Positions 1 to 64,000 of a DNA stretch of 64,000 nucleotides are shown here, piece by piece. How positions within the stretch are numbered: the first letter of the stretch is position 1; each line of letters begins with the position of its first letter. Location of the stretch: assembly GCF_002934445.1 (NCBI RefSeq), contig NZ_PTJE01000001.1, positions 558,001-622,000 of the forward strand, written 5' to 3'. Made by a program: the position numbers and the translations under genes. This stretch comes from Nonlabens xylanidelens. GTDB lineage: Bacteria > Bacteroidota > Bacteroidia > Flavobacteriales > Flavobacteriaceae. Under the pieces are notes generated by a model. That model was not told the origin of the DNA, searched no databases, and worked only from the letters and a program-made list of their open reading frames with translations.

Positions 1-1855
1 CGATGTTATAGTAGTAGGAGCTGGCCACGCTGGTGGAGAAGCTGCTGCTGTTTCTGCAAATATGGGAGCTAGTACGTTACTTGTAACCATGAATCTAGAA
101 ACGATAGGACAGATGTCTTGTAATCCTGCCATGGGTGGTATTGCAAAAGGACAGATTGTTCGTGAGATAGATGCTTTAGGTGGATTAAGCGGTATTGTGT
201 CTGATAAGAGTGCAATACAGTTTAAGATGCTTAATAAGTCTAAAGGACCTGCTATGTGGTCTCCTAGAACACAGAATGACCGCATGCGTTTTTCTGAAGA
301 ATGGAGATTGCAGTTAGAGGCAATCCCTCTATTAGATTTTTATCAGGAAATGGTTTCTGGTTTAATCGTTGAGAATGGTAAGGCAGTAGGTGTCCGTACT
401 TCTTTAGGCATTGAAATTAGATCTAAATCTGTTGTACTTACAAATGGTACGTTTTTAAATGGACTTATTCATATAGGAGATAAACAGTTCGGTGGTGGTA
501 GAGCTGGTGAAAGAGCCTCTACAGGAATCACTGGTCAGTTAGTGGAATTAGGTTTTGAGTCTGGTAGAATGAAAACGGGAACGCCACCTCGTGTAGATGG
601 TCGTTCTTTAGATTATTCAAAGATGGAGCCGCAACCTGGAGATGTAGATACTTCTAAGTTTAGCTATAGTAATCTTACATCTTCTTTAAAGCAACAAAGA
701 GATTGTCACATGACTTATACGAGTCCTGAGGTGCATAATTTATTACGTGAAGGCTTTGATCGTTCTCCTATGTTTAATGGTAGAATACAGTCTTTAGGGC
801 CACGTTATTGTCCTAGTATAGAAGATAAAATCGATCGTTTTGCAGACAAAGATCGTCATCAATTGTTTGTTGAACCAGAAGGATGGAACACTTGCGAGGT
901 TTATGTAAACGGATTTAGCACTTCATTGCCAGAAGATGTACAATTTAAAGCATTACGTAGTGTAGTTGGTTTTGAAAAAGTCAAATTTTTCAGACCTGGT
1001 TATGCTATAGAATATGACTATTTTCCACCTACACAATTAAAGCATACGTTAGAAACAAAATTAGTAGATGGTCTTTATTTTGCAGGTCAAATTAACGGTA
1101 CTACAGGTTATGAAGAGGCAGCATCTCAGGGTTTAATGGCTGGTATTAATGCGGTGCGTAAAATTAGAGAAGAGGAACCTTTCATATTAAAAAGAGACGA
1201 AGCATATATAGGAGTTCTTGTAGATGATCTTATTACTAAAGGTACAGAAGAGCCTTATAGAATGTTTACTTCTCGTGCAGAATATAGAACCTTGTTAAGG
1301 CAAGATAATGCTGATTTAAGATTAACACCACGAGCGGTTGATTTAGGTATTATTACCGATGAGGCTCTTAAAAGAGTTGATCGTAAAGCAACAGAATCTG
1401 AAAAAATGGTTCAGTTCTTACGTGATACTAGTTATGATTTTAAAGAGATGAATAATTTACTTGTCGCAAAGGGAAGTAAAGAGGTTACTCAAAATGATAA
1501 ATTATTTAAAGTGTTTTCTAGACCTCAAATTGATTTAGAAGATATTAAAACCATTTCTCAGGTTAAAACTTATTTAGAAGATAACGACCTTGATAATGAT
1601 ATTTTGGAACAGGTAGAAGTACATGTAAAATATGCAGGTTATATAGCAAAGGAAAAAGATAATGCAGATAAGCTACATCGATTAGAGAATGTAAAGATTC
1701 CACCTAACTATGATTTTAAAAGTATCAAATCGCTTTCTTTTGAGGCTAGAGAGAAACTAACAAAAATTCAACCGGTTACTGTTTCTCAGGCTAGTCGTAT
1801 TTCTGGTGTTTCACCTAGTGATATTTCTGTATTATTAGTCCATATGGGTCGATAG
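1..1855 (+). CDS. mnmG: MnmG (GidA), tRNA uridine-5-carboxymethylaminomethyl enzyme, 5' end missing
   Basis: FAD-dependent partner of MnmE that builds the cmnm5 group on wobble uridine 34 of certain tRNAs in the cytoplasm. The frame is open from base 2 and already encodes the FAD-binding VVGAGHAGGEAA motif, so the gene begins a few codons left of the window and the ATG at 62 is internal. Both family signatures are intact: GPRYCPSIEDKI around 800-835 and AGQINGTTGYEEAASQG around 1082-1132. The C-terminal helical part (tRNA/MnmE contact) is complete. About 617 residues are visible, near the usual 620-630. The usual GHAGCE is GHAGGE here. The TAG stop overlaps a parS-like palindrome. Identity is certain; only the first residues are missing. 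Confidence 0.97.
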   Translation, partial: DVIVVGAGHAGGEAAAVSANMGASTLLVTMNLETIGQMSCNPAMGGIAKGQIVREIDALGGLSGIVSDKSAIQFKMLNKSKGPAMWSPRTQNDRMRFSEEWRLQLEAIPLLDFYQEMVSGLIVENGKAVGVRTSLGIEIRSKSVVLTNGTFLNGLIHIGDKQFGGGRAGERASTGITGQLVELGFESGRMKTGTPPRVDGRSLDYSKMEPQPGDVDTSKFSYSNLTSSLKQQRDCHMTYTSPEVHNLLREGFDRSPMFNGRIQSLGPRYCPSIEDKIDRFADKDRHQLFVEPEGWNTCEVYVNGFSTSLPEDVQFKALRSVVGFEKVKFFRPGYAIEYDYFPPTQLKHTLETKLVDGLYFAGQINGTTGYEEAASQGLMAGINAVRKIREEEPFILKRDEAYIGVLVDDLITKGTEEPYRMFTSRAEYRTLLRQDNADLRLTPRAVDLGIITDEALKRVDRKATESEKMVQFLRDTSYDFKEMNNLLVAKGSKEVTQNDKLFKVFSRPQIDLEDIKTISQVKTYLEDNDLDNDILEQVEVHVKYAGYIAKEKDNADKLHRLENVKIPPNYDFKSIKSLSFEAREKLTKIQPVTVSQASRISGVSPSDISVLLVHMGR

Positions 1856-1869
1856 TTTCACGTGAAACA
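1854..1869. promoter_or_regulatory. parS-like centromere site
   Basis: The 14-bp perfect palindrome GTTTCACGTGAAAC lies at 1855-1868. With its flanks it matches 15 of 16 positions of the classic parS sequence TGTTTCACGTGAAACA (A instead of T at the first base). It overlaps the last base of the mnmG stop codon. In many bacteria mnmG/gidA, parAB and parS lie near the origin, so this is a credible ParB-binding site. Binding itself is inference. Confidence 0.7.
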
Positions 1870-1874
1870 ATTAT

Positions 1875-2714
1875 ATGAATTTTAAATTTTCAAAACCTTT
1901 TTTAGAACTTAAGGATTACTTTCTAACTCAAGAAAAGTTTGAATTATATCTAGATCCAGAAACAGAATTGATAAAGACTATTCCTCAACCAGAGCAATTA
2001 GATCTTTATTATGAGAGTGAAGATTACCTATCTCACGATGATACTCAAAAATCATTTTTTGCGTTTTGCTATAATTTTGCAAAATCCTTTAATCTTAAAT
2101 CTAAGACTTCGCTTATAGGTAGATTTATTAAAAATGGAAAAGTATTAGATATAGGTGCTGGAGTAGGAGACCTTGTAAACGCATTACAAAAAAAAGGAAT
2201 TACAGCAACTGGATTTGAACCTAGTCCAAAAGCCAGAAAAATAGCAGGAGAAAAAGGAATTGTTTTAAAACCCAATTTAGAATCTTTTAAGGAAAATAGT
2301 TTTGACCTTATTTCTATGTATCATGTTTTAGAACATGTAACAGATGTCGAAAAACAAAAACAGGAAATACTTGCGTTACTAAAATCTCATGGCATTTTAA
2401 TACTAGCTTTACCTAATTATAAATCTTATGATGCACGATTTTATGGAAAGTATTGGGCTGGCTACGATGTCCCAAGGCACTTATTCCATTTTAATAAAAA
2501 AGCAGTAAAAAGTTTATTTGATAAAGAATTTGAAATCGTAAAAATGAAACCTATGTGGTTTGATAGTTTTTATGTTTCTATTTTGTCATCGAGATATGAA
2601 AAATCATTTTCTCCTTTTATAAAAGGAATAATTATAGGCTTGCTATCAAATTGTGTAGCTTTATTTAATAAAGAGCCCAGTTCTATCACTTATGTACTCA
2701 AAAAGCGCTTTTAA
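1875..2714 (+). CDS. Class I SAM-dependent methyltransferase
   Basis: A 279-residue soluble protein. The SAM-binding motif I, VLDIGAGVGDL, is at residues 90-100, and the YHVLEHV motif of Methyltransf_11/23-type enzymes follows about 55 residues later. The N-terminal 60 residues (PEQLDLYYESEDYLSH) are typical of Bacteroidota enzymes of this group, which sometimes act on small or lipid-linked substrates. The substrate cannot be told from sequence. It starts 19 bases after mnmG, past the parS-like site, and probably shares its transcript. The stop codon is part of a strong terminator hairpin. No catalytic residue looks missing. Confidence 0.8.
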   Translation: MNFKFSKPFLELKDYFLTQEKFELYLDPETELIKTIPQPEQLDLYYESEDYLSHDDTQKSFFAFCYNFAKSFNLKSKTSLIGRFIKNGKVLDIGAGVGDLVNALQKKGITATGFEPSPKARKIAGEKGIVLKPNLESFKENSFDLISMYHVLEHVTDVEKQKQEILALLKSHGILILALPNYKSYDARFYGKYWAGYDVPRHLFHFNKKAVKSLFDKEFEIVKMKPMWFDSFYVSILSSRYEKSFSPFIKGIIIGLLSNCVALFNKEPSSITYVLKKRF

Positions 2715-2735
2715 TTAGTTTTAAAAGCGCTTTTT
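2700..2735 (+). terminator. Rho-independent terminator after mnmG-methyltransferase
   Basis: The arms 2700-2714 and 2721-2735 are a perfect 15-bp inverted repeat around AAAAGCGCTTTT with a 6-base loop. The 3' arm ends in five T. The 5' arm contains the stop codon of the methyltransferase gene. Confidence 0.85.
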
Positions 2736-2841
2736 CATTTTGTTATGACATATGTATACAATTTGTTTAAAACCGCTTAAAAACCATTATTTGAAGTCAA
2801 TATTAATAAGATGTACCTATCATTATTAATTTTCAGATAGA

Positions 2842-3237
2842 TTATATATATTGAGACCAAAATAAGCCTGCAACACTGACTATGAAGTAAATTCCTAATC
2901 TAGATGCGCCAGCAAAATCTTTTACAATTCTAAGACCTACTAATAAAATCAAAAGAAGAATACTGGATAGTATAAATGCATATTGAGCATAAAGTAAACT
3001 TTCTTCTGTTACTATATTAAATAATGCAATTCCTATTATCGTGCTAGTCGTAATTTCTATACCTAGAATTACTATAGTACTTATCAAAACTACAAAAGGG
3101 CTTAGAGCATCTTTAAATAAGCCGCAAAAGTCCTTATAGGTCTGTTTCCAAGCAAATATTTTTTCAAAAGAAGAAATGAGGTAAGTAACAAGTAAGAAGA
3201 TGAGAAGAAGTATAATACCGGAATAGGTAAGTAGCAT
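2842..3237 (-). CDS. Small polytopic membrane protein, unknown function
   Basis: 131 residues with about four hydrophobic segments: residues 5-24, 47-75, 83-105 and 113-131. A short cytoplasmic stretch (SSFEKIFAWKQTYKDF) lies between the first two. I recognise no family motif or catalytic residue. It reads away from holB, which lies upstream on the same strand with a gap of about 90 bases, so it may be its own unit. The start is the first ATG before the first hydrophobic segment. Integral membrane location is the only supported statement. Confidence 0.6.
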   Translation of the reverse strand: MLLTYSGIILLLIFLLVTYLISSFEKIFAWKQTYKDFCGLFKDALSPFVVLISTIVILGIEITTSTIIGIALFNIVTEESLLYAQYAFILSSILLLILLVGLRIVKDFAGASRLGIYFIVSVAGLFWSQYI

Positions 3238-3330
3238 GGCTTTTGTATTGTGTTACAATTATACTATCCTTTTAAATACTACTGCTTTTTAATCGATAAA
3301 GTACTTAAAGATGGTAGTTTATCCTTATTT

Positions 3331-4461
3331 CTAGGCTTTTGAATGTAATATACGCGTCATTCCGATACTTAAATCGGTAAGCACTATTTTTCCATTTGCA
3401 TTACGTTCTATGTGATAAATAGCTTCTTGAAGTTGTTTTTGCACTTCTATCATTCTATTTCCATCGACGAAAGGAGCAAATTTACTTAGGTCAAAACCGC
3501 TTTGCGGAGCTAGATATACAGCGCTCTCTGCCTTATAGTTTTTAAGCATAGCCTGTCTAAAAAATTCAATACAGTAATTTAAAAATCTTATCTGTGTTTC
3601 ACGATTAACACTAGCTATAGTTGTCGCCCAATCCATAAGCTCGTTAATCGCAGTTATCTTAGTCTTTGCGACAAATGCGGTGCGTACCCACTGCACAAAC
3701 CACTGTTCAAATTGTAAATCTTCGGCATTATTTTGTGAAAATTGTACCGCTTTTCTGTAATCTCCATCTGCCTGCCTAGCAATTATAGAGCTTTGACTTT
3801 CAGTTAATTGAAGGTTTTTTTGTAATCCTTCGGCTATTACAGCGGCATTAAGTTTTGGTACATGTATAATCTGGCACCTAGATTTAATAGTATTTATGAT
3901 TTTATCTTCAGATTCTGCAACGAGTAAAATAATGGTTTTACTAGGTGGTTCTTCTATAAGTTTAAGTAGCTTATTTGCTGCCTCTGTATTCATTTTATCT
4001 GCACCCCAAATAATGAGTACTTTGTAACCACCTTCATAAGATTTAAGGCTCAACTTTTTCATGATAAGTTGCGCTTCGGCTACACGTATTTCGGCATTCT
4101 TTTTTTCTATATCGATGGCCTTGTACCAGTCCGGTAGACTACCATAAGAGTTCTCTTTTAAAAAAACACGCCATTCTTTTAAAAAAATATCTGAGGTTGC
4201 TTTTGTACTACTACTTCCTGCAGACGATGGCATAGGAAAAGAAAAATGTAAATCTGGATGCGCTAGATTATTAAGTTGTGCATGGCAACTCTCATTATGC
4301 TCTCCACATAATATATCTCTAGCATAGGCAATTGCAAGTGGTAAAACACCACTACCGGTAGGTCCTACCAGCATTTGAGCATGTGCTATACGGCCATTTT
4401 TTACAGTAGACTGTAAGTGGCTTTTTATATGAGTAAGTCCTAAAACATCTTGATATTGCAT
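3331..4461 (-). CDS. holB: DNA polymerase III subunit delta' (HolB)
   Basis: Clamp-loader subunit of the replicative polymerase. I start it at the ATG at 4461 (MQYQDVLGLTHIKSHL), which matches the normal family N-terminus. An in-frame ATG 15 codons upstream (4506) would place non-family residues in front and would cover a TATATTTG promoter box. The AAA+ fold is recognisable, but the P-loop reads GPTGSGV without the lysine, as expected for a delta' subunit that does not hydrolyse ATP. The SRC motif (IKSRCQIIHV) that supplies the arginine finger is present. The zinc module is reduced (only two Cys near CGEHNESC). Length, about 376 residues, is normal for Bacteroidota. Confidence 0.93.
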   Translation of the reverse strand: MQYQDVLGLTHIKSHLQSTVKNGRIAHAQMLVGPTGSGVLPLAIAYARDILCGEHNESCHAQLNNLAHPDLHFSFPMPSSAGSSSTKATSDIFLKEWRVFLKENSYGSLPDWYKAIDIEKKNAEIRVAEAQLIMKKLSLKSYEGGYKVLIIWGADKMNTEAANKLLKLIEEPPSKTIILLVAESEDKIINTIKSRCQIIHVPKLNAAVIAEGLQKNLQLTESQSSIIARQADGDYRKAVQFSQNNAEDLQFEQWFVQWVRTAFVAKTKITAINELMDWATTIASVNRETQIRFLNYCIEFFRQAMLKNYKAESAVYLAPQSGFDLSKFAPFVDGNRMIEVQKQLQEAIYHIERNANGKIVLTDLSIGMTRILHSKA

Positions 4462-4465
4462 AGTG

Positions 4466-4473
4466 CAAATATA
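4466..4473 (-). promoter_or_regulatory. Bacteroidota -7 box for holB
   Basis: On the minus strand the sequence reads TATATTTG, a perfect TAnnTTTG box, 4 bases before the chosen holB ATG. This would give a very short leader and supports the downstream start codon. I see no clear -33 TTTG. Confidence 0.5.
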
Positions 4474-4649
4474 AGTGGATGATGGTAAAGATGGGAATAC
4501 ATCCATCTCTAGTCTTCCTTTAAGAGAAGATGATACTTTATGAATTTAACAACCTGTTTCACATAGGTAGATATTACTGTTTTCCCTCGAGAGTAAACAA
4601 CTTACACCTTTTTCCATTCCCTACAACGATATTGTAGATCGAGAACCGT

Positions 4650-4657
4650 TATATTTG
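4650..4657 (+). promoter_or_regulatory. Promoter -7 box of pgk, with an adjacent inverted repeat
   Basis: TATATTTG matches TAnnTTTG and lies 27 bases before the pgk ATG. Just upstream, CTACAA-CGATA-TTGTAG (4621-4637) is a 6-bp inverted repeat that could bind a regulator. An upstream candidate start at 4655 falls inside the -7 box, so it is not the real one. Confidence 0.5.
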
Positions 4658-4684
4658 TTTTTAAACAATTTTGAATATAATAAG

Positions 4685-5866
4685 ATGACTATAGACCAGA
4701 TTAATTTTGAGAATAAAAAAGCACTTATAAGAGTTGATTTTAATGTACCTCTAGACGAGAATTTTAAGGTTACTGATGCTACTAGAATTCAGGCAGCAAA
4801 GGACACGATTATTCATGTTTTAGAAAAAGGTGGTTCTGTTATATTGATGTCACATTTAGGACGTCCTAAGAATAAAGAAAATGATTTCTCTTTACGTCAT
4901 GTGGTTGATACAGCCAGTGATATTCTCGGTGTTCAGGTTAAATTTGTAGAAGATTGTATAGGAGAAGTAGCTCAAAAAGCTGCTCAAGATTTACAACCTG
5001 GCGAGGTTTTACTTCTAGAAAACCTGAGATATTATAGTGAAGAGACTGGTGGAGATTCCGCTTTCGCGAAAGCGTTATCACAATTAGGCGACGTATATAT
5101 AAACGATGCTTTTGGAACTGCTCACAGGGCTCATGCTAGTACTGCTGTAATAGCACAATATTTTGAAGAGAAATGTTTTGGACTACTTATGAATCGTGAG
5201 ATCGATAGTCTAGATAAAGTAATGGAAACGCCAGAAAGACCACTAGTTGCTATTTTAGGTGGTGCTAAGGTGTCTTCTAAAATCACGGTTATTGAGAATA
5301 TTCTAACTAAAGTGGATGACTTAATTATAGCTGGTGGTATGGCTTATACGTTTATCAAAGCACAAGGTGGTAAAATAGGTGACTCTCTAGTAGAAGATGA
5401 TAAACAAAGCCTAGCGCTAGAAATTCTTGCTAAAGCTAAAGAAACGAATACCAGAATTCACTTACCGGTAGATGTTGTGATTGCAAATTCTTTTTCTGAA
5501 CTTGCTACTATGGATAAAGCTGCCATAGATCAAATTCCTGATGGCTGGATGGGACTCGATGTAGGAGAGAAATCTAGAGAGCTATTTCATGAAGTGTTAC
5601 AAAGTGCCAAAACTATTCTATGGAATGGACCTGCTGGTGTTTTTGAAATGGAACCGTTTGCAAATGGTACTATCGCCTTAGGTAAGTCTGTTGCAATGGC
5701 AACAAAAAACGGTGCATTCTCGTTAGTAGGTGGTGGTGATAGTGTATCTGCGGTAAAACAATTTGGTTTTGCAGATCAGGTAAGCTATGTTTCTACTGGT
5801 GGTGGCGCCATGCTAGAAATGTTAGAAGGGAAAACACTTCCTGGTATAGCTGCTATTAAGGGATAA
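4685..5866 (+). CDS. pgk: Phosphoglycerate kinase
   Basis: Glycolytic/gluconeogenic enzyme: 1,3-bisphosphoglycerate + ADP to 3-phosphoglycerate + ATP, in the cytosol. Family motifs appear in order: RVDFNVPLD (substrate loop), [55 protein letters not shown] and the nucleotide-binding GGGDS. I start at [12 protein letters not shown] (ATG 4685), giving 393 residues, the normal length. A frame opening at 4655 adds ten atypical residues and overlaps the promoter. A copy of the 16-bp palindrome is read as AFAKA (5059-5074) where PGKs often already have a similar FAKxLA segment. The gene is monocistronic, divergent from holB. Confidence 0.97.
5059..5074. repeat. 16-bp iterated palindrome, copy 1 (in pgk)
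   Basis: Perfect CGCTTTCGCGAAAGCG, read as S-AFAKA-L in pgk. Confidence 0.95.
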
Positions 5867-6046
5867 CCCCATATTTTACAAACAAACTAATTTCTGGCTT
5901 TGCATAATCTTATATGTTTGTGCAAAGCTTATTAGTATAAATATAGTTAGACGTTATTGTCTAAAAAATTCTCACACTTTTACTATTTGTATATCTAAAC
6001 TCATCAAATAGAAAATATTATTTCACAGTAATTACAGAAACAATTC

Positions 6047-7609
6047 ATGAACAAATACCTTTTATTATTACTATCTTCAGTAGTCTTTACACCACTAGCG
6101 GCACAAGTAGAACAAGATTCTACAGCTACTACGGGCAAAGTCATTTCTTATGAAGAGTATAAAAGACAACAAGCTCAAAATGATTCTATAGAATCTGGTA
6201 CTATATTATCTAGAGAAATACCTGTTCAAGAAATAATGATGGATACTACGGTTGCAGGTACGCCACTTATCGTGCATCCTGAGGTAGATGATCTGGATGA
6301 AAAACTACTCAATGAATTGTATAACAATGATTTATATGAGTATATGTACAAAGAGATTGTACAAATGGATTATAGTGAGACGGTAAATCAAACCTTACCT
6401 ACTGACACACTTAAAGCTAGACTAGCAGCGATTAATGAAAGCACGCCTTTCCAGATAGATTACAATCCGGTGCTGGAAAAACTGATCAATAAAAAACTCA
6501 GTTACAAACGTGTTTACATGGAACGTTTGATGACGTTAAGTGATTATTATTTTCCCTTATTTGAGCCTTACTTAGATCAGTACGATATTCCATTAGAGAT
6601 GAAGTACCTGGCTATAGTAGAAAGTGCGTTAGACCCACGTATTAAGAGTAGAGTAGGTGCCACTGGATTATGGCAATTTATGTTTACCACAGGTCGCAAT
6701 TATGATCTAGAAGTAAATTCTTATGTAGATGAGCGCATGGATCCTATAAAATCAACAGTTGCTGCGTGTAAATTCATGAGTAGTTTATATAAAATTTATG
6801 GAGATTGGGATCTAGTTCTCGCGGCTTATAATTCTGGGCCAGGTAATGTAAATAAAGCGATACGTCGCAGTGGTGGTTATAAAAACTACTGGAATATTAG
6901 ACCATATTTGCCACGTGAGACGGCCGGTTATGTACCAGCTTTTCAGGCGATGATGTATCTCTTTACTTATGCTCCAGAACATGGATTCCAGCCGCAACAG
7001 ACTATTTATAAAACTATTGCAACAGACACGATAAGAGTTAAAAGAATGATATCTCTAGAACATGTGTCGCAATTTACAGACCAAGATCTTGAGGTAATAC
7101 AGTTTCATAACCCTTCTTATAAATTAGATATTATTCCTTTTGTAAAGGGTAAAAATCATAACCTGAGACTTCCTGTTAGAGATGCCGCAAAATTTGTTAG
7201 TAATGAGGCTGCTGTGTACGCTTTCGCGAAAGCGGAATTTGACAAAATAGAAAAACCTCTTCCAGAATTGCTAGTTGCAGAAAGCCGATCTGTATATCGA
7301 GTGAAAAATGGTGATTACCTAGGTAAAATAGCTAATAAGTACAACGTAAAAGTTAGCCAATTAAAACGCTGGAATAACTTGAGAAGTAATAATTTGAGAA
7401 TAGGACAAAAGTTATATATACACTCTAGAAAACCAGTAACTACTTCTAAATCTAGCTCTTCAAAAGCGCCAGCCACTTATAAAATTAAAAGTGGAGACAG
7501 TTTATGGAAAATAGCCAATAAATATGGCATATCTATTGCTAGCATACGTAAATTGAATCCTACCACATCTGACGACCTTAAGGTAGGTGCCACCCTTAAA
7601 TTAAAGTAA
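6047..7609 (+). CDS. Lytic transglycosylase with two LysM domains (MltD type)
   Basis: Secreted peptidoglycan-cleaving enzyme that makes 1,6-anhydromuramyl ends. Residues 1-20 are a signal peptide ending at LAAQ. The SLT domain spans about residues 165-310, with catalytic Glu192 in LAIVESALDP followed by GATGLWQFM and LAAYNSGPGNV. Two LysM domains follow at the C-terminus: YRVKNGDYLGKIANKYN (about 405-448) and YKIKSGDSLWKIANKYG (about 475-520), which bind glycan. A copy of the iterated palindrome encodes YAFAKAEF in the linker between the catalytic and LysM parts. One base separates it from the DUF4837 gene, so the two are one operon. Confidence 0.92.
   Translation: MNKYLLLLLSSVVFTPLAAQVEQDSTATTGKVISYEEYKRQQAQNDSIESGTILSREIPVQEIMMDTTVAGTPLIVHPEVDDLDEKLLNELYNNDLYEYMYKEIVQMDYSETVNQTLPTDTLKARLAAINESTPFQIDYNPVLEKLINKKLSYKRVYMERLMTLSDYYFPLFEPYLDQYDIPLEMKYLAIVESALDPRIKSRVGATGLWQFMFTTGRNYDLEVNSYVDERMDPIKSTVAACKFMSSLYKIYGDWDLVLAAYNSGPGNVNKAIRRSGGYKNYWNIRPYLPRETAGYVPAFQAMMYLFTYAPEHGFQPQQTIYKTIATDTIRVKRMISLEHVSQFTDQDLEVIQFHNPSYKLDIIPFVKGKNHNLRLPVRDAAKFVSNEAAVYAFAKAEFDKIEKPLPELLVAESRSVYRVKNGDYLGKIANKYNVKVSQLKRWNNLRSNNLRIGQKLYIHSRKPVTTSKSSSSKAPATYKIKSGDSLWKIANKYGISIASIRKLNPTTSDDLKVGATLKLK
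7219..7234. repeat. 16-bp iterated palindrome, copy 2 (in lytic transglycosylase gene)
   Basis: Perfect CGCTTTCGCGAAAGCG, read as Y-AFAKA-E in the linker before the first LysM domain. Confidence 0.95.
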
Positions 7610-7610
7610 A

Positions 7611-8597
7611 ATGAAAAAATTATATGTAATACTTGCAGTATGTCTAGTTTTTATAAGCTGTGATGATAAGGCTATTGTAGTGCAAGATAGTGCCGGTAGA
7701 CTCAATGATATACTCGTAGTTATAGGAAATAACGATTGGGATGGACCGCTAGGTGATACGATTAGAAAAGAGTTTGCTAGACCACTAGATGGCATAGTAA
7801 GAGAAGAGCCTATGTTTACATTAAATCATGTAAAACCTGCTGCCTTCACTGGAATGCTTAAAAAATCACGTAATTATTTGATCATTAAACAGTCAGATAG
7901 TAGTGGAGTGAGTATTAAAAAGGACCTGTACGCAAATCCGCAATTAGGTATAGTGGTACGTGGTACAGATAAGGTAGATATAGCAAAGGTAATCTCTGAT
8001 AATGCAGACGATATGATAGCTGTATTTAATAAAGGAGAAGTAAAGCGCAAGCAATACCTTATGGATAAGGTGGCCTTAAATACAGATAGGATTACAGACC
8101 GTTTTGGTATAGAACTTATTGTACCTCGAGCTTATCATTTTGCTACTTATAATGGAGAGATCGACAACGATTTTTTCTGGTTACGTAGAAGTATTAAAGA
8201 AGGGACTATGGATCTTATGATCTATGAAGTAGAGCGAAATAGAATAAAACGTAGTGATAGTACTGTGCTGGATATTGTAAAAGTACGTGATTCTATAGGT
8301 GCCATAAAAATTCTTACAGATGGAGGACCATTCCAGACAGAACCTGCATTCTCACCTTTTCTTAATGAAAGTCAGATAGACGGTAAATTTGCCTATGAGA
8401 CTAAGGGAACTTGGGAAGTAAAGAATATGTTTATGGCAGGACCATTTGTTAATTATGCTATTTACAATAAAGAAAAAGACAACTGGTTAATTATAGAAGG
8501 ATATGTGAGTGCACCTGCTAGTGCACAGCGTAATTATTTATTTGAAATAGAATCTATTTTAAAGAGCGTTCATTTTTTGGAAACGAAGAAGAAATAG
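7611..8597 (+). CDS. DUF4837 family lipoprotein
   Basis: 328 residues. A lipoprotein signal with lipobox FISC (cysteine about residue 17) predicts a lipid-anchored envelope protein. The body contains RLNDILVVIGNNDWDG and DNDFFWLRRS, segments I associate with DUF4837, a Bacteroidota-specific family of unknown role. It starts one base after the lytic transglycosylase stop, so a role connected with peptidoglycan turnover is plausible but only by association. No frameshift or truncation. An 18-bp terminator follows. Confidence 0.8.
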   Translation: MKKLYVILAVCLVFISCDDKAIVVQDSAGRLNDILVVIGNNDWDGPLGDTIRKEFARPLDGIVREEPMFTLNHVKPAAFTGMLKKSRNYLIIKQSDSSGVSIKKDLYANPQLGIVVRGTDKVDIAKVISDNADDMIAVFNKGEVKRKQYLMDKVALNTDRITDRFGIELIVPRAYHFATYNGEIDNDFFWLRRSIKEGTMDLMIYEVERNRIKRSDSTVLDIVKVRDSIGAIKILTDGGPFQTEPAFSPFLNESQIDGKFAYETKGTWEVKNMFMAGPFVNYAIYNKEKDNWLIIEGYVSAPASAQRNYLFEIESILKSVHFLETKKK

Positions 8598-8612
8598 TAA
8601 AATAGTAGACAT

Positions 8613-8651
8613 AAAAAATGCGCATCATTCCATGAATGATGCGCATTTTTT
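8613..8651. terminator. Bidirectional terminator between DUF4837 gene and tatA
   Basis: Arms 8613-8630 and 8634-8651 form a perfect 18-bp stem (core ATGCGCATCATTC) with a 3-base loop, A-run on one side and T-run on the other. It serves both converging genes. Confidence 0.9.
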
Positions 8652-8670
8652 GTTTTTTAAAGTCTCTAAA

Positions 8671-8868
8671 TTATCTGTCTAGATTATTAGTATCTTCTTT
8701 CTTAGTCTCGTCTTCTTTAGTAGCATCCTTAAATTCTTTGATTCCGCCACCTATACCGCGCATCAATTCTGGTATTTTTTTACCTCCAAAAAGAATTAAT
8801 ATAGCAACCACGATTACAACCCACGTTCCTACACCAGGCATTCCTAATAATATATAATTTGATAACAT
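8671..8868 (-). CDS. tatA: Sec-independent protein translocase subunit TatA
   Basis: 65 residues: one N-terminal transmembrane helix (about residues 12-28), then FGGKKIPELMRGIGGGIKEFK, the glycine-hinged amphipathic helix of TatA/E, and a charged tail (KEDETKKEDTNNLDR). It oligomerises with TatC to pass folded proteins across the inner membrane. It stands alone; tatC is not in this window. TatB would normally have a longer tail, so TatA is the better call. The promoter box TATCTTTG lies 21-28 bases upstream of the ATG. Confidence 0.9.
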   Translation of the reverse strand: MLSNYILLGMPGVGTWVVIVVAILILFGGKKIPELMRGIGGGIKEFKDATKEDETKKEDTNNLDR

Positions 8869-8888
8869 CGCTTAATGATTTTATGATA

Positions 8889-8896
8889 CAAAGATA
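8889..8896 (-). promoter_or_regulatory. -7 box of tatA
   Basis: The minus strand reads TATCTTTG, a perfect TAnnTTTG match, about 20 bases before the tatA ATG. Confidence 0.55.
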
Positions 8897-9157
8897 CAAC
8901 AAGCGGTATAATCACAAGATTTTAGGCTGTTAATCTTTAATAAAGCTTATTTGAAAACCCAAAACGCTAAAAACTTGTTTTTGAGATACTCAGTTGATAT
9001 CAATAAAATCAGGTACTATTCTCAATACGAGTTTAGCAAAAGCATATTTACACTCTAATTAGTCATGCTTTTATTTTACATAGCTATCGTTTAATCACCT
9101 AGCTGTCTAACACCTAAATACCCAAGACCTAATCACCCTATACCTAGAAAAACTATT
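8897..9157. other. AT-rich spacer between divergent tatA and M23 peptidase gene
   Basis: Apart from the two promoter boxes at its ends I see no reading frame with a coding look, no strong hairpin and no copy of the iterated palindrome. It contains short near-repeats of a C-rich pattern (caccta, cctaat, cacccta) around 9095-9145. Confidence 0.5.
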
Positions 9158-9165
9158 TATATTTG
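9158..9165 (+). promoter_or_regulatory. -7 box of the M23 peptidase-GH3 operon
   Basis: TATATTTG, a perfect TAnnTTTG box 17 bases before the ATG. No clear -33 element. Confidence 0.5.
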
Positions 9166-9182
9166 TTACACGTTAAGATCAC

Positions 9183-10049
9183 ATGGCAAAGAAGAAAAAA
9201 AATAGAAACCAAAAGAGCAAATGGACACACCATTACCGCATGGTCGTGCTCAACGATGACACTTTTGAAGAACGTTTTAGTCTCAAACTCACCAGACTTA
9301 ATGTATTTGTAGTGACCGTAATAAGCGCTATTTTATTAATAGGATTAACCACGGCACTTATAGCCTTTACACCTATTAGAGAGTACATTCCTGGTTATGC
9401 AGACGTGAGTATGCGTCGCGATAATATAGAACTGGCAAAGAGAACAGACTCATTAGAAATAGCGATAAGAAGTAACGATCAGTTTTATGGGCGTATAAAA
9501 ATGCTTCTCAATGGTGACATCACTACAGAAGAGTATGAACGTATAGACAGCATTGCAAAAGTTGAAACCAGTACCGAGATTCCAGATCTTACACCTATTA
9601 AAGAAGATAGTCTATTAAGAGAAGAGGTAGCACAAGCAGACCGTTACAGTGTTATCGCCGGTGCAAAAGCAAAAACTAATTTTGTCTTCTTCCCGCCAGT
9701 TAAAGGAACTATTTCTAGTAATTATGATACAGAGATAAAACACTATGCCGTAGATGTTGTTACTACCGTAGGAACACCTATAAAAGCCGCTGCAGACGGT
9801 ACAGTGGTTTTTGCCAGCTGGAGTTCAGAAACAGGATATACCATGCTTATCGAGCATCCTTATGGACTTATTACAGTATATAAACACGCAGGTAATTTGC
9901 TTAAAGAACAAAATGATCAGGTACTAGCTGGTGAAGTAATTGCTACCGTAGGTAATACAGGAGAGTTAACCACTGGTCCACATCTACATTTTGAGATATG
10001 GAGCGATGGTTACCCACTAGATCCTACTAATTTTATCAACTTTGAATAG
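9183..10049 (+). CDS. Membrane-anchored M23 family metallopeptidase
   Basis: 288 residues. A basic cytoplasmic N-terminus (KKKKNRNQKSK) is followed by one transmembrane helix at about residues 40-65, a periplasmic helical linker, and a LytM/M23 domain from about 170. Zinc-ligand motifs are intact: H-Y-A-V-D (HxxxD), KHAGN, and HLHFE (HxH) near the C-terminus. It is therefore likely an active endopeptidase on peptide cross-links, or an activator of amidases. Its stop codon abuts the ATG of the GH3-family gene, so the two are translationally coupled. Confidence 0.9.
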   Translation: MAKKKKNRNQKSKWTHHYRMVVLNDDTFEERFSLKLTRLNVFVVTVISAILLIGLTTALIAFTPIREYIPGYADVSMRRDNIELAKRTDSLEIAIRSNDQFYGRIKMLLNGDITTEEYERIDSIAKVETSTEIPDLTPIKEDSLLREEVAQADRYSVIAGAKAKTNFVFFPPVKGTISSNYDTEIKHYAVDVVTTVGTPIKAAADGTVVFASWSSETGYTMLIEHPYGLITVYKHAGNLLKEQNDQVLAGEVIATVGNTGELTTGPHLHFEIWSDGYPLDPTNFINFE

Positions 10050-11549
10050 ATGTCGTTAAAGTCACTCGGTGCAAAAGTTTTTGCTACCATCATCGATAGA
10101 AAAACTAAAAGTTGGGCTTCTAAACCGGTAGCCTCTCAGGAAAAAGTGTTTCATAATTTAATTAAGACTGCTGGTAATACCGCTTTCGCGAAAGCGCACT
10201 CCTTTTCCAACATAAAAACACATAAAGACTTTGTATCACAAGTACCAGTGCGTGATTATGAAGAATTAAGACCCTTTGTAGATAGAGTAGTAGCTGGTGA
10301 GAGTGATATCTTATGGCCAGGAAAACCCCTTTATTTTGCTAAAACGTCTGGAACTACAAGCGGTGCAAAATATATTCCGATTACCAAAGAGTCGATGCCC
10401 GAGCACATAAAAGCAGCTCGTAATGCGATTTTGAGTTATGTTCATGAAACTGGAAAAGCACAATTTGTAGACGGTAAAATGATTTTCCTACAAGGAAGTC
10501 CAGAGATGGAATCTAAAAATGGAATTCAACTAGGTAGATTAAGTGGTATTGTTGCTCATTATGTTCCTAATTATCTACAAAAGAACAGGTTGCCTTCTAT
10601 GGAAACCAACTGTATAGAAGACTGGGAAACTAAGGTAGAAGCAGTTATTGATGAGACTCTACCAGAAAATATGAGCGTTATTTCTGGAATCCCAAGTTGG
10701 GTACAGATGTATTTTGAACGCATCGTGCAACGTACTGGTAAAAAAGTAGGTGAGGTATTTCCAGAATTTAATCTATTCATTTACGGCGGTGTTAATTTTG
10801 AGCCTTATAGAGCAAAATTTGATCAACTTATAGGTCGTAAAGTAGATAGTATAGAGCTTTTTCCTGCTAGTGAAGGTTTTTTTGCCTATCAAGATAAACA
10901 AGATGAAAAAGGAATGCTTTTGCTTCTAGACGCAGGTATTTTCTATGAATTTATACCAGCAGATCAGTTTCATGATAAAAACGCACCTAGATTAACCATA
11001 GGCGAGGTGGAAACAGGCGTTAATTATGTCATGATCATTTCTACTACAGCAGGATTATGGGCCTATAACATAGGTGATACCATTGCATTTACTAGTACGG
11101 CACCATATAGAGTGGTGGTTACAGGTCGTATAAAACATTACATAAGCGCTAGTGGAGAACATGTTATAGGTAAAGAAGTAGAAGAGGCGATGAAAGCAGC
11201 CTCAAATAAATTGAGTATTGTTATCAATGAATTTACTGTCGCACCACAATTAAGCCCAGCAAATAATGAATTGCCATATCATGAGTGGTTTGTAGAATTG
11301 GGTGATGCTACAAATGTGGATCTTCATAAACTGGCACAAGTACTTGATATTCAAATGAGAGAACAAAACTCTTATTATGACGATTTAATCACTGGTAAGA
11401 TTCTACAACCTTTAATTATCACTGCAGTACCAGAAAATGGTTTTAAAGAATACATGAAAACAATAGGCAAGCTGGGTGGCCAGAACAAACTGCCTCGACT
11501 CTCTAACGATCGTAAGATTGCTGAGGTACTCGAGAAGATTATAGGTTAA
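10050..11549 (+). CDS. GH3-family (auxin-responsive GH3-like) adenylating enzyme
   Basis: 499 residues of the GH3 branch of the ANL adenylate-forming superfamily; plant members join amino acids to acyl acids. The AMP-binding loop TSGTTSGAKYIPIT is at residues 99-112, followed by LFPASEGFFAYQ (substrate pocket) and YNIGDTIAF (adenine/ribose contact, A5-like). The C-terminal lid domain is present. Bacteroidota homologues are common but their substrate is unknown. It directly follows the M23 peptidase with zero spacing. A palindrome copy encodes AFAKA near the N-terminus (residues 45-49). Function beyond acyl adenylation is not assigned. Confidence 0.85.
   Translation: MSLKSLGAKVFATIIDRKTKSWASKPVASQEKVFHNLIKTAGNTAFAKAHSFSNIKTHKDFVSQVPVRDYEELRPFVDRVVAGESDILWPGKPLYFAKTSGTTSGAKYIPITKESMPEHIKAARNAILSYVHETGKAQFVDGKMIFLQGSPEMESKNGIQLGRLSGIVAHYVPNYLQKNRLPSMETNCIEDWETKVEAVIDETLPENMSVISGIPSWVQMYFERIVQRTGKKVGEVFPEFNLFIYGGVNFEPYRAKFDQLIGRKVDSIELFPASEGFFAYQDKQDEKGMLLLLDAGIFYEFIPADQFHDKNAPRLTIGEVETGVNYVMIISTTAGLWAYNIGDTIAFTSTAPYRVVVTGRIKHYISASGEHVIGKEVEEAMKAASNKLSIVINEFTVAPQLSPANNELPYHEWFVELGDATNVDLHKLAQVLDIQMREQNSYYDDLITGKILQPLIITAVPENGFKEYMKTIGKLGGQNKLPRLSNDRKIAEVLEKIIG
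10181..10196. repeat. 16-bp iterated palindrome, copy 3 (in GH3-like gene)
   Basis: Perfect CGCTTTCGCGAAAGCG, read as T-AFAKA-H. Confidence 0.95.
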
Positions 11550-11685
11550 TTAGAATTACAATCTGTAAATTGATTTCTACTGCATTGTACTTTGATAAGT
11601 AACGCAGGCATTAAATAAACTTTAATTCTTATTGACATTACTTAAAACAGTGCGCCGGGACTGAAAACTACATAGTTAATAATAG

Positions 11686-11693
11686 TATCTTTG
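11686..11693 (+). promoter_or_regulatory. -7 box upstream of the DUF6909-like gene
   Basis: TATCTTTG, perfect TAnnTTTG, 16 bases before the ATG at 11710. The nearer ATG at 11696 runs into a stop after two codons. Confidence 0.5.
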
Positions 11694-11709
11694 CTATGAA
11701 ATAATATTT

Positions 11710-13461
11710 ATGCCAATAATTAACGTAGAACCACGTACCAGAGCTCAAGAAAGTACTAACGCCATAGAGCGCATTTATATCACAATGCGACATCTGTTTA
11801 ATAGAGGCTTTTATAAACCGATGGGTGTCAGTGGTGAATCGTTAAGAGAATCTCTTCTTACATTAAGACCAGAAATTTATGGTTCTATCGCCGAAGAAAA
11901 GATAGAACTGAGTGGTTTATTATACGTAATGGATAGATTACCAGTAGGTATAGAAGAATGTACTTACATTAACCTAACTAGTGATGAAGGTTATGAAGGT
12001 TCTCATTTTAAAGCTATCATTCCTTCTAAGAGACGTCGCAATTGCTATCGCATAGATCGCGAGCAAATGAACATAGAGGTAACTCGTGGACGTTCTGAAA
12101 TCTATGATATATTAACACACCTTACCTTTTTAATGATCGAGTCTCACAAGATCATGAAACAAGTTATAGTAGGTGATAACGGTAATACATCTAGAGACTG
12201 GAAATGCTTAGAAAACGCTATTTCAAAGAAAAAATTAACTCAAGAAGAGAAAGAAGTTGCTATTACTCATGTAGCAAATATTTTAGGCAGAACCTTTGAC
12301 GAGGTGAAATCTGTATATCCAGATTTTGCTACTAAAGAAAATCCTAACCGTTTCTTAAGTGTTATTTATCACCTAGGTAGACTAGCAAAACAAGAAATCT
12401 TAGACGAAGAAAAAAGACTAGTAACTTTTTCTCCAGTACTAAGAGAACGATTAGGCCACCATATTCATGGAGATAGATGGGCATATCGCATTAAAGAACA
12501 CTTAGTAGAACAAGGACTTTTTGATAGACCATTGCACATTATTAGTGCAAACTTGCACAGTGTAATGAACTCGCTTTATGGACCTAAGGCACTTGCTGCT
12601 CAAATGGCCAAAAAGAGTCGCATGGAAATCTTTGCAGACTTGAGTAACGATAGCGGTAAGAAAAACCGTGACCTGATCAAGAAACACGCGCTAGCAAATG
12701 GTATGACAGAGCTTAAAGATGCGAGCGGTACTAATATCGATGTGCAAATTTTTGATCTAGCAGCCTGTGATTTTGAAAACATAGGTTTTTGTGATGCAAG
12801 TTTTCGCAATAGCGAGACCGAAACAAAACCAGTTCTTATAGTAATGGATTATGCCTTTGGTGAGCAAGCATATGAAACTATGGATGAGTTACTTAAGCCA
12901 TTTAAAGATGGCCAAGGTAAAACACACCAGATGAATATGCACTCCATTAATGTAATGGGTAAAGCAGGTATTCTAGAAGGTGATAAAGGTGATATAATGG
13001 TGCCAGATGCTCACGTATTTGAAGGTACTGCAGATAATTATCCGTTTAAGAACAGACTATCTAAAAAAGATCTAGAATGTGAGGATATTAAAGTAGTAAC
13101 CGGTTCTATGGTTACCGTTTTAGGAACATCGTTACAAAATAAAGACCTCTTAGAATTTTTCTATAATTCTAGTTGGAGAGTAATAGGTCTAGAAATGGAA
13201 GGTGCTCACTACCAGAAAGCAATACAGGCGGCATCAAGAGTAAGACGCAGCATACGCAAAAAGGTAAAAGTAAGATATGCTTATTATGCAAGTGATAACC
13301 CATTAAAAACAGGACATACACTAGCTAGTGGTGGACTAGGTTTAATAGGTGTAAAGCCGGTATATGTGATTACCGAAAAGATTCTTGAGCAAATCATGGA
13401 AAACAGTATCAAAGTAGAGCAGGTAGAAGATCTAGAAATAGATCAATTAGAAGATCTATAA
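11710..13461 (+). CDS. DUF6909-like protein with nucleoside-phosphorylase-like C-terminus
   Basis: 583 residues, apparently cytoplasmic. The N-terminal half (RRNCYRIDREQMNIEVTRGR, DILTHLTFLMIESHKIMKQ) is helical and unlike any enzyme I know. The C-terminal third contains VTGSMVTVLGTSLQNK and GLEMEGAHYQKA. The latter resembles the E-M-E ribose-contact motif of purine nucleoside phosphorylases and AMP nucleosidases, followed by RYAYYASDNPLKTG. I recall such proteins as DUF6909 in Bacteroidota; an AMP-nucleosidase-like activity is a reasonable guess but not shown. It stands alone with its own promoter box. Confidence 0.65.
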   Translation: MPIINVEPRTRAQESTNAIERIYITMRHLFNRGFYKPMGVSGESLRESLLTLRPEIYGSIAEEKIELSGLLYVMDRLPVGIEECTYINLTSDEGYEGSHFKAIIPSKRRRNCYRIDREQMNIEVTRGRSEIYDILTHLTFLMIESHKIMKQVIVGDNGNTSRDWKCLENAISKKKLTQEEKEVAITHVANILGRTFDEVKSVYPDFATKENPNRFLSVIYHLGRLAKQEILDEEKRLVTFSPVLRERLGHHIHGDRWAYRIKEHLVEQGLFDRPLHIISANLHSVMNSLYGPKALAAQMAKKSRMEIFADLSNDSGKKNRDLIKKHALANGMTELKDASGTNIDVQIFDLAACDFENIGFCDASFRNSETETKPVLIVMDYAFGEQAYETMDELLKPFKDGQGKTHQMNMHSINVMGKAGILEGDKGDIMVPDAHVFEGTADNYPFKNRLSKKDLECEDIKVVTGSMVTVLGTSLQNKDLLEFFYNSSWRVIGLEMEGAHYQKAIQAASRVRRSIRKKVKVRYAYYASDNPLKTGHTLASGGLGLIGVKPVYVITEKILEQIMENSIKVEQVEDLEIDQLEDL

Positions 13462-13504
13462 ACTTACTTTAAACATCGCGCCTTTATAATTGCTATACTT
13501 CAAT

Positions 13505-13512
13505 TATATTTG
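13505..13512 (+). promoter_or_regulatory. -7 box at the head of the polysaccharide locus
   Basis: TATATTTG, perfect TAnnTTTG, 22 bases before the Wzz-like gene. It is the only clear promoter box before rmlC, so it may drive the first genes of the locus. Confidence 0.5.
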
Positions 13513-13534
13513 AAAACTATACAATACAAAATTC

Positions 13535-14575
13535 ATGGATAACCAGCCTAATAATAACCAAGAACAAGAAGTAGATCTAGTACCTGTATTTGTCTGGATA
13601 AGCAACGGATTTAAAAACCTATTCAATGCTATAGGAGGTCTTTTTAAAGGGTTAGGGCATTTTTTAATATTGTTTTTAATCTTTATTAAAAACAATATTA
13701 TTCTATTAGGTATTCTATTTGTTTTAGGAGCTGGATTAGGTAATTATCTAAGTAGACAATCTAAAAAGAATTTTACAGCTCAATTGAGAGTACAACCTAA
13801 TTTTGAAAGTGCTGGACAGCTTATTTCTAACTTAGAATATTATAATTCTTTAGTAGAAGAAGAAGATTTTACAACTTTAGGAAAGGAATTAAATCTTACT
13901 ACAGATGAGGCCAGTACACTAGTTAGTTTTGAAATCACTGCAGACTATAACGATACCGAGCTTCTTGAAGAGTATGATTACATGGCGCGTCGTGCAGACA
14001 CTATCGCATTAGAGAATTACACTTTTGAAGGCTTTAAACTAGCCAAAAGAGATATCGATTATCAATTTTATAAAGTAGAGATAGCTGCAAAATCTAAGAC
14101 TGCTTTAGAAAAAGCAGCCGTACTAGCCATAGAAGTGGAGGATAATCCATTAATAAAAGCGCAAAGAACAGCTGGTCGCGAGACTACTGCTTTTAATATT
14201 TCAAAAATGGAATATCAACTAGCAGAGATAGATTCTTTAATAAGCGCTTATCAAGTGGCTATTAAAGATAAAGAATCTAGTCTGTCTAGCGGTACTAATG
14301 TTTTTGTAAACGGTCAGAGTAAAACAGAGACATTTAAAGACTTATTTAATGAAAAAGCTAGAATGCTTTTTAATCTAGAAACAGAAAGAGAGAAGAAATA
14401 CGGTTATGAAAATACAGTAAACATCGTTTCTTATTTTGTTAAAAAAGGGGTTATTGTAAATAAACATCTTACGGTAACTTTTGCTTTTGTGTTCTTTGGT
14501 TTTGGTCTTCTAATTGCTTTAATTCCACTAGTATTTAGATTTCTTAATACGTATCAAAAAGAACATAACTCGTGA
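13535..14575 (+). CDS. Wzz-like polysaccharide chain-length regulator
   Basis: 346 residues with the two-helix topology of Wzz/polysaccharide co-polymerases: transmembrane segments at about 42-75 and 318-338, and a large periplasmic helical domain between them (about 80-315). The last 10 residues are cytoplasmic, and there is no C-terminal tyrosine kinase. It probably sets O-antigen or capsule chain length together with the Wzy-type protein encoded 6 kb downstream. Its stop overlaps the GTG start of rmlC by four bases (GTGA), so the genes are coupled. Sequence conservation is too low for a firm Wzz call; topology and position support it. Confidence 0.75.
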   Translation: MDNQPNNNQEQEVDLVPVFVWISNGFKNLFNAIGGLFKGLGHFLILFLIFIKNNIILLGILFVLGAGLGNYLSRQSKKNFTAQLRVQPNFESAGQLISNLEYYNSLVEEEDFTTLGKELNLTTDEASTLVSFEITADYNDTELLEEYDYMARRADTIALENYTFEGFKLAKRDIDYQFYKVEIAAKSKTALEKAAVLAIEVEDNPLIKAQRTAGRETTAFNISKMEYQLAEIDSLISAYQVAIKDKESSLSSGTNVFVNGQSKTETFKDLFNEKARMLFNLETEREKKYGYENTVNIVSYFVKKGVIVNKHLTVTFAFVFFGFGLLIALIPLVFRFLNTYQKEHNS

Positions 14576-15108
14576 ATATAATTGACACACCATTATTAGA
14601 TTGTAAAATTATAGAACCTGCGGTTTTTCCAGATGCTCGTGGCAAATTCTGTATTGCTTTTGATAGTTTCGCTTTCGCGAAAGCGGTACCCAATCAGAAA
14701 CCTTTCATTACCATAAACGAGAGTACTTCTACTTATGGAGTTCTTAGAGGTTTACACCTGCAGAAAGGAGATGCTGCACAAGCAAAATTAGTGCGTTGTA
14801 TACAGGGTAAAATACTAGATGTTGCAGTAGATTTTAGACCAGAATCTTCTACTTATTTAAAGCATTTTTCCATTGAGCTCACAGGAGAAAACAATAAACA
14901 ATTGTTAGTTCCTAGAGGTTTTCTTCATGGCTTTTCTGTACTTTCAGAAACTGCTATCGTAAATTATCAGATAGATAATACGTACCAGCCAGCAACGGAA
15001 TATGGTATACGTTATGATGACCCACAACTTAATATAGACTGGCAATTACCTAAAGAAGATATCATACTTTCTGAAAAGGATGAGAAACTAGGATTTATTA
15101 CATTATAA
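14572..15108 (+). CDS. rmlC: dTDP-4-dehydrorhamnose 3,5-epimerase family protein
   Basis: 178-residue cupin. Diagnostic segments: FPDARGKF at the start, VLRGLHLQ with the catalytic His, KLVRCIQGKILDVAVDFR with the conserved Asp, and VPRGFLHGFSVLS. These fit RmlC, which epimerises C3 and C5 of dTDP-4-keto-6-deoxyglucose. GTG start, overlapping the Wzz-like gene by four bases. The palindrome repeat encodes FAFAKAVP in the loop after the first strand, where the family is variable. Note that rmlA and rmlB are not in this window; they must be elsewhere, or this is an RmlC-like enzyme for another sugar. Confidence 0.87.
   Translation: MNIIDTPLLDCKIIEPAVFPDARGKFCIAFDSFAFAKAVPNQKPFITINESTSTYGVLRGLHLQKGDAAQAKLVRCIQGKILDVAVDFRPESSTYLKHFSIELTGENNKQLLVPRGFLHGFSVLSETAIVNYQIDNTYQPATEYGIRYDDPQLNIDWQLPKEDIILSEKDEKLGFITL
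14670..14685. repeat. 16-bp iterated palindrome, copy 4 (in rmlC)
   Basis: Perfect CGCTTTCGCGAAAGCG, read as F-AFAKA-V. Confidence 0.95.
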
Positions 15109-15173
15109 GTTTTGCCATACGTGGATTAAATAGAACCACCTTTTAATCTGTAGGTCAATTAAAATCACATAGC

Positions 15174-16010
15174 TTGAAAAAAATTATCATTACAGGAGCA
15201 ACTGGCATGTTAGGAACTGCTATTACCAATGCGTTGCAAGGACATGATTTGTACGGTTATTCTAGTAAAGAATTAGATATTACCTGTAGTTTTAAACTAG
15301 ATCAAATAGTAAAAAGCATAAAGCCAGATTATATTATTAATTGTGCGGCTTACACAGCAGTAGACCTAGCAGAAACGGATCAAGAAAAAGCTCTTAAAAT
15401 AAATGCTCTTGCCGTTCAAAAAATGGCACAAGTGGCAAATCAGTATCAGGCCACATTAATTCATTTTTCTACCGATTATGTGTTTAATGGAACAGCAACA
15501 CAGCCCTATTTACCGTTACAAGAAACAGATCCTATAAATGTTTATGGTGCTAGTAAACTGGCAGGTGAGAAATCTATCGCACAGGTTAATGGTAGACACT
15601 ATATTTTTAGAATATCGTGGTTATATGCACCACATGGTAAGAACTTCTTTAAATGGGTAGCTGGCACAGATATGAATGAGCTCAAAATAGTAGATTCTCA
15701 GACAGGTTCTCCTACTAGCGCCCTAGATGTGTCTTCATTTATAAAACACCTCGTTAAAAACGACCCAGAGACTTATGGTGTTTACCATTTTACAAATCAA
15801 GGTGCGATGACTTGGTTTGAATTTGCCATTGCCATAAATAAAAAACTAAATCTCGATAAAATCATTCATCCCGTAGCCACTTTTAAAACCGCCGCAAAAC
15901 GACCTACTTATAGCGTTATGGATGGTAGCGATACGATCCAGGTTTTTAATTATCAAATCCCTACTGTCGAGGAAGGACTTGATGAGGTGGTGAGGATTTA
16001 CAATCCCTAA
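15174..16010 (+). CDS. rmlD: dTDP-4-dehydrorhamnose reductase
   Basis: 278-residue extended SDR enzyme, the last step to dTDP-L-rhamnose. It starts with TTG at 15174: the NAD(P)-binding TGATGMLG begins at residue 7, so the next Met (inside this motif) is too late. Other family segments: ELDITC, PDYIINCAAYTAVDLAE, STDYVFNG, and the catalytic YGASKLAGE (YxxxK). It lies 65 bases after rmlC. Length is normal. The C-terminal substrate domain is complete. Confidence 0.92.
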   Translation: MKKIIITGATGMLGTAITNALQGHDLYGYSSKELDITCSFKLDQIVKSIKPDYIINCAAYTAVDLAETDQEKALKINALAVQKMAQVANQYQATLIHFSTDYVFNGTATQPYLPLQETDPINVYGASKLAGEKSIAQVNGRHYIFRISWLYAPHGKNFFKWVAGTDMNELKIVDSQTGSPTSALDVSSFIKHLVKNDPETYGVYHFTNQGAMTWFEFAIAINKKLNLDKIIHPVATFKTAAKRPTYSVMDGSDTIQVFNYQIPTVEEGLDEVVRIYNP

Positions 16011-16044
16011 GGAAACCGTATTTTTACAGATTTACAACTAGAAT

Positions 16045-17172
16045 ATGTCTGAGAATAATCATAAAGTAGCATTAATCACTGGAGTAACCGGTCAGGATGG
16101 TGCTTATTTAAGTGAATTTTTATTAAAAAAAGGATATGAAGTACACGGTATTAAGCGCCGTGCTTCTTTATTTAATACAGATCGTATCGATCATCTATAT
16201 CAAGATCCACACGAGACTGATGTAAAGTTTAAATTGCATTATGGAGATCTTACCGATACGACTAACTTAACCAGAATAATCAAAGAAACACAACCAGACG
16301 AGATCTATAACCTTGCGGCTATGTCACACGTTCAAGTTTCTTTTGAAATGCCAGAATACACTGCAAATGCTGACGGAATCGGTGCTTTACGTATTCTAGA
16401 ATCGGTACGTTTGTTAGGGATGGAAAAGAAAACGAAAATTTACCAAGCCTCTACGTCAGAGTTGTATGGTAAGGTTCAAGAAATTCCACAATCAGAAACG
16501 ACACCATTCTACCCACGCAGTCCTTATGCAGTTGCAAAAATGTATGCCTATTGGGCAACGGTAAATTATCGTGAGGCTTACGGTATGTTTGCCTGTAACG
16601 GTATTCTTTTTAACCATGAATCTCCAGTACGTGGAGAGACATTTGTAACTAGAAAAATTACACGTGCGACTTCTAAAATCGTAAAAGGACTTCAAGATAA
16701 ATTGTATTTAGGAAATCTAGATGCAAAACGTGATTGGGGTCATGCTAAAGATTATGTACGCATGATGTGGATGATCTTGCAGCACGATCAACCAGAAGAT
16801 TGGGTTATCGCAACCGGAACCACAACCAGTGTGCGTGATTTTGTACGCATGTCTTTTCAATACATAGGTATTGAATTAGAATTTACTGGAGTAGGTGTGG
16901 ACGAAAAAGGAACAATTAAATCCTGCTCAAATCCAGATTACCAACTAGAAATAGGTAGAGAAGTAGTAGCGGTAGATCCACGATATTTCCGTCCTACAGA
17001 GGTAGATTTATTGATAGGAGATCCTTCTAAGGCCAAAGAAAAACTAGGCTGGGTTCCAGAAATCGCACTTCAAGAATTAGTGAATGAAATGATGGAAAGT
17101 GATTTACACCTTATGTCTCGAGAAGAATATTTAAAAAGTGGCGGATACCGCATCAATAATTACTTTGAATAA
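16045..17172 (+). CDS. gmd: GDP-mannose 4,6-dehydratase
   Basis: 375 residues. It converts GDP-D-mannose to GDP-4-keto-6-deoxy-D-mannose, first step to GDP-L-fucose. The Rossmann motif [17 protein letters not shown], the HGIKRRAS segment, [13 protein letters not shown], the catalytic [15 protein letters not shown] and [17 protein letters not shown] are all canonical. It is followed, after a short hairpin, by fcl, so the pair makes GDP-fucose for the polysaccharide. Start ATG at 16045. Confidence 0.97.
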
Positions 17173-17175
17173 ATC

Positions 17176-17193
17176 CCTTCCCTTGAGGGAAGG
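17176..17193. repeat. Short hairpin element after gmd
   Basis: CCTTCCC-TTGA-GGGAAGG, a 7-bp stem with 4-base loop, followed by ttaggatgggtg. A similar hairpin is at 27556-27577. No T-run follows, so it is not a standard terminator. Confidence 0.6.
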
Positions 17194-17283
17194 TTAGGAT
17201 GGGTGTGACACAGGCATGTTTCTCTCTTTAAAAATTATCAAAGTTCTTGTCAACAAGTAAGATTTTAAGGTAAGCTTATAAAA

Positions 17284-18327
17284 ATGAATAAAGATTCTAA
17301 AATATACGTTGCTGGACATAGAGGTCTTGTAGGAAGTGCTATTGTGACCGAGTTAAAGAAACTAGGTTACAGTAACTTTATTCTACGCACTCATAAAGAG
17401 CTAGATCTTACAAATCAACAAGCGACAGCAGACTTTTTTACTATTGAAAAGCCAGAATATGTATTTCTTGCCGCTGCCAGTGTAGGTGGTATAGTTGCTA
17501 ATAATACCTACAGAGCAGACTTTATTTATAAAAATCTCATGATTCAGAATAACGTGATACATCACAGTTATTTGAATGGAGTGAAGAAATTGTTGTTCTT
17601 AGGAAGCACCTGTATATATCCTAAAATGGCACCACAACCCATGCCAGAAGATAGTTTACTTACTGGGCCATTAGAATACACCAACGAACCTTATGCTGTT
17701 GCAAAAATTGCTGGTATAAAGATGTGCGAGAGTTATAACTTGCAATACGGTACCAACTTCATATCAGTGATGCCTACTAATTTATATGGGCCTAATGATA
17801 ATTTTGATCTTGAAAAATCTCACGTTCTTCCTGCATTGATTAGAAAAATGCACCTAGGTAAATTGCTTATGGAAGGTAAAGAACAAGAATTGTGTAAAGA
17901 TTTAGGTGTTGATAGTTACGCTTTCGCGAAAGCGGAATTACAAAAAAACGGTATCACAGAAAAAGGCATCGCACTATGGGGAACCGGTTCTCCTAAACGT
18001 GAATTTCTATGGTCTCACGACATGGCTAGAGCTTGTGTGTATCTCATGGAAAATATTAATTTTGATGAGGTTAAAGGAACTGATAAAGACATAAGAAACA
18101 CACATCTTAATATAGGAACAGGTGAAGATATCGCTATCAAAGACCTCGCAGAGATGATCAAAACCACCGTAGGCTATCAAGGAAACCTAGATTGGGATGC
18201 TACAAAACCGGACGGTACACCACGCAAGCTTACTGATGTTTCAAAACTACATGAGTTAGGGTGGGAGCATGAGATAGACCTTGAAAAAGGTGTGGAGATG
18301 ATGTATTCGGCTTATTTGAACTCGTAA
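17284..18327 (+). CDS. fcl: GDP-L-fucose synthase
   Basis: 347-residue SDR epimerase/reductase that turns the Gmd product into GDP-L-fucose. Motifs: VAGHRGLVGSAI (NADP binding), ASVGGIVANNTY, FLGSTCIYPK and the catalytic EPYAVAKIAGIKMCE. Compared with the E. coli enzyme (about 321 residues) there is an insertion of roughly 20 residues before WGTGSPKREFLW. The iterated palindrome lies in it, read as YAFAKAEL (residues about 211-218). It works with gmd just upstream. A small overlapping frame at 17906-18094 is a shadow. Confidence 0.95.
   Translation: MNKDSKIYVAGHRGLVGSAIVTELKKLGYSNFILRTHKELDLTNQQATADFFTIEKPEYVFLAAASVGGIVANNTYRADFIYKNLMIQNNVIHHSYLNGVKKLLFLGSTCIYPKMAPQPMPEDSLLTGPLEYTNEPYAVAKIAGIKMCESYNLQYGTNFISVMPTNLYGPNDNFDLEKSHVLPALIRKMHLGKLLMEGKEQELCKDLGVDSYAFAKAELQKNGITEKGIALWGTGSPKREFLWSHDMARACVYLMENINFDEVKGTDKDIRNTHLNIGTGEDIAIKDLAEMIKTTVGYQGNLDWDATKPDGTPRKLTDVSKLHELGWEHEIDLEKGVEMMYSAYLNS
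17919..17934. repeat. 16-bp iterated palindrome, copy 5 (in fcl)
   Basis: Perfect CGCTTTCGCGAAAGCG, read as Y-AFAKA-E inside a family-atypical insertion. It is the last perfect copy before a 9.1-kb gap. Confidence 0.95.
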
Positions 18328-18377
18328 GGGCACTAAAAAGTCTATTTTAGCGTTTATCGAGGTAACCCAACCGTCAA

Positions 18378-19634
18378 ATGAGTAAGCTTTCTAAAAAACT
18401 ATCTTCTGAACAAAAGACTATTGCTAAAAACTATAGTTCTTTGGTTGTTTTACAAGGTCTTAATTATATATTGCCACTTCTGATCATTCCGTTTTTAGAA
18501 AGGCAGTTGGGTCTAGAAAAATTTGGACTTGTAATGCTTGCTCAATACTTAATGGCTTTTTGCGTTGCAGCGGCTGACTTTGGTTTCAATGTAACAGCTA
18601 CAAGAGAAATATCCATAATTAAATCTCAAGGAGGTGATTATTCAACGGTATATTTTAAAGTTTTTTGGGCTAGAATGATTCTATTGATCTTAGTTTTCGG
18701 TTTGCTTTCTTTAGTAGTTTTTAGTGTTCCTAGATTTTCAATAGAATGGCATATTTATTTACTGAGTTATGGTGCTGTAATAGGTCAAACGTTATTACCT
18801 GATTGGTTTTTTCAAGGAATCGAAAAGATGCGACTACTTACAGTAGTTAATGTAGTTGCTAAAGTTTTATTTACAATATTACTTTTTGTTTTTATAACCG
18901 CTCCTTCTGATTATTTTTATGTACCTATTTTCAATTCTATAGGCTTTTTAACAGCAGGAATTTTTACTTTCTTACTAAGTATGAAATATGTGAAATGGCA
19001 ATGGCCCAATTTTAAAGAGTCACAAGAGTTTTACAAAGAGAGTTTTCAAGTGTTCACTTCAAATATAGCTTCTCAGCTTAGTTATGCCGCAAATGGAGTC
19101 ATATTAGGAATCTTTGCTGGGGATGCGGTTGTAGGTATATTTAGTGCATTTGATAAATTAATAATAGCCGCTAAGAAAATGTTCCTTCCTTTTTATCAAG
19201 CGATGTATCCTTATATGGCAAGAAAATCATTTTCTGAAAAAAAGCAAATGATGAAAAAACTTATCCCTATAGTTGCCTTCGTGGGGTTAATTGGAGTTGT
19301 AGTCATACTATTAATAGGAGATTGGATTATTGAATTTTTATACAATGATGTAACTATCTATAAGAATACTTATTTGTTCAAATGGATGAGTATAATTGCT
19401 TTTTTTACTGGATTAAGTTCATTATTCCAAGCTTTATATGCTCCGGCTAGAAAGCTGTTTAAAAATAGAATGATGATGATGATAATAGCAGGTGTGTTCA
19501 ATATTACTCTAAGTCTTATTATTGTACCTTACTTAGGGTTAAAAGGGACAATAATCGCTGCAATTGGTACAGAAGCTATTTTGTTGGTTTTAGCAAGTTA
19601 TTTTTACCGTAGTGATATAATACGACATGAATAA
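18378..19634 (+). CDS. wzx: Wzx-type oligosaccharide flippase
   Basis: 418 residues with about 12 hydrophobic segments, first pair at about 25-45 and 55-75. The N-terminal NYSSLVVLQGLNYILPLLI followed by GLEKFGLVMLAQ is typical of the Polysacc_synt/RfbX family, which flips undecaprenyl-linked repeat units to the periplasm. It overlaps the next glycosyltransferase gene by eight bases. Codon use is visibly more AT-rich than in gmd/fcl. Specificity cannot be read from sequence. Confidence 0.87.
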   Translation: MSKLSKKLSSEQKTIAKNYSSLVVLQGLNYILPLLIIPFLERQLGLEKFGLVMLAQYLMAFCVAAADFGFNVTATREISIIKSQGGDYSTVYFKVFWARMILLILVFGLLSLVVFSVPRFSIEWHIYLLSYGAVIGQTLLPDWFFQGIEKMRLLTVVNVVAKVLFTILLFVFITAPSDYFYVPIFNSIGFLTAGIFTFLLSMKYVKWQWPNFKESQEFYKESFQVFTSNIASQLSYAANGVILGIFAGDAVVGIFSAFDKLIIAAKKMFLPFYQAMYPYMARKSFSEKKQMMKKLIPIVAFVGLIGVVVILLIGDWIIEFLYNDVTIYKNTYLFKWMSIIAFFTGLSSLFQALYAPARKLFKNRMMMMIIAGVFNITLSLIIVPYLGLKGTIIAAIGTEAILLVLASYFYRSDIIRHE

Positions 19635-20697
19635 AAAATTACTGTTAGTGCAAACTACCATAGCTACTTATAGAGTTCCTTTAATTCATGTAATTAAGGA
19701 TTCTCTGTTAAGTAATCTTACCGTTTTTTGTGGGGAACGATTCTTTGATTCGACCATTCGTTTGAGCGATAACTATCTGCCAGACATTTTATTGAAAAAC
19801 CGTTTTTTCTTAGGGAATCGTCTTTTATGGCAATCAGGATTATTGAAACATGGAATGCAGAGTGGAATAATGGTTTTAAGCCTTAATCCAAGGGTAATCT
19901 CTAATTGGATTTTATTAATTTTAAGAAAATTATTTAATAAACCTATCTTAATTTGGGGCCATGCATGGCCTAAAAACGGACAAACAGCAAACAGTGATAA
20001 ATTAAGGCACATAATGCGTCTTTTATCTGATGAAATTATTGTGTATACTTATAGACAAAAAGAAGAATTACAGCTCAGGATGCCTCATAAAAAGATACAT
20101 GTAGCACCCAACGCATTGTATTCTATAAAAGAGATGAACGCTGCCTGTGTAGAGCAACCGCGAGACATTATCTTTGTAAGTAGAATGGTTGAAAATAAAA
20201 AAGCTGATTTATTATATGAATCTTTTAAAAGCTCCATTCATAAATTACCTATTGAAACTAACTTAATATTGATAGGTGAGGGTCCAGAAAGACAGTTTTT
20301 AATAGAGAAATGTAAAAATGATGGTTTGCAAGATCGAGTGACTATACCAGGCTCAGTCACTGATATTAAAAAACTCTACGATTATTATAAATCTTGTTTA
20401 ATTAGTGTTTCTCCAGGTAGAGTAGGATTAAGTTTAACTCAAAGTCTAGGATTTGGAGTTCCCATGATTATCGCTAAGAAAGAACTTCATGGACCAGAGA
20501 TTGAATCTGCACAACAAAATTTAAGAACTTGGTGGTTCAAAGAGGACAGTGTAGAAGATTTATCAAATAAAATTTTAACGTGTTTTAAGCAAGAAAAAGC
20601 TATTTTAGAAAACCGAGGATTTATTAGTGATTTTTGCAAGAAAAATTATTCTATCGAGGCTATGGCAAGTACCTTCATAAAATTAGTAAAGGATTAA
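19627..20697 (+). CDS. Glycosyltransferase, GT4-like
   Basis: 356 residues. It has a GT-B fold layout: an N-terminal acceptor domain with LILWGHAWPKNG-like segments, and a C-terminal donor domain starting near IIFVSRMVENKKADLL, with LILIGEGPERQFL, GSVTDIKKLYDYYKSC and SVSPGRVGLSLTQSLGFGVPMI. The last takes the place of the usual EGxxxxxxEA loop: here it is GRVGLSLTQSLGFG, so the first Glu is replaced. It presumably adds one sugar of the repeat unit. It overlaps wzx by eight bases and the Wzy-like gene by one (TAATG). Confidence 0.82.
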   Translation: MNKKLLLVQTTIATYRVPLIHVIKDSLLSNLTVFCGERFFDSTIRLSDNYLPDILLKNRFFLGNRLLWQSGLLKHGMQSGIMVLSLNPRVISNWILLILRKLFNKPILIWGHAWPKNGQTANSDKLRHIMRLLSDEIIVYTYRQKEELQLRMPHKKIHVAPNALYSIKEMNAACVEQPRDIIFVSRMVENKKADLLYESFKSSIHKLPIETNLILIGEGPERQFLIEKCKNDGLQDRVTIPGSVTDIKKLYDYYKSCLISVSPGRVGLSLTQSLGFGVPMIIAKKELHGPEIESAQQNLRTWWFKEDSVEDLSNKILTCFKQEKAILENRGFISDFCKKNYSIEAMASTFIKLVKD

Positions 20698-22121
20698 TGA
20701 TTCTAAGAAATACTTTTATACTTGTTTATTTACTTGTTACGGTAGCTATATTTTCATTTCTAGATGCGAGTATTTCATTATGGCTCTCGTTTTTTAGTAA
20801 TGCAGTTATTCTCAGCTTTTTTACTTACTATCATATTTTTATTGAGAAATTTTACAGCCCTTTTTTAAGTACTTATATAGTTTTTAATTATCTATTTTTT
20901 CTTGTTGCTCCTATGTCACAGGTAACAACGATGACATCAATGGATATTCCCATTTTTTCAAATAACTTTCCTTTTGAGGAATCTCTTTTTATTAAAACAA
21001 ACTTTTTAATTTCCATTTTTCATATAACCTTTTTCTTGTTTTACGTTGGAGCTAAATCTCTGATCAGACAAAAAAATAAAAAGACAAGTGATGTTTTTAA
21101 AAAAAGCAGCTTATCCATTCTATACTTGTTAGTTTTATTGTGTATCCTAATTATTTTAATGAACTGGTCTTTTATATTAGATGAATTAGTTAGACCTAAC
21201 TGGCTTGTCTCTAATTATAGTGTAGGTGATTTACTTATAAGGAAAAAAGTTTTATTTCTATTTCCATTGTCAGGAGTTGTTTTAGGGTTGTCTTTTCTTA
21301 AAGCAAACAAATTGAATAGACAGAGGTTTTTCCTTTTCTTATTTGCCATACTTCTTTTTCTTGTTTTTTTAATATTACTTAAGAATCCATTAACTGAAAA
21401 AAGAAATGCTTTAGGGCCTATCTATCTATTACTTATTTTTCTGTTTTACCCTAAATTCATGAATAGTAATGTAAAAACTACGTTTTTATTATTCTTCTCA
21501 ATGATTGTCGCATTTCCAGCTATACAATTTTTAACACATGTTGATTATGGCTTTGCAGATCTTTTATCTAATCCCAGTCTTATCTTTCGTAAAAACGACT
21601 TAAATGAAGGATATATGTCCCTCAATTACGATGCTTTTATAAATATAGGAGTAGTTATTGAGCATGTCAGTTTTGATGGCTTGTCCTATGGGTATCAACT
21701 GTTAAGTGCACTTTTGTTTTTTGTTCCTAGAAGTATATGGAGCGGTAAACCTGATTCTTCTGGGTTAATTGTGGGTAATCATGTTAAAGATCATTACGAT
21801 TTTCATTTCACAAACTTAGCAAATCCTTATATTGCTGAAGGCTTTTTAAATTTTGGAATTGTTGGTGTAATTGTGATGGCAATAGTACTGGCTTTAGTGA
21901 TAGTTTATTTTCTCACATGGCTTAAGAGTTCTGATTTACTTAAAAAATCAGTTGCTTTTTATTTTGCTATGCATTTGATATTTTTATTAAGAGGTGATTT
22001 TACAAATGGCTACAGTTATTTTATTGGAACTCTTTTTGGGTTGTACATCATCCCTAAATTAATAATCAAATTATATTGTTTCGTTTTCAAGCAGAAAGTA
22101 TGGGTCTCAAGGAAAAAATAG
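20697..22121 (+). CDS. Wzy-like O-antigen polymerase candidate
   Basis: 474 residues from the ATG at 20697, which overlaps the glycosyltransferase stop as TAATG; an in-frame start 63 bases earlier would lie within that gene and adds no membrane segment. About 12 hydrophobic segments and a long external loop (about residues 290-370) with FFVPRSIWSGKPDSSGLIVG, a pattern seen in oligosaccharide repeat-unit polymerases (O-antigen polysaccharide polymerase Wzy / OatB-like). It very likely polymerises the repeat unit in the periplasm. Very AT-rich, phenylalanine-rich sequence. Confidence 0.75.
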   Translation: MILRNTFILVYLLVTVAIFSFLDASISLWLSFFSNAVILSFFTYYHIFIEKFYSPFLSTYIVFNYLFFLVAPMSQVTTMTSMDIPIFSNNFPFEESLFIKTNFLISIFHITFFLFYVGAKSLIRQKNKKTSDVFKKSSLSILYLLVLLCILIILMNWSFILDELVRPNWLVSNYSVGDLLIRKKVLFLFPLSGVVLGLSFLKANKLNRQRFFLFLFAILLFLVFLILLKNPLTEKRNALGPIYLLLIFLFYPKFMNSNVKTTFLLFFSMIVAFPAIQFLTHVDYGFADLLSNPSLIFRKNDLNEGYMSLNYDAFINIGVVIEHVSFDGLSYGYQLLSALLFFVPRSIWSGKPDSSGLIVGNHVKDHYDFHFTNLANPYIAEGFLNFGIVGVIVMAIVLALVIVYFLTWLKSSDLLKKSVAFYFAMHLIFLLRGDFTNGYSYFIGTLFGLYIIPKLIIKLYCFVFKQKVWVSRKK

Positions 22122-23353
22122 ATATTTATTTACCTCAGCTAGTTTTAGCTTTTTGCGCATTATTATTTTTAATGCCTATTATTCCTCGTGGACTAAGACC
22201 ACTAGTAATAATTTTGTTGCTTTGTTGCGCTATTATCAGTGCCATTTTTGATAAAGAAAAGTTTAGGTGGGGGAATTTTCTACTCAACTCTTCTATCATC
22301 TTTATTTACTTGATTAGTCTTTTATATACAGAGGACATTGATTATGGATTCCGTAAAATAAGTACCGCCTCATCTATCTTATTATTTCCTCTCATCTTTT
22401 CTTTAATGAGTAAAAGATGCATTCGTTTTATTTTAAATAAGAGATTTGAACTTATGTGGCTCTTTATAATCGGAACTATAATTCTGTGTGTTGGTTCTTT
22501 CTTAAAATTTACTACTCATTATACTTTTAATGATAGTATTCTACACTTTCCAAATATTATTAGATCAGATATTTCAGGATGGAAAATACATCCCATTTAT
22601 TTAAGCATGCATATAGGAATATCAATGATTTTCTCACTAACCATTTTTAATAAAGGAATAGATTTGAAAAGAACTCTAATTTTAATATTTCTTAATATTA
22701 CAGCGCTTTTTTTCTTAATGATCATGATTAAAAAAGGTCCTATTATCGCTCTGGTCTTAGTTATTCTGTTTCTTACTTTGGTATTTAAAAATAAGAAATT
22801 GTATCTAATTTCTGGGATTGCAGCAGCAGCTATTATAAGTACTATAATTTTCAACCCTAAAGTTCAATCTAGATTTGCAGAATTATTACAGGTACAGGAT
22901 TCAAATGGTGATATGACTAATTCTACTAATATTAGATATTCTATCTATCATTGTGCAGTTAATATATTACCTGAAGCTGGAGTTTTAGGTTTTGGTATTG
23001 GCGATGGAAAAAATGAACTCATTAATTGTTATGAACAAGATGCCGCTTTTCTTGCTGTAAATAGGTATAATTCTCACAATCAATATTTAGGTTTCATTCT
23101 CAATGTAGGATATTTAGGTTTATTCGTATTCACTATATTCATTCTGTACCATTTATTAAGAGCCTTTTCAATGAAGAATTATTTACTTATAGCTATCATT
23201 TTATTTTACTGTATAGTTATGTTTTCTGAGAATATTTTAGAACGGGAAAATGGCGTTTTGTTTTTTGCGTTCTTTATTAATTTTTTCATTATGTTGGATT
23301 GGACTTTAGATGGAAAAGAAATAAGCTTTAAAGAAAATTTAATTAAGTCATAA
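22100..23353 (+). CDS. O-antigen ligase family (Wzy_C) membrane protein
   Basis: 417 residues from the ATG at 22100 (22-base overlap with the preceding gene); a TTG start at 22076 is possible but less likely. It has about ten hydrophobic segments. The periplasmic region contains RYNSHNQYLGFILNVG with the His of the Wzy_C motif, then ENILERENGVLFFAFF, characteristic of Bacteroidota O-antigen ligase-like proteins. It could be the ligase (WaaL) or a second polymerase. Its stop overlaps the next glycosyltransferase start by one base (TAATG). Confidence 0.8.
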   Translation: MGLKEKIDIYLPQLVLAFCALLFLMPIIPRGLRPLVIILLLCCAIISAIFDKEKFRWGNFLLNSSIIFIYLISLLYTEDIDYGFRKISTASSILLFPLIFSLMSKRCIRFILNKRFELMWLFIIGTIILCVGSFLKFTTHYTFNDSILHFPNIIRSDISGWKIHPIYLSMHIGISMIFSLTIFNKGIDLKRTLILIFLNITALFFLMIMIKKGPIIALVLVILFLTLVFKNKKLYLISGIAAAAIISTIIFNPKVQSRFAELLQVQDSNGDMTNSTNIRYSIYHCAVNILPEAGVLGFGIGDGKNELINCYEQDAAFLAVNRYNSHNQYLGFILNVGYLGLFVFTIFILYHLLRAFSMKNYLLIAIILFYCIVMFSENILERENGVLFFAFFINFFIMLDWTLDGKEISFKENLIKS

Positions 23354-24408
23354 TGCAGTTATATCATATTACCGAAGATATTTCTCGAGCTAGTGGTGGT
23401 GTCCGTCCTGTTGTTAAAGTTCTACAATCCCAATTCTACAATTCCCAAATACTTACCACAGAAAAAGATCGTGATGACCTTAACATATTAAGTTTTTCTC
23501 ATAAAGGTCCGTGGTTATATTCTAAAGATCTAAAAATTTATTTAAACACAATAGATAGTAATTCAATATTTCATCTCCATGGAGTATGGATGCATGCGCA
23601 ATATATAGCTGCCAAAATTGCGATAGCGCGTGAAATTCCTTTTATCATTACTCCACATGGTATGTTTGAACCATGGTTGTGGAAAAGTGGTAAGCTCAAA
23701 AAGAAATTATATTTAAAATTATTTACCAGTTCTGCTTTCGCAAAAGCGAGATATTTACATGCTATAACACCAGAAGAGAAAAAAACTTTACAAATTTTAT
23801 TTCCTAAAACTGAAGTTATATGTATTCCCAATGCTATTGAAATAGAAGATGTTATAGATAGAAAGAAGCCTATAAGACCATACTTTCTTTTCTTAGGACG
23901 CGTTCATCCAGTTAAAGGTGTGCAAATGCTTATTGAGGTTTTTAAGACGCTTAAAAGCCTCGATTTCGACCTTGTAATTGCAGGTCCAGAGAGTGAACAT
24001 CGTAATGAATTAGAAGCATTAGCATTTAATGATAAACGTATTAAATTTATAGGAGAAATTAGAGGATTAAAGAAAAAAGAACTTTATAGAAATGCACATA
24101 CATTTGTTGCTCCTAGCTACTCTGAAGTAGTAGGTATGGTAAATCTAGAAGCAGCGATGATGGGTACGCCGGTAATTACAACATTTCAAACTGGATTACT
24201 GAAAGAATGGGGGAATAACGGAGGCATACTTATTAATCCTATTTTTAATGAATTGAAAACAGCTCTAGTAGAAGCGTCAAAATGGAACGATCAACAAAGA
24301 AAATTGAACGGTAATAAGTTGCGTAATTTTATGATTCAAGAATATTCTTGGAAGGTAAATAAGCCTAAATGGGAAGCGCTTTATAACTCTATGAAAAAAA
24401 AGATATGA
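23353..24408 (+). CDS. Glycosyltransferase, GT4 family
   Basis: 351 residues. GT-B enzyme: N-terminal DISRASGGVRPVVKVLQ, HGVWMHAQYIAAKIA and TPHGMFEPWLWKSGKLKK; C-terminal donor domain FLGRVHPVKGVQMLIEVF, VIAGPESEH, and APSYSEVVGMVNLEAAMMGTP, where SEVVGMVNLEA corresponds to the EX7E nucleotide-sugar-binding loop. It contains the only palindrome-like sequence of the core locus, a two-mismatch copy read as SAFAKARY (23733-23748). It overlaps both neighbours (TAATG before, ATGA after), so the region is tightly coupled. Confidence 0.88.
   Translation: MQLYHITEDISRASGGVRPVVKVLQSQFYNSQILTTEKDRDDLNILSFSHKGPWLYSKDLKIYLNTIDSNSIFHLHGVWMHAQYIAAKIAIAREIPFIITPHGMFEPWLWKSGKLKKKLYLKLFTSSAFAKARYLHAITPEEKKTLQILFPKTEVICIPNAIEIEDVIDRKKPIRPYFLFLGRVHPVKGVQMLIEVFKTLKSLDFDLVIAGPESEHRNELEALAFNDKRIKFIGEIRGLKKKELYRNAHTFVAPSYSEVVGMVNLEAAMMGTPVITTFQTGLLKEWGNNGGILINPIFNELKTALVEASKWNDQQRKLNGNKLRNFMIQEYSWKVNKPKWEALYNSMKKKI
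23733..23748. repeat. Degenerate copy of the 16-bp palindrome (in GT4 gene)
   Basis: TGCTTTCGCAAAAGCG differs at two positions from CGCTTTCGCGAAAGCG and still encodes AFAKA. Confidence 0.8.
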
Positions 24409-25760
24409 AATTTATATTACCCCTATTGATAATTTTCTCTATGCTATCAGGTTACTCACAAGAAATACCTAAACATAATCTCCCCACAATTAAGGTGTCA
24501 AATCAACTCGTAAAATCTTTGAAAAAAACATCTTCCATTTTGACAAATACATCTGAAAAAAAGGTGTTCAAAATTCAATTCTATGGTCAGTCTATAGTGT
24601 CTGGAATAGACATGAGGCGTATCACAAATTTACTAGAAGATACCTACCCAAACGTAAAATTTGTAATTTTAAATAATGCAATTGGAGGATATCAGGCACC
24701 AAAACTGGTGCGTACTGCAGAGCATGATCTATATCCTCAATATCCAGATCTTATTATTTTTCACGTTTATGGAGGTATTGAGAATGGCGAATTAGAAGAA
24801 ATATTTTATAATATTAAAAATAGACTAACCAGTGATGTTATCATATTTGATCATCATATTTCTTATGTAGATAATGATTTAGGCCAAGAAAAATTAAATA
24901 AAAAGCAAGACGAAAATTCTAAAATAATTAAGAATCTAGCGATTAAGTATAATTTTGGTTTTATAGGTGTTAGGGATGTTTGGAAGAATTATTTAGAATT
25001 AAACACATCATTAACTATTAAAGATCTTTTGCGAGATATTGTACATCCTAATGATGAGGGTAAAATTTTGTTAGAATGGATTCTAATGAAGCATTTTATC
25101 AATGCAGTTCAAAAAACTAACGAAAAATCTAATATGATATCTGAACAGGTGATTAAGGATAAGGGTGCTGTTGTGAAATTCACTTTTAATGGGAATAGAT
25201 TTGACGTTCTCCCAACAAAAAGGAATATTGGAGCTAATTTCTCTATAAAATTAGATGGAATACCAATTGATAAACATAATGATTTATATGCAGTGTCGAG
25301 AACATCCTCTTTTCCTAAACAATGGTGGCCAACATTCAATCGAATTACTTTAAATAAGAGTGTTAGGCAAATAGAAGAAAAATGGATAATTCATATTAAA
25401 AATTTAAATCTTGAAAATCAAAGTTTTGAATTTGAATTAATAGGTGATGTTTCTGGTTATCAGGGAAAAGGAAAGAGTGGTGAGGATTTTGTCTCTCTTA
25501 ATAGAGCTATTGAAATATTAGCTTCAGACATGTCTGCTTTCCCATATGAAAATACAATAAAGGAAGATGTTATACAGATTTCTTTCAAAGTATATCCGCT
25601 CTTTATTAACCCAGTTAGTATAGAAAAGGTAGAAGAGATTAACTTAGCAAGACTATTAGACAATAAAATGCATACGGTAGAGTTGAGAGTTGAAGAAGGA
25701 ACACTTTTAAATAGTAAATTGATTTTTTACCAACCTGAAAGCTTAAAACTTGAAAATTAA
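24405..25760 (+). CDS. Secreted SGNH-hydrolase-like protein in the polysaccharide locus
   Basis: 451 residues. A signal peptide (FILPLLIIFSMLSGYSQ) directs it across the inner membrane. The N-terminal domain looks like an SGNH/GDSL hydrolase: block I GQSIVSG (Ser nucleophile candidate), an Asn/Gly block NNAIGGYQAPK, and DIVHPNDEG carrying the D-x-x-H pair. The C-terminal 220 residues are beta-rich and unrecognised. It probably removes or transfers acyl groups on the exported glycan, but no substrate can be assigned. It overlaps the glycosyltransferase gene by four bases (ATGA). Confidence 0.7.
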   Translation: MKFILPLLIIFSMLSGYSQEIPKHNLPTIKVSNQLVKSLKKTSSILTNTSEKKVFKIQFYGQSIVSGIDMRRITNLLEDTYPNVKFVILNNAIGGYQAPKLVRTAEHDLYPQYPDLIIFHVYGGIENGELEEIFYNIKNRLTSDVIIFDHHISYVDNDLGQEKLNKKQDENSKIIKNLAIKYNFGFIGVRDVWKNYLELNTSLTIKDLLRDIVHPNDEGKILLEWILMKHFINAVQKTNEKSNMISEQVIKDKGAVVKFTFNGNRFDVLPTKRNIGANFSIKLDGIPIDKHNDLYAVSRTSSFPKQWWPTFNRITLNKSVRQIEEKWIIHIKNLNLENQSFEFELIGDVSGYQGKGKSGEDFVSLNRAIEILASDMSAFPYENTIKEDVIQISFKVYPLFINPVSIEKVEEINLARLLDNKMHTVELRVEEGTLLNSKLIFYQPESLKLEN

Positions 25761-25762
25761 CT

Positions 25763-26308
25763 TTGAAAAACTACCAACAACTTGATAAATTCCAATTGCC
25801 ACAAAACTTCCGTGGTAAAGGATCGATTACTGTACAATTATGGTGGCTTGTTCAAAATACACTTTTTGCGTGGTCGCCTCAATTCATGTATGGCTGGCGT
25901 AGATTTTTATTAAGATCTTTTGGAGCAAAAATTGGTAAAAATGTCATTATTAGACCTACGGTAAGAACACAATTCCCATGGAAAGTAAATATAGGTGATC
26001 ATAGCTGGATAGGTGATGATGTGGTTCTTTATAGTCTTGGAGAGATAGAAATAGGAAACCATGTGGTTATCTCTCAAAAATCTTACATCTGCACAGGAAC
26101 ACATGATCCACAAGCTGTAAACTTTGATATTTACGGTCATAAAATAATTATAGAAGATCAATGCTGGATCGCTACAGATGTTTATGTTGCTCCAGGGATT
26201 ACCATAGGCAGAGGCACGTTAGTAGGCGCACGCAGTAGTGTTTTTAAAAATTTACCATCTGGTAAAATATGTTTGGGCACTCCTGCCCAAGTGATAAAAG
26301 ATAGATAA
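25763..26308 (+). CDS. wcaF: WcaF-type acetyltransferase (left-handed beta-helix)
   Basis: 181 residues. Hexapeptide repeats run from about residue 55 to 175 (IGKNVIIRP, VNIGDHSWIGDDVVLYS, IEIGNHVVISQ, CWIATDVYVAPGITIG). The THDPQ segment carries the catalytic His, and the N-terminus QLWWLVQNTLFAWSP is typical of putative colanic acid acetyltransferases WcaF. It likely O-acetylates a sugar of the repeat unit from acetyl-CoA. The TTG start is two bases after the previous stop, and the next gene starts two bases after this one. Confidence 0.88.
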   Translation: MKNYQQLDKFQLPQNFRGKGSITVQLWWLVQNTLFAWSPQFMYGWRRFLLRSFGAKIGKNVIIRPTVRTQFPWKVNIGDHSWIGDDVVLYSLGEIEIGNHVVISQKSYICTGTHDPQAVNFDIYGHKIIIEDQCWIATDVYVAPGITIGRGTLVGARSSVFKNLPSGKICLGTPAQVIKDR

Positions 26309-26310
26309 CC

Positions 26311-27519
26311 TTGAAAGAAAAACACATCACATTCATAGGTCTTAACTATGCACCAGAAGATACTGCCATCGGTTTGTATTCTACTCAAATGGTAGAAGCA
26401 CTAATTGATACTGGCGCGCAAGTAAACGTTGTTACAGCCTTTCCTTATTATCCACAATGGAAAATCGCTCAGGAATATCGAGATAGGCCTAACTACATTC
26501 AAGAAGATCATAAAGGAGCAAAATTGTATCGTTACAAACAGTACGTTCCAGAACAACCTACTTTTTTAAAGCGTGTAATTCATATTTTAAGTTTTACTAA
26601 AGGGAGTTTCTTCAATCTGAGAAAGATTAAGCATACAGATCTTGTAATTTCTATCGTACCATTCACAGCTAGCGCCTGGTTAGGTAGTTACCATGCTAAA
26701 AAACACAAGGCTCAAAGCTGGATTCATATTCAGGATTTTGAATTTGACGCAGCATTGCAATCAGGACTTTCTAGTGGTGGTAAAAAGTTTATTTTTAAAT
26801 TTTTATTTGGTCTTGAACGTCGCATTTTCAATAAAGCAAATGTTATAAGCACGATCAGTCATAACATGATTGATAAGTTAAAGTCCAAAACTAGCCAGCC
26901 TACTTATTATTTACCCAACTGGATTGATGAGAGTCAGGTAAATCCAGCTACGGCAAAGCAACATGATTACTTAAAAAGTAATAAATTTAAACTTCTTTAT
27001 AGCGGTAACGTCGGTGATAAACAGGATTGGGATTATTTTCTCGCTTTCGCGAAAGCGTTACCACAACAATCTTATGAGATTATAATTGTAGGTGCTGGAG
27101 CAAAATACCAGCAATTAAAAGAAAGCATTCAACAAGAAAACATCGATTTTTACGATCCAGTTCCTTTTGAGGATTTATCAGATTTACTTTGCAGTGCAGA
27201 TGCCCATTTTCTATTCCAAAAAACAGAAGTGCTAGATACCGTAATGCCCTCAAAATTGTTAGGCATGATGGCGAGTGAAAAACCGTCATTAATTCTTGGA
27301 AACAAAGCAAGCGAAGTAAAAACAGTAATGGAAAATGCAAATGCAGGACTTTATTTTTCTAAACCAGATGTACAAACTGCAGTAGATCAATTAGAAAAAT
27401 GGCGACTTGATTCTGATTTGAGAAAGTCCATGGGAAAAGAAGCGAGAGAATATGTTGTAAAGCACTTTTCTCGTAAAGAGATTTTGAATAATTGGGTTCA
27501 TAAACTTTCTCAATTATAG
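26311..27519 (+). CDS. wcaI: WcaI-type glycosyltransferase
   Basis: 402 residues, TTG start. N-terminal GLNYAPEDTAIGLYSTQMVEAL and VVTAFPYYPQWKI are hallmark segments of colanic acid WcaI-like GT4 enzymes, and IHIQDFEFDAALQSG follows. The donor domain starts near LLYSGNVGDKQDWDYFLAFAKALP, where the palindrome copy encodes AFAKA in the first donor-domain helix. The later LFQKTEVLDTVMPSKLLGMMA replaces the usual EX7E with a related loop. Last gene of the locus; a hairpin element follows at 27556. Confidence 0.88.
   Translation: MKEKHITFIGLNYAPEDTAIGLYSTQMVEALIDTGAQVNVVTAFPYYPQWKIAQEYRDRPNYIQEDHKGAKLYRYKQYVPEQPTFLKRVIHILSFTKGSFFNLRKIKHTDLVISIVPFTASAWLGSYHAKKHKAQSWIHIQDFEFDAALQSGLSSGGKKFIFKFLFGLERRIFNKANVISTISHNMIDKLKSKTSQPTYYLPNWIDESQVNPATAKQHDYLKSNKFKLLYSGNVGDKQDWDYFLAFAKALPQQSYEIIIVGAGAKYQQLKESIQQENIDFYDPVPFEDLSDLLCSADAHFLFQKTEVLDTVMPSKLLGMMASEKPSLILGNKASEVKTVMENANAGLYFSKPDVQTAVDQLEKWRLDSDLRKSMGKEAREYVVKHFSRKEILNNWVHKLSQL
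27042..27057. repeat. 16-bp iterated palindrome, copy 6 (in wcaI)
   Basis: Perfect CGCTTTCGCGAAAGCG, read as L-AFAKA-L. First perfect copy after the 9.1-kb gap. Confidence 0.95.
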
Positions 27520-27555
27520 AGATAGATTTTATAAATTATTTACCAAATAAAAACT

Positions 27556-27577
27556 CCTTTCCTTAGAAAAGGAAAGG
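27556..27577. repeat. Short hairpin element after wcaI
   Basis: CCTTTCCTT-AGAA-AAGGAAAGG (9-bp stem) followed by tgggcaaaatg. It resembles the element at 17176-17193 in stem composition and the G-rich 3' flank. Confidence 0.55.
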
Positions 27578-27728
27578 TGGGCAAAATGAGTGAAACGAAT
27601 TTTGGTCGGAAAGGCTGAAGATGTCTGTTCTATACTTGAAAGCATAAATAACATTAAATTCAATTTCATTTATCGCATCTATTGCTGTGATTTTTAAATT
27701 TTAGCTTAGATTTAAATTTACTTTTATC

Positions 27729-28826
27729 ATGGACCAACAAGAACTTCTTTCTTTACTAGCACTCAAAAAAGCACCGTTAATAGGTGATATTATGGCCAAA
27801 AGGTTGATCAGAACCTTTGGTAACGCGACTGGAGTTTTTGAACAGCAATACAAGGATATAGCTGCCATAGAAGGAATAGGAGAGAAGAAGGCACAGTTTA
27901 TAAGAAACAAAGACGGTCTGTTTGCAAAAGCAGCAAAGGAGCTGGAATTCATAGAAGAGAATAAAATAAAGTACCGTGTTTATTATAATGAAGATTATCC
28001 AGAGCGTTTAAAATATTGTGTAGATGGGCCTATCATCTACTTTGAAAAAGGAAACATAAACCTAGATAATCCGTACACACTTAGTATAGTCGGCACAAGA
28101 CAAATTACGAGTAATGGAGCCGCGTTTTTAGAAAAATTCATCTCAGAAATAGCTCCGCTGCAACCTATTATAATTAGTGGTTATGCTTATGGAGTCGATA
28201 TTCTAGCGCATAAAATGGCGATAGAGCACGGTTTACAGACCATTGCGGTAATGGCACATGGATTAAATCAAACCTATCCACGCAATCACGCCGCGCACAA
28301 TGAAGAGATGTTGCAAAACGGTGGTTTTATTACCGATTTTTGGCATACAGATAACTTTGATCGCAAGAATTTCTTGGGTAGAAATAGAATCATCGCAGGA
28401 ATGAGTGAGGCGACTGTGGTTATAGAAAGCGCTTCAAAAGGTGGTTCACTAGTCACTGCAGACCTTGCTTGCGGTTACAATCGAGAGGTGTTTGCAGTTC
28501 CAGGTCGTGTGAATGATAAATATGCCATAGGTTGTAACGAGTTGATAAAACAGTCTAAAGCACACATGCTCACAAAAACTGCCGATGTTCCCTACATTCT
28601 AGGATGGAAAGAACGCGACGTAGCGGTGCAAAAACAGCTCTTTGTAGAACTTACTGAAGACGAAAAATTGATCTACCGCTACCTGAAAGAACACAAAGAA
28701 GAATTACTAGATTTAATTGCTCTAAACATTAAACAACCAGTCCATAAAGTAGCCTCTTTACTCATGAGCATGGAGTTAAAAGGTGTCGTTAAACCTTTGC
28801 CTGGAAAGCGATTTCAACTGGTATAA
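27729..28826 (+). CDS. dprA: DNA-processing protein DprA
   Basis: 365 residues. It loads RecA onto incoming single strands in natural transformation. N-terminal helix-hairpin-helix (residues 1-60, GIGEKKAQFI), central Rossmann-like domain with VGTRQITSNGAAF, ISGYAYGVDILAHKMAIEHG, MAHGLNQTYPRNHAAHNEE and FLGRNRIIAGMSEATVVIES, and a C-terminal winged helix (about 300-365). All ssDNA-binding segments look intact. It has its own transcription unit after the polysaccharide locus. An FAKA segment in it is not encoded by the palindrome. Confidence 0.95.
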   Translation: MDQQELLSLLALKKAPLIGDIMAKRLIRTFGNATGVFEQQYKDIAAIEGIGEKKAQFIRNKDGLFAKAAKELEFIEENKIKYRVYYNEDYPERLKYCVDGPIIYFEKGNINLDNPYTLSIVGTRQITSNGAAFLEKFISEIAPLQPIIISGYAYGVDILAHKMAIEHGLQTIAVMAHGLNQTYPRNHAAHNEEMLQNGGFITDFWHTDNFDRKNFLGRNRIIAGMSEATVVIESASKGGSLVTADLACGYNREVFAVPGRVNDKYAIGCNELIKQSKAHMLTKTADVPYILGWKERDVAVQKQLFVELTEDEKLIYRYLKEHKEELLDLIALNIKQPVHKVASLLMSMELKGVVKPLPGKRFQLV

Positions 28827-28839
28827 AAAGAGAAATTTT

Positions 28840-28875
28840 ATTCATAGGTGAGGACTTAAGTCCGCACCTATGAAT
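28840..28875. repeat. 36-bp near-perfect palindrome after dprA
   Basis: Arms 28840-28857 and 28858-28875 are inverted copies with one mismatch (28851 against 28864); the centre is GGACTTAAGTCC and the ends ATTCATAGGTG / CACCTATGAAT. It lies 13 bases after the dprA stop. There is no T-run, so it is either a cruciform-type repeat or an atypical terminator. Confidence 0.75.
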
Positions 28876-28892
28876 AGTTAAATACAATTAGA

Positions 28893-29390
28893 TTGAATAA
28901 AAATCTCAAACAAATTAAAGAAGACATCTACGATAATTGCGGTCTCAAGCTATCCCATTATCAAGAAGAGAAAGAAAGCAAAGAATACGAAGCCTGTACC
29001 TTTCAACTTAACGAATTAAAAATTATTTCCAGAAGTTCTAAAATCACTCCTAAAAAAACAGGTCAGTTTGTGACCTTCTGGAAACGTCAAGGAGCTGGAC
29101 CTATAGCACCATTTGATGACACAGACTCTTTTGATTATTTTGTGGTCAATGTAAGAATTGAAAATAAATTAGGTCAGTTTGTCTTCCCTAAATCTGTTCT
29201 TATTAAAAAGGGAATTATATCGACAAGTAAAAAAGAAGGCAAACGAGCCATACGTGTATATCCTATTTGGGATACCCCATTAAATGCCACTGCCATACGT
29301 ACTCAAAAATGGCAGCTGGATTATTTTGTAGATCTAAACAACTCCAGCGAAATAGTAATACTAAAATCGCTCTATGGTATTACGAATTAA
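28893..29390 (+). CDS. MepB family protein
   Basis: 165 residues, TTG start. The segments YEACTFQLN, KTGQFVTFWKRQGAGPIAPFD and FDYFVVNVR, and the end IRTQKWQLDYFVDL, are characteristic of MepB, known from the staphylococcal mepRAB operon. The biochemical role of MepB is unknown. No MATE pump or MarR regulator is adjacent here, so a link to multidrug efflux is not supported. The short distance to the 36-bp palindrome leaves little room for a promoter. Confidence 0.75.
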   Translation: MNKNLKQIKEDIYDNCGLKLSHYQEEKESKEYEACTFQLNELKIISRSSKITPKKTGQFVTFWKRQGAGPIAPFDDTDSFDYFVVNVRIENKLGQFVFPKSVLIKKGIISTSKKEGKRAIRVYPIWDTPLNATAIRTQKWQLDYFVDLNNSSEIVILKSLYGITN

Positions 29391-29407
29391 AGCTTTTTAA
29401 AATTGAC

Positions 29408-29430
29408 ATGCCAAGTATTTGTCTTGGCAT
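29408..29430. terminator. Stem-loop after mepB-like gene
   Basis: ATGCCAAG / CTTGGCAT, 8-bp stem with 7-base loop. There is no long T-run, so it is a weak terminator. Confidence 0.4.
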
Positions 29431-29463
29431 TGTCTAATTTCTAGATGAGAAGTGTAAAGTAAA

Positions 29464-29494
29464 AAACGACCTCTTCATTATGAAAAGGTCGTTT
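29464..29494. terminator. Second stem-loop, likely terminator
   Basis: AAACGACCT (29464-29472) pairs with AGGTCGTTT (29486-29494), and TTCAT/ATGAA extends the inner stem. A-run before and T-run after suit both strands (converging genes). Confidence 0.6.
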
Positions 29495-29502
29495 CTGTCA
29501 TC

Positions 29503-29536
29503 AAAACAGGCTCGTCATTAGGCACGAGCCGGTTTT
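29503..29536. terminator. Third stem-loop, likely terminator for either strand
   Basis: GGCTCGT (29509-29515) pairs with ACGAGCC (29524-29530); the flanks AAAAC and GTTTT pair as well after one mismatch. Confidence 0.55.
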
Positions 29537-29640
29537 GTTAAGTCATTTCATTATTTTTTAATTCTAGATTATAATAATCCTACGTATTATTTTAGTTTCA
29601 ATTTAAAGAAATGTCTTTTAGGACAAAGGATGTTTACATC

Positions 29641-29690
29641 AGAGTAAACAAATCAAAAATCTGATATCGTTAATCTCCAATCGTTAATCA
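29641..29690. repeat. Short dispersed intergenic repeat, copy A
   Basis: Bases 29641-29662 match 63725-63746 at 20 of 22 positions, and the block CTCCAATCGTTAATCA recurs. A gatatcgttaatc block lies before it here, whereas the other copy has gatatctttaatc after it. Confidence 0.6.
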
Positions 29691-29702
29691 TTTTGCCTCT
29701 TT

Positions 29703-30155
29703 CTAATTCCCATCAAGAAACTTCACATCTCTGGTGTTTTTTTGCACGGCGATAGAGGCAAAAAGACTTAGCAAAAAGGACATTCCATAGAATCCTTTCT
29801 CACTTAAAAGCAAGTCTGCATTCCACAACCCTATAACCAGCAGTACGATCGATGCGATGGTGACAAACCAGCTTATACCGTAGTACATATCGGTCACGGC
29901 CAGGCCTTCTTGTTTATCTCTCACGGCTTTTTGTACCGATATCACTGAGAATAAACCGAAGAGTAGGATCACAAAATAGTACCCTTTTTCATTGAGCACC
30001 ATCTCTGCATTCCATAATCCTATACAGTAAGAAACCATTCCTACTAGCAATGCTGTCCACGATGCGGCTATAAATGCTGCTGTCGGTTTACCAGTAAATG
30101 CCTCTGTTGTTTTAACTTCTTTTTTTTCGGTGTTGTAATTAACTTGATTTTCCAT
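29703..30155 (-). CDS. YiaA/YiaB family inner membrane protein
   Basis: 150 residues from the ATG at 30155 ([11 protein letters not shown]); a longer frame to 30227 adds 24 atypical residues and covers a promoter-like box. There are two repeats of a two-helix unit: about residues 28-65 ([22 protein letters not shown]) and 90-135 ([24 protein letters not shown]), each followed by EKG(Y/F)Y. This internally duplicated pattern is that of the YiaAB domain. Four transmembrane helices. Function unknown. Confidence 0.8.
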
Positions 30156-30288
30156 GTTGTTTTGTTTTGATGCTGCAAATATGTGATGAGTTCGTACTTG
30201 TAAATAACCTACTTTTGCCCAATTCATACGATTGAAAAATATTTAGTTAAGCATATACTTCAGTAAAACAATAGATTAAGTTTTTTAT

Positions 30289-31743
30289 ATGAACGATTTA
30301 ATTAGTCTTATTAATTCATTTAATAGCGATGAGGTGAGTGCTTTTCTCGCTTTCGCGAAAGCGAGAAACCAACGTACCGATGTAAAGAACATAGCATTAT
30401 TCCAATTCATACAACAAGGTGCAAGAGTAGATCTCGATATAAAAATCTATGGAAAACCTAATAAAAACGCCCTGCACGCTCTCAAAAACCGTTTAAAAGA
30501 GAGCCTTATAGATTTTATAGCTATAAATGGTTTTGCCAGTGAGTCACAAGAAGAGATGCAGCTTTTTAAACTGGTTCTAGCAGCTCGTATATTCTTAGAG
30601 CGTGAACAGTATAAATTAGGTTTTAAAACGCTTAAAAAGGCCGCTTCTATGGCTATTGCGTTAGAATCTTATGTTGTCCTGCAAGAGATTTATTATACTC
30701 AGGTTCAATATGCGCATTTAAATGATGTGATGTCGTTAGAAGAAACGATAAAAGCTTATCAAGAAAATGAAAAACGATATCTAGCAGAATCTAGACTGGT
30801 GATGGCCTATGCAACGGTGCAAAAAGCATTAAAGACACATCCAGTAAATGTTTATAAGGTCATTAAAACACAGTTAGATCTTTTCCAAATCTCTATAGAT
30901 CAACACCTTTCTTTTAAATCTCTATATCAATTAATGAATATCGCTACAGAAGCGGCAACTTTAAAGTCTGACTATGCTGGGGTTTCTATTTTTATAAATC
31001 ACATCTATGATATTGTAGAGTTGAAAAAGCACCAGGCAGCAAAGCACTTGTACTACCATTGTGAGATATTATACCTCATGGCAGGTTCTTGTTTTAGAAA
31101 CAAAGATTTTAATAGGTCTCAATTATTAATTAACGAGTTAGATCTAGAGATCATAAAACAAAAAGGGAGGTTCAAAAAACAATTTGAAGAGCGTGTATTG
31201 CTTCTCAAAGCACTCAATTATAATTATACAGGTAATGCCGCAAAGGCGATAGAAGAGGTGAGTAGCTTTAAAAAAATATCTTTAAGAATACGACTGGCAC
31301 ATGCAACATTTTTATTTCAACAAGAGCAACCTCAGGAGGCGAGACGTGTTATAAATTCATTTATGCATAGCGATGTGTTTTATGAAAAAAAGGAAAATCT
31401 ATTGTGGGTGCTCAAGAAAAATGTTCTTGAAATATTGATTTATATGGAACTCAATCAGCCAGATTTAGTAGAGTCCAAGATGCGTAGTTTTAAAAAGAAA
31501 TTTAGATCGCGTTTGCTCGATTTAGAAGAAGATCGTGTGCTGACGTTTATGAGTTTATTACGTTTATACTTTGAACATCCTTTTCATATTACAGAAGATT
31601 CTTTTAAAAATAAAGTCACTGCTGCATTTACCTATAAAACAGTAGATCGAGAAGATATTTTTATCATGAGTTTCTATGCTTATCTTAAAGCAAAAATGGA
31701 AAATAAAAGCATTTACAACGCTACGTTAGAACTTGTAAATTAA
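30289..31743 (+). CDS. Helical repeat protein, unknown function
   Basis: 484 residues, no signal peptide, no membrane segment. The sequence is almost entirely alpha-helical, with periodic A/L-rich helices (FKTLKKAASMAIALESY, KHLYYHCEILYLMAGSC, EQPQEARRVINSF) suggesting TPR-like repeats. A palindrome copy encodes FLAFAKARN at residues 18-26. I do not recognise a named family; I believe similar proteins are common in Flavobacteriia. It stands alone between divergent and co-directional neighbours. No function proposed. Confidence 0.6.
   Translation: MNDLISLINSFNSDEVSAFLAFAKARNQRTDVKNIALFQFIQQGARVDLDIKIYGKPNKNALHALKNRLKESLIDFIAINGFASESQEEMQLFKLVLAARIFLEREQYKLGFKTLKKAASMAIALESYVVLQEIYYTQVQYAHLNDVMSLEETIKAYQENEKRYLAESRLVMAYATVQKALKTHPVNVYKVIKTQLDLFQISIDQHLSFKSLYQLMNIATEAATLKSDYAGVSIFINHIYDIVELKKHQAAKHLYYHCEILYLMAGSCFRNKDFNRSQLLINELDLEIIKQKGRFKKQFEERVLLLKALNYNYTGNAAKAIEEVSSFKKISLRIRLAHATFLFQQEQPQEARRVINSFMHSDVFYEKKENLLWVLKKNVLEILIYMELNQPDLVESKMRSFKKKFRSRLLDLEEDRVLTFMSLLRLYFEHPFHITEDSFKNKVTAAFTYKTVDREDIFIMSFYAYLKAKMENKSIYNATLELVN
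30348..30363. repeat. 16-bp iterated palindrome, copy 7
   Basis: Perfect core; here the palindrome extends to 24 bp (30344-30367, TTCT...AGAA). Read as L-AFAKA-R near the N-terminus of the helical protein. Confidence 0.95.
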
Positions 31744-31819
31744 TTACTAGATATAGTCTCAGGGAATAATGTAACATAGCTTGTGACTTTTATCACCTTT
31801 TTTAAACTACTTGTCGCCT

Positions 31820-31827
31820 TACTTTTG
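31820..31827 (+). promoter_or_regulatory. -7 box of the thioredoxin-like gene
   Basis: TACTTTTG fits TAnnTTTG and ends only 4 bases before the ATG at 31832, suggesting an almost leaderless transcript. It also argues against the in-frame TTG at 31811 as start. Confidence 0.45.
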
Positions 31828-31831
31828 TACT

Positions 31832-32434
31832 ATGGAATTACAACAAATCATAAAAACAGCTACAGATAATTCAATTTCTTATCAAGAATATCGTGATCTA
31901 GTAGCAACACATACTGAGAACAATACCAACACAGGTGCTGAGGTTACCGAAGCGCTAGCAAATTATACGATGCTTAATAACCAGCGTATGAAACGTCTGG
32001 ATAAGACCATGAAGATTCTTCCCGAAAATCAAGAGTTCTTATCGGCATTTGATAAAGAAGTGTATTTTTTAATCATTACAGAAAGCTGGTGTGGTGATGC
32101 TGCACAAACGATGCCCATGATGAATAAAGTAGCGCAAGCTGCAGGTGTAGATCTAAGAGTCGTTTTAAGGGATGATAATCTAGATTTAATGGATGAGTTT
32201 CTAACTAATGGAGGTCGTTCTATAGCAAAGCTTATTTTAATAAATAAAGAGACAGGTTTACCAGTTACTACATGGGGACCACGACCTACTACGGCTACAC
32301 AATTAGTTGCAGATGAAAAAGCAGCAAAAGGTGTTCTCTCTCCAGAATTTAAAGAAGAACTACAAAACTGGTACAACAAGAACAAGGGAAAAGATACAGA
32401 AAATGATCTTTTAAATATGTTGAAAGCTGTCTAA
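31832..32434 (+). CDS. Thioredoxin-family protein with a single-Cys WCGDA motif
   Basis: 200 residues from the ATG at 31832 (MELQQIIKTA). The thioredoxin-like core is recognisable from FLIITESWCGDAAQTMPMMNKVAQ, but the active site is W-C-G-D-A with one Cys, not CxxC. This is the pattern I know from the Thioredoxin_9 group, common in Bacteroidota. It cannot form an intramolecular disulfide at this site, so classical disulfide reductase activity is unlikely. No signal peptide: cytoplasmic. It precedes azoR, with a separate promoter for that gene. Confidence 0.8.
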   Translation: MELQQIIKTATDNSISYQEYRDLVATHTENNTNTGAEVTEALANYTMLNNQRMKRLDKTMKILPENQEFLSAFDKEVYFLIITESWCGDAAQTMPMMNKVAQAAGVDLRVVLRDDNLDLMDEFLTNGGRSIAKLILINKETGLPVTTWGPRPTTATQLVADEKAAKGVLSPEFKEELQNWYNKNKGKDTENDLLNMLKAV

Positions 32435-32529
32435 AAAGAATCTCTTCCCTCTATCAGCAAATGAGAACTCATAGAGAGAAATAGTCGTTTTTAAAATCCT
32501 ATACCCTAAATTTTAACAAACATTTTCTT

Positions 32530-32570
32530 TTTGTTTTAATCATTAAGCCCTTTATTTGTACATACAAATA
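32530..32570 (+). promoter_or_regulatory. azoR promoter overlapped by a palindromic operator
   Basis: TTTG (32530-32533), 17 bases, then TTTATTTG (32551-32558) resemble a -33/-7 pair. Overlapping it is TATTTGTA-CA-TACAAATA (32553-32570), an 18-bp perfect palindrome ending 16 bases before the ATG. Placement is typical of repression by a MarR/HxlR-type regulator; the regulator is not identified. Confidence 0.6.
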
Positions 32571-32586
32571 TAATACCTACAACATT

Positions 32587-33171
32587 ATGAATGTACTTAG
32601 AATAGATAGCAGTCCGTTAAAAGAAGCGAGTGTAAGTCGTGGACTACTTGATGTATTGCAAAATAAATTAGAATCTCAAGGACATGAAATAACTAGTAAA
32701 AGAGATCTTTACTATGACGATAAAGTTACCTTAGGTAGCCAAGACCGTTACATGGGTTATTTCACACCGGCAGATCAACAGTCAGACGCTCAAAAAGCAG
32801 CAGTCGCAGGTAGTAATGAACTAGCACTAGAATTTGCCGCAGCAGAGGCTTACATAATCGCAGCACCTATGTATAACTTTGGTGTTACTGCAGGTTTAAA
32901 AACTTATATCGATTTAATATCTCGAGCAGGAATTAGTTTCAACTACCTTCCAGAAGGTCCTGTAGGTCTATTAAAAGATAAAAAAGCATACGTAGTCGTT
33001 TCTACTGGTGGTACTCCTGTAGGAAGTGAGGTAGACTTTGTAACTCCATATCTTAGAACTTTCTTAGGCTTTTTAGGCATTACAGATGTCACCTTCATTG
33101 CAGCAGATCTTTCTAATGTAAATAGAGAAGAAAGTATAGCAAAAGCTACACAACAAATAGAAGCTCTTTAA
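32587..33171 (+). CDS. azoR: FMN-dependent NADH-azoreductase / quinone reductase
   Basis: 194-residue flavodoxin-like enzyme. The FMN phosphate loop SSPLKEASVSRGL is at residues 8-20, APMYNFGVTAGLKTYID binds the isoalloxazine, and STGGTPVGSE follows. The family reduces quinones and azo compounds with two-electron transfer and is often induced by electrophile stress. A perfect palindromic operator overlaps the promoter, in line with such regulation. Bidirectional terminator downstream. Confidence 0.9.
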   Translation: MNVLRIDSSPLKEASVSRGLLDVLQNKLESQGHEITSKRDLYYDDKVTLGSQDRYMGYFTPADQQSDAQKAAVAGSNELALEFAAAEAYIIAAPMYNFGVTAGLKTYIDLISRAGISFNYLPEGPVGLLKDKKAYVVVSTGGTPVGSEVDFVTPYLRTFLGFLGITDVTFIAADLSNVNREESIAKATQQIEAL

Positions 33172-33196
33172 ATAGCTTATAGAAATAAGTCGTATT

Positions 33197-33233
33197 AAAA
33201 ATGCAAAGTGAATCTCATTCTCTTGGCATTTTT
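33197..33233. terminator. Bidirectional terminator between azoR and TonB receptor gene
   Basis: AAAAATGC (33197-33204) pairs with GCATTTTT (33226-33233). Inside, AAG/CTT and GAAT/ATTC pair with single mismatches between, giving a long imperfect stem with A- and T-runs at the ends. Confidence 0.7.
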
Positions 33234-33262
33234 CAATTTAAAATAAGATATGGGAAATTTAC

Positions 33263-35302
33263 TTAAAATCGTACCTCTATCCCTCCATAACCATTAATAC
33301 CTGGAGCAGGCTCATAAAAACGTGAGCCAAAAGCATTAATCCTTACGTTATCTGTATATTCTTGATCAAGTATATTGTTTAAACCGGCATAAGGCTTTAT
33401 CGCAATCTTCTTATAAGTAAAACTATAGCTAGTTCTAAAATTGATATTTTCATATCCATCAACAGTAGCTTCATTACTATCATTTGCATATTGCTTACCT
33501 ACTAGTGATGCTTGGACGGTAGCAAAAAAGCCTTTTTCAGACTGATATTGTAATCCTATGTTTGTTAAGTGTTTTGGAATACCAGGTAATAAATTACCAT
33601 CAAAGTTTACATCATCTACTACAAAGTCACTGTATTTAAATTCAGAAAATGTGTAAGCAGCAGTAAGTGACCATGCTTTTGTAAAAGCATATGCTCCTTC
33701 AACTTCTATACCTTTACGTGTAGTTTTTCCTGCATTTCTATAAAAAGTACGATCTGGAAAAGCGGCCAGTTCAAATGGGACTAAATCATCTTCTGTATCG
33801 ATGTAAAAAATAGCCGTTTGATAACTTAATCCTTTTGCTAGTTTTCCTTTAATTCCTACTTCATAGTTAATAGCTTTTTGCGCTTCTATATTTTCATTGA
33901 AGCCTTGATCACCAGTAGGGTTTGCAGATAACTCTGATAATGCAGGAGTTTCAAAACTTGTAGCAATGTTTGCATATACGTTGTGCGCTTTCGCGAAAGC
34001 GTAACTAGCACCTATACTAGGGTTTAAAGAATTTAATGTGATATCACCAGAATCGTCACCATTGTCTAAAAACTCATCTACTGCAGTAAGTTTGTTATAG
34101 TCAAAACGAATTCCTCCAGTAAGATACCATTTGTCAAGCTCTAAATGGTCGGTAACGTATATACCTAGGTTTGTAAAACGCTCTTTTTGATCAAGAGTTT
34201 GCTCACCTTTTATACCTTCTAGATTTCTGAAGCGTTGTCTATCGTCATTTTGATATCCAAAATCATATCCTGCTTTTAAAGTGTTTTTCCCTTTTGAATA
34301 AGTGATGTTTGCACCTTGTCCTACATAATCTCTTCCTAAATCGATCAGACCTCCAAATTCAAAAGGCAATCGTCCTTCAAACTGTCTATTGTTATAAAAC
34401 AAATAACCTTCTGCAGTGGTATTTGTATTGATATTCCAGATCGCACTTAGTCCAGCTTTAAATTGTTGGATCGTTTCTCCTGTTTGAAAAAGTACATTTC
34501 GGTCTCTTGCTTGTCTTCTGTTTTCTTCTACTGAGGTTAAATCGATACCACCTGCATCATCAGCTTGTGGAGAATCGCTATAATTAAGTAAAGCCTTTAA
34601 AGTAAACTTCTCACTTAATTTAAAATTAGCTTTTACGTTAGCATTATATTGTTCAAAACCACTTTGATCTCTGTATCCGTCTGATTTTACATAATTACCA
34701 TGGAATATATAGGTTGCTTTTCCGGCATTAATTCCAGCTGTAGCTTGTAAATTTTGAAATCCATAAGATCCGGCAGTTGCTTTCCAGGTAGAGAAAGGCT
34801 TTTCTACCTGATCTATAGTTTGAATAGAGATAACACCACCTGAAGCATTACCATATAAACTAGAACTAGGTCCTTTTAAAACCTCTATACGGTCTATAAT
34901 CCCCAAGTTAAGATTGTCTAATTGTCCTTGACCATCTGGTGTAGTTTCTGGAATTCCATCTACTATTAATTTTATTCCTCGTATTCCAAAAGCAGATCTC
35001 GCACCGAATCCACGCATTGAAACCCTTAAATCTTGAGCAAAATTATTGGCATTTTGAGTAAAAACACCTGGAGTCTGTTGTGTGTATTCTTGTAGAGAAA
35101 GTTGCTGTCTTGTTGCATCATCAACTGTTGCTTGATAAACAGATACCGCTGCAGGTAATTTTTGTGCTGTAGTAGAAATACGTGCAGACTTAATGTAAAC
35201 AGTATCAATTTTTTGAGACGTTGTTGGTGTCTTGGTCTGGCTATAACCTAGTTTAATAAAAGCTGTACATAGGATAGAATAGCAAAGTAATGTTTTCTTC
35301 AA
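33263..35302 (-). CDS. TonB-dependent outer membrane receptor (FecA-like)
   Basis: 679 residues. The start codon is TTG (35302); residues 1-21 are a signal peptide. The plug domain (about 45-160) has the usual pattern: QQTPGVF, RVSMRGFGARSAFGIRGIKLIVDGIPETTPDGQG, IDRIEVLKGPSSSLYGNASGGVI. The rest is a 22-strand-type barrel ending in aromatic Phe (GGIEVRF). The plug resembles ferric-siderophore receptors, so iron-complex uptake is likely; no carboxypeptidase-like SusC domain is present. Palindrome copy at 33986 encodes YAFAKAHN in the barrel, and a decayed one at 33674-33689 encodes YAFTKAW. Confidence 0.87.
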   Translation of the reverse strand: MKKTLLCYSILCTAFIKLGYSQTKTPTTSQKIDTVYIKSARISTTAQKLPAAVSVYQATVDDATRQQLSLQEYTQQTPGVFTQNANNFAQDLRVSMRGFGARSAFGIRGIKLIVDGIPETTPDGQGQLDNLNLGIIDRIEVLKGPSSSLYGNASGGVISIQTIDQVEKPFSTWKATAGSYGFQNLQATAGINAGKATYIFHGNYVKSDGYRDQSGFEQYNANVKANFKLSEKFTLKALLNYSDSPQADDAGGIDLTSVEENRRQARDRNVLFQTGETIQQFKAGLSAIWNINTNTTAEGYLFYNNRQFEGRLPFEFGGLIDLGRDYVGQGANITYSKGKNTLKAGYDFGYQNDDRQRFRNLEGIKGEQTLDQKERFTNLGIYVTDHLELDKWYLTGGIRFDYNKLTAVDEFLDNGDDSGDITLNSLNPSIGASYAFAKAHNVYANIATSFETPALSELSANPTGDQGFNENIEAQKAINYEVGIKGKLAKGLSYQTAIFYIDTEDDLVPFELAAFPDRTFYRNAGKTTRKGIEVEGAYAFTKAWSLTAAYTFSEFKYSDFVVDDVNFDGNLLPGIPKHLTNIGLQYQSEKGFFATVQASLVGKQYANDSNEATVDGYENINFRTSYSFTYKKIAIKPYAGLNNILDQEYTDNVRINAFGSRFYEPAPGINGYGGIEVRF
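33674..33689. repeat. Decayed palindrome copy (in TonB receptor gene)
   Basis: TGCTTTTGTAAAAGCA keeps the arms of the 16-bp repeat but has lost the CGCG centre; read as AFTKA. It could be coincidence. Confidence 0.4.
33986..34001. repeat. 16-bp iterated palindrome, copy 8 (in TonB receptor gene)
   Basis: Perfect CGCTTTCGCGAAAGCG, read on the minus strand as Y-AFAKA-H. Confidence 0.95.
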
Positions 35303-35368
35303 TGAATTGATATTTTTGCGAAAATTACACCTTTAACATGTGCTATTCAAGAATATTTAAAGCAAAAA

Positions 35369-35401
35369 AAATGCTAAGAGGTTTTTATTCTCTTAGCATT
35401 T
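35369..35401 (-). terminator. Terminator of the AAA+ ATPase gene
   Basis: Arms 35369-35380 and 35390-35401 (AAATGCTAAGAG / CTCTTAGCATTT), 12-bp perfect stem. On the minus strand it is followed by a T-run, as required for the gene ending at 35477. Confidence 0.8.
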
Positions 35402-35476
35402 CTATTATCAATCATTCGTAAATTATTGATTGCAGGCTGTAAAACAATACTTTAAGTGATCTTAGCTTCATATATA

Positions 35477-38400
35477 TTACTTACTAAGTCCTTTCCTCAA
35501 CACCTCTTTAATGCCTTCTAGATTTTCGGTGAAATCCATCATTTGACTCAGGACTTGAGACATCTGATTTTGTCCACCTAGGCCACTAAGCTTATTGTTC
35601 TTGGCAAAAATCCCTTTGATGTTTTCCCATCGTTGTTGCTCTTCTGTAGTGATGGTGTTGACGAGTTCTTTATACTTCAACAGGTTGGCTTCAGCAGCAC
35701 TAGTTAATGTTTGTGATTCACTTTCATAGTGTGATAATAAGAGCGTTTGCAACTCTTTATCGTCCATTATAGGAACAACCTTAGCGACCAGTTTATTCAT
35801 ATCACGGTAAGAACCTTGTAGTTTAAAACTAGGCTCAGTACGGTAAGTGTCTTCCATTCCTGCGCTTGCGATGTAGGTCTGGTTCACTTTAAGAACGGTA
35901 TCACGTATTTTCAATACCTTCTCAAGTACAGCTACATAATCGGCTATTTCTTGATTGCTGTGATTTCCTTTCAACTCATTATCACTTGCTCCGTTTTGAA
36001 CACGATCTATAAGCGCATACACATCATCAAAATGCTTGTTACTCAATTGTTGCAATACAGGATTACTAGTCAGTGCATTTTCTACCAGACTCAGCTCAAA
36101 TAAATGAGCCGTATCACCTATGATATCACCTAGATTATAGATATCAGCACGGTTTGCAAGCATATCTGGAATCTGGAATTTATCTCCACTTTCCGTATAT
36201 GGATTACCAGCCATAATCACGCAAAATTTCTTACTACGTAGATCGTAGGTTTTAGGCTTTCCATTATAAACTCCTTCAATTTTACGAGTTCCATCAGACA
36301 GGCTGATGAACTTCTGTAAAAACTCAGGATTACAGTGCTGGATATCATCTAGATATAACATCACATTATCACCCATTTCAAAAGCAAGATTCAGCTTTTT
36401 AAGTTCTTCTCTCGTTGCTGCATTAGTTGCTGCTTCAGGATCTACTGATGTAATCTCATGACCTATCGCTGGACCATTTATTTTCATAAATATCAAGCCT
36501 AATCGGTTTGCTACATATTCCATCAAGGTTGTTTTACCATAACCTGGTGGTGATATGAGTAGCAATAATCCCATGCGATCGGTACGTTTTGTATCACCTA
36601 CCGTACCTAATTGTTTGGCAAGATTATCACCTATTAGTGGGAAATATACTTGATCGATCAACTTGTTACGGACAAAAGAACTCAATACACGTGGTTTAAA
36701 TTCTTCTAGTCGCAAGGACTCTTTTAACTCTTCAGTTACCTCTTGCTTTGCTTTTCTAAAGGTTTCATAAGCAGGTACTTTTATCGTTGTAAAGTGCTCT
36801 AGTGTATGTACAAATTCATGGTAATTAAACACAAACACGCCTTCTTCAATCGTCTGGTGCGACCCTTTTAATCCATTGATGTTTTCACTAGGTGAGATGG
36901 CAACTGTTTTATCAGCTGTCAGCTCTCCATAAAGTATGTTTGCCACACATTCGTTTACATATGTCAGTAAAGATTGTTTTGAGTCCGCTTTCGCGAAAGC
37001 GGAAACCCAATGTCTCACCAGTTCCACTTTAGACTTCTCGTCCTCACAAGCTTCTAGACTTTTCTTAAATTTTAAATCGGCATTTTGAGATTTTATTTTC
37101 TTTTCAAAAGCTTCTTTTAATTGAATAGCGCTCGTGCTTACTGTGAAATGATCATTGTCTTTAAGTTCATTGAATAAGTAACTTGCGATAGATAAACTAT
37201 TAGCAGACTCAGAAGTTTTAAAAATCTCATCAGCCAGTTCTTCTATTATAAAGTCGTACTCCTTACTATCTGGAAAAACAGATAATACCTCACCAGCACT
37301 TTTTAATATACGGTTGAGGTTGGATTGATGTTTGGTATCTAGTGCATTCCAGTAAAACTGTGCTTGCGCTCTCGTATCAGGATCATAAGTAAGCAAGCCC
37401 AAATCATGGTGTTTGTGTAATAAAACGCTTAAATATTGAGCAGCGTCATGGTCATGAACACCTTTTACATAGCCACCAGAATAGTTACCACTCGCGATTT
37501 CTTGAACCGTTGTCAGCAAATCTGCCGGACTCATTATTCTTAAAGCTTCTTTATCTCCAGATTTAAAAATAGAGTAGGCGAGGTAGGCAGATCTGTAGAC
37601 TTGGTTATTTTCAGACACCAAATCTTGATTCCATATTCCTTGAGATTGTGTGAGAATCTCATTATGCAATTCTTGATAAAAGTCAGTTCCTGTTAGGTGA
37701 TAGAACAGCGCATTATCCTTAAATACAATGGTCAGATCCAGTTGCTGTTTATTAACACCAAATTTATGTTTCCCTAGCTTGATGATGTTATCACCATCTT
37801 CATAAAGTTCGTTCTTATCCTTGAGTTTTCTCAAAGCATCTTCACGAGCCACTTTAAGCGCTGTTTCAATTGCTTCGGCTTTTCCGGCATCATCGAGATC
37901 TTTTAATTGCACGACAATGTCACGCACTTTATTGATCATTAAATCACTGGCAAAATAACCGTTAATTTCGGTAACGCTATCTAATGATTGTGCCCTTTTT
38001 TGAACACCTTTTAGAATACGCTCGGCAGCATTTTGAAATGCCATTGCCTTTTTATTGCGCGCTTCTACAAGACTACTTTTACGATTATCAAAAGCAGCGT
38101 AAACCTCTTCACGCTTGCCTATAATCTCTGTAATGTACTCCTCATAATCGGCAAATTTCCCTTCCAACTCTTCTAGTTGTATAGAAACTTTGGTAAGAAA
38201 CTCATCACACTTTTCTGGCGTGTTGGCAATGTCCAGATAATTGATAATACTCTGGTCAATCAGCTTTAACTGTGCGGCAAAATCTGCTTGCGCTTCTTTT
38301 TTACCTACGGTTTTCACTTTATTCTTGATCGCCGCTTTTACCTGATTGATAGTGGCAAAAATCAACGATATGTTCTCAATAATCTTAGTAGAGTGAGAAG

Positions 38401-40351
38401 TGTCTTCTATCTCTAGATTAGAAACGATGTCTATTAAAAGCTCGAGATCTTCAGCAATTTGATTCACTTCTTTCTCAAGATTTTTAATCTCGATCACTTT
38501 TTTTGTGTCGTCTAGTGCATTTTGTTTTTCTGCAACAGCATCGTGATAAGGAGCGAGTGCTTTATCATCGAGTAAAAAAGTAACCGCACGACGTGAGATC
38601 ACTTCATTTTGTTCTACGATTTGCTCCTCGATTCCTTTGATGAAATCGGTATCTACATAACGTATTTCATAAAGTCCTATCGCTTCACCTCGCAAACTGC
38701 GCAACTGAGTTAATAGCTCTACAAAATCATTGATAGACTTAAATGAGGTGCTTTTAATTTTACTAAAAAGCTCATCTGCCTTTTTAGAAATATCTTTAGT
38801 ATCTGCAGCTGCTTGTTTACGCAGTTGTTTTACTTTCTCAAACTCGTCAATTGCTGCGTTAGACGCTTTGTTGATCTCGTTAAGAGGTAGATTAATTTGT
38901 TTAGTTTCTTCTTCAGGCAACCAGTAATAGGCATCTAGAATATCTTTTGAAGAACGTGCAATGTCATCATATAAACCACCATAACTATCTTCTTTGTTAA
39001 GAAGCGTGAGCAGCTCATTTGCCTGCGCCATGGCTTTAACAATATCCTTGTTACCTATCTTAAATAACATCGTGTCTTGATGCTCAGACGGCATGATATT
39101 ACCTTTTAAATATGGTGTTTGCCATATTTGCATCATGTGATGCTTGGTCTGTTCATCTTCTGTTCGGAAATAACACAACTCACCTTGTTCTAAAATCGTA
39201 AATCCATTACAAACGATAGGTGTCTTTACCGTTTGATCAATCACATTGTAAGACATGAGTACATACAATCCCTGCGCAGCATTATAAAACACATACAAAT
39301 GATCTTCACCATTAGGTGATGCGATTCTTTGCTGAAATTTTAATTTACCAGCATCGCTAGGGAATACGTTATACTCTCCAGTTTGCAAGTAATAACCACT
39401 CGGGAAAATAATACCTTGATCATCTGGTAGCAATACTGCAGCCTCTGCAATACTATTGATGCGTTCTACTTCCTTAATCTTGTGGTTGTACACAAAATAA
39501 CGAGGCTCTTCTTGAAACGGCTTTATTTCTAGAACAATAAGATTGCCTAAATCGGCATAACGATATTGCCCGTCATCTAGTGTCTGGTCGCGGTGTTCTA
39601 CATCTTCACGATAAATTCCCTGACCATCGTCGGTATTATCTTCAACCTTTATGGTTAAATCACCACCTATAGTTTCTACAAAAACCTTGTCTAGAATCGA
39701 TACATGTCCATGCACACCAGCACGTTGATTATCGCGTCCAGCCTCTTTCCACTGGAAACCATATTGCGCTGGAAAACGATATTCATGCTCACTACGGTTA
39801 TCCACATATTGCAAACCGTCGTCAGTTATCAACCACTTAAAAGTCTTGATGTCGGTAACCGAATCACTGAGCTGAAATACCATATGCAGGTAATTCCCCA
39901 TAATCGCAAACTTGGAAAATATCGTGTTGCGATAGTATTTGTACAGATTTTCAAAATCAGTCTGAAAAATAGGATCTGTGATGAGGTTTAATTTGTTCCC
40001 GCTTTCGCGAAAGCGTAACACATCACCATCCACACCGTCACGATCAAACTCATAGATACTAAAAACATCGCTCAATTGCATCTCAGTGCGCAATCCTAGA
40101 TGCACGTTGTACCCAAAGATGCTGTATTTACCGATGGTCACGATGTCACGAGCGATACAGTTATTTTCTGTATTCACGCGGTCGTTTGCAATCAATCGAG
40201 TTTCTAGAGAACCGAAGACCTTTTTACGTTCTTCATTAAGCTCATTAAGTCGCTGCTGCAAGTCATTCTTTTGCTTGAGCAGTCGGCTCTGGATGATCTC
40301 GTAGGTTCCTGAGTCTAATTGTGTAGTATCTTTTATATCTTTTTCTGCCAT
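35477..40351 (-). CDS. Giant AAA+ ATPase (annotated elsewhere as DNA repair ATPase), PspA/flotillin-associated
   Basis: 1624 residues, no signal peptide or membrane segment. Layout: short coiled coil (about 15-45), a beta-rich region resembling repeated blades (about 60-440), long coiled coils with repeated K/E/L pattern (about 480-850), a mixed region, then an AAA+ domain near residues 1230-1450. Walker A SPPGYGKTTL is at about 1264, Walker B VMLYLDDIQH (Asp-Asp rather than Asp-Glu), sensor-1 VIMAGNPYT, and the arginine candidate is in PDMLANRADIYNLGD. I recall such proteins as 'DNA repair ATPase' next to flotillin genes in many genomes; the DNA repair name has no support here. Context (PspA, flotillin, NfeD-like protein) suggests ATP-driven work at membranes. 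Two palindrome copies lie in it, read as SAFAKAD and LRFRESG. Confidence 0.8.
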   Translation of the reverse strand: MAEKDIKDTTQLDSGTYEIIQSRLLKQKNDLQQRLNELNEERKKVFGSLETRLIANDRVNTENNCIARDIVTIGKYSIFGYNVHLGLRTEMQLSDVFSIYEFDRDGVDGDVLRFRESGNKLNLITDPIFQTDFENLYKYYRNTIFSKFAIMGNYLHMVFQLSDSVTDIKTFKWLITDDGLQYVDNRSEHEYRFPAQYGFQWKEAGRDNQRAGVHGHVSILDKVFVETIGGDLTIKVEDNTDDGQGIYREDVEHRDQTLDDGQYRYADLGNLIVLEIKPFQEEPRYFVYNHKIKEVERINSIAEAAVLLPDDQGIIFPSGYYLQTGEYNVFPSDAGKLKFQQRIASPNGEDHLYVFYNAAQGLYVLMSYNVIDQTVKTPIVCNGFTILEQGELCYFRTEDEQTKHHMMQIWQTPYLKGNIMPSEHQDTMLFKIGNKDIVKAMAQANELLTLLNKEDSYGGLYDDIARSSKDILDAYYWLPEEETKQINLPLNEINKASNAAIDEFEKVKQLRKQAAADTKDISKKADELFSKIKSTSFKSINDFVELLTQLRSLRGEAIGLYEIRYVDTDFIKGIEEQIVEQNEVISRRAVTFLLDDKALAPYHDAVAEKQNALDDTKKVIEIKNLEKEVNQIAEDLELLIDIVSNLEIEDTSHSTKIIENISLIFATINQVKAAIKNKVKTVGKKEAQADFAAQLKLIDQSIINYLDIANTPEKCDEFLTKVSIQLEELEGKFADYEEYITEIIGKREEVYAAFDNRKSSLVEARNKKAMAFQNAAERILKGVQKRAQSLDSVTEINGYFASDLMINKVRDIVVQLKDLDDAGKAEAIETALKVAREDALRKLKDKNELYEDGDNIIKLGKHKFGVNKQQLDLTIVFKDNALFYHLTGTDFYQELHNEILTQSQGIWNQDLVSENNQVYRSAYLAYSIFKSGDKEALRIMSPADLLTTVQEIASGNYSGGYVKGVHDHDAAQYLSVLLHKHHDLGLLTYDPDTRAQAQFYWNALDTKHQSNLNRILKSAGEVLSVFPDSKEYDFIIEELADEIFKTSESANSLSIASYLFNELKDNDHFTVSTSAIQLKEAFEKKIKSQNADLKFKKSLEACEDEKSKVELVRHWVSAFAKADSKQSLLTYVNECVANILYGELTADKTVAISPSENINGLKGSHQTIEEGVFVFNYHEFVHTLEHFTTIKVPAYETFRKAKQEVTEELKESLRLEEFKPRVLSSFVRNKLIDQVYFPLIGDNLAKQLGTVGDTKRTDRMGLLLLISPPGYGKTTLMEYVANRLGLIFMKINGPAIGHEITSVDPEAATNAATREELKKLNLAFEMGDNVMLYLDDIQHCNPEFLQKFISLSDGTRKIEGVYNGKPKTYDLRSKKFCVIMAGNPYTESGDKFQIPDMLANRADIYNLGDIIGDTAHLFELSLVENALTSNPVLQQLSNKHFDDVYALIDRVQNGASDNELKGNHSNQEIADYVAVLEKVLKIRDTVLKVNQTYIASAGMEDTYRTEPSFKLQGSYRDMNKLVAKVVPIMDDKELQTLLLSHYESESQTLTSAAEANLLKYKELVNTITTEEQQRWENIKGIFAKNNKLSGLGGQNQMSQVLSQMMDFTENLEGIKEVLRKGLSK
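36986..37001. repeat. 16-bp iterated palindrome, copy 9 (in AAA+ gene)
   Basis: Perfect core, read as S-AFAKA-D on the minus strand. Confidence 0.95.
40000..40015. repeat. 16-bp iterated palindrome, copy 10 (in AAA+ gene)
   Basis: Perfect core in another frame, read as L-RFRES-G on the minus strand. Confidence 0.95.
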
Positions 40352-40367
40352 TGATTTCTAGTTAGTA

Positions 40368-40435
40368 GCGCATCGCATGCGCCTTCTCAGTGTTGGGGCG
40401 CATCGCATGCGCCCTTTCATTGCGGCGCATGCGCC
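40368..40435. repeat. REP cluster 3' of the RAYT gene (three hairpins)
   Basis: Hairpin 1: GCGCAT-CGC-ATGCGC at 40368-40382. Hairpin 2: GGGCGCAT-CGC-ATGCGCCC at 40396-40414. Hairpin 3: GGCGCATGCGCC without the loop at 40424-40435. Each is separated by about 10-15 bases. They lie between the RAYT gene and the ATG of the AAA+ gene. Confidence 0.9.
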
Positions 40436-40441
40436 TTTTCA

Positions 40442-41056
40442 TCAGTCTAGATCCAGTTTCTGTTTTAGATTTTCATCCCACTTCTTTGGATTATCATTGA
40501 TGTATCTGGTTACATTGTCATAGTGTCTTTGAGTTCTGATGATAGCTTCGTTATAGTTGCGTACCCATATGGTTTTTTCAGCTCTCAGTTGATTATAGAT
40601 GTCCATAAGCTCGCTATTTTTCAAGGTCGATTCATTATTCTGATTTTCTGATATGATACTTAAAACCTGTCTGGTCACAGCACCTTTGTATCCTCTGACT
40701 ACTGCTCCTAAAGAACCTGGCTTATTCATGTGTTTTCCTGCAACTGCTCCTGCTCTGCGTTCCAACTCTTCTGCCGTGTATTCCTTTTGTATTCTTTGTT
40801 CTTCTATATGAATGACAAAATGAATATGATCTGGCATGATCATGAATGCTCCCAGGGATACGTTGTCTCTTAAATTTATTGTTTGCTGCCATTCTTTAGC
40901 CGCAATCTCTCCAAATTTATTGAGTATCATTTTTTCATCAATCACCTTTCCAAATAGATGCAACCGATTACGTATTACAATAGTCACAAAGTACCTTCCT
41001 ACTGATGTGTAGTCATGTCCTTTGAGACGTATTGATTTACGATTATATTGCTTCAT
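40442..41056 (-). CDS. REP-associated tyrosine transposase (RAYT, Y1/IS200-like)
   Basis: 204 residues, single-domain HUH enzyme. The N-terminus RKSIRLKGHDYTSVGRYFVTIVIRNR is the usual start of RAYTs. The metal-binding HUH pair is H77-I-H79 in IMPDHIHFVIH. GSLGAVVRGYKGAVTR and the late TIWVRNYNEAIIRTQ, with YINDNPKKWDEN, complete the family pattern; the Tyr nucleophile should be in one of these last helices. The gene is flanked on both sides by its REP hairpins (40368-40435 and 41098-41165). It lies in the minus-strand operon between the flotillin and the AAA+ ATPase genes, so it looks inserted there. Intact, probably active or recently so. Confidence 0.9.
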   Translation of the reverse strand: MKQYNRKSIRLKGHDYTSVGRYFVTIVIRNRLHLFGKVIDEKMILNKFGEIAAKEWQQTINLRDNVSLGAFMIMPDHIHFVIHIEEQRIQKEYTAEELERRAGAVAGKHMNKPGSLGAVVRGYKGAVTRQVLSIISENQNNESTLKNSELMDIYNQLRAEKTIWVRNYNEAIIRTQRHYDNVTRYINDNPKKWDENLKQKLDLD

Positions 41057-41097
41057 ACTAGCTTAGCTTGTTCGACCCATTGTATGTGCGTTGTTGA

Positions 41098-41165
41098 CGC
41101 ATCGCATGCGCGTTGTTGACGCATCGCATGCGTCTTTACAGTAATTGGGCGGATGCGATCCGCCC
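41098..41165. repeat. REP cluster 5' of the RAYT gene (three hairpins, two sequence types)
   Basis: CGCAT-CGC-ATGCG at 41098-41110, GACGCAT-CGC-ATGCGTC at 41118-41134, and GGGCGGAT-GCG-ATCCGCCC at 41147-41165. The first two repeat with a 20-base period. All share a 3-base loop with the RAYT-distal cluster. Confidence 0.9.
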
Positions 41166-41180
41166 TTACTGGTTGGTTGT

Positions 41181-43253
41181 TTAGATATCTCCCAGCTTTT
41201 TACCAGAAAGTCCCATGCCTTTTGCCATGTTCAACAAGTTGCTCAGCATGTTTTTCTCATCACCATCATTTGATTTACCGTGTAGGTTGTTCAAAATGTT
41301 TGCGATACTCAGGTTCTTGATGTCCTCAGAGCTGATGTTATACTTGTCTGCAAAGTCTTTTACTTTATCCAGTAAATTTCCCTTTACATCATCACTTCCT
41401 AAAATGGCATCTTTTACTTCAGATACTGTCTCAGAATGATTTACGAGTCTGTCATAACCTTTTGCCTTAGTGATCTGACCAATGATTTGTTCAAAGAACA
41501 TAGTCTCGCCACCTACGATATCAATCTTAGCCGCTTTCAATGCATCTCCTATTACTTGCGCTTGTGCGTCTGCAATATCTTTCTGGATATTGATTTGTGC
41601 TAGGTCTACTTGAAGTTCCTTATCTAGACGTAGTTTAAACTCTTCATGTTCTTTACCTACACCATCTAGTTTCTTCATTGCTTCAGCTTTCTCTTCGATA
41701 CCAGCAGCATCTGCAAGGGCTTTTTCTTTGATTACCTCAGCCTCTGCAAGTCCGTCCTTACGTTTAGCCTCAGCTTTTGCAGCGATACCGCTTGCTTCAG
41801 CCTCAGCTTTTTTCTGGATGATGAGTGCGTCTACAATTCCTTGACGCTCGCTAGCCTCAGCTTTTGCGTGCATTACTTGTGCTTCAGATAATCCTACAGT
41901 TGCTTCTTCTTTAGCTTGTGCTTCAGCAAGAATCTTACGTGCGTCTGCTTCTTTTTCACTAGCTTCTTTATGAGCAAGTGCTTCTATGTTGATTTCTTCA
42001 GCTTTTTGAACTGCAGCTTGTTTAGAAGCCTCGGCAGCCTTAGTTACTTTAATTAAATCATCTTGAGCTTTTGCTTCAGCATTTGTGATAGCAACTTGCT
42101 TAGCACGATCAGCAGTTTTGAAAGCCTCGATATCTTTCATGTTTTCTTGCTCTTCTACCACACCTTTTTCAAGAACTACGCGATCTCTAATGACATCTTG
42201 AATGTTCTTTTTCTCAACCTCTACTACTTTTTCTTTCTCGATTTGAGCTAGAGTTACGACTCTTTCTCTCTCGGTAAGTTCTAGCATGCGATCTTTTTCT
42301 ACACGTTCTGTCTCTACAGCAGCAGTACGTTGCTTATTTTTCTCTGCAACGATAATCTGACGTTGCATATTTTCTTCGGCAACCTGAACTTTTTCTGTAG
42401 TAGCGATACGAGCTGTTTCTGACTTCAATCTTTCTTCTTCAGCTACTTTTAGTGTTTCAGCATCTTCACGAGACTTTATGTTGGCAATCTCACGTTTTTG
42501 TTGCTCTTCTTTTTCGGCCAGTTGCTTATCTAGTTCTAGAATCGCTTCACGAGCTTCAACATCTTGCTTGCGTATTACCTTTTCCTCATCACGCTTAATC
42601 AGGTTTGCTTTAATGTTTTGTGCAGCAGTAAGATCTGTAATCTTCTTGATACCTTCAGCATCTAAGATGTTGTCAGCTTTTAAATGAGAAACACTGGTTT
42701 GTTCTAAGAAGTCAATCGCACAATCCTCAAGCGTATAACCATTTAAGTCTGTACCGATAATATCTACGATCTCATCACGAAACTCGCGACGTGCTTCATA
42801 CAAATCGATAAATTCAAATTTCTTACCTACGGTTTTTAATGCTTCAGAGAACTTTGCTTCAAAAAGATCTTCTAGTGTCTCTTTACGAGATGCACGAGCT
42901 ACACCAATTGTCTGAGCTACTTTTTTAATGTATTCTACCTCGTTATTGACACGCACGAAAAACGCTACTTTAATATCGGCTCTCATGTTGTCTTTACAAA
43001 TAAGACCTTCTACGCCCATACGCTCAATTTGGATTTTCTTTACAGAAATATCCATAGTTTCTACACGGTGAAATACCGGTACGACATAAAGTCCTTTATC
43101 CGTAGCGACTTTAGTACCTCCAAAACCAGTACGCACGAGTGCCTGTCCTTGATGTACTTTTTTGTAAAACATCGCAATAATTGCGAAGTAAACAATTACA
43201 AGAAATAGAAAAATACCTACTCCTATTACAATGATTCCTAATATTCCGTCCAT
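41181..43253 (-). CDS. Flotillin (YqiK type, SPFH/band-7)
   Basis: 690 residues. One N-terminal membrane helix (about 4-30, GIIVIGVGIFLFLVIVYF), an SPFH domain (about 32-195, QGQALVRTGFGGTKVATDKG through EDCAIDFLEQTSV), and a very long charged coiled coil rich in EA/KA repeats (about 200-570). The C-terminal tail ends in SNLLNMAKGMGLSGKK. Flotillins assemble into large membrane microdomain cages. In E. coli YqiK is encoded next to the OB-fold protein YqiJ; the same pairing is seen here with the gene at 43943. It is followed on the strand by the RAYT insertion and then the AAA+ gene. Confidence 0.92.
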   Translation of the reverse strand: MDGILGIIVIGVGIFLFLVIVYFAIIAMFYKKVHQGQALVRTGFGGTKVATDKGLYVVPVFHRVETMDISVKKIQIERMGVEGLICKDNMRADIKVAFFVRVNNEVEYIKKVAQTIGVARASRKETLEDLFEAKFSEALKTVGKKFEFIDLYEARREFRDEIVDIIGTDLNGYTLEDCAIDFLEQTSVSHLKADNILDAEGIKKITDLTAAQNIKANLIKRDEEKVIRKQDVEAREAILELDKQLAEKEEQQKREIANIKSREDAETLKVAEEERLKSETARIATTEKVQVAEENMQRQIIVAEKNKQRTAAVETERVEKDRMLELTERERVVTLAQIEKEKVVEVEKKNIQDVIRDRVVLEKGVVEEQENMKDIEAFKTADRAKQVAITNAEAKAQDDLIKVTKAAEASKQAAVQKAEEINIEALAHKEASEKEADARKILAEAQAKEEATVGLSEAQVMHAKAEASERQGIVDALIIQKKAEAEASGIAAKAEAKRKDGLAEAEVIKEKALADAAGIEEKAEAMKKLDGVGKEHEEFKLRLDKELQVDLAQINIQKDIADAQAQVIGDALKAAKIDIVGGETMFFEQIIGQITKAKGYDRLVNHSETVSEVKDAILGSDDVKGNLLDKVKDFADKYNISSEDIKNLSIANILNNLHGKSNDGDEKNMLSNLLNMAKGMGLSGKKLGDI

Positions 43254-43327
43254 AGTTTTTGTTTGGTTTTTGTTGTTTATTTAGTTAATTTTATTGTTGT
43301 TGTAGCAGGTTTAAGTCTGCAGTTGTT

Positions 43328-43900
43328 CTACTTGTTTGTATTAGATTTTTCTATATAATCGATAGCACAGTCTTCTATTGTAAATCCATGTAAGTCTGTA
43401 CCAATCAAAATAAGTGTTTGATTACATAATTCCTTTCGATTATCGAGTAGTTCTGTAAATTCAAATTTTCTAATGGTTGATTTTAATGCTTCTGAAAACT
43501 TAGCTTGGAACATGTCTTTTAAAGACTCTGTATTTCTAATTTTTCCTGCACCGATTGTTAAAGCGACTTTGGCGATTGATTCTACCTCATACTTTACGCG
43601 TATTAAAAATACCGCTTTAACATCAGTCCTTAAATTATCTTTGGATATAGCACTCTCTTTTGATAAACAATCTATCTGAATTTTTTTCATAGATATGTCT
43701 ATCGTTTCTAATTGATGAAATATAGGTATGGAATAGATGCCACCATTTATAGCGACTTTAGTACCTCCCAAACCAGTGCGAACTAGTGCTTGTCCTTGCT
43801 TTTCTTTATGAAAAAACAGTGCTATGATTATAAAATATACGGTTATAAAAAACACCAATATTCCTAGTGCTGTTATTATAATTGGTAGTATTTGTTGCAA
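43328..43900 (-). CDS. Short SPFH-only flotillin paralogue
   Basis: 190 residues. It aligns over its entire length with residues 1-190 of the flotillin encoded just downstream: the membrane helix, QGQALVRTGLGGTKVAINGG, DISMKKIQID, AKFSEALK and GFTIEDCAIDYIEKS are all shared, with about half of residues identical by eye. It stops exactly where the coiled coil of the flotillin begins (IEKSNTNK). The open frame is intact despite strong divergence, so it is likely a functional tandem duplicate lacking the assembly tail. It might cap or regulate flotillin oligomers; this is inference. Confidence 0.85.
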   Translation of the reverse strand: MQQILPIIITALGILVFFITVYFIIIALFFHKEKQGQALVRTGLGGTKVAINGGIYSIPIFHQLETIDISMKKIQIDCLSKESAISKDNLRTDVKAVFLIRVKYEVESIAKVALTIGAGKIRNTESLKDMFQAKFSEALKSTIRKFEFTELLDNRKELCNQTLILIGTDLHGFTIEDCAIDYIEKSNTNK

Positions 43901-43942
43901 TTTTTTATTTATTTGGTGTTTGAACTCTTCCTTTTCTAATTT

Positions 43943-44653
43943 CTAGGCTTTACTCACTAAAAAATAGTTCTTATCATCAGATCGTTTGATGATGAGCACG
44001 CTTTCGCGAAAGCGTAATTCTGATCCATCTAAAGATTTTACATAGATACTCATCAAGTTACCATCTGCCATGACCTCTGCATTACCTAATTTATCTCCAG
44101 AAATAGAAGATAAAAGTAAGGCTTCACGACCTAAAAAGTCTACTGCTTTGTCTCCATCTTTATTCAAATTTTTGAAAAAGGATTTAAATGGTGTGGTGAT
44201 CACTTTAGTCAGTATTAAGGCTGGTACAAATGCCGCAAGAACAATTACATATCCAAATGAGTTGTCATAACTACTGGTTATAATTGTGGTAAGTACGGAT
44301 GATATCCACCAGATAAAAATCCAAAACGTAAATGTGAACATGAATGGCAGGCCTACAAAGTTGAAGTAGATCAAAAAGACTTGCCACCATTTAAGTTTAC
44401 GCGTGCGTTTATTTACCACGTGCTCACGATCAACTTCAGCATTTGCAACATCTTGAAAATCCATATTTCCACCTTCTAGACCAGTGTCTAGATCAATGTC
44501 TGCATCTATATCTACGTCTACGTCCACATCGATGTCCAGGTCAAAATCGATACCTGAAATCATGGTAGCAAGCCAGTATAGAATGAGAATGATCAACAAC
44601 ACGGTAAGTGTGATGTTCACTTCAGAGAATAATATGTTGAAATAGTTTTCCAA
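43943..44653 (-). CDS. NfeD/YqiJ-like membrane protein with OB-fold and Asp-rich tract
   Basis: 236 residues. First membrane helix at about 15-33, then an acidic tract of alternating Asp with I/V/A/L (about residues 36-58, pattern D-x-D-x). Two more membrane helices lie at about 93-125 and 133-152. The C-terminal soluble part from about 165 (DFLGREALLLSSIS, LMSIYVKSLDGSEL) has the beta pattern of the OB-fold found in NfeD/YqiJ partners of flotillins. It lies immediately upstream of the two SPFH genes in the same operon. A palindrome copy encodes ELRFRESVL in the OB-fold. Confidence 0.83.
   Translation of the reverse strand: MENYFNILFSEVNITLTVLLIILILYWLATMISGIDFDLDIDVDVDVDIDADIDLDTGLEGGNMDFQDVANAEVDREHVVNKRTRKLKWWQVFLIYFNFVGLPFMFTFTFWIFIWWISSVLTTIITSSYDNSFGYVIVLAAFVPALILTKVITTPFKSFFKNLNKDGDKAVDFLGREALLLSSISGDKLGNAEVMADGNLMSIYVKSLDGSELRFRESVLIIKRSDDKNYFLVSKA
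43999..44014. repeat. 16-bp iterated palindrome, copy 11 (in NfeD-like gene)
   Basis: Perfect core, read as L-RFRES-V on the minus strand. Confidence 0.95.
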
Positions 44654-44750
44654 GGTTGGTTGGTTTTTAATGGTTAGTATTTATTAAGATTTCTTTGGAT
44701 AAAATCATCCAGCACCACCGATTGAATTTCTGATTAAGCTCGATCCGTAT

Positions 44751-44808
44751 AAGTGACCATATAATGTCAGTAAAATATTGAATTTACTTACATTTAAATC
44801 GGTCACTT
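44751..44808. repeat. Inverted repeat at the 3' end of the 117-residue gene
   Basis: AAGTGACC (44751-44758) and GGTCACTT (44801-44808) are inverted; AGTAAA/TTTACT-like arms lie between. It could form a weak terminator for the minus-strand gene ending at 44808. Confidence 0.4.
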
Positions 44809-45161
44809 TAAATCTCATATTTTCCGTTATCTAAAAAAGAGTTCTCGTTTCTAATTTTTAAAAGAGTATTTTCTTTATCATCAATTAATTTAGTTGCCCA
44901 TTTTATTCCCCATTCGCCCGTAATTTTATGCCCAGTTTCTAATACTTCTGTATTTCCTAATAATGAATTAGTTTTAAGATTAAACTTTTCTATAGAATCT
45001 TCTATGATTTTAGTTTTCCAACCATCTCGAATTAACTTGAACGTTTGATTATTTAGAACAAGTTCTGATTCTTTAAAATTAGATTTTATTTTAAGACTGC
45101 CTATTAATATTTCATTATCATCATAAAGATTTATCAAATCATTTTCTAATCTAGCGTTCAT
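44808..45161 (-). CDS. Small beta-rich protein in the PspA-flotillin island
   Basis: 117 residues, no signal peptide or membrane segment. Alternating short strands (ILIGSLKIKSNFKESELVLNNQTFKLIRDGWKTKIIED) and a late KWATKLIDDKENTLLKIRNE suggest an all-beta fold, perhaps like the tubby/LURP-one phospholipid-binding fold, but this is only an impression. It is very AT-rich compared with its operon neighbours and lacks the palindrome. Spacing to PspA (60 bases) and to the NfeD-like gene (154 bases) is compatible with a shared transcript. Function unknown. Confidence 0.55.
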   Translation of the reverse strand: MNARLENDLINLYDDNEILIGSLKIKSNFKESELVLNNQTFKLIRDGWKTKIIEDSIEKFNLKTNSLLGNTEVLETGHKITGEWGIKWATKLIDDKENTLLKIRNENSFLDNGKYEI

Positions 45162-45204
45162 AATGTTAATTTTAATGGTTAGTGTTGGTATGCATGAGCT
45201 TCTA

Positions 45205-45220
45205 GCGGATGCGAACCGCC
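45205..45220. repeat. Decayed REP hairpin after pspA
   Basis: GCGGAT-GCG-AACCGC keeps the 3-base loop and GCGG/CCGC stem of the REP at 41147-41165 with one mismatched pair. Confidence 0.55.
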
Positions 45221-45221
45221 A

Positions 45222-45935
45222 TTAAGCCTCATCTTTTTTAATACCTAGTTGTTCTTTCAGTTTTGCCAGGTCGTCGTCCAGTTTAGATTCTGTCATGTCT
45301 GCTGCGGCATCGATTTCATCATCTACAGATTTATTTGTTTTTGCGAGATCTCCATAAGCCTCTGCAAGCGCTTCGTCTTGAGCGACTTTTTCTTTCATAC
45401 GCTCGAGCATGCTTACTGTTCCTGCGCTATCAAGTTCTGCCATTTGTTTATTGACATTTTTTGTTGCATCACTTACTTTAACACGTGCTTTAAGTGTTTT
45501 AAGTTCGTTTTCCCAGTTGGTGATGTTTCCTTTGATGGTCTCAATGGTATCTTTTAATTGAGAAACATTTTTTTCAAACTTTTCTGTGTCTGCAGCGGCA
45601 CGATTTGCGTGTTGTTGAGCTTCTTCTTTTTTTGTAAGTGCTTGTTTAGCCAGGCGATCTGCTTCTTCTACTGCCATGTCGCCAGAATGTGCTTTTTTGA
45701 GAATCAACATAGCTTTGGATTCATAATCCTTGGCTGTTGCAGTGTGCTCGTCGCGTTCATTTTTAGAACGTATGGCCATTGCTTTTACTTGTGCGACAGC
45801 TTCTACACTTTTATTAAGGTCTTCTTTCATATCACGTATTCCTTGTTCGGTCATTGTGATAGGGTCTTCTAGGTTATCAACTGCTTTGTTAGCTTGTGCT
45901 TCTCCTATTTTGAATATTCTTTTAAATATGTTCAT
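45222..45935 (-). CDS. pspA: PspA/IM30 family protein
   Basis: 237 residues, almost all coiled coil. The N-terminal amphipathic helix (MNIFKRIFKIGEAQANKAVDN) and DPITMTEQGIRDMKEDLNKSVEAVAQVKA are the PspA/Vipp1 signature. A central helical hairpin spans about residues 30-145, and the acidic C-terminus ends in LAKLKEQLGIKKDEA. Members are bacterial ESCRT-III relatives that coat stressed membranes. No pspB/C/F genes are present; the partners here are flotillin, the NfeD-like protein and an AAA+ ATPase. An ATP-driven disassembly of PspA coats by that ATPase is an attractive inference. Confidence 0.92.
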   Translation of the reverse strand: MNIFKRIFKIGEAQANKAVDNLEDPITMTEQGIRDMKEDLNKSVEAVAQVKAMAIRSKNERDEHTATAKDYESKAMLILKKAHSGDMAVEEADRLAKQALTKKEEAQQHANRAAADTEKFEKNVSQLKDTIETIKGNITNWENELKTLKARVKVSDATKNVNKQMAELDSAGTVSMLERMKEKVAQDEALAEAYGDLAKTNKSVDDEIDAAADMTESKLDDDLAKLKEQLGIKKDEA

Positions 45936-45952
45936 AATGTTGTGTTTATATG

Positions 45953-45995
45953 GCGGATTACATCCGCTGTTATACTTTGGCGCAAGCGTTGCGCC
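45953..45995. repeat. Pair of REP-like hairpins upstream of pspA (BIME-like)
   Basis: GCGGAT-TAC-ATCCGC at 45953-45967 and GGCGCAA-GCG-TTGCGCC at 45979-45995. Both have a 3-base loop and stems related to those flanking the RAYT gene 5 kb away. Confidence 0.75.
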
Positions 45996-45999
45996 CGTA

Positions 46000-46395
46000 C
46001 TAATATTTTGAAAATTTGATAATCTGGTCTGAGTACTCGCTCATTAATAAACTCAATGAGTTAAGAGTACCTTCTAACTCGTTAAGGTCTAGATTTTCTA
46101 TTTGAAGTGTGTCTCTAAAGATGACTTTAGTTCCACTTTCATCGAGTACAAATGCGCCGTGAATGATATCTCGATTTTTTTGTAAAAGACTTTTAAAAAC
46201 CTCTTCGTTTTTATTATTAATTTTAAAAATATATTGTTCCATAATGAGAATAGGCGGTGCGATTCCTAAAATCATATTTTTAACACCAGCGCTTTCTTTT
46301 TCTATCACCATTATTCCATCTTGTGGATTTTCTCTGATGATGTCAAAATCAAGCTGTAAGAGGTAGTCTTTTATTGTATTGAAGTAATTATTCAT
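46000..46395 (-). CDS. YbjN/Tir-chaperone-like small protein
   Basis: 131 residues, cytoplasmic. Pattern: helix (NNYFNTIKDYLLQLDFDI), strands (GIMVIEKESAGVKNMILGI, PPILIMEQYIFKI), helix (NEEVFKSLLQKNRDIIHGAF), strands (GTKVIFRDTLQIENLD), helix with LNSLSLLMSEYSDQI. This alpha-beta order is that of the YbjN / type III secretion chaperone-like fold. I recall proteins annotated 'molecular chaperone Tir' beside pspA in Bacteroidota. First gene of the minus-strand island, so it may bind PspA or another member. Sequence identity to any studied protein is not claimed. Confidence 0.6.
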   Translation of the reverse strand: MNNYFNTIKDYLLQLDFDIIRENPQDGIMVIEKESAGVKNMILGIAPPILIMEQYIFKINNKNEEVFKSLLQKNRDIIHGAFVLDESGTKVIFRDTLQIENLDLNELEGTLNSLSLLMSEYSDQIIKFSKY

Positions 46396-46710
46396 AGGTT
46401 TTAATTGGCAGGTTTAATATTACGAAAAAGCTTATTGTAATCCCACTAAAATTTGGGTAGCTATTTCAATAACATATATAATAATGGGTATCATAGTTTT
46501 TTAGTTTAAGGTTATCTCGCTTTCGCGAAAGCGTAAATAGCAACGGCCTATTGCATTATTACAGTGGTTTTAAAAAACAATTGTTCTAAAAAGGTTGGTA
46601 CATTTTTAGAACTTTTGCTCAAAATATTAGTGTAAATAAAATCATTTAGCTAATATTGTTAGTGTAAATATACATAATATTTTAATATTTGCAAATAAAA
46701 TTAGCAAAAT
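46396..46710. promoter_or_regulatory. Divergent regulatory region of the island
   Basis: It holds a palindrome copy (46518-46533), a 12-base direct repeat TTAGTGTAAATA at 46627-46638 and 46659-46670 (32 bases apart, three helical turns), and the palindrome TATTTGCAAATA at 46686-46697, 13 bases before the XRE ATG. AATATTTG within the latter is one base off a -7 box. The repeats are good candidate operators for the XRE protein. Confidence 0.55.
46518..46533. repeat. 16-bp iterated palindrome, copy 12 (intergenic)
   Basis: Perfect core between the island and its divergent regulator gene; not followed by a T-run. Confidence 0.95.
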
Positions 46711-47466
46711 ATGTCATTTTTCGGAAAGAACATAAAAAAAATACGTGGCGTTAAAGGGTTAAGTCAGCAGGCATTTGCAGACCTATTTGATTTAAAGAGA
46801 GGTACTTTAGGTGCTTATGAAGAAGGTAGGAGTGAGCCTAAGATAGATACTATAATTCTTATTGCTAATTATTTTAGCATTGCTATAGGAGATATGCTCA
46901 CTGCAGAATTAACCGTAAATCAGCTCTTGCGATTTAACGATAGTCTTACTTTAACACCAGAAGAATTAGAGAGAGAGCAGTTTGCACAAATACCTTGTAT
47001 TACAGAAAAAACGGCACATGATTATATAGAATATTATGACAACGATGCTTTTCTTGCCGATTTACCTACACTTACATTACCGCTCAATACAGAAAAGGAC
47101 TTTATAGGTTATACGGTGACTAACTTAGAAATGACAACGCATGACAAAGGACTGTTTCCTAAAGATGTAGTGATAGGTGAGAAGGTGCCTAAAAATGTAA
47201 TTACAAAACTTAATAATGGAACTGTAGTTCTTGCGGTAACTGATAAGACACTTATTCTAAGAAGGCTGTATATTACAGACAAGGGGCTGGTCCTGAGAGC
47301 AGATCACAAAAATGTTGATGATATTACTGTAGATAAAAAAGCTGTGAAACAATTGTGGCGTGTGCGTTATGTGTTCTTTAGAAGAATGCCTGACTTTTCT
47401 GACAGTATGGAAGATAAAATGGCTTTTCTAGAAGCGCAAATGAAGGAGTTGAGAGATTCTATTTAA
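46711..47466 (+). CDS. XRE-family regulator with catalytically dead S24-like domain
   Basis: 251 residues. The N-terminal helix-turn-helix (about 5-60) reads IKKIRGVKGLSQQAFADLFDLKRGTLGAYEEGRSEPKIDTI. The C-terminal part (about 115-225) follows the LexA/S24 peptidase layout (FIGYTVTNLEMTTHDKGLFPKDVVIGEKV, then VVLAVTDKTLILRRLYI), but the serine expected in the G-D-S-M-x-P segment is replaced (N-L-E-M), so self-cleavage is unlikely. A short coiled coil ends the protein. It is divergent from the PspA-flotillin island and probably controls it. A similar degenerate S24 domain could act as ligand sensor. Confidence 0.82.
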   Translation: MSFFGKNIKKIRGVKGLSQQAFADLFDLKRGTLGAYEEGRSEPKIDTIILIANYFSIAIGDMLTAELTVNQLLRFNDSLTLTPEELEREQFAQIPCITEKTAHDYIEYYDNDAFLADLPTLTLPLNTEKDFIGYTVTNLEMTTHDKGLFPKDVVIGEKVPKNVITKLNNGTVVLAVTDKTLILRRLYITDKGLVLRADHKNVDDITVDKKAVKQLWRVRYVFFRRMPDFSDSMEDKMAFLEAQMKELRDSI

Positions 47467-47479
47467 TAAGGTAAAAACA

Positions 47480-47515
47480 AATCAGAGGTATAGATTGCAT
47501 TCTATACCTCTGATT
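47480..47515. terminator. Bidirectional terminator, XRE gene / LamG gene
   Basis: Arms 47480-47494 and 47501-47515 (core CAGAGGTATAGA) form a perfect 15-bp stem with 6-base loop, A-run and T-run at the sides. Confidence 0.85.
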
Positions 47516-47541
47516 GTTTTATATAAAGTAAGCCTGATTCT

Positions 47542-48738
47542 TTATTGTCTTTTAATCCACTTAAAAGTCTTTTGAGCTCCATTTTGCGATAGTGTCACGA
47601 TGTACAAACCGTTTGATATTTCTGGTTTTAAGGTTTGATTATCTATTATTTGAGAGGTAAAAACTTCTTTACCTGAGAGCGTGTAAAAATAGATTTGAGC
47701 ATTTACATCTATGTTTCCATTAAAAGTTAAGAATTGAGATGGGTTTTGAGTGATACTAATATCATTCAAAGCTGTTGTGTCTATACCTAATGTGATTACA
47801 TTTTCACAATTAGATAGTAGTGTACATCCATTTAAAGTAAGTTCTACAGCATAATCTCCTACTGCGGTAGGTGTGAATGTAGCTGCTGTCTCACCATTTA
47901 TAGCTATACCTGTTGAGCAATCTATCCATTGATAGGTTACTCCGGTTTGTGCAGCGGTTAAAATACCTGTGTTTTGAGTAATATTTGTATCCATTAATTG
48001 AGTTATAGGAGCTCCTGTTACCCAGTTAGATGTGGTTCCTGTTAAATTAAAACCGCTTAAGGCACCGTCATTGCTGTTAACTAAATCTGGTAATGTAGAT
48101 AAACCTGTGTTGCTAGCACTTGCTGCACCTTCATTAAATTGATAATAAGCGACTAGGCCGCTGCTAGATGGGCATACTTCACTAGTTCTATTTGTATTGA
48201 TAACTGTCTCGCTTAGTGCTGCGTCCCATATTCTTACTTCGTCGATTTTTCCTGCGAAAAAAATGTTTCCTCCAGGTACGCGGCGGCCTATTCTTAGATC
48301 TGTAGATCCGGTAGTGTTCACCCCAGATAGATTACCAGTTCCTACTTGAACTCCATCGATATAAAGAAAACCGGTGCCATTATTTAAAACAAAAGCAACG
48401 TGAGTCCACTGTCCGGCTGTTATAGTTCCTGTCGTTGAAGAAAGATTACCATTTGTTCCTCCAGCAAAAAAAGACAAGCCTCTATTTGAATTAACCATAA
48501 ATGTATTTCTAGCTCCAGAAGCTCCAGAACCGTAATCTAATATTGTTAAGTTAGTAGTAGGAGCGTTAGGACTTATAGAAATCCAAGCTTCAAAAGTTCT
48601 GTTTGAAGTTGTGTTTATGCCTGAGAAATTTGTTTGAATAAAATCATCACTTCCATCAAAATCCAAACCGTTATGGGTTTGTGCTTTTGAGCATATGGCT
48701 AGTAATAAAAAGGAGCTGGTTAGTATTGTTTTTTTCAT
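47542..48738 (-). CDS. Secreted LamG-domain protein with type IX sorting tail
   Basis: 398 residues. Signal peptide (KKTILTSSFLLLAICSKAQ), a LamG/concanavalin-like lectin domain (about 22-210: GLDFDGSDDFIQT, FEAWISI, QWTHVAFVLNNGTGFLYIDGVQVG, GKIDEVRIWDAALS, LVAYYQFNEG), then an Ig-like segment with Cys pair (WIDCSTG, LNGCTLLSNC). A T9SS type A tail runs from about 330 (IYFYTLSGKEVFTSQII, ISNGLYIVTLSQNGAQKTFKWIKR). It is exported to the surface, probably binding glycans. Confidence 0.88.
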   Translation of the reverse strand: MKKTILTSSFLLLAICSKAQTHNGLDFDGSDDFIQTNFSGINTTSNRTFEAWISISPNAPTTNLTILDYGSGASGARNTFMVNSNRGLSFFAGGTNGNLSSTTGTITAGQWTHVAFVLNNGTGFLYIDGVQVGTGNLSGVNTTGSTDLRIGRRVPGGNIFFAGKIDEVRIWDAALSETVINTNRTSEVCPSSSGLVAYYQFNEGAASASNTGLSTLPDLVNSNDGALSGFNLTGTTSNWVTGAPITQLMDTNITQNTGILTAAQTGVTYQWIDCSTGIAINGETAATFTPTAVGDYAVELTLNGCTLLSNCENVITLGIDTTALNDISITQNPSQFLTFNGNIDVNAQIYFYTLSGKEVFTSQIIDNQTLKPEISNGLYIVTLSQNGAQKTFKWIKRQ

Positions 48739-49047
48739 GGTTGTTGGATATTAATTGGTTATTAATCATAATGATACATATTTTTTATGATAAATAAAAC
48801 TTCATCAATACATTATACTGCCCAACCTTAAATAATTTAGTTTAAGCTATTTTATTTGATAATAATCGATATTATTTAAGATGTATTTTGAGAATATGAT
48901 ATTTCTTAAATTTTAATAAGTCCATCTGTCTAACGATAAACAATATTGATATAAGAGCTTTATATATTTTAATTTATTGATGTTAAACATTGATAAGTTA
49001 TCTAGATTTAGGGCACAAAAAAACCCCAACTTGCGTTGAGGTTGATA
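48739..49047. other. AT-rich gene-free region
   Basis: Strongly AT-rich, no credible reading frame. Its right end contains a degenerate tRNA-terminator hairpin (49017-49043). A weak promoter for the LamG gene must lie in its left part, but I see no consensus box. Confidence 0.5.
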
Positions 49048-49066
49048 TTGTGGGCCCACCTGGGCT
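49017..49066 (-). repeat. tRNA-Met 3'-end remnant with terminator, copy C
   Basis: On the plus strand TTGTGGGCCCACCTGGGCT (49048-49066) repeats the 3' end of the tRNA at 49580. It is preceded by a hairpin AACC(c)CAAC / GTTG(a)GGTT and an A-run, i.e. terminator-like on the minus strand. After 49066 the tRNA match is lost. Confidence 0.75.
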
Positions 49067-49141
49067 TACCGTGTCAAGCACGGCACTGGCTTCTCGCTCA
49101 GTTTGGGAATACCTTGGGAAGTAATATTTAATTTTGGGGGT

Positions 49142-49208
49142 AAAAAAAGCTCCAACGAAATGTTGAAGCTTTTGTGGGCCCACCTGGGCTCGAACCAGGG
49201 GCTTTCTG
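49142..49208 (-). repeat. tRNA-Met 3'-half remnant with terminator, copy A
   Basis: Bases 49172-49208 match 49577-49613 at 36 of 37 positions: discriminator, acceptor 3' strand, full T-arm, variable loop and part of the anticodon stem. A hairpin AAAAGCT(c)CAAC / GTTG(a)AGCTTTT and an A-run precede it (terminator on the minus strand). Confidence 0.9.
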
Positions 49209-49209
49209 T

Positions 49210-49226
49210 CCCGATAGCTATCGGGA
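49210..49226. repeat. 16-bp palindrome CCCGATAGCTATCGGG
   Basis: Perfect inverted repeat directly after the tRNA fragment and just before the GIY-YIG stop codon. Within a possible cassette it could be an end structure or terminator. Confidence 0.7.
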
Positions 49227-49234
49227 GAGTCAGA

Positions 49235-49525
49235 TTATTTAGTTTGGTTTACGATTTTGTCGCGTAATTCTTCATACTTCATTAAGTTCTCGATGTACGT
49301 TCTGCTTTTCATTCTTTTGATTTTCTTTTCTAATCGAGTAGCATGTGCATAATCATCACATTGTATAGTTAGTTTTATTTCCCAATCATGAGCAGTAGCT
49401 GTAAATTTTCTTTTACCGTATTTGCCTTGATTGTGTGCACTGAGCCTTATTTCAGGACTCTCTTGAGTAATACCTACATAGAATTTATTCAATTGTTTGC
49501 TAAAAATGATATAGAGCCACGCCAT
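49235..49525 (-). CDS. GIY-YIG nuclease domain protein
   Basis: 96 residues, a single GIY-YIG domain. LYIIFSKQLNKFYVGIT carries the GIY and YIG (here YVG) elements at residues 5-7 and 16-18, the catalytic Arg is in EIRLSAH (R27), and the catalytic Glu in ATRLEKKIKRMKS (about 67). It resembles UPF0213/YhbQ-type small nucleases. The gene lies between a duplicated tRNA 3' half (49172-49208) and the intact tRNA-Met (49580-49653), both in its orientation. That position suggests a small mobile or homing-like cassette that rebuilds the tRNA on insertion. Confidence 0.85.
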   Translation of the reverse strand: MAWLYIIFSKQLNKFYVGITQESPEIRLSAHNQGKYGKRKFTATAHDWEIKLTIQCDDYAHATRLEKKIKRMKSRTYIENLMKYEELRDKIVNQTK

Positions 49526-49544
49526 ATATGAATAGGTATTAAAA

Positions 49545-49575
49545 TAAAAAAGACCCTAGCGTTAACTAAGGTCTT
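49545..49575 (-). terminator. Terminator of tRNA-Met
   Basis: AAGACC(c)TAG / CTA(a)GGTCTT around a 6-base loop, with a T-run on the minus strand, immediately after the tRNA 3' end. Same build as the hairpins of copies A and C, including the single C/A mismatch. Confidence 0.75.
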
Positions 49576-49579
49576 GTTG

Positions 49580-49653
49580 TGGGCCCACCTGGGCTCGAAC
49601 CAGGGACTTTCTGATTATGAGTCAGATACTCTAACCAGCTGAGTTATAGGCCC
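49580..49653 (-). tRNA. tRNA-Met (anticodon CAT)
   Basis: 74 nt on the minus strand. Acceptor stem GGGCCTA pairs with TGGGCCC (one G-U), D-stem ACTC/GAGT, anticodon stem TCTGA/TCAGA with loop CTCATAA, T-arm CCTGG-TTCGAGC-CCAGG, discriminator A. CCA is not encoded. CAT anticodons are shared by elongator Met, initiator and tRNA-Ile2; the normal A-U-rich 6-7 position and lack of initiator GGG/CCC anticodon stem exclude the initiator. Elongator Met is my preference over Ile2 (lysidine). Confidence 0.9.
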
Positions 49654-49727
49654 AATAAGATAATAGCTGGTAATATCTTATCTAAAAAGTCTGCAAATTT
49701 AATCAATTATTAGATAACTGCAAACTT

Positions 49728-50132
49728 TTATTCAATTTCTTGGCATAATTCTACAAGAACTCCATTTGTTCCTTTAGGATGTAAGAATGCTACCCATTTA
49801 TTATCCGCACCACGTTTAGGTTCTTTATTGAGAATTTGAAACCCTTCTTTTTCTAATCTTATCAGTTCTGACTTAATATCTGTTACGGCAAATGCTACGT
49901 GATGTATACCTTCTCCCTTCTTTGCGATGTACTTTGCTATAGCACTGTCCTCACTAGTCGCAGCAAGAAGCTCTATTTTATTATCACCACTTTTAAAAAA
50001 ACTTGTGTCTACAGATTCACTCTCTACCGTCTCTGTTTTATAAGGTTCACGTCCTAAAAGTTTTGTGTATAATTCATTTGCTTGATCTAGATTTTTAACT
50101 GCAATTCCTAAGTGTTCTATTTTTCCAAACAT
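49728..50132 (-). CDS. mce: Methylmalonyl-CoA epimerase
   Basis: 134 residues, two-module VOC fold. Metal ligands line up: H7 (KIEHLGIAV), E54 (NKIELL), H77 or H78 (GIHHVAFAV) and E128 (VLVELCQ). It interconverts (R)- and (S)-methylmalonyl-CoA in propionate metabolism; the mutase genes are not in this window. Length is normal for the family. Promoter box TAAATTTG lies 21-28 bases upstream. Confidence 0.93.
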   Translation of the reverse strand: MFGKIEHLGIAVKNLDQANELYTKLLGREPYKTETVESESVDTSFFKSGDNKIELLAATSEDSAIAKYIAKKGEGIHHVAFAVTDIKSELIRLEKEGFQILNKEPKRGADNKWVAFLHPKGTNGVLVELCQEIE

Positions 50133-50152
50133 ATTATTTACCTTTTGTAAGG

Positions 50153-50160
50153 CAAATTTA
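50153..50160 (-). promoter_or_regulatory. -7 box of mce
   Basis: The minus strand reads TAAATTTG, fitting TAnnTTTG, about 20 bases before the ATG. Confidence 0.45.
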
Positions 50161-50236
50161 CTATAGATAAGGTAATAGAACGTATTTCTATAGTCATATT
50201 AACTACTGGTCTATCAACTATTAATGAGGAACAACT

Positions 50237-50244
50237 TACCTTTG
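50237..50244 (+). promoter_or_regulatory. -7 box of rbfA
   Basis: TACCTTTG fits TAnnTTTG and ends 4 bases before the rbfA ATG, so the leader is very short. Confidence 0.5.
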
Positions 50245-50248
50245 CAGC

Positions 50249-50644
50249 ATGGAAGAAAGTAATAGACAGAAGAAAATAGCCGGAATTTTACAAGGAGACC
50301 TATCTACGGTTATTCAGGACGTGATGAGAAAGAATGCTGTAAACAATCTTATAGTATCAGTTACTAAGGTTACTGTTACTCCAGATTTAGGTTATGCAAA
50401 GGTGTACCTGTCTGTTTTTCCAGCAGAGAAATCTGTTACAGTTGTTAAGGAAATAGTAGAAATGGGTCATGAGATACGTTATGAAGTGGCTGCAAAGGTG
50501 CGTCACCAGTTTAGACGTATGCCAGAACTACAGTTTTTTAATGATGACTCTTTAGAATACATGGATCAAATAGATCGTGAACTGAGAGGAGAGAATAACC
50601 CAATCGATAATCCAGACCTTCTACCACGACGTAAAAAGTCTTAG
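50249..50644 (+). CDS. rbfA: 30S ribosome-binding factor A
   Basis: 131 residues. KH-like fold with VTVTPDLGYAKVYLSVFPAEKS and KVRHQFRRMPELQFFNDDSLEYMDQID, the RbfA core; the latter (R-x-P-x-L-x-F-x-x-D) is diagnostic. It binds the 30S subunit during 16S rRNA maturation. The stop codon shares its last base with the GTG start of the permease gene, so the two are translated together. Confidence 0.95.
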   Translation: MEESNRQKKIAGILQGDLSTVIQDVMRKNAVNNLIVSVTKVTVTPDLGYAKVYLSVFPAEKSVTVVKEIVEMGHEIRYEVAAKVRHQFRRMPELQFFNDDSLEYMDQIDRELRGENNPIDNPDLLPRRKKS

Positions 50645-51861
50645 TGAATTTTTCTCTTTACATAGCGCGACGTTACCTCGTTTCAAAAAATGGCAAAAAC
50701 GCCATTAACATTATCAATATCCTTAGTTTTATTATTACTGTAGTAGGGACTGCGGCACTATTTATTGTGCTTTCTGGCTTTTCAGGACTCAAGGATTTTA
50801 GTACAGAATTTTCAAATTATTTTGATCCAGACCTTAAAATTTTACCGGTAAAAGGTAAGACTGTTTCTATTCCGCTTTCGCGAAAGCGAGAACTTGAAAA
50901 AATCCCTGGAGTAGAATTAATATGTGCTGTTATAGAAGAAAAGGCGTTTTTGAACTATGAAGAGAAAAACGACATAGCTTTTATAAAAGGGGTTCCTGAT
51001 GATTATGTGAACATGATCCAGCCAGATTCTATTTTATATTACGGTAGCTGGTTATCTAAAAGCGATGCGCAAGTAGTAGCAGGATACTCACTAGCTTCTC
51101 GATTATCACTTACTGTAAATAACTATGGTAGTTACATGCAAATTATGGTGCCTAAACCAGGTACTAATGCTATTAATAAATTAAATATAAGTAGTTCATT
51201 TTCTAGAATGGATGCCATACCTGTAGGAACTTTTAGCGTTAATGAGGCACTGGATAGCAAGTACATTTTTACAAGAATAAGTGCAGCACGACAATTATTA
51301 CAAATGGACGATTCTACAGCTAGTGCTGTTGAGGTAAAATTATCTCCTACGGCAAGCGAGAACGATGTGCGCAGGGCGATTAATGATGTTTTTAAAGAGC
51401 CTATTAAGATTAAGGATAAATTCCAGATGAATGATGCGCTTTATAAAATGCTTAATTCAGAAAATCTAGTCGTTTATTTAATCTTTACACTGGTCTTAAT
51501 TATTGCATTATTTAATGTAGTAGGTAGTATTATCATGATGATTCTTGATAAGAAGAAGAATATGAAAACCTTGTTAGACCTAGGCGCACCGGTTGCGTCA
51601 TTGCGCAAGATATTTTTTATACAAGGTAGTCTTATGACACTTTCTGGTGGTGTGATAGGTCTTGTTATTGGAGTAATATTTGTAGTGTTACAAGTGGAGT
51701 ATAAACTGGTTTACATAGCACCTGGTTTACCTTATCCGTTTGCGATGGATTTTTGGAATGTGATTATATCTCTGGCAACTATTACCGTATTAGGAATAAT
51801 CGCCAGTTATATAGGTTCTAGAAGAATAAATGATCGTTTGCTTTCTCAGGCAAAATTATGA
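50644..51861 (+). CDS. LolC/LolE-type ABC transporter permease
   Basis: 405 residues, GTG start overlapping the rbfA stop by one base. The N-terminus YIARRYLVSKNGKNAINIIN and first helix (about 22-48) are typical of LolC/E; a large periplasmic MacB-like domain follows (about 50-260), then three helices (about 273-300, 322-350, 372-392) of the FtsX domain. Such proteins release lipoproteins from the inner membrane with LolD; no ATPase gene is adjacent. The palindrome copy is in its third reading frame here (IPLSRKREL). The 3' end overlaps convergent dusB by 16 bases. Confidence 0.88.
   Translation: MNFSLYIARRYLVSKNGKNAINIINILSFIITVVGTAALFIVLSGFSGLKDFSTEFSNYFDPDLKILPVKGKTVSIPLSRKRELEKIPGVELICAVIEEKAFLNYEEKNDIAFIKGVPDDYVNMIQPDSILYYGSWLSKSDAQVVAGYSLASRLSLTVNNYGSYMQIMVPKPGTNAINKLNISSSFSRMDAIPVGTFSVNEALDSKYIFTRISAARQLLQMDDSTASAVEVKLSPTASENDVRRAINDVFKEPIKIKDKFQMNDALYKMLNSENLVVYLIFTLVLIIALFNVVGSIIMMILDKKKNMKTLLDLGAPVASLRKIFFIQGSLMTLSGGVIGLVIGVIFVVLQVEYKLVYIAPGLPYPFAMDFWNVIISLATITVLGIIASYIGSRRINDRLLSQAKL
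50873..50888. repeat. 16-bp iterated palindrome, copy 13 (in LolC/E-type gene)
   Basis: Perfect core, read as P-LSRKR-E, the only copy in this frame. Confidence 0.95.
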
Positions 51862-52838
51862 TCACCGAATTTTGCTAACACTTCATCAAAGGCCGCAAAA
51901 ACCCCAGCAGAATCGTCACTAGTGACCATTTTCATGCGGTATTCTTTAAAATTAGGTATTCCTTTAAAGTAATTTGTATAATGTCTACGTGTTTCAAAAA
52001 CACCTAGTGTTTCTCCTTTCCAGTCTATCGCCATTTGTAAATGTCTGCGAGCTACTTCTACACGGTCTGCCATAGTAGGTGGCGCCATGTGTGTTCCATG
52101 CTCAAAGAAATGCTTGATCTCGTTAAAAAACCATGGATAACCTATGCTAGCACGTCCTATCATGCAGCCGTCTAGACCATATTCATCGCGCATTTTCATA
52201 GCAAGCTCTGGTGTGGTAACATCTCCATTACCGAATATAGGGATATGCATGCGTGGGTTGTTCTTCACCTCTGCGATGGGTTTCCAGTTTGCGTTACCTT
52301 TATACATCTGTGCTCTTGTACGACCATGGATGGATAGGGCTTTAATACCTACATCTTGTAGACGCTCTGCGACTTCTACTATTCTTATCGAGTCGTCATC
52401 CCAGCCTAATCTTGTTTTTACAGTAATAGGTAAAGAGGTGTGCTCTACCATAGCCTTAGTAAGCGACACCATAAGATCTATATCTTTAAGGATACCTGCT
52501 CCAGCACCTTTAGAAACTACCTTTTTTACAGGACAGCCGAAGTTGATGTCTATAATATCTGGCTTTGTGCGTTCTACTATCTCTACACATTGTAACATAG
52601 AATCTAGATTTGCGCCAAAAATTTGGATCCCTACAGGTCGTTCACTTTCATAAATATCTAGTTTCATGGTGCTTTTTGCAGCATCACGTATAAGACCTTC
52701 ACTAGAAATGAATTCTGTATAAACCACATCAGCACCGTTTTCTTTACATAACGTACGGAAAGGTGGATCGCTCACATCTTCCATAGGTGCAAGTAGTAGT
52801 GGGAAATCTGGTAATTCTATGTCGCCTATTTTAACCAT
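51846..52838 (-). CDS. dusB: tRNA-dihydrouridine synthase B
   Basis: 330 residues, FMN-dependent TIM barrel that reduces uridines in the tRNA D-loop. LLLAPMEDVSDPPFR opens the barrel, DINFGCPVKKV holds the catalytic Cys102, KTRLGWDD and SIHGRTRAQMYKG are FMN/tRNA contacts, and GNGDV plus GCMIGRASIGYPWFF close it. The helical C-terminal domain is complete. The last 16 bases overlap the end of the LolC/E-type gene on the other strand. A small inverted repeat GCAAAATT/AATTTTGC (51850-51875) lies at the junction. Confidence 0.95.
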   Translation of the reverse strand: MVKIGDIELPDFPLLLAPMEDVSDPPFRTLCKENGADVVYTEFISSEGLIRDAAKSTMKLDIYESERPVGIQIFGANLDSMLQCVEIVERTKPDIIDINFGCPVKKVVSKGAGAGILKDIDLMVSLTKAMVEHTSLPITVKTRLGWDDDSIRIVEVAERLQDVGIKALSIHGRTRAQMYKGNANWKPIAEVKNNPRMHIPIFGNGDVTTPELAMKMRDEYGLDGCMIGRASIGYPWFFNEIKHFFEHGTHMAPPTMADRVEVARRHLQMAIDWKGETLGVFETRRHYTNYFKGIPNFKEYRMKMVTSDDSAGVFAAFDEVLAKFGDHNFA

Positions 52839-52868
52839 GTTGTTAGGGTAAGGATTGAATGAAAATTC

Positions 52869-52884
52869 CGCTTTCGCGAAAGCG
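52869..52884. repeat. 16-bp iterated palindrome, copy 14 (intergenic, dusB-trhO)
   Basis: Perfect core extended to a 22-bp palindrome (TTC...GAA, 52866-52887). Confidence 0.95.
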
Positions 52885-52917
52885 GAACTAGTAAAATCTT
52901 AATTTAAATTTCTTAAG

Positions 52918-53949
52918 CTATTTCTTATAAGCCAGCTTTTCTGAGCGGCCTTTTTTGAAAATGTTATTGCTGTTGTAATGTCCTGCTCTCAAAGCTTTTT
53001 GCTCTTCATAAGGCAGCTTAATAATATCATTACATTCTTCACTACAACAGTTTTCATACTTCTCTTTGCAAGAATCGCACTGAATAAATAGTAAATGGCA
53101 GGCGTTATTTTCACAATTAGTATGTGTGTCACAAGGAGCACCACATTGATGACAGTTAGAGATAACCTCGTCACCTATCTTTTCGGCAAGTCTGTGGTCA
53201 AAGACAAAGTTTTTACCTCTGAATTTATTCTCTAGATTTTGTTCAGTTACCTGTCTGTGGTATTCTATAATACCACCTTCTAGTTGGTAAACGTCCTTAA
53301 AGCCTTTGTGTTTATAATAGGCGCTAGCTTTTTCACAACGTATACCACCAGTACAATACATGACTAGCTTCTTGTCTTCTTTATGATCTTTAAGTTTATC
53401 TTCTATATAATCTAAACTGTCTCTAAAGGTGTCCACATCTGGAGTCCAGGCATTTTTAAAATGGCCTATTTCTGACTCGTAATGGTTGCGCATATCCACT
53501 AGAACTGTATTAGGGTCGTCGATAAGTTCATTAAAAGCAGTCGCGTCTACGTGTATACCTTTATTAGTAACGTCAAAGCTCTGGTCCTCAAGTCCATCTG
53601 CGACTATTTTTTTACGCACTTTTACTTTGAGTTTTAAGAAGCTCTCGTTATCGTGCTCTCTTGCGATATTTAAACGTACGTTTTCTAAGAAATCAATACC
53701 GTCTAAAAAGGTTTTAAATTCTTCAAAACGATCTCCAGGAACAGATAGTTGTGCATTAATACCTTCATGAGCGACATAAATTCTCCCTAGAACATCCATG
53801 GGATGCCAGTGAAGAAATAGATGATCTCTAAATAGTTGTGGATTACCGATCTGGTGGTACTGATAGAAAGATATGGTAAGGCGTTCTTTTCCAGCCTCGC
53901 GTATTAATACACGTCTTTCTTCAGCACTTAGTTTGTTATACAGTTGCAT
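52918..53949 (-). CDS. trhO: tRNA uridine(34) hydroxylase TrhO (rhodanese family)
   Basis: 343 residues. N-terminal acylphosphatase-like domain (IYVAHEGINAQLSVPGDRF), a rhodanese domain (about 130-230) with the active-site Cys199 in MYCTGGIRCEKASAYY, and a C-terminal Cys-rich segment (CHQCGAPCDTHTNC, CDSCKEKYENCCSEEC) that may bind metal. TrhO forms 5-hydroxyuridine at wobble U34 in an oxygen-dependent manner. The third tRNA-modifying enzyme in the window (with MnmG and DusB). Promoter box TATCTTTG lies at 53982-53989. Confidence 0.93.
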   Translation of the reverse strand: MQLYNKLSAEERRVLIREAGKERLTISFYQYHQIGNPQLFRDHLFLHWHPMDVLGRIYVAHEGINAQLSVPGDRFEEFKTFLDGIDFLENVRLNIAREHDNESFLKLKVKVRKKIVADGLEDQSFDVTNKGIHVDATAFNELIDDPNTVLVDMRNHYESEIGHFKNAWTPDVDTFRDSLDYIEDKLKDHKEDKKLVMYCTGGIRCEKASAYYKHKGFKDVYQLEGGIIEYHRQVTEQNLENKFRGKNFVFDHRLAEKIGDEVISNCHQCGAPCDTHTNCENNACHLLFIQCDSCKEKYENCCSEECNDIIKLPYEEQKALRAGHYNSNNIFKKGRSEKLAYKK

Positions 53950-53981
53950 GCTATAAACAGTTTATGTGTTGAAAATTTGCG

Positions 53982-53989
53982 CAAAGATA
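53982..53989 (-). promoter_or_regulatory. -7 box of trhO
   Basis: Minus strand TATCTTTG, perfect TAnnTTTG, 33-40 bases upstream of the ATG. Confidence 0.5.
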
Positions 53990-54134
53990 CTGAGAATTAA
54001 TAAAAGACTAAAAGCAGTATTTGGTCTGTTAAAAGAGTCATTTCAACTACTTAATACTAGTTTTTGAGATAGGGTTTAAATTAACTGTACTTTTTGGGCC
54101 TAGAATTTACTCTAGAATCTAAAATCAATATTAT

Positions 54135-57100
54135 ATGAAATTAAAATTACTCTTAACCACTATGGTGGTATTCACCTTTGGACTTGTTGCTCAAGGACAG
54201 TCTACTATTAATATAACAACAACTATAGATGTTTGTTGTGGTACAGAAAAATGGGTTAGTATAACCGACATGGCAGACGGTGCAGGAACTCAAATATGGG
54301 GTCAAGGTGATGGGACTTATGGAAATGGACAAGGAGTTATTAATCAAGATGTTACTCTAGCGCCTGGTACCTACTGGGTGAACTGTTATGATAGATATGA
54401 TGACTCGTGGGATGGTACGACCATAGATGTTACTGCTTATGGTACTTCTATAGGTAATAATGGTGGTGTATCGCCAGATGACGGTAATGATGTAGATGGT
54501 GATTCTTCTTGGGAAACGCCAGCAGATGAATTAGAAGCTTCTTTTATGATAGTTGTACCTAATCCACCAGCTTGTTCTCCTCCTACTAGTTTAACTGCTG
54601 TGTCAAATACGACAGACTCGGCAGAATTATCATGGACTGCTAGCGTTAGTGGTGAGGTTTTATGGGATATCGAGTTGGGTGCAGCTGGATTTACACCTAC
54701 TCAAACTCCAACGGATATAGGTGTGTCAAATCCATTTATCGCAACTAATCTTATTTCAGGAAATAGCTATGATTATTATTTAAGATCTGACTGTGCAGCA
54801 GCAGGAAGTAGTGTTTATACAGGACCATTTACTTTTAGAGTGCCTGGCTTTGGAGATACTTGCTCAACTGCTCTAGCATTGAATGTTGAGGTAGATTGCA
54901 GTGCTGCAACTCCATATACTTTAGATTTTGCAACTACAGTTGATATAGGTACTACTGCTGCAAGCTGCGATACTTTTGGTGTAAATACAGGAGCTTGGTT
55001 TGAATTTACTGCTCCATCTGTTGGGTCGGTAATTATTAATTCTAGTACTACAATGGAATTTGCTCTGTTTGATACATGTGGTGGTGCTGAGATAGTTTGT
55101 GAGAGTACTGCAACTACTACAAGTGATATTATTACAGGTTTAACGCCTGGTAGTATATATAAGCTTGTGATGTGGAAAGATAGTACTACTGCAGGTCTTA
55201 CTGGGACTACAGATATATGTATTCAAGAGGGGCCTACCTGTTTATCACCTAATAATCTTTCCGTTTCTAATATAACGACTAATACGGCTATGTTATCTTG
55301 GGTATCTGGTGGTAGTGGAGAAGCATCTTGGGATGTAGAGTTAGGAGTTGATGGATTTACACCAACAGGAACTCCAACTGATTTTGGGGTATCTAATCCT
55401 TTTATGGCAACAAACCTTATGCCTGAGACGGCTTATGATTATTATGTGCGTGCAGATTGTACTGGTGGTGATACAAGTGAATATTCAGGACCTTATAGTT
55501 TTACGACAGCTTGTATTGCGATTGTTCCTGATTATAATGCTGATATGTCTGTAAATGTTCCTAACTGCTGGGAAGAGGCAGATAGTGGAAATATGACTAC
55601 TGGACCTTCTGATATTGGTGCTGGTACTTGGACTTCTTCAAATCATAATGGTACATCTAGTAATAGAATTAACATGTGGCAAGCGACTAGAAGTGACTGG
55701 ATTATATCACCTACTTTTGATTTATCTACTGCTGCACCTAGTGAATTAAATGTGTACGTAGCTTTAACTGAAGGAGGTACTAGCGGTTCTGGTGCAGACT
55801 TAGGTTCTGATGATAGAGTGAGTTTATTAATGACTATTGATAACGGTACTACGTGGACCGAGATGCAAGCCTGGGTACAAGGAACTGTGCCAACAGATGT
55901 AGGTGAAGAAATCACTTACGATTTATCTGCAATTACTGGTAATGTACAATTTGCGTTTTTAGGAGATGAAGGTTCAGTAGATGATGCTGAGGATGTATAT
56001 TTTCATGTAAGTAAGTTTCAAGTAAGAGAAGTACCTAGCTGTCCAGATACTGCAAATCTCACGCTAGTAAGCGCTACCGCAACAGATGCTATTATTAATT
56101 TTGATAGTAGTAATGCTATGAGTGCAGGTACTTATGAATATGCATTGATGTCTACAGCTACAGCAACGCCAGTTGTTACAGGAGTATGGTCTGATGTTGC
56201 AGGAGTAAATCCTAATGTTACCTATACAATAATGGGACTTAGTGGAAATACAGAGTATTTTTTATATGTAAGAGAAGTTTGTGCTAATGGTGATCAAGGT
56301 TCATGGAATCCTACACCTTTAATCTTCTCTACAGCTTGTGGGGTGGTTACTTCATACCCTTATACAACAGACTTTACCATAAATGTTCCTAATAGTTGTT
56401 GGGATGAGGCTGGTAATGGTGAGATAGTAGATGGTCCTTCAGGATTCGGTACTTCAGACTGGAGAGCTAGATCTTATGTTGATTTTGCTGGAACTTCTAT
56501 ACCTAGTAATGCAATTAATATTTTTGCAGGTGATACAGATAGAGAGTGGCTTATTTCTGAACAATATGACATGACAGGTACGAGTAATGACGTACTTACT
56601 GTAGAGGTGGCAGTAACTAATTGGAATAGTACAAGCGTTCCAGATACTATGGGGTCTGATGATCAGGTAGATTTACTTATAACTACAGACGGTGGTACTA
56701 CATGGACTTCTTTACTAACATGGACGGTTGCAAACCAGCCTGCAGTAGATGGTACAAGAGCAACTGTTGATTTAAGTTCTTATAGCGGTACAGTTCAGTT
56801 TGCATTTCTTGCTAGCGATGGGGTAGCAGATGATTTTGAAGATTATGATTTTCATGTAGGTAGATTCATTATAGATGGTACAGCTGGTAATGAAGATGTT
56901 TTTGAAAATAATTTATCTCTTTATCCTAATCCAGTAAATGGCGATGTGGTAACAATAAATATGAATGGCTCTAGTGCACCTTCTTTAGAGGTTGCTATTT
57001 ATAATTCTATAGGACAGCAAGTAATGACTCGATCATTTGACCAAGTAAGTAATACAATTAATATTGATAATATTTCTAGTCTTTCTACAGGTATGTACTT

Positions 57101-57155
57101 TGTGAAAGTAGTTAATGGTAATTCTCAATCTACTTTGAAATTTATAAAAGAGTAA
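54135..57155 (+). CDS. Large secreted multidomain protein, FN3-like and jelly-roll repeats, type IX sorting tail
   Basis: 1006 residues. Signal peptide ends near GLVAQGQ. Two near-duplicate FN3-like units (about 150-235 and 365-455) share the pattern SWDxELGxxGFTPTxTPTD and the ending YDYY(L/V)R(S/A)DC. Two copies of a beta-rich 'choice-of-anchor J'/MAM-like unit follow (about 465-635 and 735-915), each with NVPN-CW-E, DLLxTxDxGTTWT and VQFAFL. A third FN3-like unit lies between them. The T9SS type A tail begins at about 925 (LSLYPNPVNGD) and ends KFIKE. No enzyme motif. A cell-surface or adhesive role is likely. Very low charge, T/S/G-rich as usual for such proteins. Confidence 0.87.
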   Translation: MKLKLLLTTMVVFTFGLVAQGQSTINITTTIDVCCGTEKWVSITDMADGAGTQIWGQGDGTYGNGQGVINQDVTLAPGTYWVNCYDRYDDSWDGTTIDVTAYGTSIGNNGGVSPDDGNDVDGDSSWETPADELEASFMIVVPNPPACSPPTSLTAVSNTTDSAELSWTASVSGEVLWDIELGAAGFTPTQTPTDIGVSNPFIATNLISGNSYDYYLRSDCAAAGSSVYTGPFTFRVPGFGDTCSTALALNVEVDCSAATPYTLDFATTVDIGTTAASCDTFGVNTGAWFEFTAPSVGSVIINSSTTMEFALFDTCGGAEIVCESTATTTSDIITGLTPGSIYKLVMWKDSTTAGLTGTTDICIQEGPTCLSPNNLSVSNITTNTAMLSWVSGGSGEASWDVELGVDGFTPTGTPTDFGVSNPFMATNLMPETAYDYYVRADCTGGDTSEYSGPYSFTTACIAIVPDYNADMSVNVPNCWEEADSGNMTTGPSDIGAGTWTSSNHNGTSSNRINMWQATRSDWIISPTFDLSTAAPSELNVYVALTEGGTSGSGADLGSDDRVSLLMTIDNGTTWTEMQAWVQGTVPTDVGEEITYDLSAITGNVQFAFLGDEGSVDDAEDVYFHVSKFQVREVPSCPDTANLTLVSATATDAIINFDSSNAMSAGTYEYALMSTATATPVVTGVWSDVAGVNPNVTYTIMGLSGNTEYFLYVREVCANGDQGSWNPTPLIFSTACGVVTSYPYTTDFTINVPNSCWDEAGNGEIVDGPSGFGTSDWRARSYVDFAGTSIPSNAINIFAGDTDREWLISEQYDMTGTSNDVLTVEVAVTNWNSTSVPDTMGSDDQVDLLITTDGGTTWTSLLTWTVANQPAVDGTRATVDLSSYSGTVQFAFLASDGVADDFEDYDFHVGRFIIDGTAGNEDVFENNLSLYPNPVNGDVVTINMNGSSAPSLEVAIYNSIGQQVMTRSFDQVSNTINIDNISSLSTGMYFVKVVNGNSQSTLKFIKE

Positions 57156-57189
57156 GAATGTAGTTTACACATTTAATCTATTTAGAAAT

Positions 57190-57219
57190 GGGAATCTTGT
57201 AATGAGATTCCCTTTTTTT
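57190..57219 (+). terminator. Terminator of the large T9SS gene
   Basis: GGGAATCT-tgtaatg-AGATTCCC then a run of T. Almost the same hairpin recurs at 57760. Confidence 0.85.
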
Positions 57220-57243
57220 ATGCCGTTCTATTTGTTGTTGTTC

Positions 57244-57259
57244 CGCTTTCGCGAAAGCG
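57244..57259. repeat. 16-bp iterated palindrome, copy 15 (intergenic)
   Basis: Perfect core, extended to 22 bp (TTC...GAA). Confidence 0.95.
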
Positions 57260-57556
57260 GAATTATATCATAAAATCATCTATGAAATAAGTTGTTTTGT
57301 ATTATGTAATCGTACTGATTAAAAAGTGCCGAAAACGATAAATGAAGCACAAAGTAAAGGTATAGCTAGATTTTAAATAGTTTTTCTAGGGTCAATATCA
57401 AGAAATGATGATCAATTGTGTGCTAATGGAATAAAAATGTATCTTAATCCTGTAAATGGTTATATAATTTATATATTTAGGCTCGTTTATAGAAGGAAAG
57501 GTGCAGGTGATATTATTTAACAAAAAAGATAATTTTAGAATAAAAAAAATTGGGAA

Positions 57557-57733
57557 ATGAAAAATAACAAATATTTAGTTTTAGCAATCTTTATATTAAT
57601 AGGTACAATGGTGCATGCGCAAGCTCCTGTTTTTGAAGAAGATGTTACTGACGTAGCACCCATTCCTGGTCTTTTACTAGCACTTTGTGCGGCAATCGGT
57701 ATAGGAGTAGCAAAATTAAGAGCGAAAAAATAA
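57557..57733 (+). CDS. Small secreted protein with membrane-sorting-like C-terminus
   Basis: 58 residues. Signal peptide MKNNKYLVLAIFILIGTMV-HAQ, a short acidic mature part (PVFEEDVTDVAPIPG), a second hydrophobic stretch (LLLALCAAIGIGVA), and a basic end KLRAKK. This three-part tail (P-x-P-G, hydrophobic helix, basic cluster) resembles C-terminal sorting signals such as the PID-CTERM type I recall from Flavobacteriia, but that match is not verified. It could also be a simple two-helix membrane peptide. Its own terminator follows directly, with near-identical hairpin to that of the preceding gene. A real small gene in my judgement. Confidence 0.72.
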   Translation: MKNNKYLVLAIFILIGTMVHAQAPVFEEDVTDVAPIPGLLLALCAAIGIGVAKLRAKK

Positions 57734-57759
57734 CTTTAAGTTATTCAATTAATTAAAAA

Positions 57760-57789
57760 GGGAATCTTGTTATGAGATCCCTTTTTTTT
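57760..57789 (+). terminator. Terminator of the small secreted-protein gene
   Basis: GGGAATCT-tgttatg-AGATCCC followed by eight T; differs from the hairpin at 57190 by two changes, one leaving a bulged base. Confidence 0.8.
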
Positions 57790-57814
57790 ATGTTTAATGG
57801 TTGGATATAAGATT

Positions 57815-57830
57815 CGCTTTCGCGAAAGCG
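57815..57830. repeat. 16-bp iterated palindrome, copy 16 (intergenic)
   Basis: Perfect core 571 bases after copy 15, the only close pair in the window. Confidence 0.95.
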
Positions 57831-57917
57831 GAACTTTTATAAACATCGTTAATAACCTAATCTCTATACTATTGTTTCTACTTTATCTAGACCGTATTTT
57901 TACCTAAAATAATTACA

Positions 57918-58931
57918 ATGGCAGACGATAAAGAGAAAGAAGCAAAATTAAAAGCCCTTAAATTAACCCTTGATAAGCTGGATAAGGCTTACGGTAAGGG
58001 AACGGTAATGAAAATGGGTGATAAGCAAGTTGTTGAGGTAGAATCTATTTCTACTGGTTCACTTGCCTTAAACGCAGCTTTGGGTGTAGGTGGTTATCCA
58101 CGAGGTAGAGTTATTGAAATTTATGGACCAGAATCTTCTGGTAAAACAACTTTAACCTTACACGCAATAGCAGAATGTCAAAAAGCAGGTGGTATCGCAG
58201 CATTTATTGATGCTGAGCACGCTTTTGACCGTTTCTATGCAGAGAAGCTAGGTGTTGATCTGGATAATTTAATTATTTCACAACCAGATAATGGAGAACA
58301 AGCTCTAGAAATTGCAGATAACCTAATACGCTCGGGAGCAATAGACATAATAGTAGTAGACTCTGTAGCAGCACTTACTCCTAAAAGTGAGATAGAAGGT
58401 GAGATGGGAGATAGTAAAATGGGTCTTCATGCTCGTTTAATGTCACAAGCACTAAGAAAACTTACAGGTTCTATTTCTAAAACTAACTGTACGGTTATAT
58501 TTATTAATCAGTTACGTGAGAAAATAGGTGTAATGTTCGGTAATCCAGAGACTACAACTGGTGGTAATGCCTTGAAATTTTACGCTTCTGTAAGACTAGA
58601 TATAAGAAGATCTACACAAATTAAAGATAGTAGTGGTGCCGTGTTAGGTAACAAGACTCGTGTAAAAGTGGTGAAGAATAAAGTAGCACCACCATTTAGA
58701 ATGGCCGAATTTGATATCATGTACGGTGAAGGTGTTTCTAAACTAGGAGAAATTATCGACTTAGGTGTTAATTATGAAATCATCAATAAGGCTGGTTCAT
58801 GGTTCTCTTATGAAGATACTAAACTAGGACAAGGTCGCGACTCTGTTAAGACTATTCTTAAGGATAATCCAGATCTAGTAGAAGAGTTAGAAGTTAAAAT
58901 TATGGATTCTATAAAGGCTATAAGTAACTAG
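57918..58931 (+). CDS. recA: Recombinase RecA
   Basis: 337 residues. Walker A GPESSGKT at 70-77, Walker [11 protein letters not shown], the L1/L2 DNA loops ([39 protein letters not shown]) and the C-terminal domain are complete. It carries out strand exchange and triggers LexA cleavage; partner of DprA in transformation. N-terminal extension [24 protein letters not shown] is normal for Bacteroidota. Terminator downstream. Confidence 0.98.
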
Positions 58932-58953
58932 TCTTTTACCTATTATAAACTTT

Positions 58954-58988
58954 AAAACCGCTCTCTTTAAAAAGAAGCGGTTTTTTTT
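58954..58988 (+). terminator. recA terminator
   Basis: AAAACCGC (58954-58961) pairs with GCGGTTTT (58977-58984) and is followed by a T-run. Confidence 0.8.
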
Positions 58989-59043
58989 ATAACTAGACGC
59001 AACCTTTTATATAAGTGAGCATCTATAATGTATAATACTGAAA

Positions 59044-59466
59044 ATGAAGATGAGATTAAAATTTATTATGATTCTTGCACTAGCAATAATCACCCTTAAT
59101 AGTTGTAGCATAGATGATGGTAATAGCAATGCTATCATCAATTATGAAGCGCTAGCTGTAGAAAGTGTAGAGCTGCCACAAGCGTTTACCTTCGGTGATG
59201 TGCATGTAATTCCTGTCACTTTTGATTTTACTAATAGCTGTCAGAACTTTGCAGGCTTTGAAGTAGATTCTAACTTAAATGAAAGAGTCATTACCGTGGT
59301 AGCATCAGTTAGTAACGGTAATTGTCTTGATGAGGTAGTTAGAACAGAACAAAATTTAAGATTTTTAGCAGCAAGTAATGGGACTTATGTATTTAAATTC
59401 TTTACCGGATTTGATGTAAATAACCAACCTACTTATTTAGAATATACAATACCTGTAGAAGAATGA
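59044..59466 (+). CDS. Small lipoprotein, unknown function
   Basis: 140 residues. Signal peptide with lipobox LNSC (cysteine about residue 21), so lipid-anchored in the envelope. The mature part is beta-rich, with two Cys (NSCQNF, GNCLDE) that could form a disulfide, and ends YLEYTIPVEE. No family recognised. It ends 14 bases before the GTG of the sigma factor gene, so it may belong to that operon and could be involved in envelope signal perception; inference only. Confidence 0.65.
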   Translation: MKMRLKFIMILALAIITLNSCSIDDGNSNAIINYEALAVESVELPQAFTFGDVHVIPVTFDFTNSCQNFAGFEVDSNLNERVITVVASVSNGNCLDEVVRTEQNLRFLAASNGTYVFKFFTGFDVNNQPTYLEYTIPVEE

Positions 59467-59480
59467 TTGAATTTTAAATT

Positions 59481-60029
59481 GTGGTTTATAAAAAGATAGT
59501 TTCATTATGTCAAAAAAATGATCCTAAAGCCCAAAGAGAACTCTATGAAATGTTCTCACCTAAGCTTTATGGATCCTGCTTAAGATATGCTCCTAATGAG
59601 CAAGAGGCACAAGACATTTTGCAAGATTCTTTTATAACCATATTTAAAAAAATAGATCAGTTTAAATTTAAAGGTTCTTTTGAAGGCTGGTGTAAAAGAA
59701 TAACGGTAAATACAGCCTTGCAAAGGTATAGAGGTACAAAAGTATTTGACTTAGTTAATGAAGATCAAATAGAAGATGTAGAAGCCGTTGAGGTAGAAGA
59801 GTCTGATGACGTACCACTTAAAGAGTTACTTTTTATGGTACAGCAGTTACCAGAACGATATAGACTGGTCTTTACTATGTATGTAATGGATGGATACAGT
59901 CATAAAGAAATAGCAGAGATGATGAAGATTACCTTAGGTACGTCAAAATCTAACCTTGCTCGAGCAAGGCAAAACTTGCAAATAATGGTTAAATCATGGC
60001 GAGAATCGCATAATTCTAACGCCAGCTAA
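59481..60029 (+). CDS. ECF-type RNA polymerase sigma factor
   Basis: 182 residues, GTG start. Sigma-2 region (about 10-75: AQRELYEMFSPKLYGSCLRYAPNEQEAQDILQDSF, then FKGSFEGWCKRITVNTAL) and sigma-4 region (about 115-170: QQLPERYRLVFTMYVMDGYSHKEIAEMM, TSKSNLARARQNL with HTH). The acidic linker between them (EDVEAVEVEESDD) is notable. It lacks region 3, as in ECF factors. It is followed two bases later by its likely membrane partner gene. GTG is chosen because no ATG lies upstream of region 2 in frame. Confidence 0.92.
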   Translation: MVYKKIVSLCQKNDPKAQRELYEMFSPKLYGSCLRYAPNEQEAQDILQDSFITIFKKIDQFKFKGSFEGWCKRITVNTALQRYRGTKVFDLVNEDQIEDVEAVEVEESDDVPLKELLFMVQQLPERYRLVFTMYVMDGYSHKEIAEMMKITLGTSKSNLARARQNLQIMVKSWRESHNSNAS

Positions 60030-60031
60030 TT

Positions 60032-61654
60032 ATGAGTGAAAAGAAAAATATAGATAGACTTTTTCAAGAAGGTTTTAAAGACTTTGAGGTGAAACCACCT
60101 GCTATGGTCTGGGATAATATTGGCCAAGAAATAGGTCATAATAAAAAGCAGAAAGCTATTTCATTATGGTGGATTCTAGGCGGTGTAGCTGCTGGACTAG
60201 CTATATTATTTACATTCATTTACACCGGTGTAGATAACGATAGCTTAATTAATGACAGTTTACCTATTGTTAACACTCAAGAAAAAGTAAGAAAGAGCAA
60301 TGATTCTCAAATAAAAACTGAAACTAAAGATGTTGATAGTAGTCTAGAAGCACCATCTTATAGTAAAGAATCAATTAAGGATGTACAATTAGTAACTAAG
60401 GATCTTGATTCTGAGCAAAACGGTTTAAATAATTTAAATGAAAACCCTGTTAGTGATACGAGAACAGAGACTCAAATAAACGCTCCTAAAAAATCGAGTA
60501 ATTTATTAACTGCTGGTAATTCTTCTACTAAGAGTGATTTAAATAAAAATACGGTAATAAATACATATTCCAGTCCGTCCAGAACTGGAGCTAATGATAG
60601 ATATAATAAAACTCCTATTGCTCAAAATAATAATCAATCTGTTTTAGCAACTCAAAGTGATAATTCTCATGTACTAAATGACAATTCTAACAAGGTAAAT
60701 GCGATCACAGAAAATAATTCTACGGGCTTGAATACGGCTGGTAAGAAAGCAGGTATTAGTGATAGTTCTAAGAATAAAGTAGACGACATTCTAAATAAAG
60801 ATGCCTTAGACAGTGCTGTCGCAGCAGTAGATTCCATTAAGAAAAAACTACCTACTCTAGAAGAAATAGCAGCAGAAGAAGAAAAAGAAGACAGTTTAAA
60901 TGTAGCTGTGTTTAAAGGAAAATGGGCAGCAAGTACACAAGTAGGGCCTGTTTATTCCAACAGTTTAAGTGGTAGTGCTATAAACAGTGAAGTAATCGAT
61001 AATAATCGCGATGCAGGGCTCAACCTGAGTTATGGTATAGGATTAAGCTATGAGATTTCTCCTCGATGGAGTGTAAGAACCGGTCTTAATCAAGTAAACA
61101 TGACTTATAGCACACAAGATGTTAATTATCAGGTAAATGTAGACATAGCCAGTCGCGGTCAGTTTCTTCCACAGGCTTATTCTTCTAGTGCTATAACGAG
61201 TGCAGTGGTGACTAATGCTAGCCCACTTTCTAATGATGCTTTAGATACTGGTTTTGCAGTGCAAGAGTTAGTAGATAGTCAGTTACAAGGCTTTAAAGGA
61301 GAGCTTTCTCAACGATTAGGTTACATAGAAGTACCGTTAGAACTTAGATACAGTTTGATAAACAACAAATTTAAGATAAACGTATTAGGTGGTATGAGCG
61401 CTTTATTTCTAACAGATAATATGGTGACTGTTCAAAATGATAATCAGCGATTAGAGTTAGGTGAGGATGGTAATTTTAATGAATTCAACCAGAGCGCAAA
61501 CTTTGGATTAGGATTAAGCTATGACTTTACATCTAAATTAGGTGTGTTTATAGAACCTACATTTAAATATCAATTAAGTACTTTAAGAAATAACGTTGCA
61601 GACTTTAAACCCTATACCATTGGGGTACAAAGTGGTGTGGCATTAAAATTTTAA
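60032..61654 (+). CDS. Trans-envelope protein: cytoplasmic N-terminus, one TM helix, outer-membrane-type beta-barrel domain
   Basis: 540 residues. The first 40 residues (DRLFQEGFKDFEVKPPAMVWDNI) are cytoplasmic and of a type found after ECF sigma genes, likely the sigma contact. A transmembrane helix at about 44-65, a long Asn/Ser/Lys-rich linker (about 70-290), then a domain from about 294 (FKGKWAASTQVGPVYSNSL) to the end with alternating strands and a PorT/OmpA-barrel pattern (YGIGLSYEISPRWSVRTGLN, QRLGYIEVPLELRYSLI, ANFGLGLSYDFTSKLGVFIEP). It ends in Phe, typical of barrels. Such a layout would link the outer membrane to the sigma factor through the periplasm. It is probably a noncanonical anti-sigma factor; the interaction is inferred. 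Confidence 0.78.
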   Translation: MSEKKNIDRLFQEGFKDFEVKPPAMVWDNIGQEIGHNKKQKAISLWWILGGVAAGLAILFTFIYTGVDNDSLINDSLPIVNTQEKVRKSNDSQIKTETKDVDSSLEAPSYSKESIKDVQLVTKDLDSEQNGLNNLNENPVSDTRTETQINAPKKSSNLLTAGNSSTKSDLNKNTVINTYSSPSRTGANDRYNKTPIAQNNNQSVLATQSDNSHVLNDNSNKVNAITENNSTGLNTAGKKAGISDSSKNKVDDILNKDALDSAVAAVDSIKKKLPTLEEIAAEEEKEDSLNVAVFKGKWAASTQVGPVYSNSLSGSAINSEVIDNNRDAGLNLSYGIGLSYEISPRWSVRTGLNQVNMTYSTQDVNYQVNVDIASRGQFLPQAYSSSAITSAVVTNASPLSNDALDTGFAVQELVDSQLQGFKGELSQRLGYIEVPLELRYSLINNKFKINVLGGMSALFLTDNMVTVQNDNQRLELGEDGNFNEFNQSANFGLGLSYDFTSKLGVFIEPTFKYQLSTLRNNVADFKPYTIGVQSGVALKF

Positions 61655-61753
61655 ATCACTAGCAGTCATTGTGAGCTAGTTAAGATTTCAGTGAAAAAGA
61701 AAAAGAAGAATATTGAGGTTGGTTATTGAAACTCAATTTTTGCAATGATGATG

Positions 61754-61785
61754 AAAAACCGTTTCCGTGCCATGGAGCGGTTTTT
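61754..61785 (+). terminator. Terminator between barrel gene and plsC
   Basis: AAAAACCG (61754-61761) pairs with CGGTTTTT (61778-61785), with an inner CC/GG pair; suited to both strands. Confidence 0.7.
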
Positions 61786-61790
61786 CTATT

Positions 61791-62603
61791 TTAAGCCTTT
61801 TCTAGAGAGTGAAGAATGATGTTTCTTACGCTTTCGCGAAAGCGTGCCTTATCCTCCATCACCTTCATACCTACCGTCTCAATAGGGGCATGAGTTTCTG
61901 CTCTCATAATCCCAGGACTACCTCCCCAAAAGTGGAAAGGAAATCGTTTTTTATTATCGTATAAAGTAACTGGTAATAAAGGTATTTGATGCTCTATGGC
62001 TAGTCTAAATGCACCATCCTTAAAAGGATCTAAAACCACATTTAAATCGTCAGAAACGCCGCCTTCCGGAAAAATACAAATCCCAACACCATCTTGCATG
62101 CGCTGTCTAGCACGATCAAAAACCTCTTTTCTACTTCTAGGATTTTTTCTATCCACTAGAATACAAGTACGCTTATAGAAAAAACCAAAAACAGGAATCT
62201 TAGAAAGCTCTTTTTTACCTACAAAGACAAAAGGGTTTTTAGAGATCAACAACATCATCATAATGTCAGTCATACTCGTGTGGTTGGCAACCAGCATATA
62301 ACTTTGATTCTTTTTCATGGGTTGGGCACGCTTAATAACTGGCCAGAAACCCATTCCATAGATAATTATTGCCGACCAAAATCGAGCTACCTTAAAGAAT
62401 AAATGATACGTTTTTTCTGAAATAGTAAGCAGTACCAGTAAGGGAAACATAATAATAATAGGTACACCCATTAAAATATAAAACCATACTCGGTACAAAG
62501 GCATCAATATGTAGCGCATCCATTTCAAGGTATCAAAAATAGAAGAATTTATGACTTTATGGACATCTATTTCTATGGATCTACTTAAAATAATTGCCCT
62601 CAT
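61791..62603 (-). CDS. plsC: 1-acyl-sn-glycerol-3-phosphate acyltransferase
   Basis: 270 residues. Membrane segment at about 36-60, then the acyltransferase motifs: NHTSMTD (H108, D113: the HX4D pair), GKKELSKIPVFGFFYKRT, and FPEGGVSDD (PEG substrate site). It makes phosphatidic acid from lysophosphatidic acid. The first 28 residues are atypical; a start at MRYILMPLYRVWFY (62519) is possible. Palindrome copy near the C-terminus encodes ARFRESVR. Confidence 0.88.
   Translation of the reverse strand: MRAIILSRSIEIDVHKVINSSIFDTLKWMRYILMPLYRVWFYILMGVPIIIMFPLLVLLTISEKTYHLFFKVARFWSAIIIYGMGFWPVIKRAQPMKKNQSYMLVANHTSMTDIMMMLLISKNPFVFVGKKELSKIPVFGFFYKRTCILVDRKNPRSRKEVFDRARQRMQDGVGICIFPEGGVSDDLNVVLDPFKDGAFRLAIEHQIPLLPVTLYDNKKRFPFHFWGGSPGIMRAETHAPIETVGMKVMEDKARFRESVRNIILHSLEKA
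61829..61844. repeat. 16-bp iterated palindrome, copy 17 (in plsC)
   Basis: Perfect core, read as A-RFRES-V on the minus strand. Confidence 0.95.
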
Positions 62604-62658
62604 GATATTTTATAAAGCTTTAACGTCCTTTCCATTGTGTTGATCGCTTTTTACTATT

Positions 62659-62666
62659 TATCTTTG
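62659..62666 (+). promoter_or_regulatory. -7 box of trpS
   Basis: TATCTTTG, perfect TAnnTTTG, with TTG 16 bases upstream (62640-62642) as possible -33 element; 17 bases before the ATG. Confidence 0.55.
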
Positions 62667-62683
62667 ATCCTCAATTAAAAACA

Positions 62684-63652
62684 ATGGCAAGAATACTTAC
62701 TGGCGTTCAATCTACTGGAACACCGCACTTAGGAAACCTTCTAGGAGCAATTTTACCAGCGATTGAAATGTCTACAAATGAAGAAAACGATTCTTTTCTT
62801 TTTATTGCAGACATGCATTCCTTGACACAGATTAAGGACGGAGATTTATTAAGAGAAAACACCTATTCTACAGCAGCAGCATGGCTGGCATGTGGTTTAG
62901 ATATCAATAAAACCGTTTTTTATAGACAAAGTGATATACCGCAAGTAACAGAATTAAACTGGTACCTTGCTTGTTTCTACCCATTTCAAAGGCTAACTCT
63001 AGCGCATAGTTTTAAAGATAAAGCAGACCGTCTAGAAGACGTAAACGCTGGTCTTTTTACCTATCCTATGTTAATGGCTGCAGATATTTTATTATATGAT
63101 GCAGAGATCGTTCCTGTAGGAAAAGATCAATTACAACACCTTGAGATTACTAGAGACGTTGCTGGAAGATTTAATAATAAGATGGGAGAAACTTTTATTG
63201 AACCTCAAGCAAAGATTCAAAAGGATGGAATGCTTATTCCAGGAACTGATGGAGAAAAGATGAGTAAGTCTAGAGGCAATTATATCGATATTTTCCAGAC
63301 CGATAAGAAATTGCGCAAACAGTGTATGTCTATAGAGACAGATAGTACACCTTTAGAAGAACCTAAAGATCCAGAAACTTGTAATGTTTTTGCATTATAT
63401 AAGTTAATTGCACCAGAGCAAAAGATACAGGAATTGCGCAATAACTATGAGGCTGGTAACTATGGTTATGGACATGCAAAACAAGCGCTTTTTGAAGCAC
63501 TTTGTGACCGATTCAAAGATGCCAGAGAACGTTATAACTATCTTATGGATAATAGACATGAAATAGATGAGGCACTAGAAGAAGGTGCTTTTAAAGCACG
63601 TCATATTGCAAATGATGTATTAAAACGTGTACGTAGTAAAGTAGGGTATTAA
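62684..63652 (+). CDS. trpS: Tryptophanyl-tRNA synthetase
   Basis: 322 residues, class Ic synthetase. The HIGH-like motif is GTPHLGN at 12-18 and KMSKS at 192-196 (GEKMSKSRGN). Between them PVGKDQLQHLEITRDVA, the family segment that binds tRNA/ATP. Complete, normal length. Own promoter box and strong terminator. Confidence 0.97.
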   Translation: MARILTGVQSTGTPHLGNLLGAILPAIEMSTNEENDSFLFIADMHSLTQIKDGDLLRENTYSTAAAWLACGLDINKTVFYRQSDIPQVTELNWYLACFYPFQRLTLAHSFKDKADRLEDVNAGLFTYPMLMAADILLYDAEIVPVGKDQLQHLEITRDVAGRFNNKMGETFIEPQAKIQKDGMLIPGTDGEKMSKSRGNYIDIFQTDKKLRKQCMSIETDSTPLEEPKDPETCNVFALYKLIAPEQKIQELRNNYEAGNYGYGHAKQALFEALCDRFKDARERYNYLMDNRHEIDEALEEGAFKARHIANDVLKRVRSKVGY

Positions 63653-63670
63653 TACTTGAATACTTTTTAT

Positions 63671-63707
63671 AACAAAGCCTGTTCTAATATTTAGAACAGG
63701 CTTTGTT
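63671..63707. terminator. Bidirectional terminator after trpS
   Basis: Arms 63671-63685 and 63693-63707 (AAAGCCTGTTCT / AGAACAGGCTTT core), 15-bp perfect stem, 7-base loop. Confidence 0.85.
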
Positions 63708-63724
63708 AATATATTCTTTTCACA

Positions 63725-63773
63725 AGAGTGAATAAATCAAAAATCTCCAATCGTTAATCAGATATCTTTAATC
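63725..63773. repeat. Short dispersed intergenic repeat, copy B
   Basis: Matches the element at 29641-29690: an agagtgaataaatcaaaaat start followed by the CTCCAATCGTTAATCA block; then gatatctttaatc, which in the other copy stands in front as gatatcgttaatc. Confidence 0.6.
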
Positions 63774-63774
63774 T

Positions 63775-64000
63775 TTAAGCAAAAAGCCCAGTTAACTCGG
63801 CATCAATTTTATTAATAATACCACCTAGATCTTCAGGATTATTTACAAAATCGATATCATCTACATCGATTATTAATAAGTTACCCTTATCATAACCATG
63901 AATCCATGCTTCGTAGCGCTCATTTAAGCGGCTTAGGTAATCTATAGAGATCGTGTTTTCATAATCGCGACCACGTTTATGAATTTGGCTCACTAGATTA
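63775..64000 (-). CDS. Deoxynucleoside kinase, C-terminal part (5' end outside window)
   Basis: The frame is open to the right edge, so the visible 75 codons are the C-terminal end of a longer gene; the GTG at 63993 is internal. IHKRGRDYENTISIDYLSRLNERYEAWI followed by NLLIIDVDDIDFVNNPEDLGGIINKID is the C-terminal lid and last strand of dNK/deoxyadenosine-deoxyguanosine kinases. Such enzymes phosphorylate salvaged deoxynucleosides with ATP. Start and P-loop are outside the window. Confidence 0.8.
   Translation of the reverse strand, partial: NLVSQIHKRGRDYENTISIDYLSRLNERYEAWIHGYDKGNLLIIDVDDIDFVNNPEDLGGIINKIDAELTGLFA

Follow-up and report, generated by a model that had tools for sequence, protein, structure and literature searches.

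Why should a 64-kb stretch of the Nonlabens xylanidelens genome (the window, i.e., the whole stretch of DNA that was analysed) contain the same 16-bp palindrome over and over again? A search of the window returned 17 perfect copies of CGCTTTCGCGAAAGCG, at the very 17 start positions given in the original prediction, whereas no copy with one mismatch and a single copy with two mismatches were detected. Dinucleotide shuffles of the window yielded a mean of 0.14 matches even when up to three mismatches were allowed. The copies at 46518, 52869, 57244 and 57815 had been described as intergenic and the rest as coding, and exactly these four were located outside the open reading frames; the gene contexts represent simple, uncurated ORF calls of at least 90 aa. 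Two competence genes, dprA and recA, are also present in the window and are listed for context only.

5059..5074, no strand, perfect 16-mer; coding, frame 3, peptide AFAKA
7219..7234, no strand, perfect 16-mer; coding, frame 3; identical in G005 and G009
10181..10196, no strand, perfect 16-mer; coding, frame 3; identical in G005, G009 and G015
14670..14685, no strand, perfect 16-mer; coding, frame 3; identical in G002, substituted in G005 and G009
17919..17934, no strand, perfect 16-mer; coding, frame 3; identical in G002 and G015
23733..23748, no strand, two-mismatch copy TGCTTTCGCAAAAGCG; inside the largest gap between the perfect copies of the window
27042..27057, no strand, perfect 16-mer; coding, frame 3; identical in G002, G005 and G009
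27729..28826, + strand, dprA (PF02481), transformation-associated
30348..30363, no strand, perfect 16-mer; coding, frame 3; identical in G002, G005 and G009
33986..34001, no strand, perfect 16-mer; coding (TonB-dependent receptor gene), frame 3
36986..37001, no strand, perfect 16-mer; coding (DUF3686 ATPase), frame 3
40000..40015, no strand, perfect 16-mer; coding (same DUF3686 ATPase as site 36986), frame 1, RFRES
43999..44014, no strand, perfect 16-mer; coding, frame 1
46518..46533, no strand, perfect 16-mer; intergenic, ~180 bp upstream of an S24/HTH_3 (LexA-like) gene
50873..50888, no strand, perfect 16-mer; coding (FtsX-like permease), frame 2
52869..52884, no strand, perfect 16-mer; intergenic
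57244..57259, no strand, perfect 16-mer; intergenic
57815..57830, no strand, perfect 16-mer; intergenic, ~90-100 bp upstream of recA
57918..58931, + strand, recA (PF00154)
61829..61844, no strand, perfect 16-mer; coding, frame 1; identical in G013, G010, G009, G002 and G005

The source genome (3.28 Mb) contained 579 perfect copies, i.e., one per 5.7 kb, and 747 when up to two mismatches were accepted, whereas the reversed control sequence was not found at all. Thus, the repeat is not a local artefact of the window. The count over the genome and its relatives that had been suggested as a check also revealed the palindrome in all 23 Nonlabens genomes searched (180-737 copies each). The 12 Dokdonia genomes, which were picked for having a match and are hence not a random sample, held 138-711 copies each, and two further genomes had 153 and 162. 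When 397 Flavobacteriaceae were drawn, 42 others carried 1-13 copies and the remainder none. In the one-gene metG tree the key supports bearing on whether Nonlabens and the Dokdonia group are sisters were 39-60, too low to decide, and among its seven Nonlabens the sister genomes G022 and G019 contained 255 and 653 copies, respectively. No earlier report of the palindrome was found in the literature searched.

The excess also persisted in the codon-preserving shuffle test proposed together with the original observation: in 400 sampled genes (411 kb) we counted 43 copies, compared to a mean of 0.155 in the shuffled sequences and a maximum of 2 in 200 shuffles, which rules out chance or codon usage as the source of the copies. 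Neither outcome named beforehand as refuting the observation, an excess confined to the window or a number of copies predicted by codon usage, was thus seen. The palindrome imposes the peptides AFAKA and RFRES on its host proteins. One site in metG is common to Nonlabens, the Dokdonia group and the genome G234, and the residue there is Ser in carriers and Ala in non-carriers. In the carriers the first 15 bases of the element are in register with RFRES (13 of 15), whereas the genomes with 13 or fewer copies encode RFREA or RFREG (15 of 15). The palindrome is retained even at the cost of an altered protein sequence, representing a DNA-level constraint on proteins.

The spacing of the palindrome along the chromosome is far more even than expected by chance, near-copies included. 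On contig 1 the coefficient of variation of the gaps was 0.49 compared to 0.98 by chance, and none of the 73 gaps was shorter than 1.5 kb, whereas 18 such gaps were expected; a model with one site per gene predicted 13.6 of them, with a minimum of 3 in 5000 runs. Copies with one or two mismatches likewise avoided the perfect ones, as only 1 of 70 was located within 1 kb of a perfect copy (30-37% expected). In the complete G002 chromosome sites were present in 23 of 24 samples, which in this one genome argues against a site restricted to one chromosome region. Site-free intervals included one gap of 26 kb and one 20-kb NRPS stretch.

The 16-mer sits at the centre of a longer element that is itself symmetric, its left flank being T/G-rich and its right flank A/C-rich; the 5' flank is thus T/G-rich on either strand. 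These flanks were conserved at 91 intergenic and 137 coding sites, and at the intergenic sites T occurred at -3 with a frequency of 0.86 and at -9 with a frequency of 0.74. In the sample of the source genome, 43 of the 79 copies were coding and 36 intergenic, although intergenic DNA makes up 11.6% of bases (p 4e-14). Among 87 intergenic sites, 42 were located no more than 60 bp from a stop and 42 no more than 100 bp upstream of a start. In the source genome sample the density in convergent regions (7 sites in 6.1 kb) was about twice that of the other intergenic types (tandem, 20 in 32.9 kb; divergent, 7 in 10.9 kb), and in G002 it was not higher (convergent, 5 in 11.8 kb; tandem, 24 in 24.4 kb; divergent, 8 in 12.6 kb). 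A terminator role is weakened by these distributions, since the sites occur near stops and starts alike and are not confined to convergent regions.

The copies also keep their positions from one species to another. Of 46 site pairs that could be aligned, 33 were identical, compared to 2.9 expected; this count covers only sites with alignable flanks and may favour conserved places. G014 and G019 contributed no pairs, and G013, whose 7 aligned sites were all perfect, was left out because it is nearly identical. For Neisseria DUS, an excerpt of PMC2397512 states that 71% are exactly conserved across the full set of aligned genomes, which is a related but non-identical measure. At orthologous places lacking a perfect copy, both at the sites examined and in metG, we mostly observed substitutions rather than a missing stretch of 16 or more bases. 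Two examined orthologous sites showed a different insert; at 17919, G005 and G009 contain a 21-base-longer repeat insert in place of the left half. Of 21 Nonlabens recA loci, 10 had a perfect copy near the position of the site upstream of recA, and for site 33986 no alignable orthologue was found among the compared loci. The even spacing, the persistence of positions between species, the shared metG site and the distribution over phage contigs are new relative to the original observation.

We tentatively favour the interpretation, at somewhat less than an even chance, that CGCTTTCGCGAAAGCG with its symmetric flanks is a self-recognition signal of natural transformation resembling the DNA uptake sequences. 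A surface or periplasmic part of the Flavobacteriaceae-type competence machinery would bind duplex DNA carrying a copy, Nonlabens and Dokdonia DNA would then be preferentially imported and recombined, and this recombination would restore the chromosomal copies (molecular drive together with selection). A single copy per few-kb fragment may suffice, and we propose that because of this the extra nearby copies are lost and the array becomes evenly spaced. The uptake role mentioned in the original prediction fits best the conserved positions, the intergenic excess, the AT-type flanks and the competence genes. These features, like the excess, the symmetric extended element, the spacing and the substitution-type change at the sites examined, were observed directly, while the function itself, with its receptor, the uptake and the fragment-level selection as the cause of even spacing, is what we infer from them. 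Besides dprA and recA in the window, ComEC was present in all 18 Nonlabens searched and DUF5689 in 22 of 23, its gene adjoining that of a CarboxypepD_reg protein; according to a section of PMC8459023, such proteins are essential for transformation in Riemerella anatipestifer. However, ComEC and DUF5689 were also found in genomes without the palindrome and thus do not explain specificity. A preference for own DNA is described for R. columbina in a section of PMC7965970.

Like DUS (Neisseriaceae) and USS (Pasteurellaceae), the element occurs in hundreds of near-exact copies, coding and intergenic with an intergenic excess, has AT-type flanks round a GC-richer core, is stringently conserved, changes by substitution, is accompanied by competence genes and could have dialects. 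It differs in being a perfect 16-bp palindrome within a symmetric element, in its very even spacing, lower density and occurrence in Bacteroidota, its receptor and uptake being putative. The known DUS/USS are non-palindromic according to excerpts of PMC1939737, which counts against the uptake interpretation; the same excerpts cite Karlin's claim of even DUS/USS spacing, which would favour it, and dispute that the spacing is very even. A section of PMC7811141 gives a USS density of about one per kb, higher than that of the palindrome, and places 23% of H. influenzae USS less than 100 bp from another; both points likewise count against it.

The regular gaps could alternatively reflect a chromosome-spacing site, in keeping with the chromosome-organising protein named in the original prediction, at which a candidate dimeric or tetrameric nucleoid protein would bind the whole symmetric element and organise, segregate or insulate DNA every few kb. 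This is doubtful but deserves serious consideration: the far from random gaps, the near-copies keeping away from perfect ones, the coverage of the G002 chromosome and the copies in some temperate-type phage contigs are all in its favour, and an oligomeric protein would fit a long symmetric site, whereas the wide difference between the sisters G022 and G019 and the toleration of the long site-free intervals argue against it. Similarly unlikely, to the same degree, is a ruler-like element, a symmetric binding site of ~40-50 bp that an undescribed DNA-binding protein would keep a few kb apart around the chromosome. It would predate the Nonlabens/Dokdonia split, would have spread to temperate prophages by copying and would be strong enough to establish residue replacements in core proteins. 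The parS and Noc consensus sequences are palindromes of similar length with TTTC...GAAA arms, which the repeat shares, although its inner spacer is 2 bp instead of 4, it has some 580 copies and it lacks regional exclusion in the samples of one chromosome. A ParB/Noc paralogue as the reader is unsupported, since 20 of 23 Nonlabens had one ParB_N match only (additional long-frame copies occurred in G014, G018 and G019 only). This, and the fact that no candidate protein was found, also count against a chromosome-spacing site.

The copy density also resembles that of E. coli Chi, for which an excerpt of PMC1939737 gives 1008 copies in 4.64 Mb. The presence of a UvrD/AddA-like helicase, a PDDEXK_1 protein in all 30 genomes searched and the T/G-rich 5' flank on both strands could suit a recombination signal read by an AddAB-type helicase-nuclease, whose palindromy would let it act on an enzyme arriving from either side. 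We regard this as improbable, since a 16-bp palindrome could fold when read as a single strand, genomes that lack the palindrome have this enzyme family too, and no even spacing would be expected. Known Chi sites are short and asymmetric, and the repeat differs from them in length, palindromy, spacing and intergenic excess. Being a highly iterated GC-rich palindrome, the repeat recalls HIP1 and the alternative HIPs of cyanobacteria, which accompany matching methylases according to a section of PMC4390886; it could then be the target of an orphan DNA methyltransferase with a TCGCGA core, as had also been suggested. This is very improbable. The methylase families PF01555 and PF00145 gave no match in the source genome, G007 or G009 and are scattered over the genus (12 and 14 of 23 Nonlabens), so that the role is unsupported for the two families searched, and the repeat is twice as long as HIP1 and evenly spaced; the conserved unit is the 16 bp with flanks, not TCGCGA alone, and far exceeds a usual methylase site. 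A REP/MITE-like mobile repeat inserted at many places would be palindromic, interspersed and enriched between genes, as is the case here, but we give it hardly any credence: the outer flanks are not verbatim repeats, over half of the sampled copies are coding, and the mostly in-place substitutions at the sites examined speak against an insertion element with empty sites. For this last reason, the selfish sequence of the original prediction stands only in the form of molecular drive.

If the palindrome indeed serves uptake, no such signal had been recognised in Bacteroidota before, going by the literature searched, and this one would be palindromic. Outer-membrane DNA passage in Flavobacteriaceae involves proteins of unknown function (excerpt of PMC8459023), and the palindrome would be a ready bait for finding the receptor. 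If it is a spacing site, it would add to chromosome organisation a layer that is new and quantitatively regular. Under either reading protein sequence yields to a DNA signal, in the imposed peptides and in one differing residue of a conserved protein, and the testable unit is one oligonucleotide.

Rarity in recently acquired DNA would be expected of an uptake sequence, and here the observations point both ways. The 20-kb NRPS stretch had no sites, whereas sites were detected in a metal-efflux-like island, a Mu-like phage contig and an integrase-bearing phage contig; the occurrence in some temperate-type phage contigs refers to few proteins of few contigs searched. The text-pattern search for integrases missed one integrase that Pfam found, and its negatives mean little. 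Two Nonlabens phages without an annotated integrase had no sites, which argues against a site required by every Nonlabens phage. With respect to the uptake signal, the copies in temperate-type phage contigs count against it and the two site-free phages count for it.

All 17 perfect copies of the palindrome, a 16-mer with a TCGCGA core, were found where they had been predicted in the window, and a near-copy with two mismatches lies at 23733. The genome-wide excess was also borne out: the N. xylanidelens genome (3.28 Mb) contains 579 perfect copies and none of the reversed pattern, and 747 copies when up to two mismatches are allowed. In a sample of 464 kb (the window and 20 further stretches) we counted 79 perfect, 22 one-mismatch and 9 two-mismatch copies. 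The possibility that codon usage alone produces the copies, raised in the original prediction, was dismissed, as synonymous-codon shuffles of 400 genes averaged 0.155 copies and never exceeded 2, against 43 observed. Similarly, the peptides imposed by the element were far more frequent than computed from residue frequencies (AFAKA 30 against 0.14, RFRES 14 against 0.03 and LSRKR 10 against 0.07). Because copies and peptides so far exceed these expectations, the constraint is at the level of DNA.

The 16-mer was present in all 23 Nonlabens genomes searched, with 180-737 copies per genome (N. tegetincola 464, N. dokdonensis 602, BBFL7 423, N. xiamenensis 422). Among 397 Flavobacteriaceae genomes drawn, 48 had a match, namely four Nonlabens, D. 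sinensis (630 copies), G234 (153) and 42 genomes with 1-13 copies. A set of 32 genomes, selected for presence of the 16-mer among the matches listed and hence no census, comprised 11 Nonlabens/BBFL7 (180-602 copies), 12 Dokdonia including D. sinensis (138-711), 'Cytophagaceae' SAT149 (162) and eight others with 1-6 copies. G022 and G019, closely related Nonlabens whose genomes are each a single contig of about 2.9 Mb, carried 255 and 653 copies, respectively, which suggests ongoing loss in the former or gain in the latter.

When the window region was compared with five other Nonlabens, 33 of the 46 alignable site pairs were identical, where control 16-mers taken from these alignments would predict 2.9; the near-identical genome G013, counted separately, was identical at 7/7 sites. 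Orthologous sites diverged mainly by substitution. At two of them, a GAGCTTGTCGAAGTG-containing repeat, found in the orthologues of 17919 (in the Nonlabens G005 and G009) and 36986 (G005), adjoins the palindrome or replaces its left half. About 100 bp upstream of recA, where copies were matched by their distance to the gene and not by alignment, 10 of 21 Nonlabens had a perfect copy, five had one mismatch, two had two, one had three, and three had no copy. A palindrome also stands about 180 bp upstream of the window gene at 46711-47466, which encodes a non-canonical LexA-like protein (HTH_3 and S24). In metG, 13 of 15 carriers (Nonlabens, Dokdonia, D. sinensis, SAT149 and G234) had CGCTTTCGCGAAAGC at identical codons, encoding RFRES, and three of the 13 had the full perfect 16-mer, whereas 15 non-carriers (0-13 copies) encoded RFREA (14) or RFREG (1) with different codons, as did the carriers G000 and G009 with RFREA. 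Since the same codons hold the site across carrier groups, it would either predate their split or have moved along with metG; the metG tree does not settle how these groups are related.

The conserved unit extends beyond 16 bp, as judged from flank composition at 91 intergenic and 137 coding sites, with counts symmetrised so that the right flank is the complement of the left. At intergenic sites the left flank was rich in T at positions -3 (0.86), -9 (0.74), -6 (0.62) and -12 (0.60), with pyrimidines at -1 and -2 and C scarce from -3 to about -19. The pattern was seen in both site classes and was weaker near the core in coding sites. Moreover, copies were over-represented between genes in the N. 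xylanidelens sample (36/79 against 11.6% of bases), in the Nonlabens G002 (38/88 against 10.6%) and in the remaining Nonlabens loci (17/62 against about 10%). In 39 of 55 one-mismatch copies from three Nonlabens sets, the change affected the first or last base.

The copies were also evenly spaced. Spacing was calculated from the first copies of each genome, the lists for contigs 1 and 2 being complete within the sampled stretches. Along contig 1 of G000 the gaps between 74 consecutive copies had a CV of 0.488, against 0.98 at random placement, and 0/73 were shorter than 1.5 kb, against 18 expected. Evenness exceeded random placement in the window (p 0.0018) and in the genome G004 (0/5000 runs), and was repeated in the Nonlabens G018 (CV 0.489) and in Dokdonia pacifica (CV 0.495; 0/5000 runs each); it was weak for the 11 gaps of D. 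sinensis (p 0.036) and not significant among the 26 copies of contig 2 (p 0.15). A model limiting copies to one per gene failed to reproduce this spacing. Copies with 1-2 mismatches shunned perfect ones (1/70 within 1 kb against 30-37% expected); because they keep this distance, near-copies act as part of the same array. On the complete G002 chromosome, 23 of 24 samples of 20 kb contained 2-7 copies, and the single copy-free sample contains NRPS genes.

We tentatively regard the element as a putative self-recognition signal of natural transformation, comparable to the DNA uptake sequences (DUS/USS) of Neisseriaceae and Pasteurellaceae. Two papers describe these as having many copies, AT-rich flanks, strong exact conservation, spacing that fits recombined fragments, change by point mutation and motifs that differ between related lineages (PMC2397512, PMC7811141). 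The element shares the high copy number, AT-type flanks, exact conservation and change by point mutation, but the known sequences are described as non-palindromic (PMC1939737) and those of H. influenzae as frequently close together (PMC7811141). If one copy per fragment sufficed and a long element were costly, even spacing would be expected. Nonlabens has ComEC, DprA, RecA and a DUF5689 protein adjoining a CarboxypepD_reg protein; in Riemerella anatipestifer, according to PMC8459023, eight proteins are essential for transformation, including ComEC, DprA, ComF, RecA and the DUF5689 protein with its CarboxypepD_reg neighbour. R. columbina favours its own DNA, and in that report k-mer counts up to 10 bp yielded A/T-rich candidates alone, leaving the signal open (PMC7965970). 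A literature search, with most subscription papers outside its coverage, found no paper with the 16-mer and no such element reported in Flavobacteriia.

Binding by a chromosome-spacing protein would account for the evenness directly, but it leaves the 255 and 653 copies of near relatives unexplained, and we consider it rather unlikely. A Chi-like recombination signal seems improbable: a helicase resembling AddA and a protein of the PDDEXK_1 type are encoded, but the latter occurs in non-carriers as well. The suggestion of a methylase target resembling cyanobacterial HIP1 found no support for the two methylase families searched, and we give it very little credence. A ParB paralogue as the binder was not supported, ParB being single in 20 of 23 Nonlabens.

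Scanning IMG/VR for the 16-mer returned 41 stretches, of which a few were examined; some matches (GC 0.54-0.67) are probably due to chance. A 37-kb Mu-like contig (TerL, Portal_Mu, Mu F, DUF3164) has six copies, about the density of a putative host, two of them within the terminase and portal genes; its relatives retained one copy (0-1 mismatch) and had two others changed or missing. Among related tailed-phage contigs, which encode a portal, a major head protein and a tape measure, the longer members have several copies each, and one of these has a Phage_integrase match. In contrast to a host-density expectation of 6.3, the Nonlabens phages P12024S and P12024L (35.7 kb each) had no copies even at three mismatches (P 0.002 for one phage); being near relatives, they amount to about one observation. 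No integrase is annotated in either, and we presume both to be lytic.

In several other genera of Flavobacteriaceae, in regions chosen for having copies, these lay mostly in related metal-efflux-like genes (RND-like and copper-ATPase-like, named by sequence resemblance and not by family search) at recurring distances, consistent with an island transferred out of Nonlabens- or Dokdonia-type carriers. In addition, CTTCGGAA was in excess in 240 kb each of the genomes G145 (114 against 14.2 expected) and G330 (44 against 5.4) and in 80 kb of the genus g95; among ten genera sampled at 40 kb each, the excess was clear in G029 and G145 but not in the other eight. These shorter TTC-N-GAA motifs (CTTCGGAA/TTCCGAAG, TTCAGAAA) were in strong excess in G145, g95 and G029, on either strand and in several reading frames. 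Their gaps were about random, so they are only partly the same phenomenon as the 16-mer; they may possibly be uptake-signal dialects of neighbouring genera.
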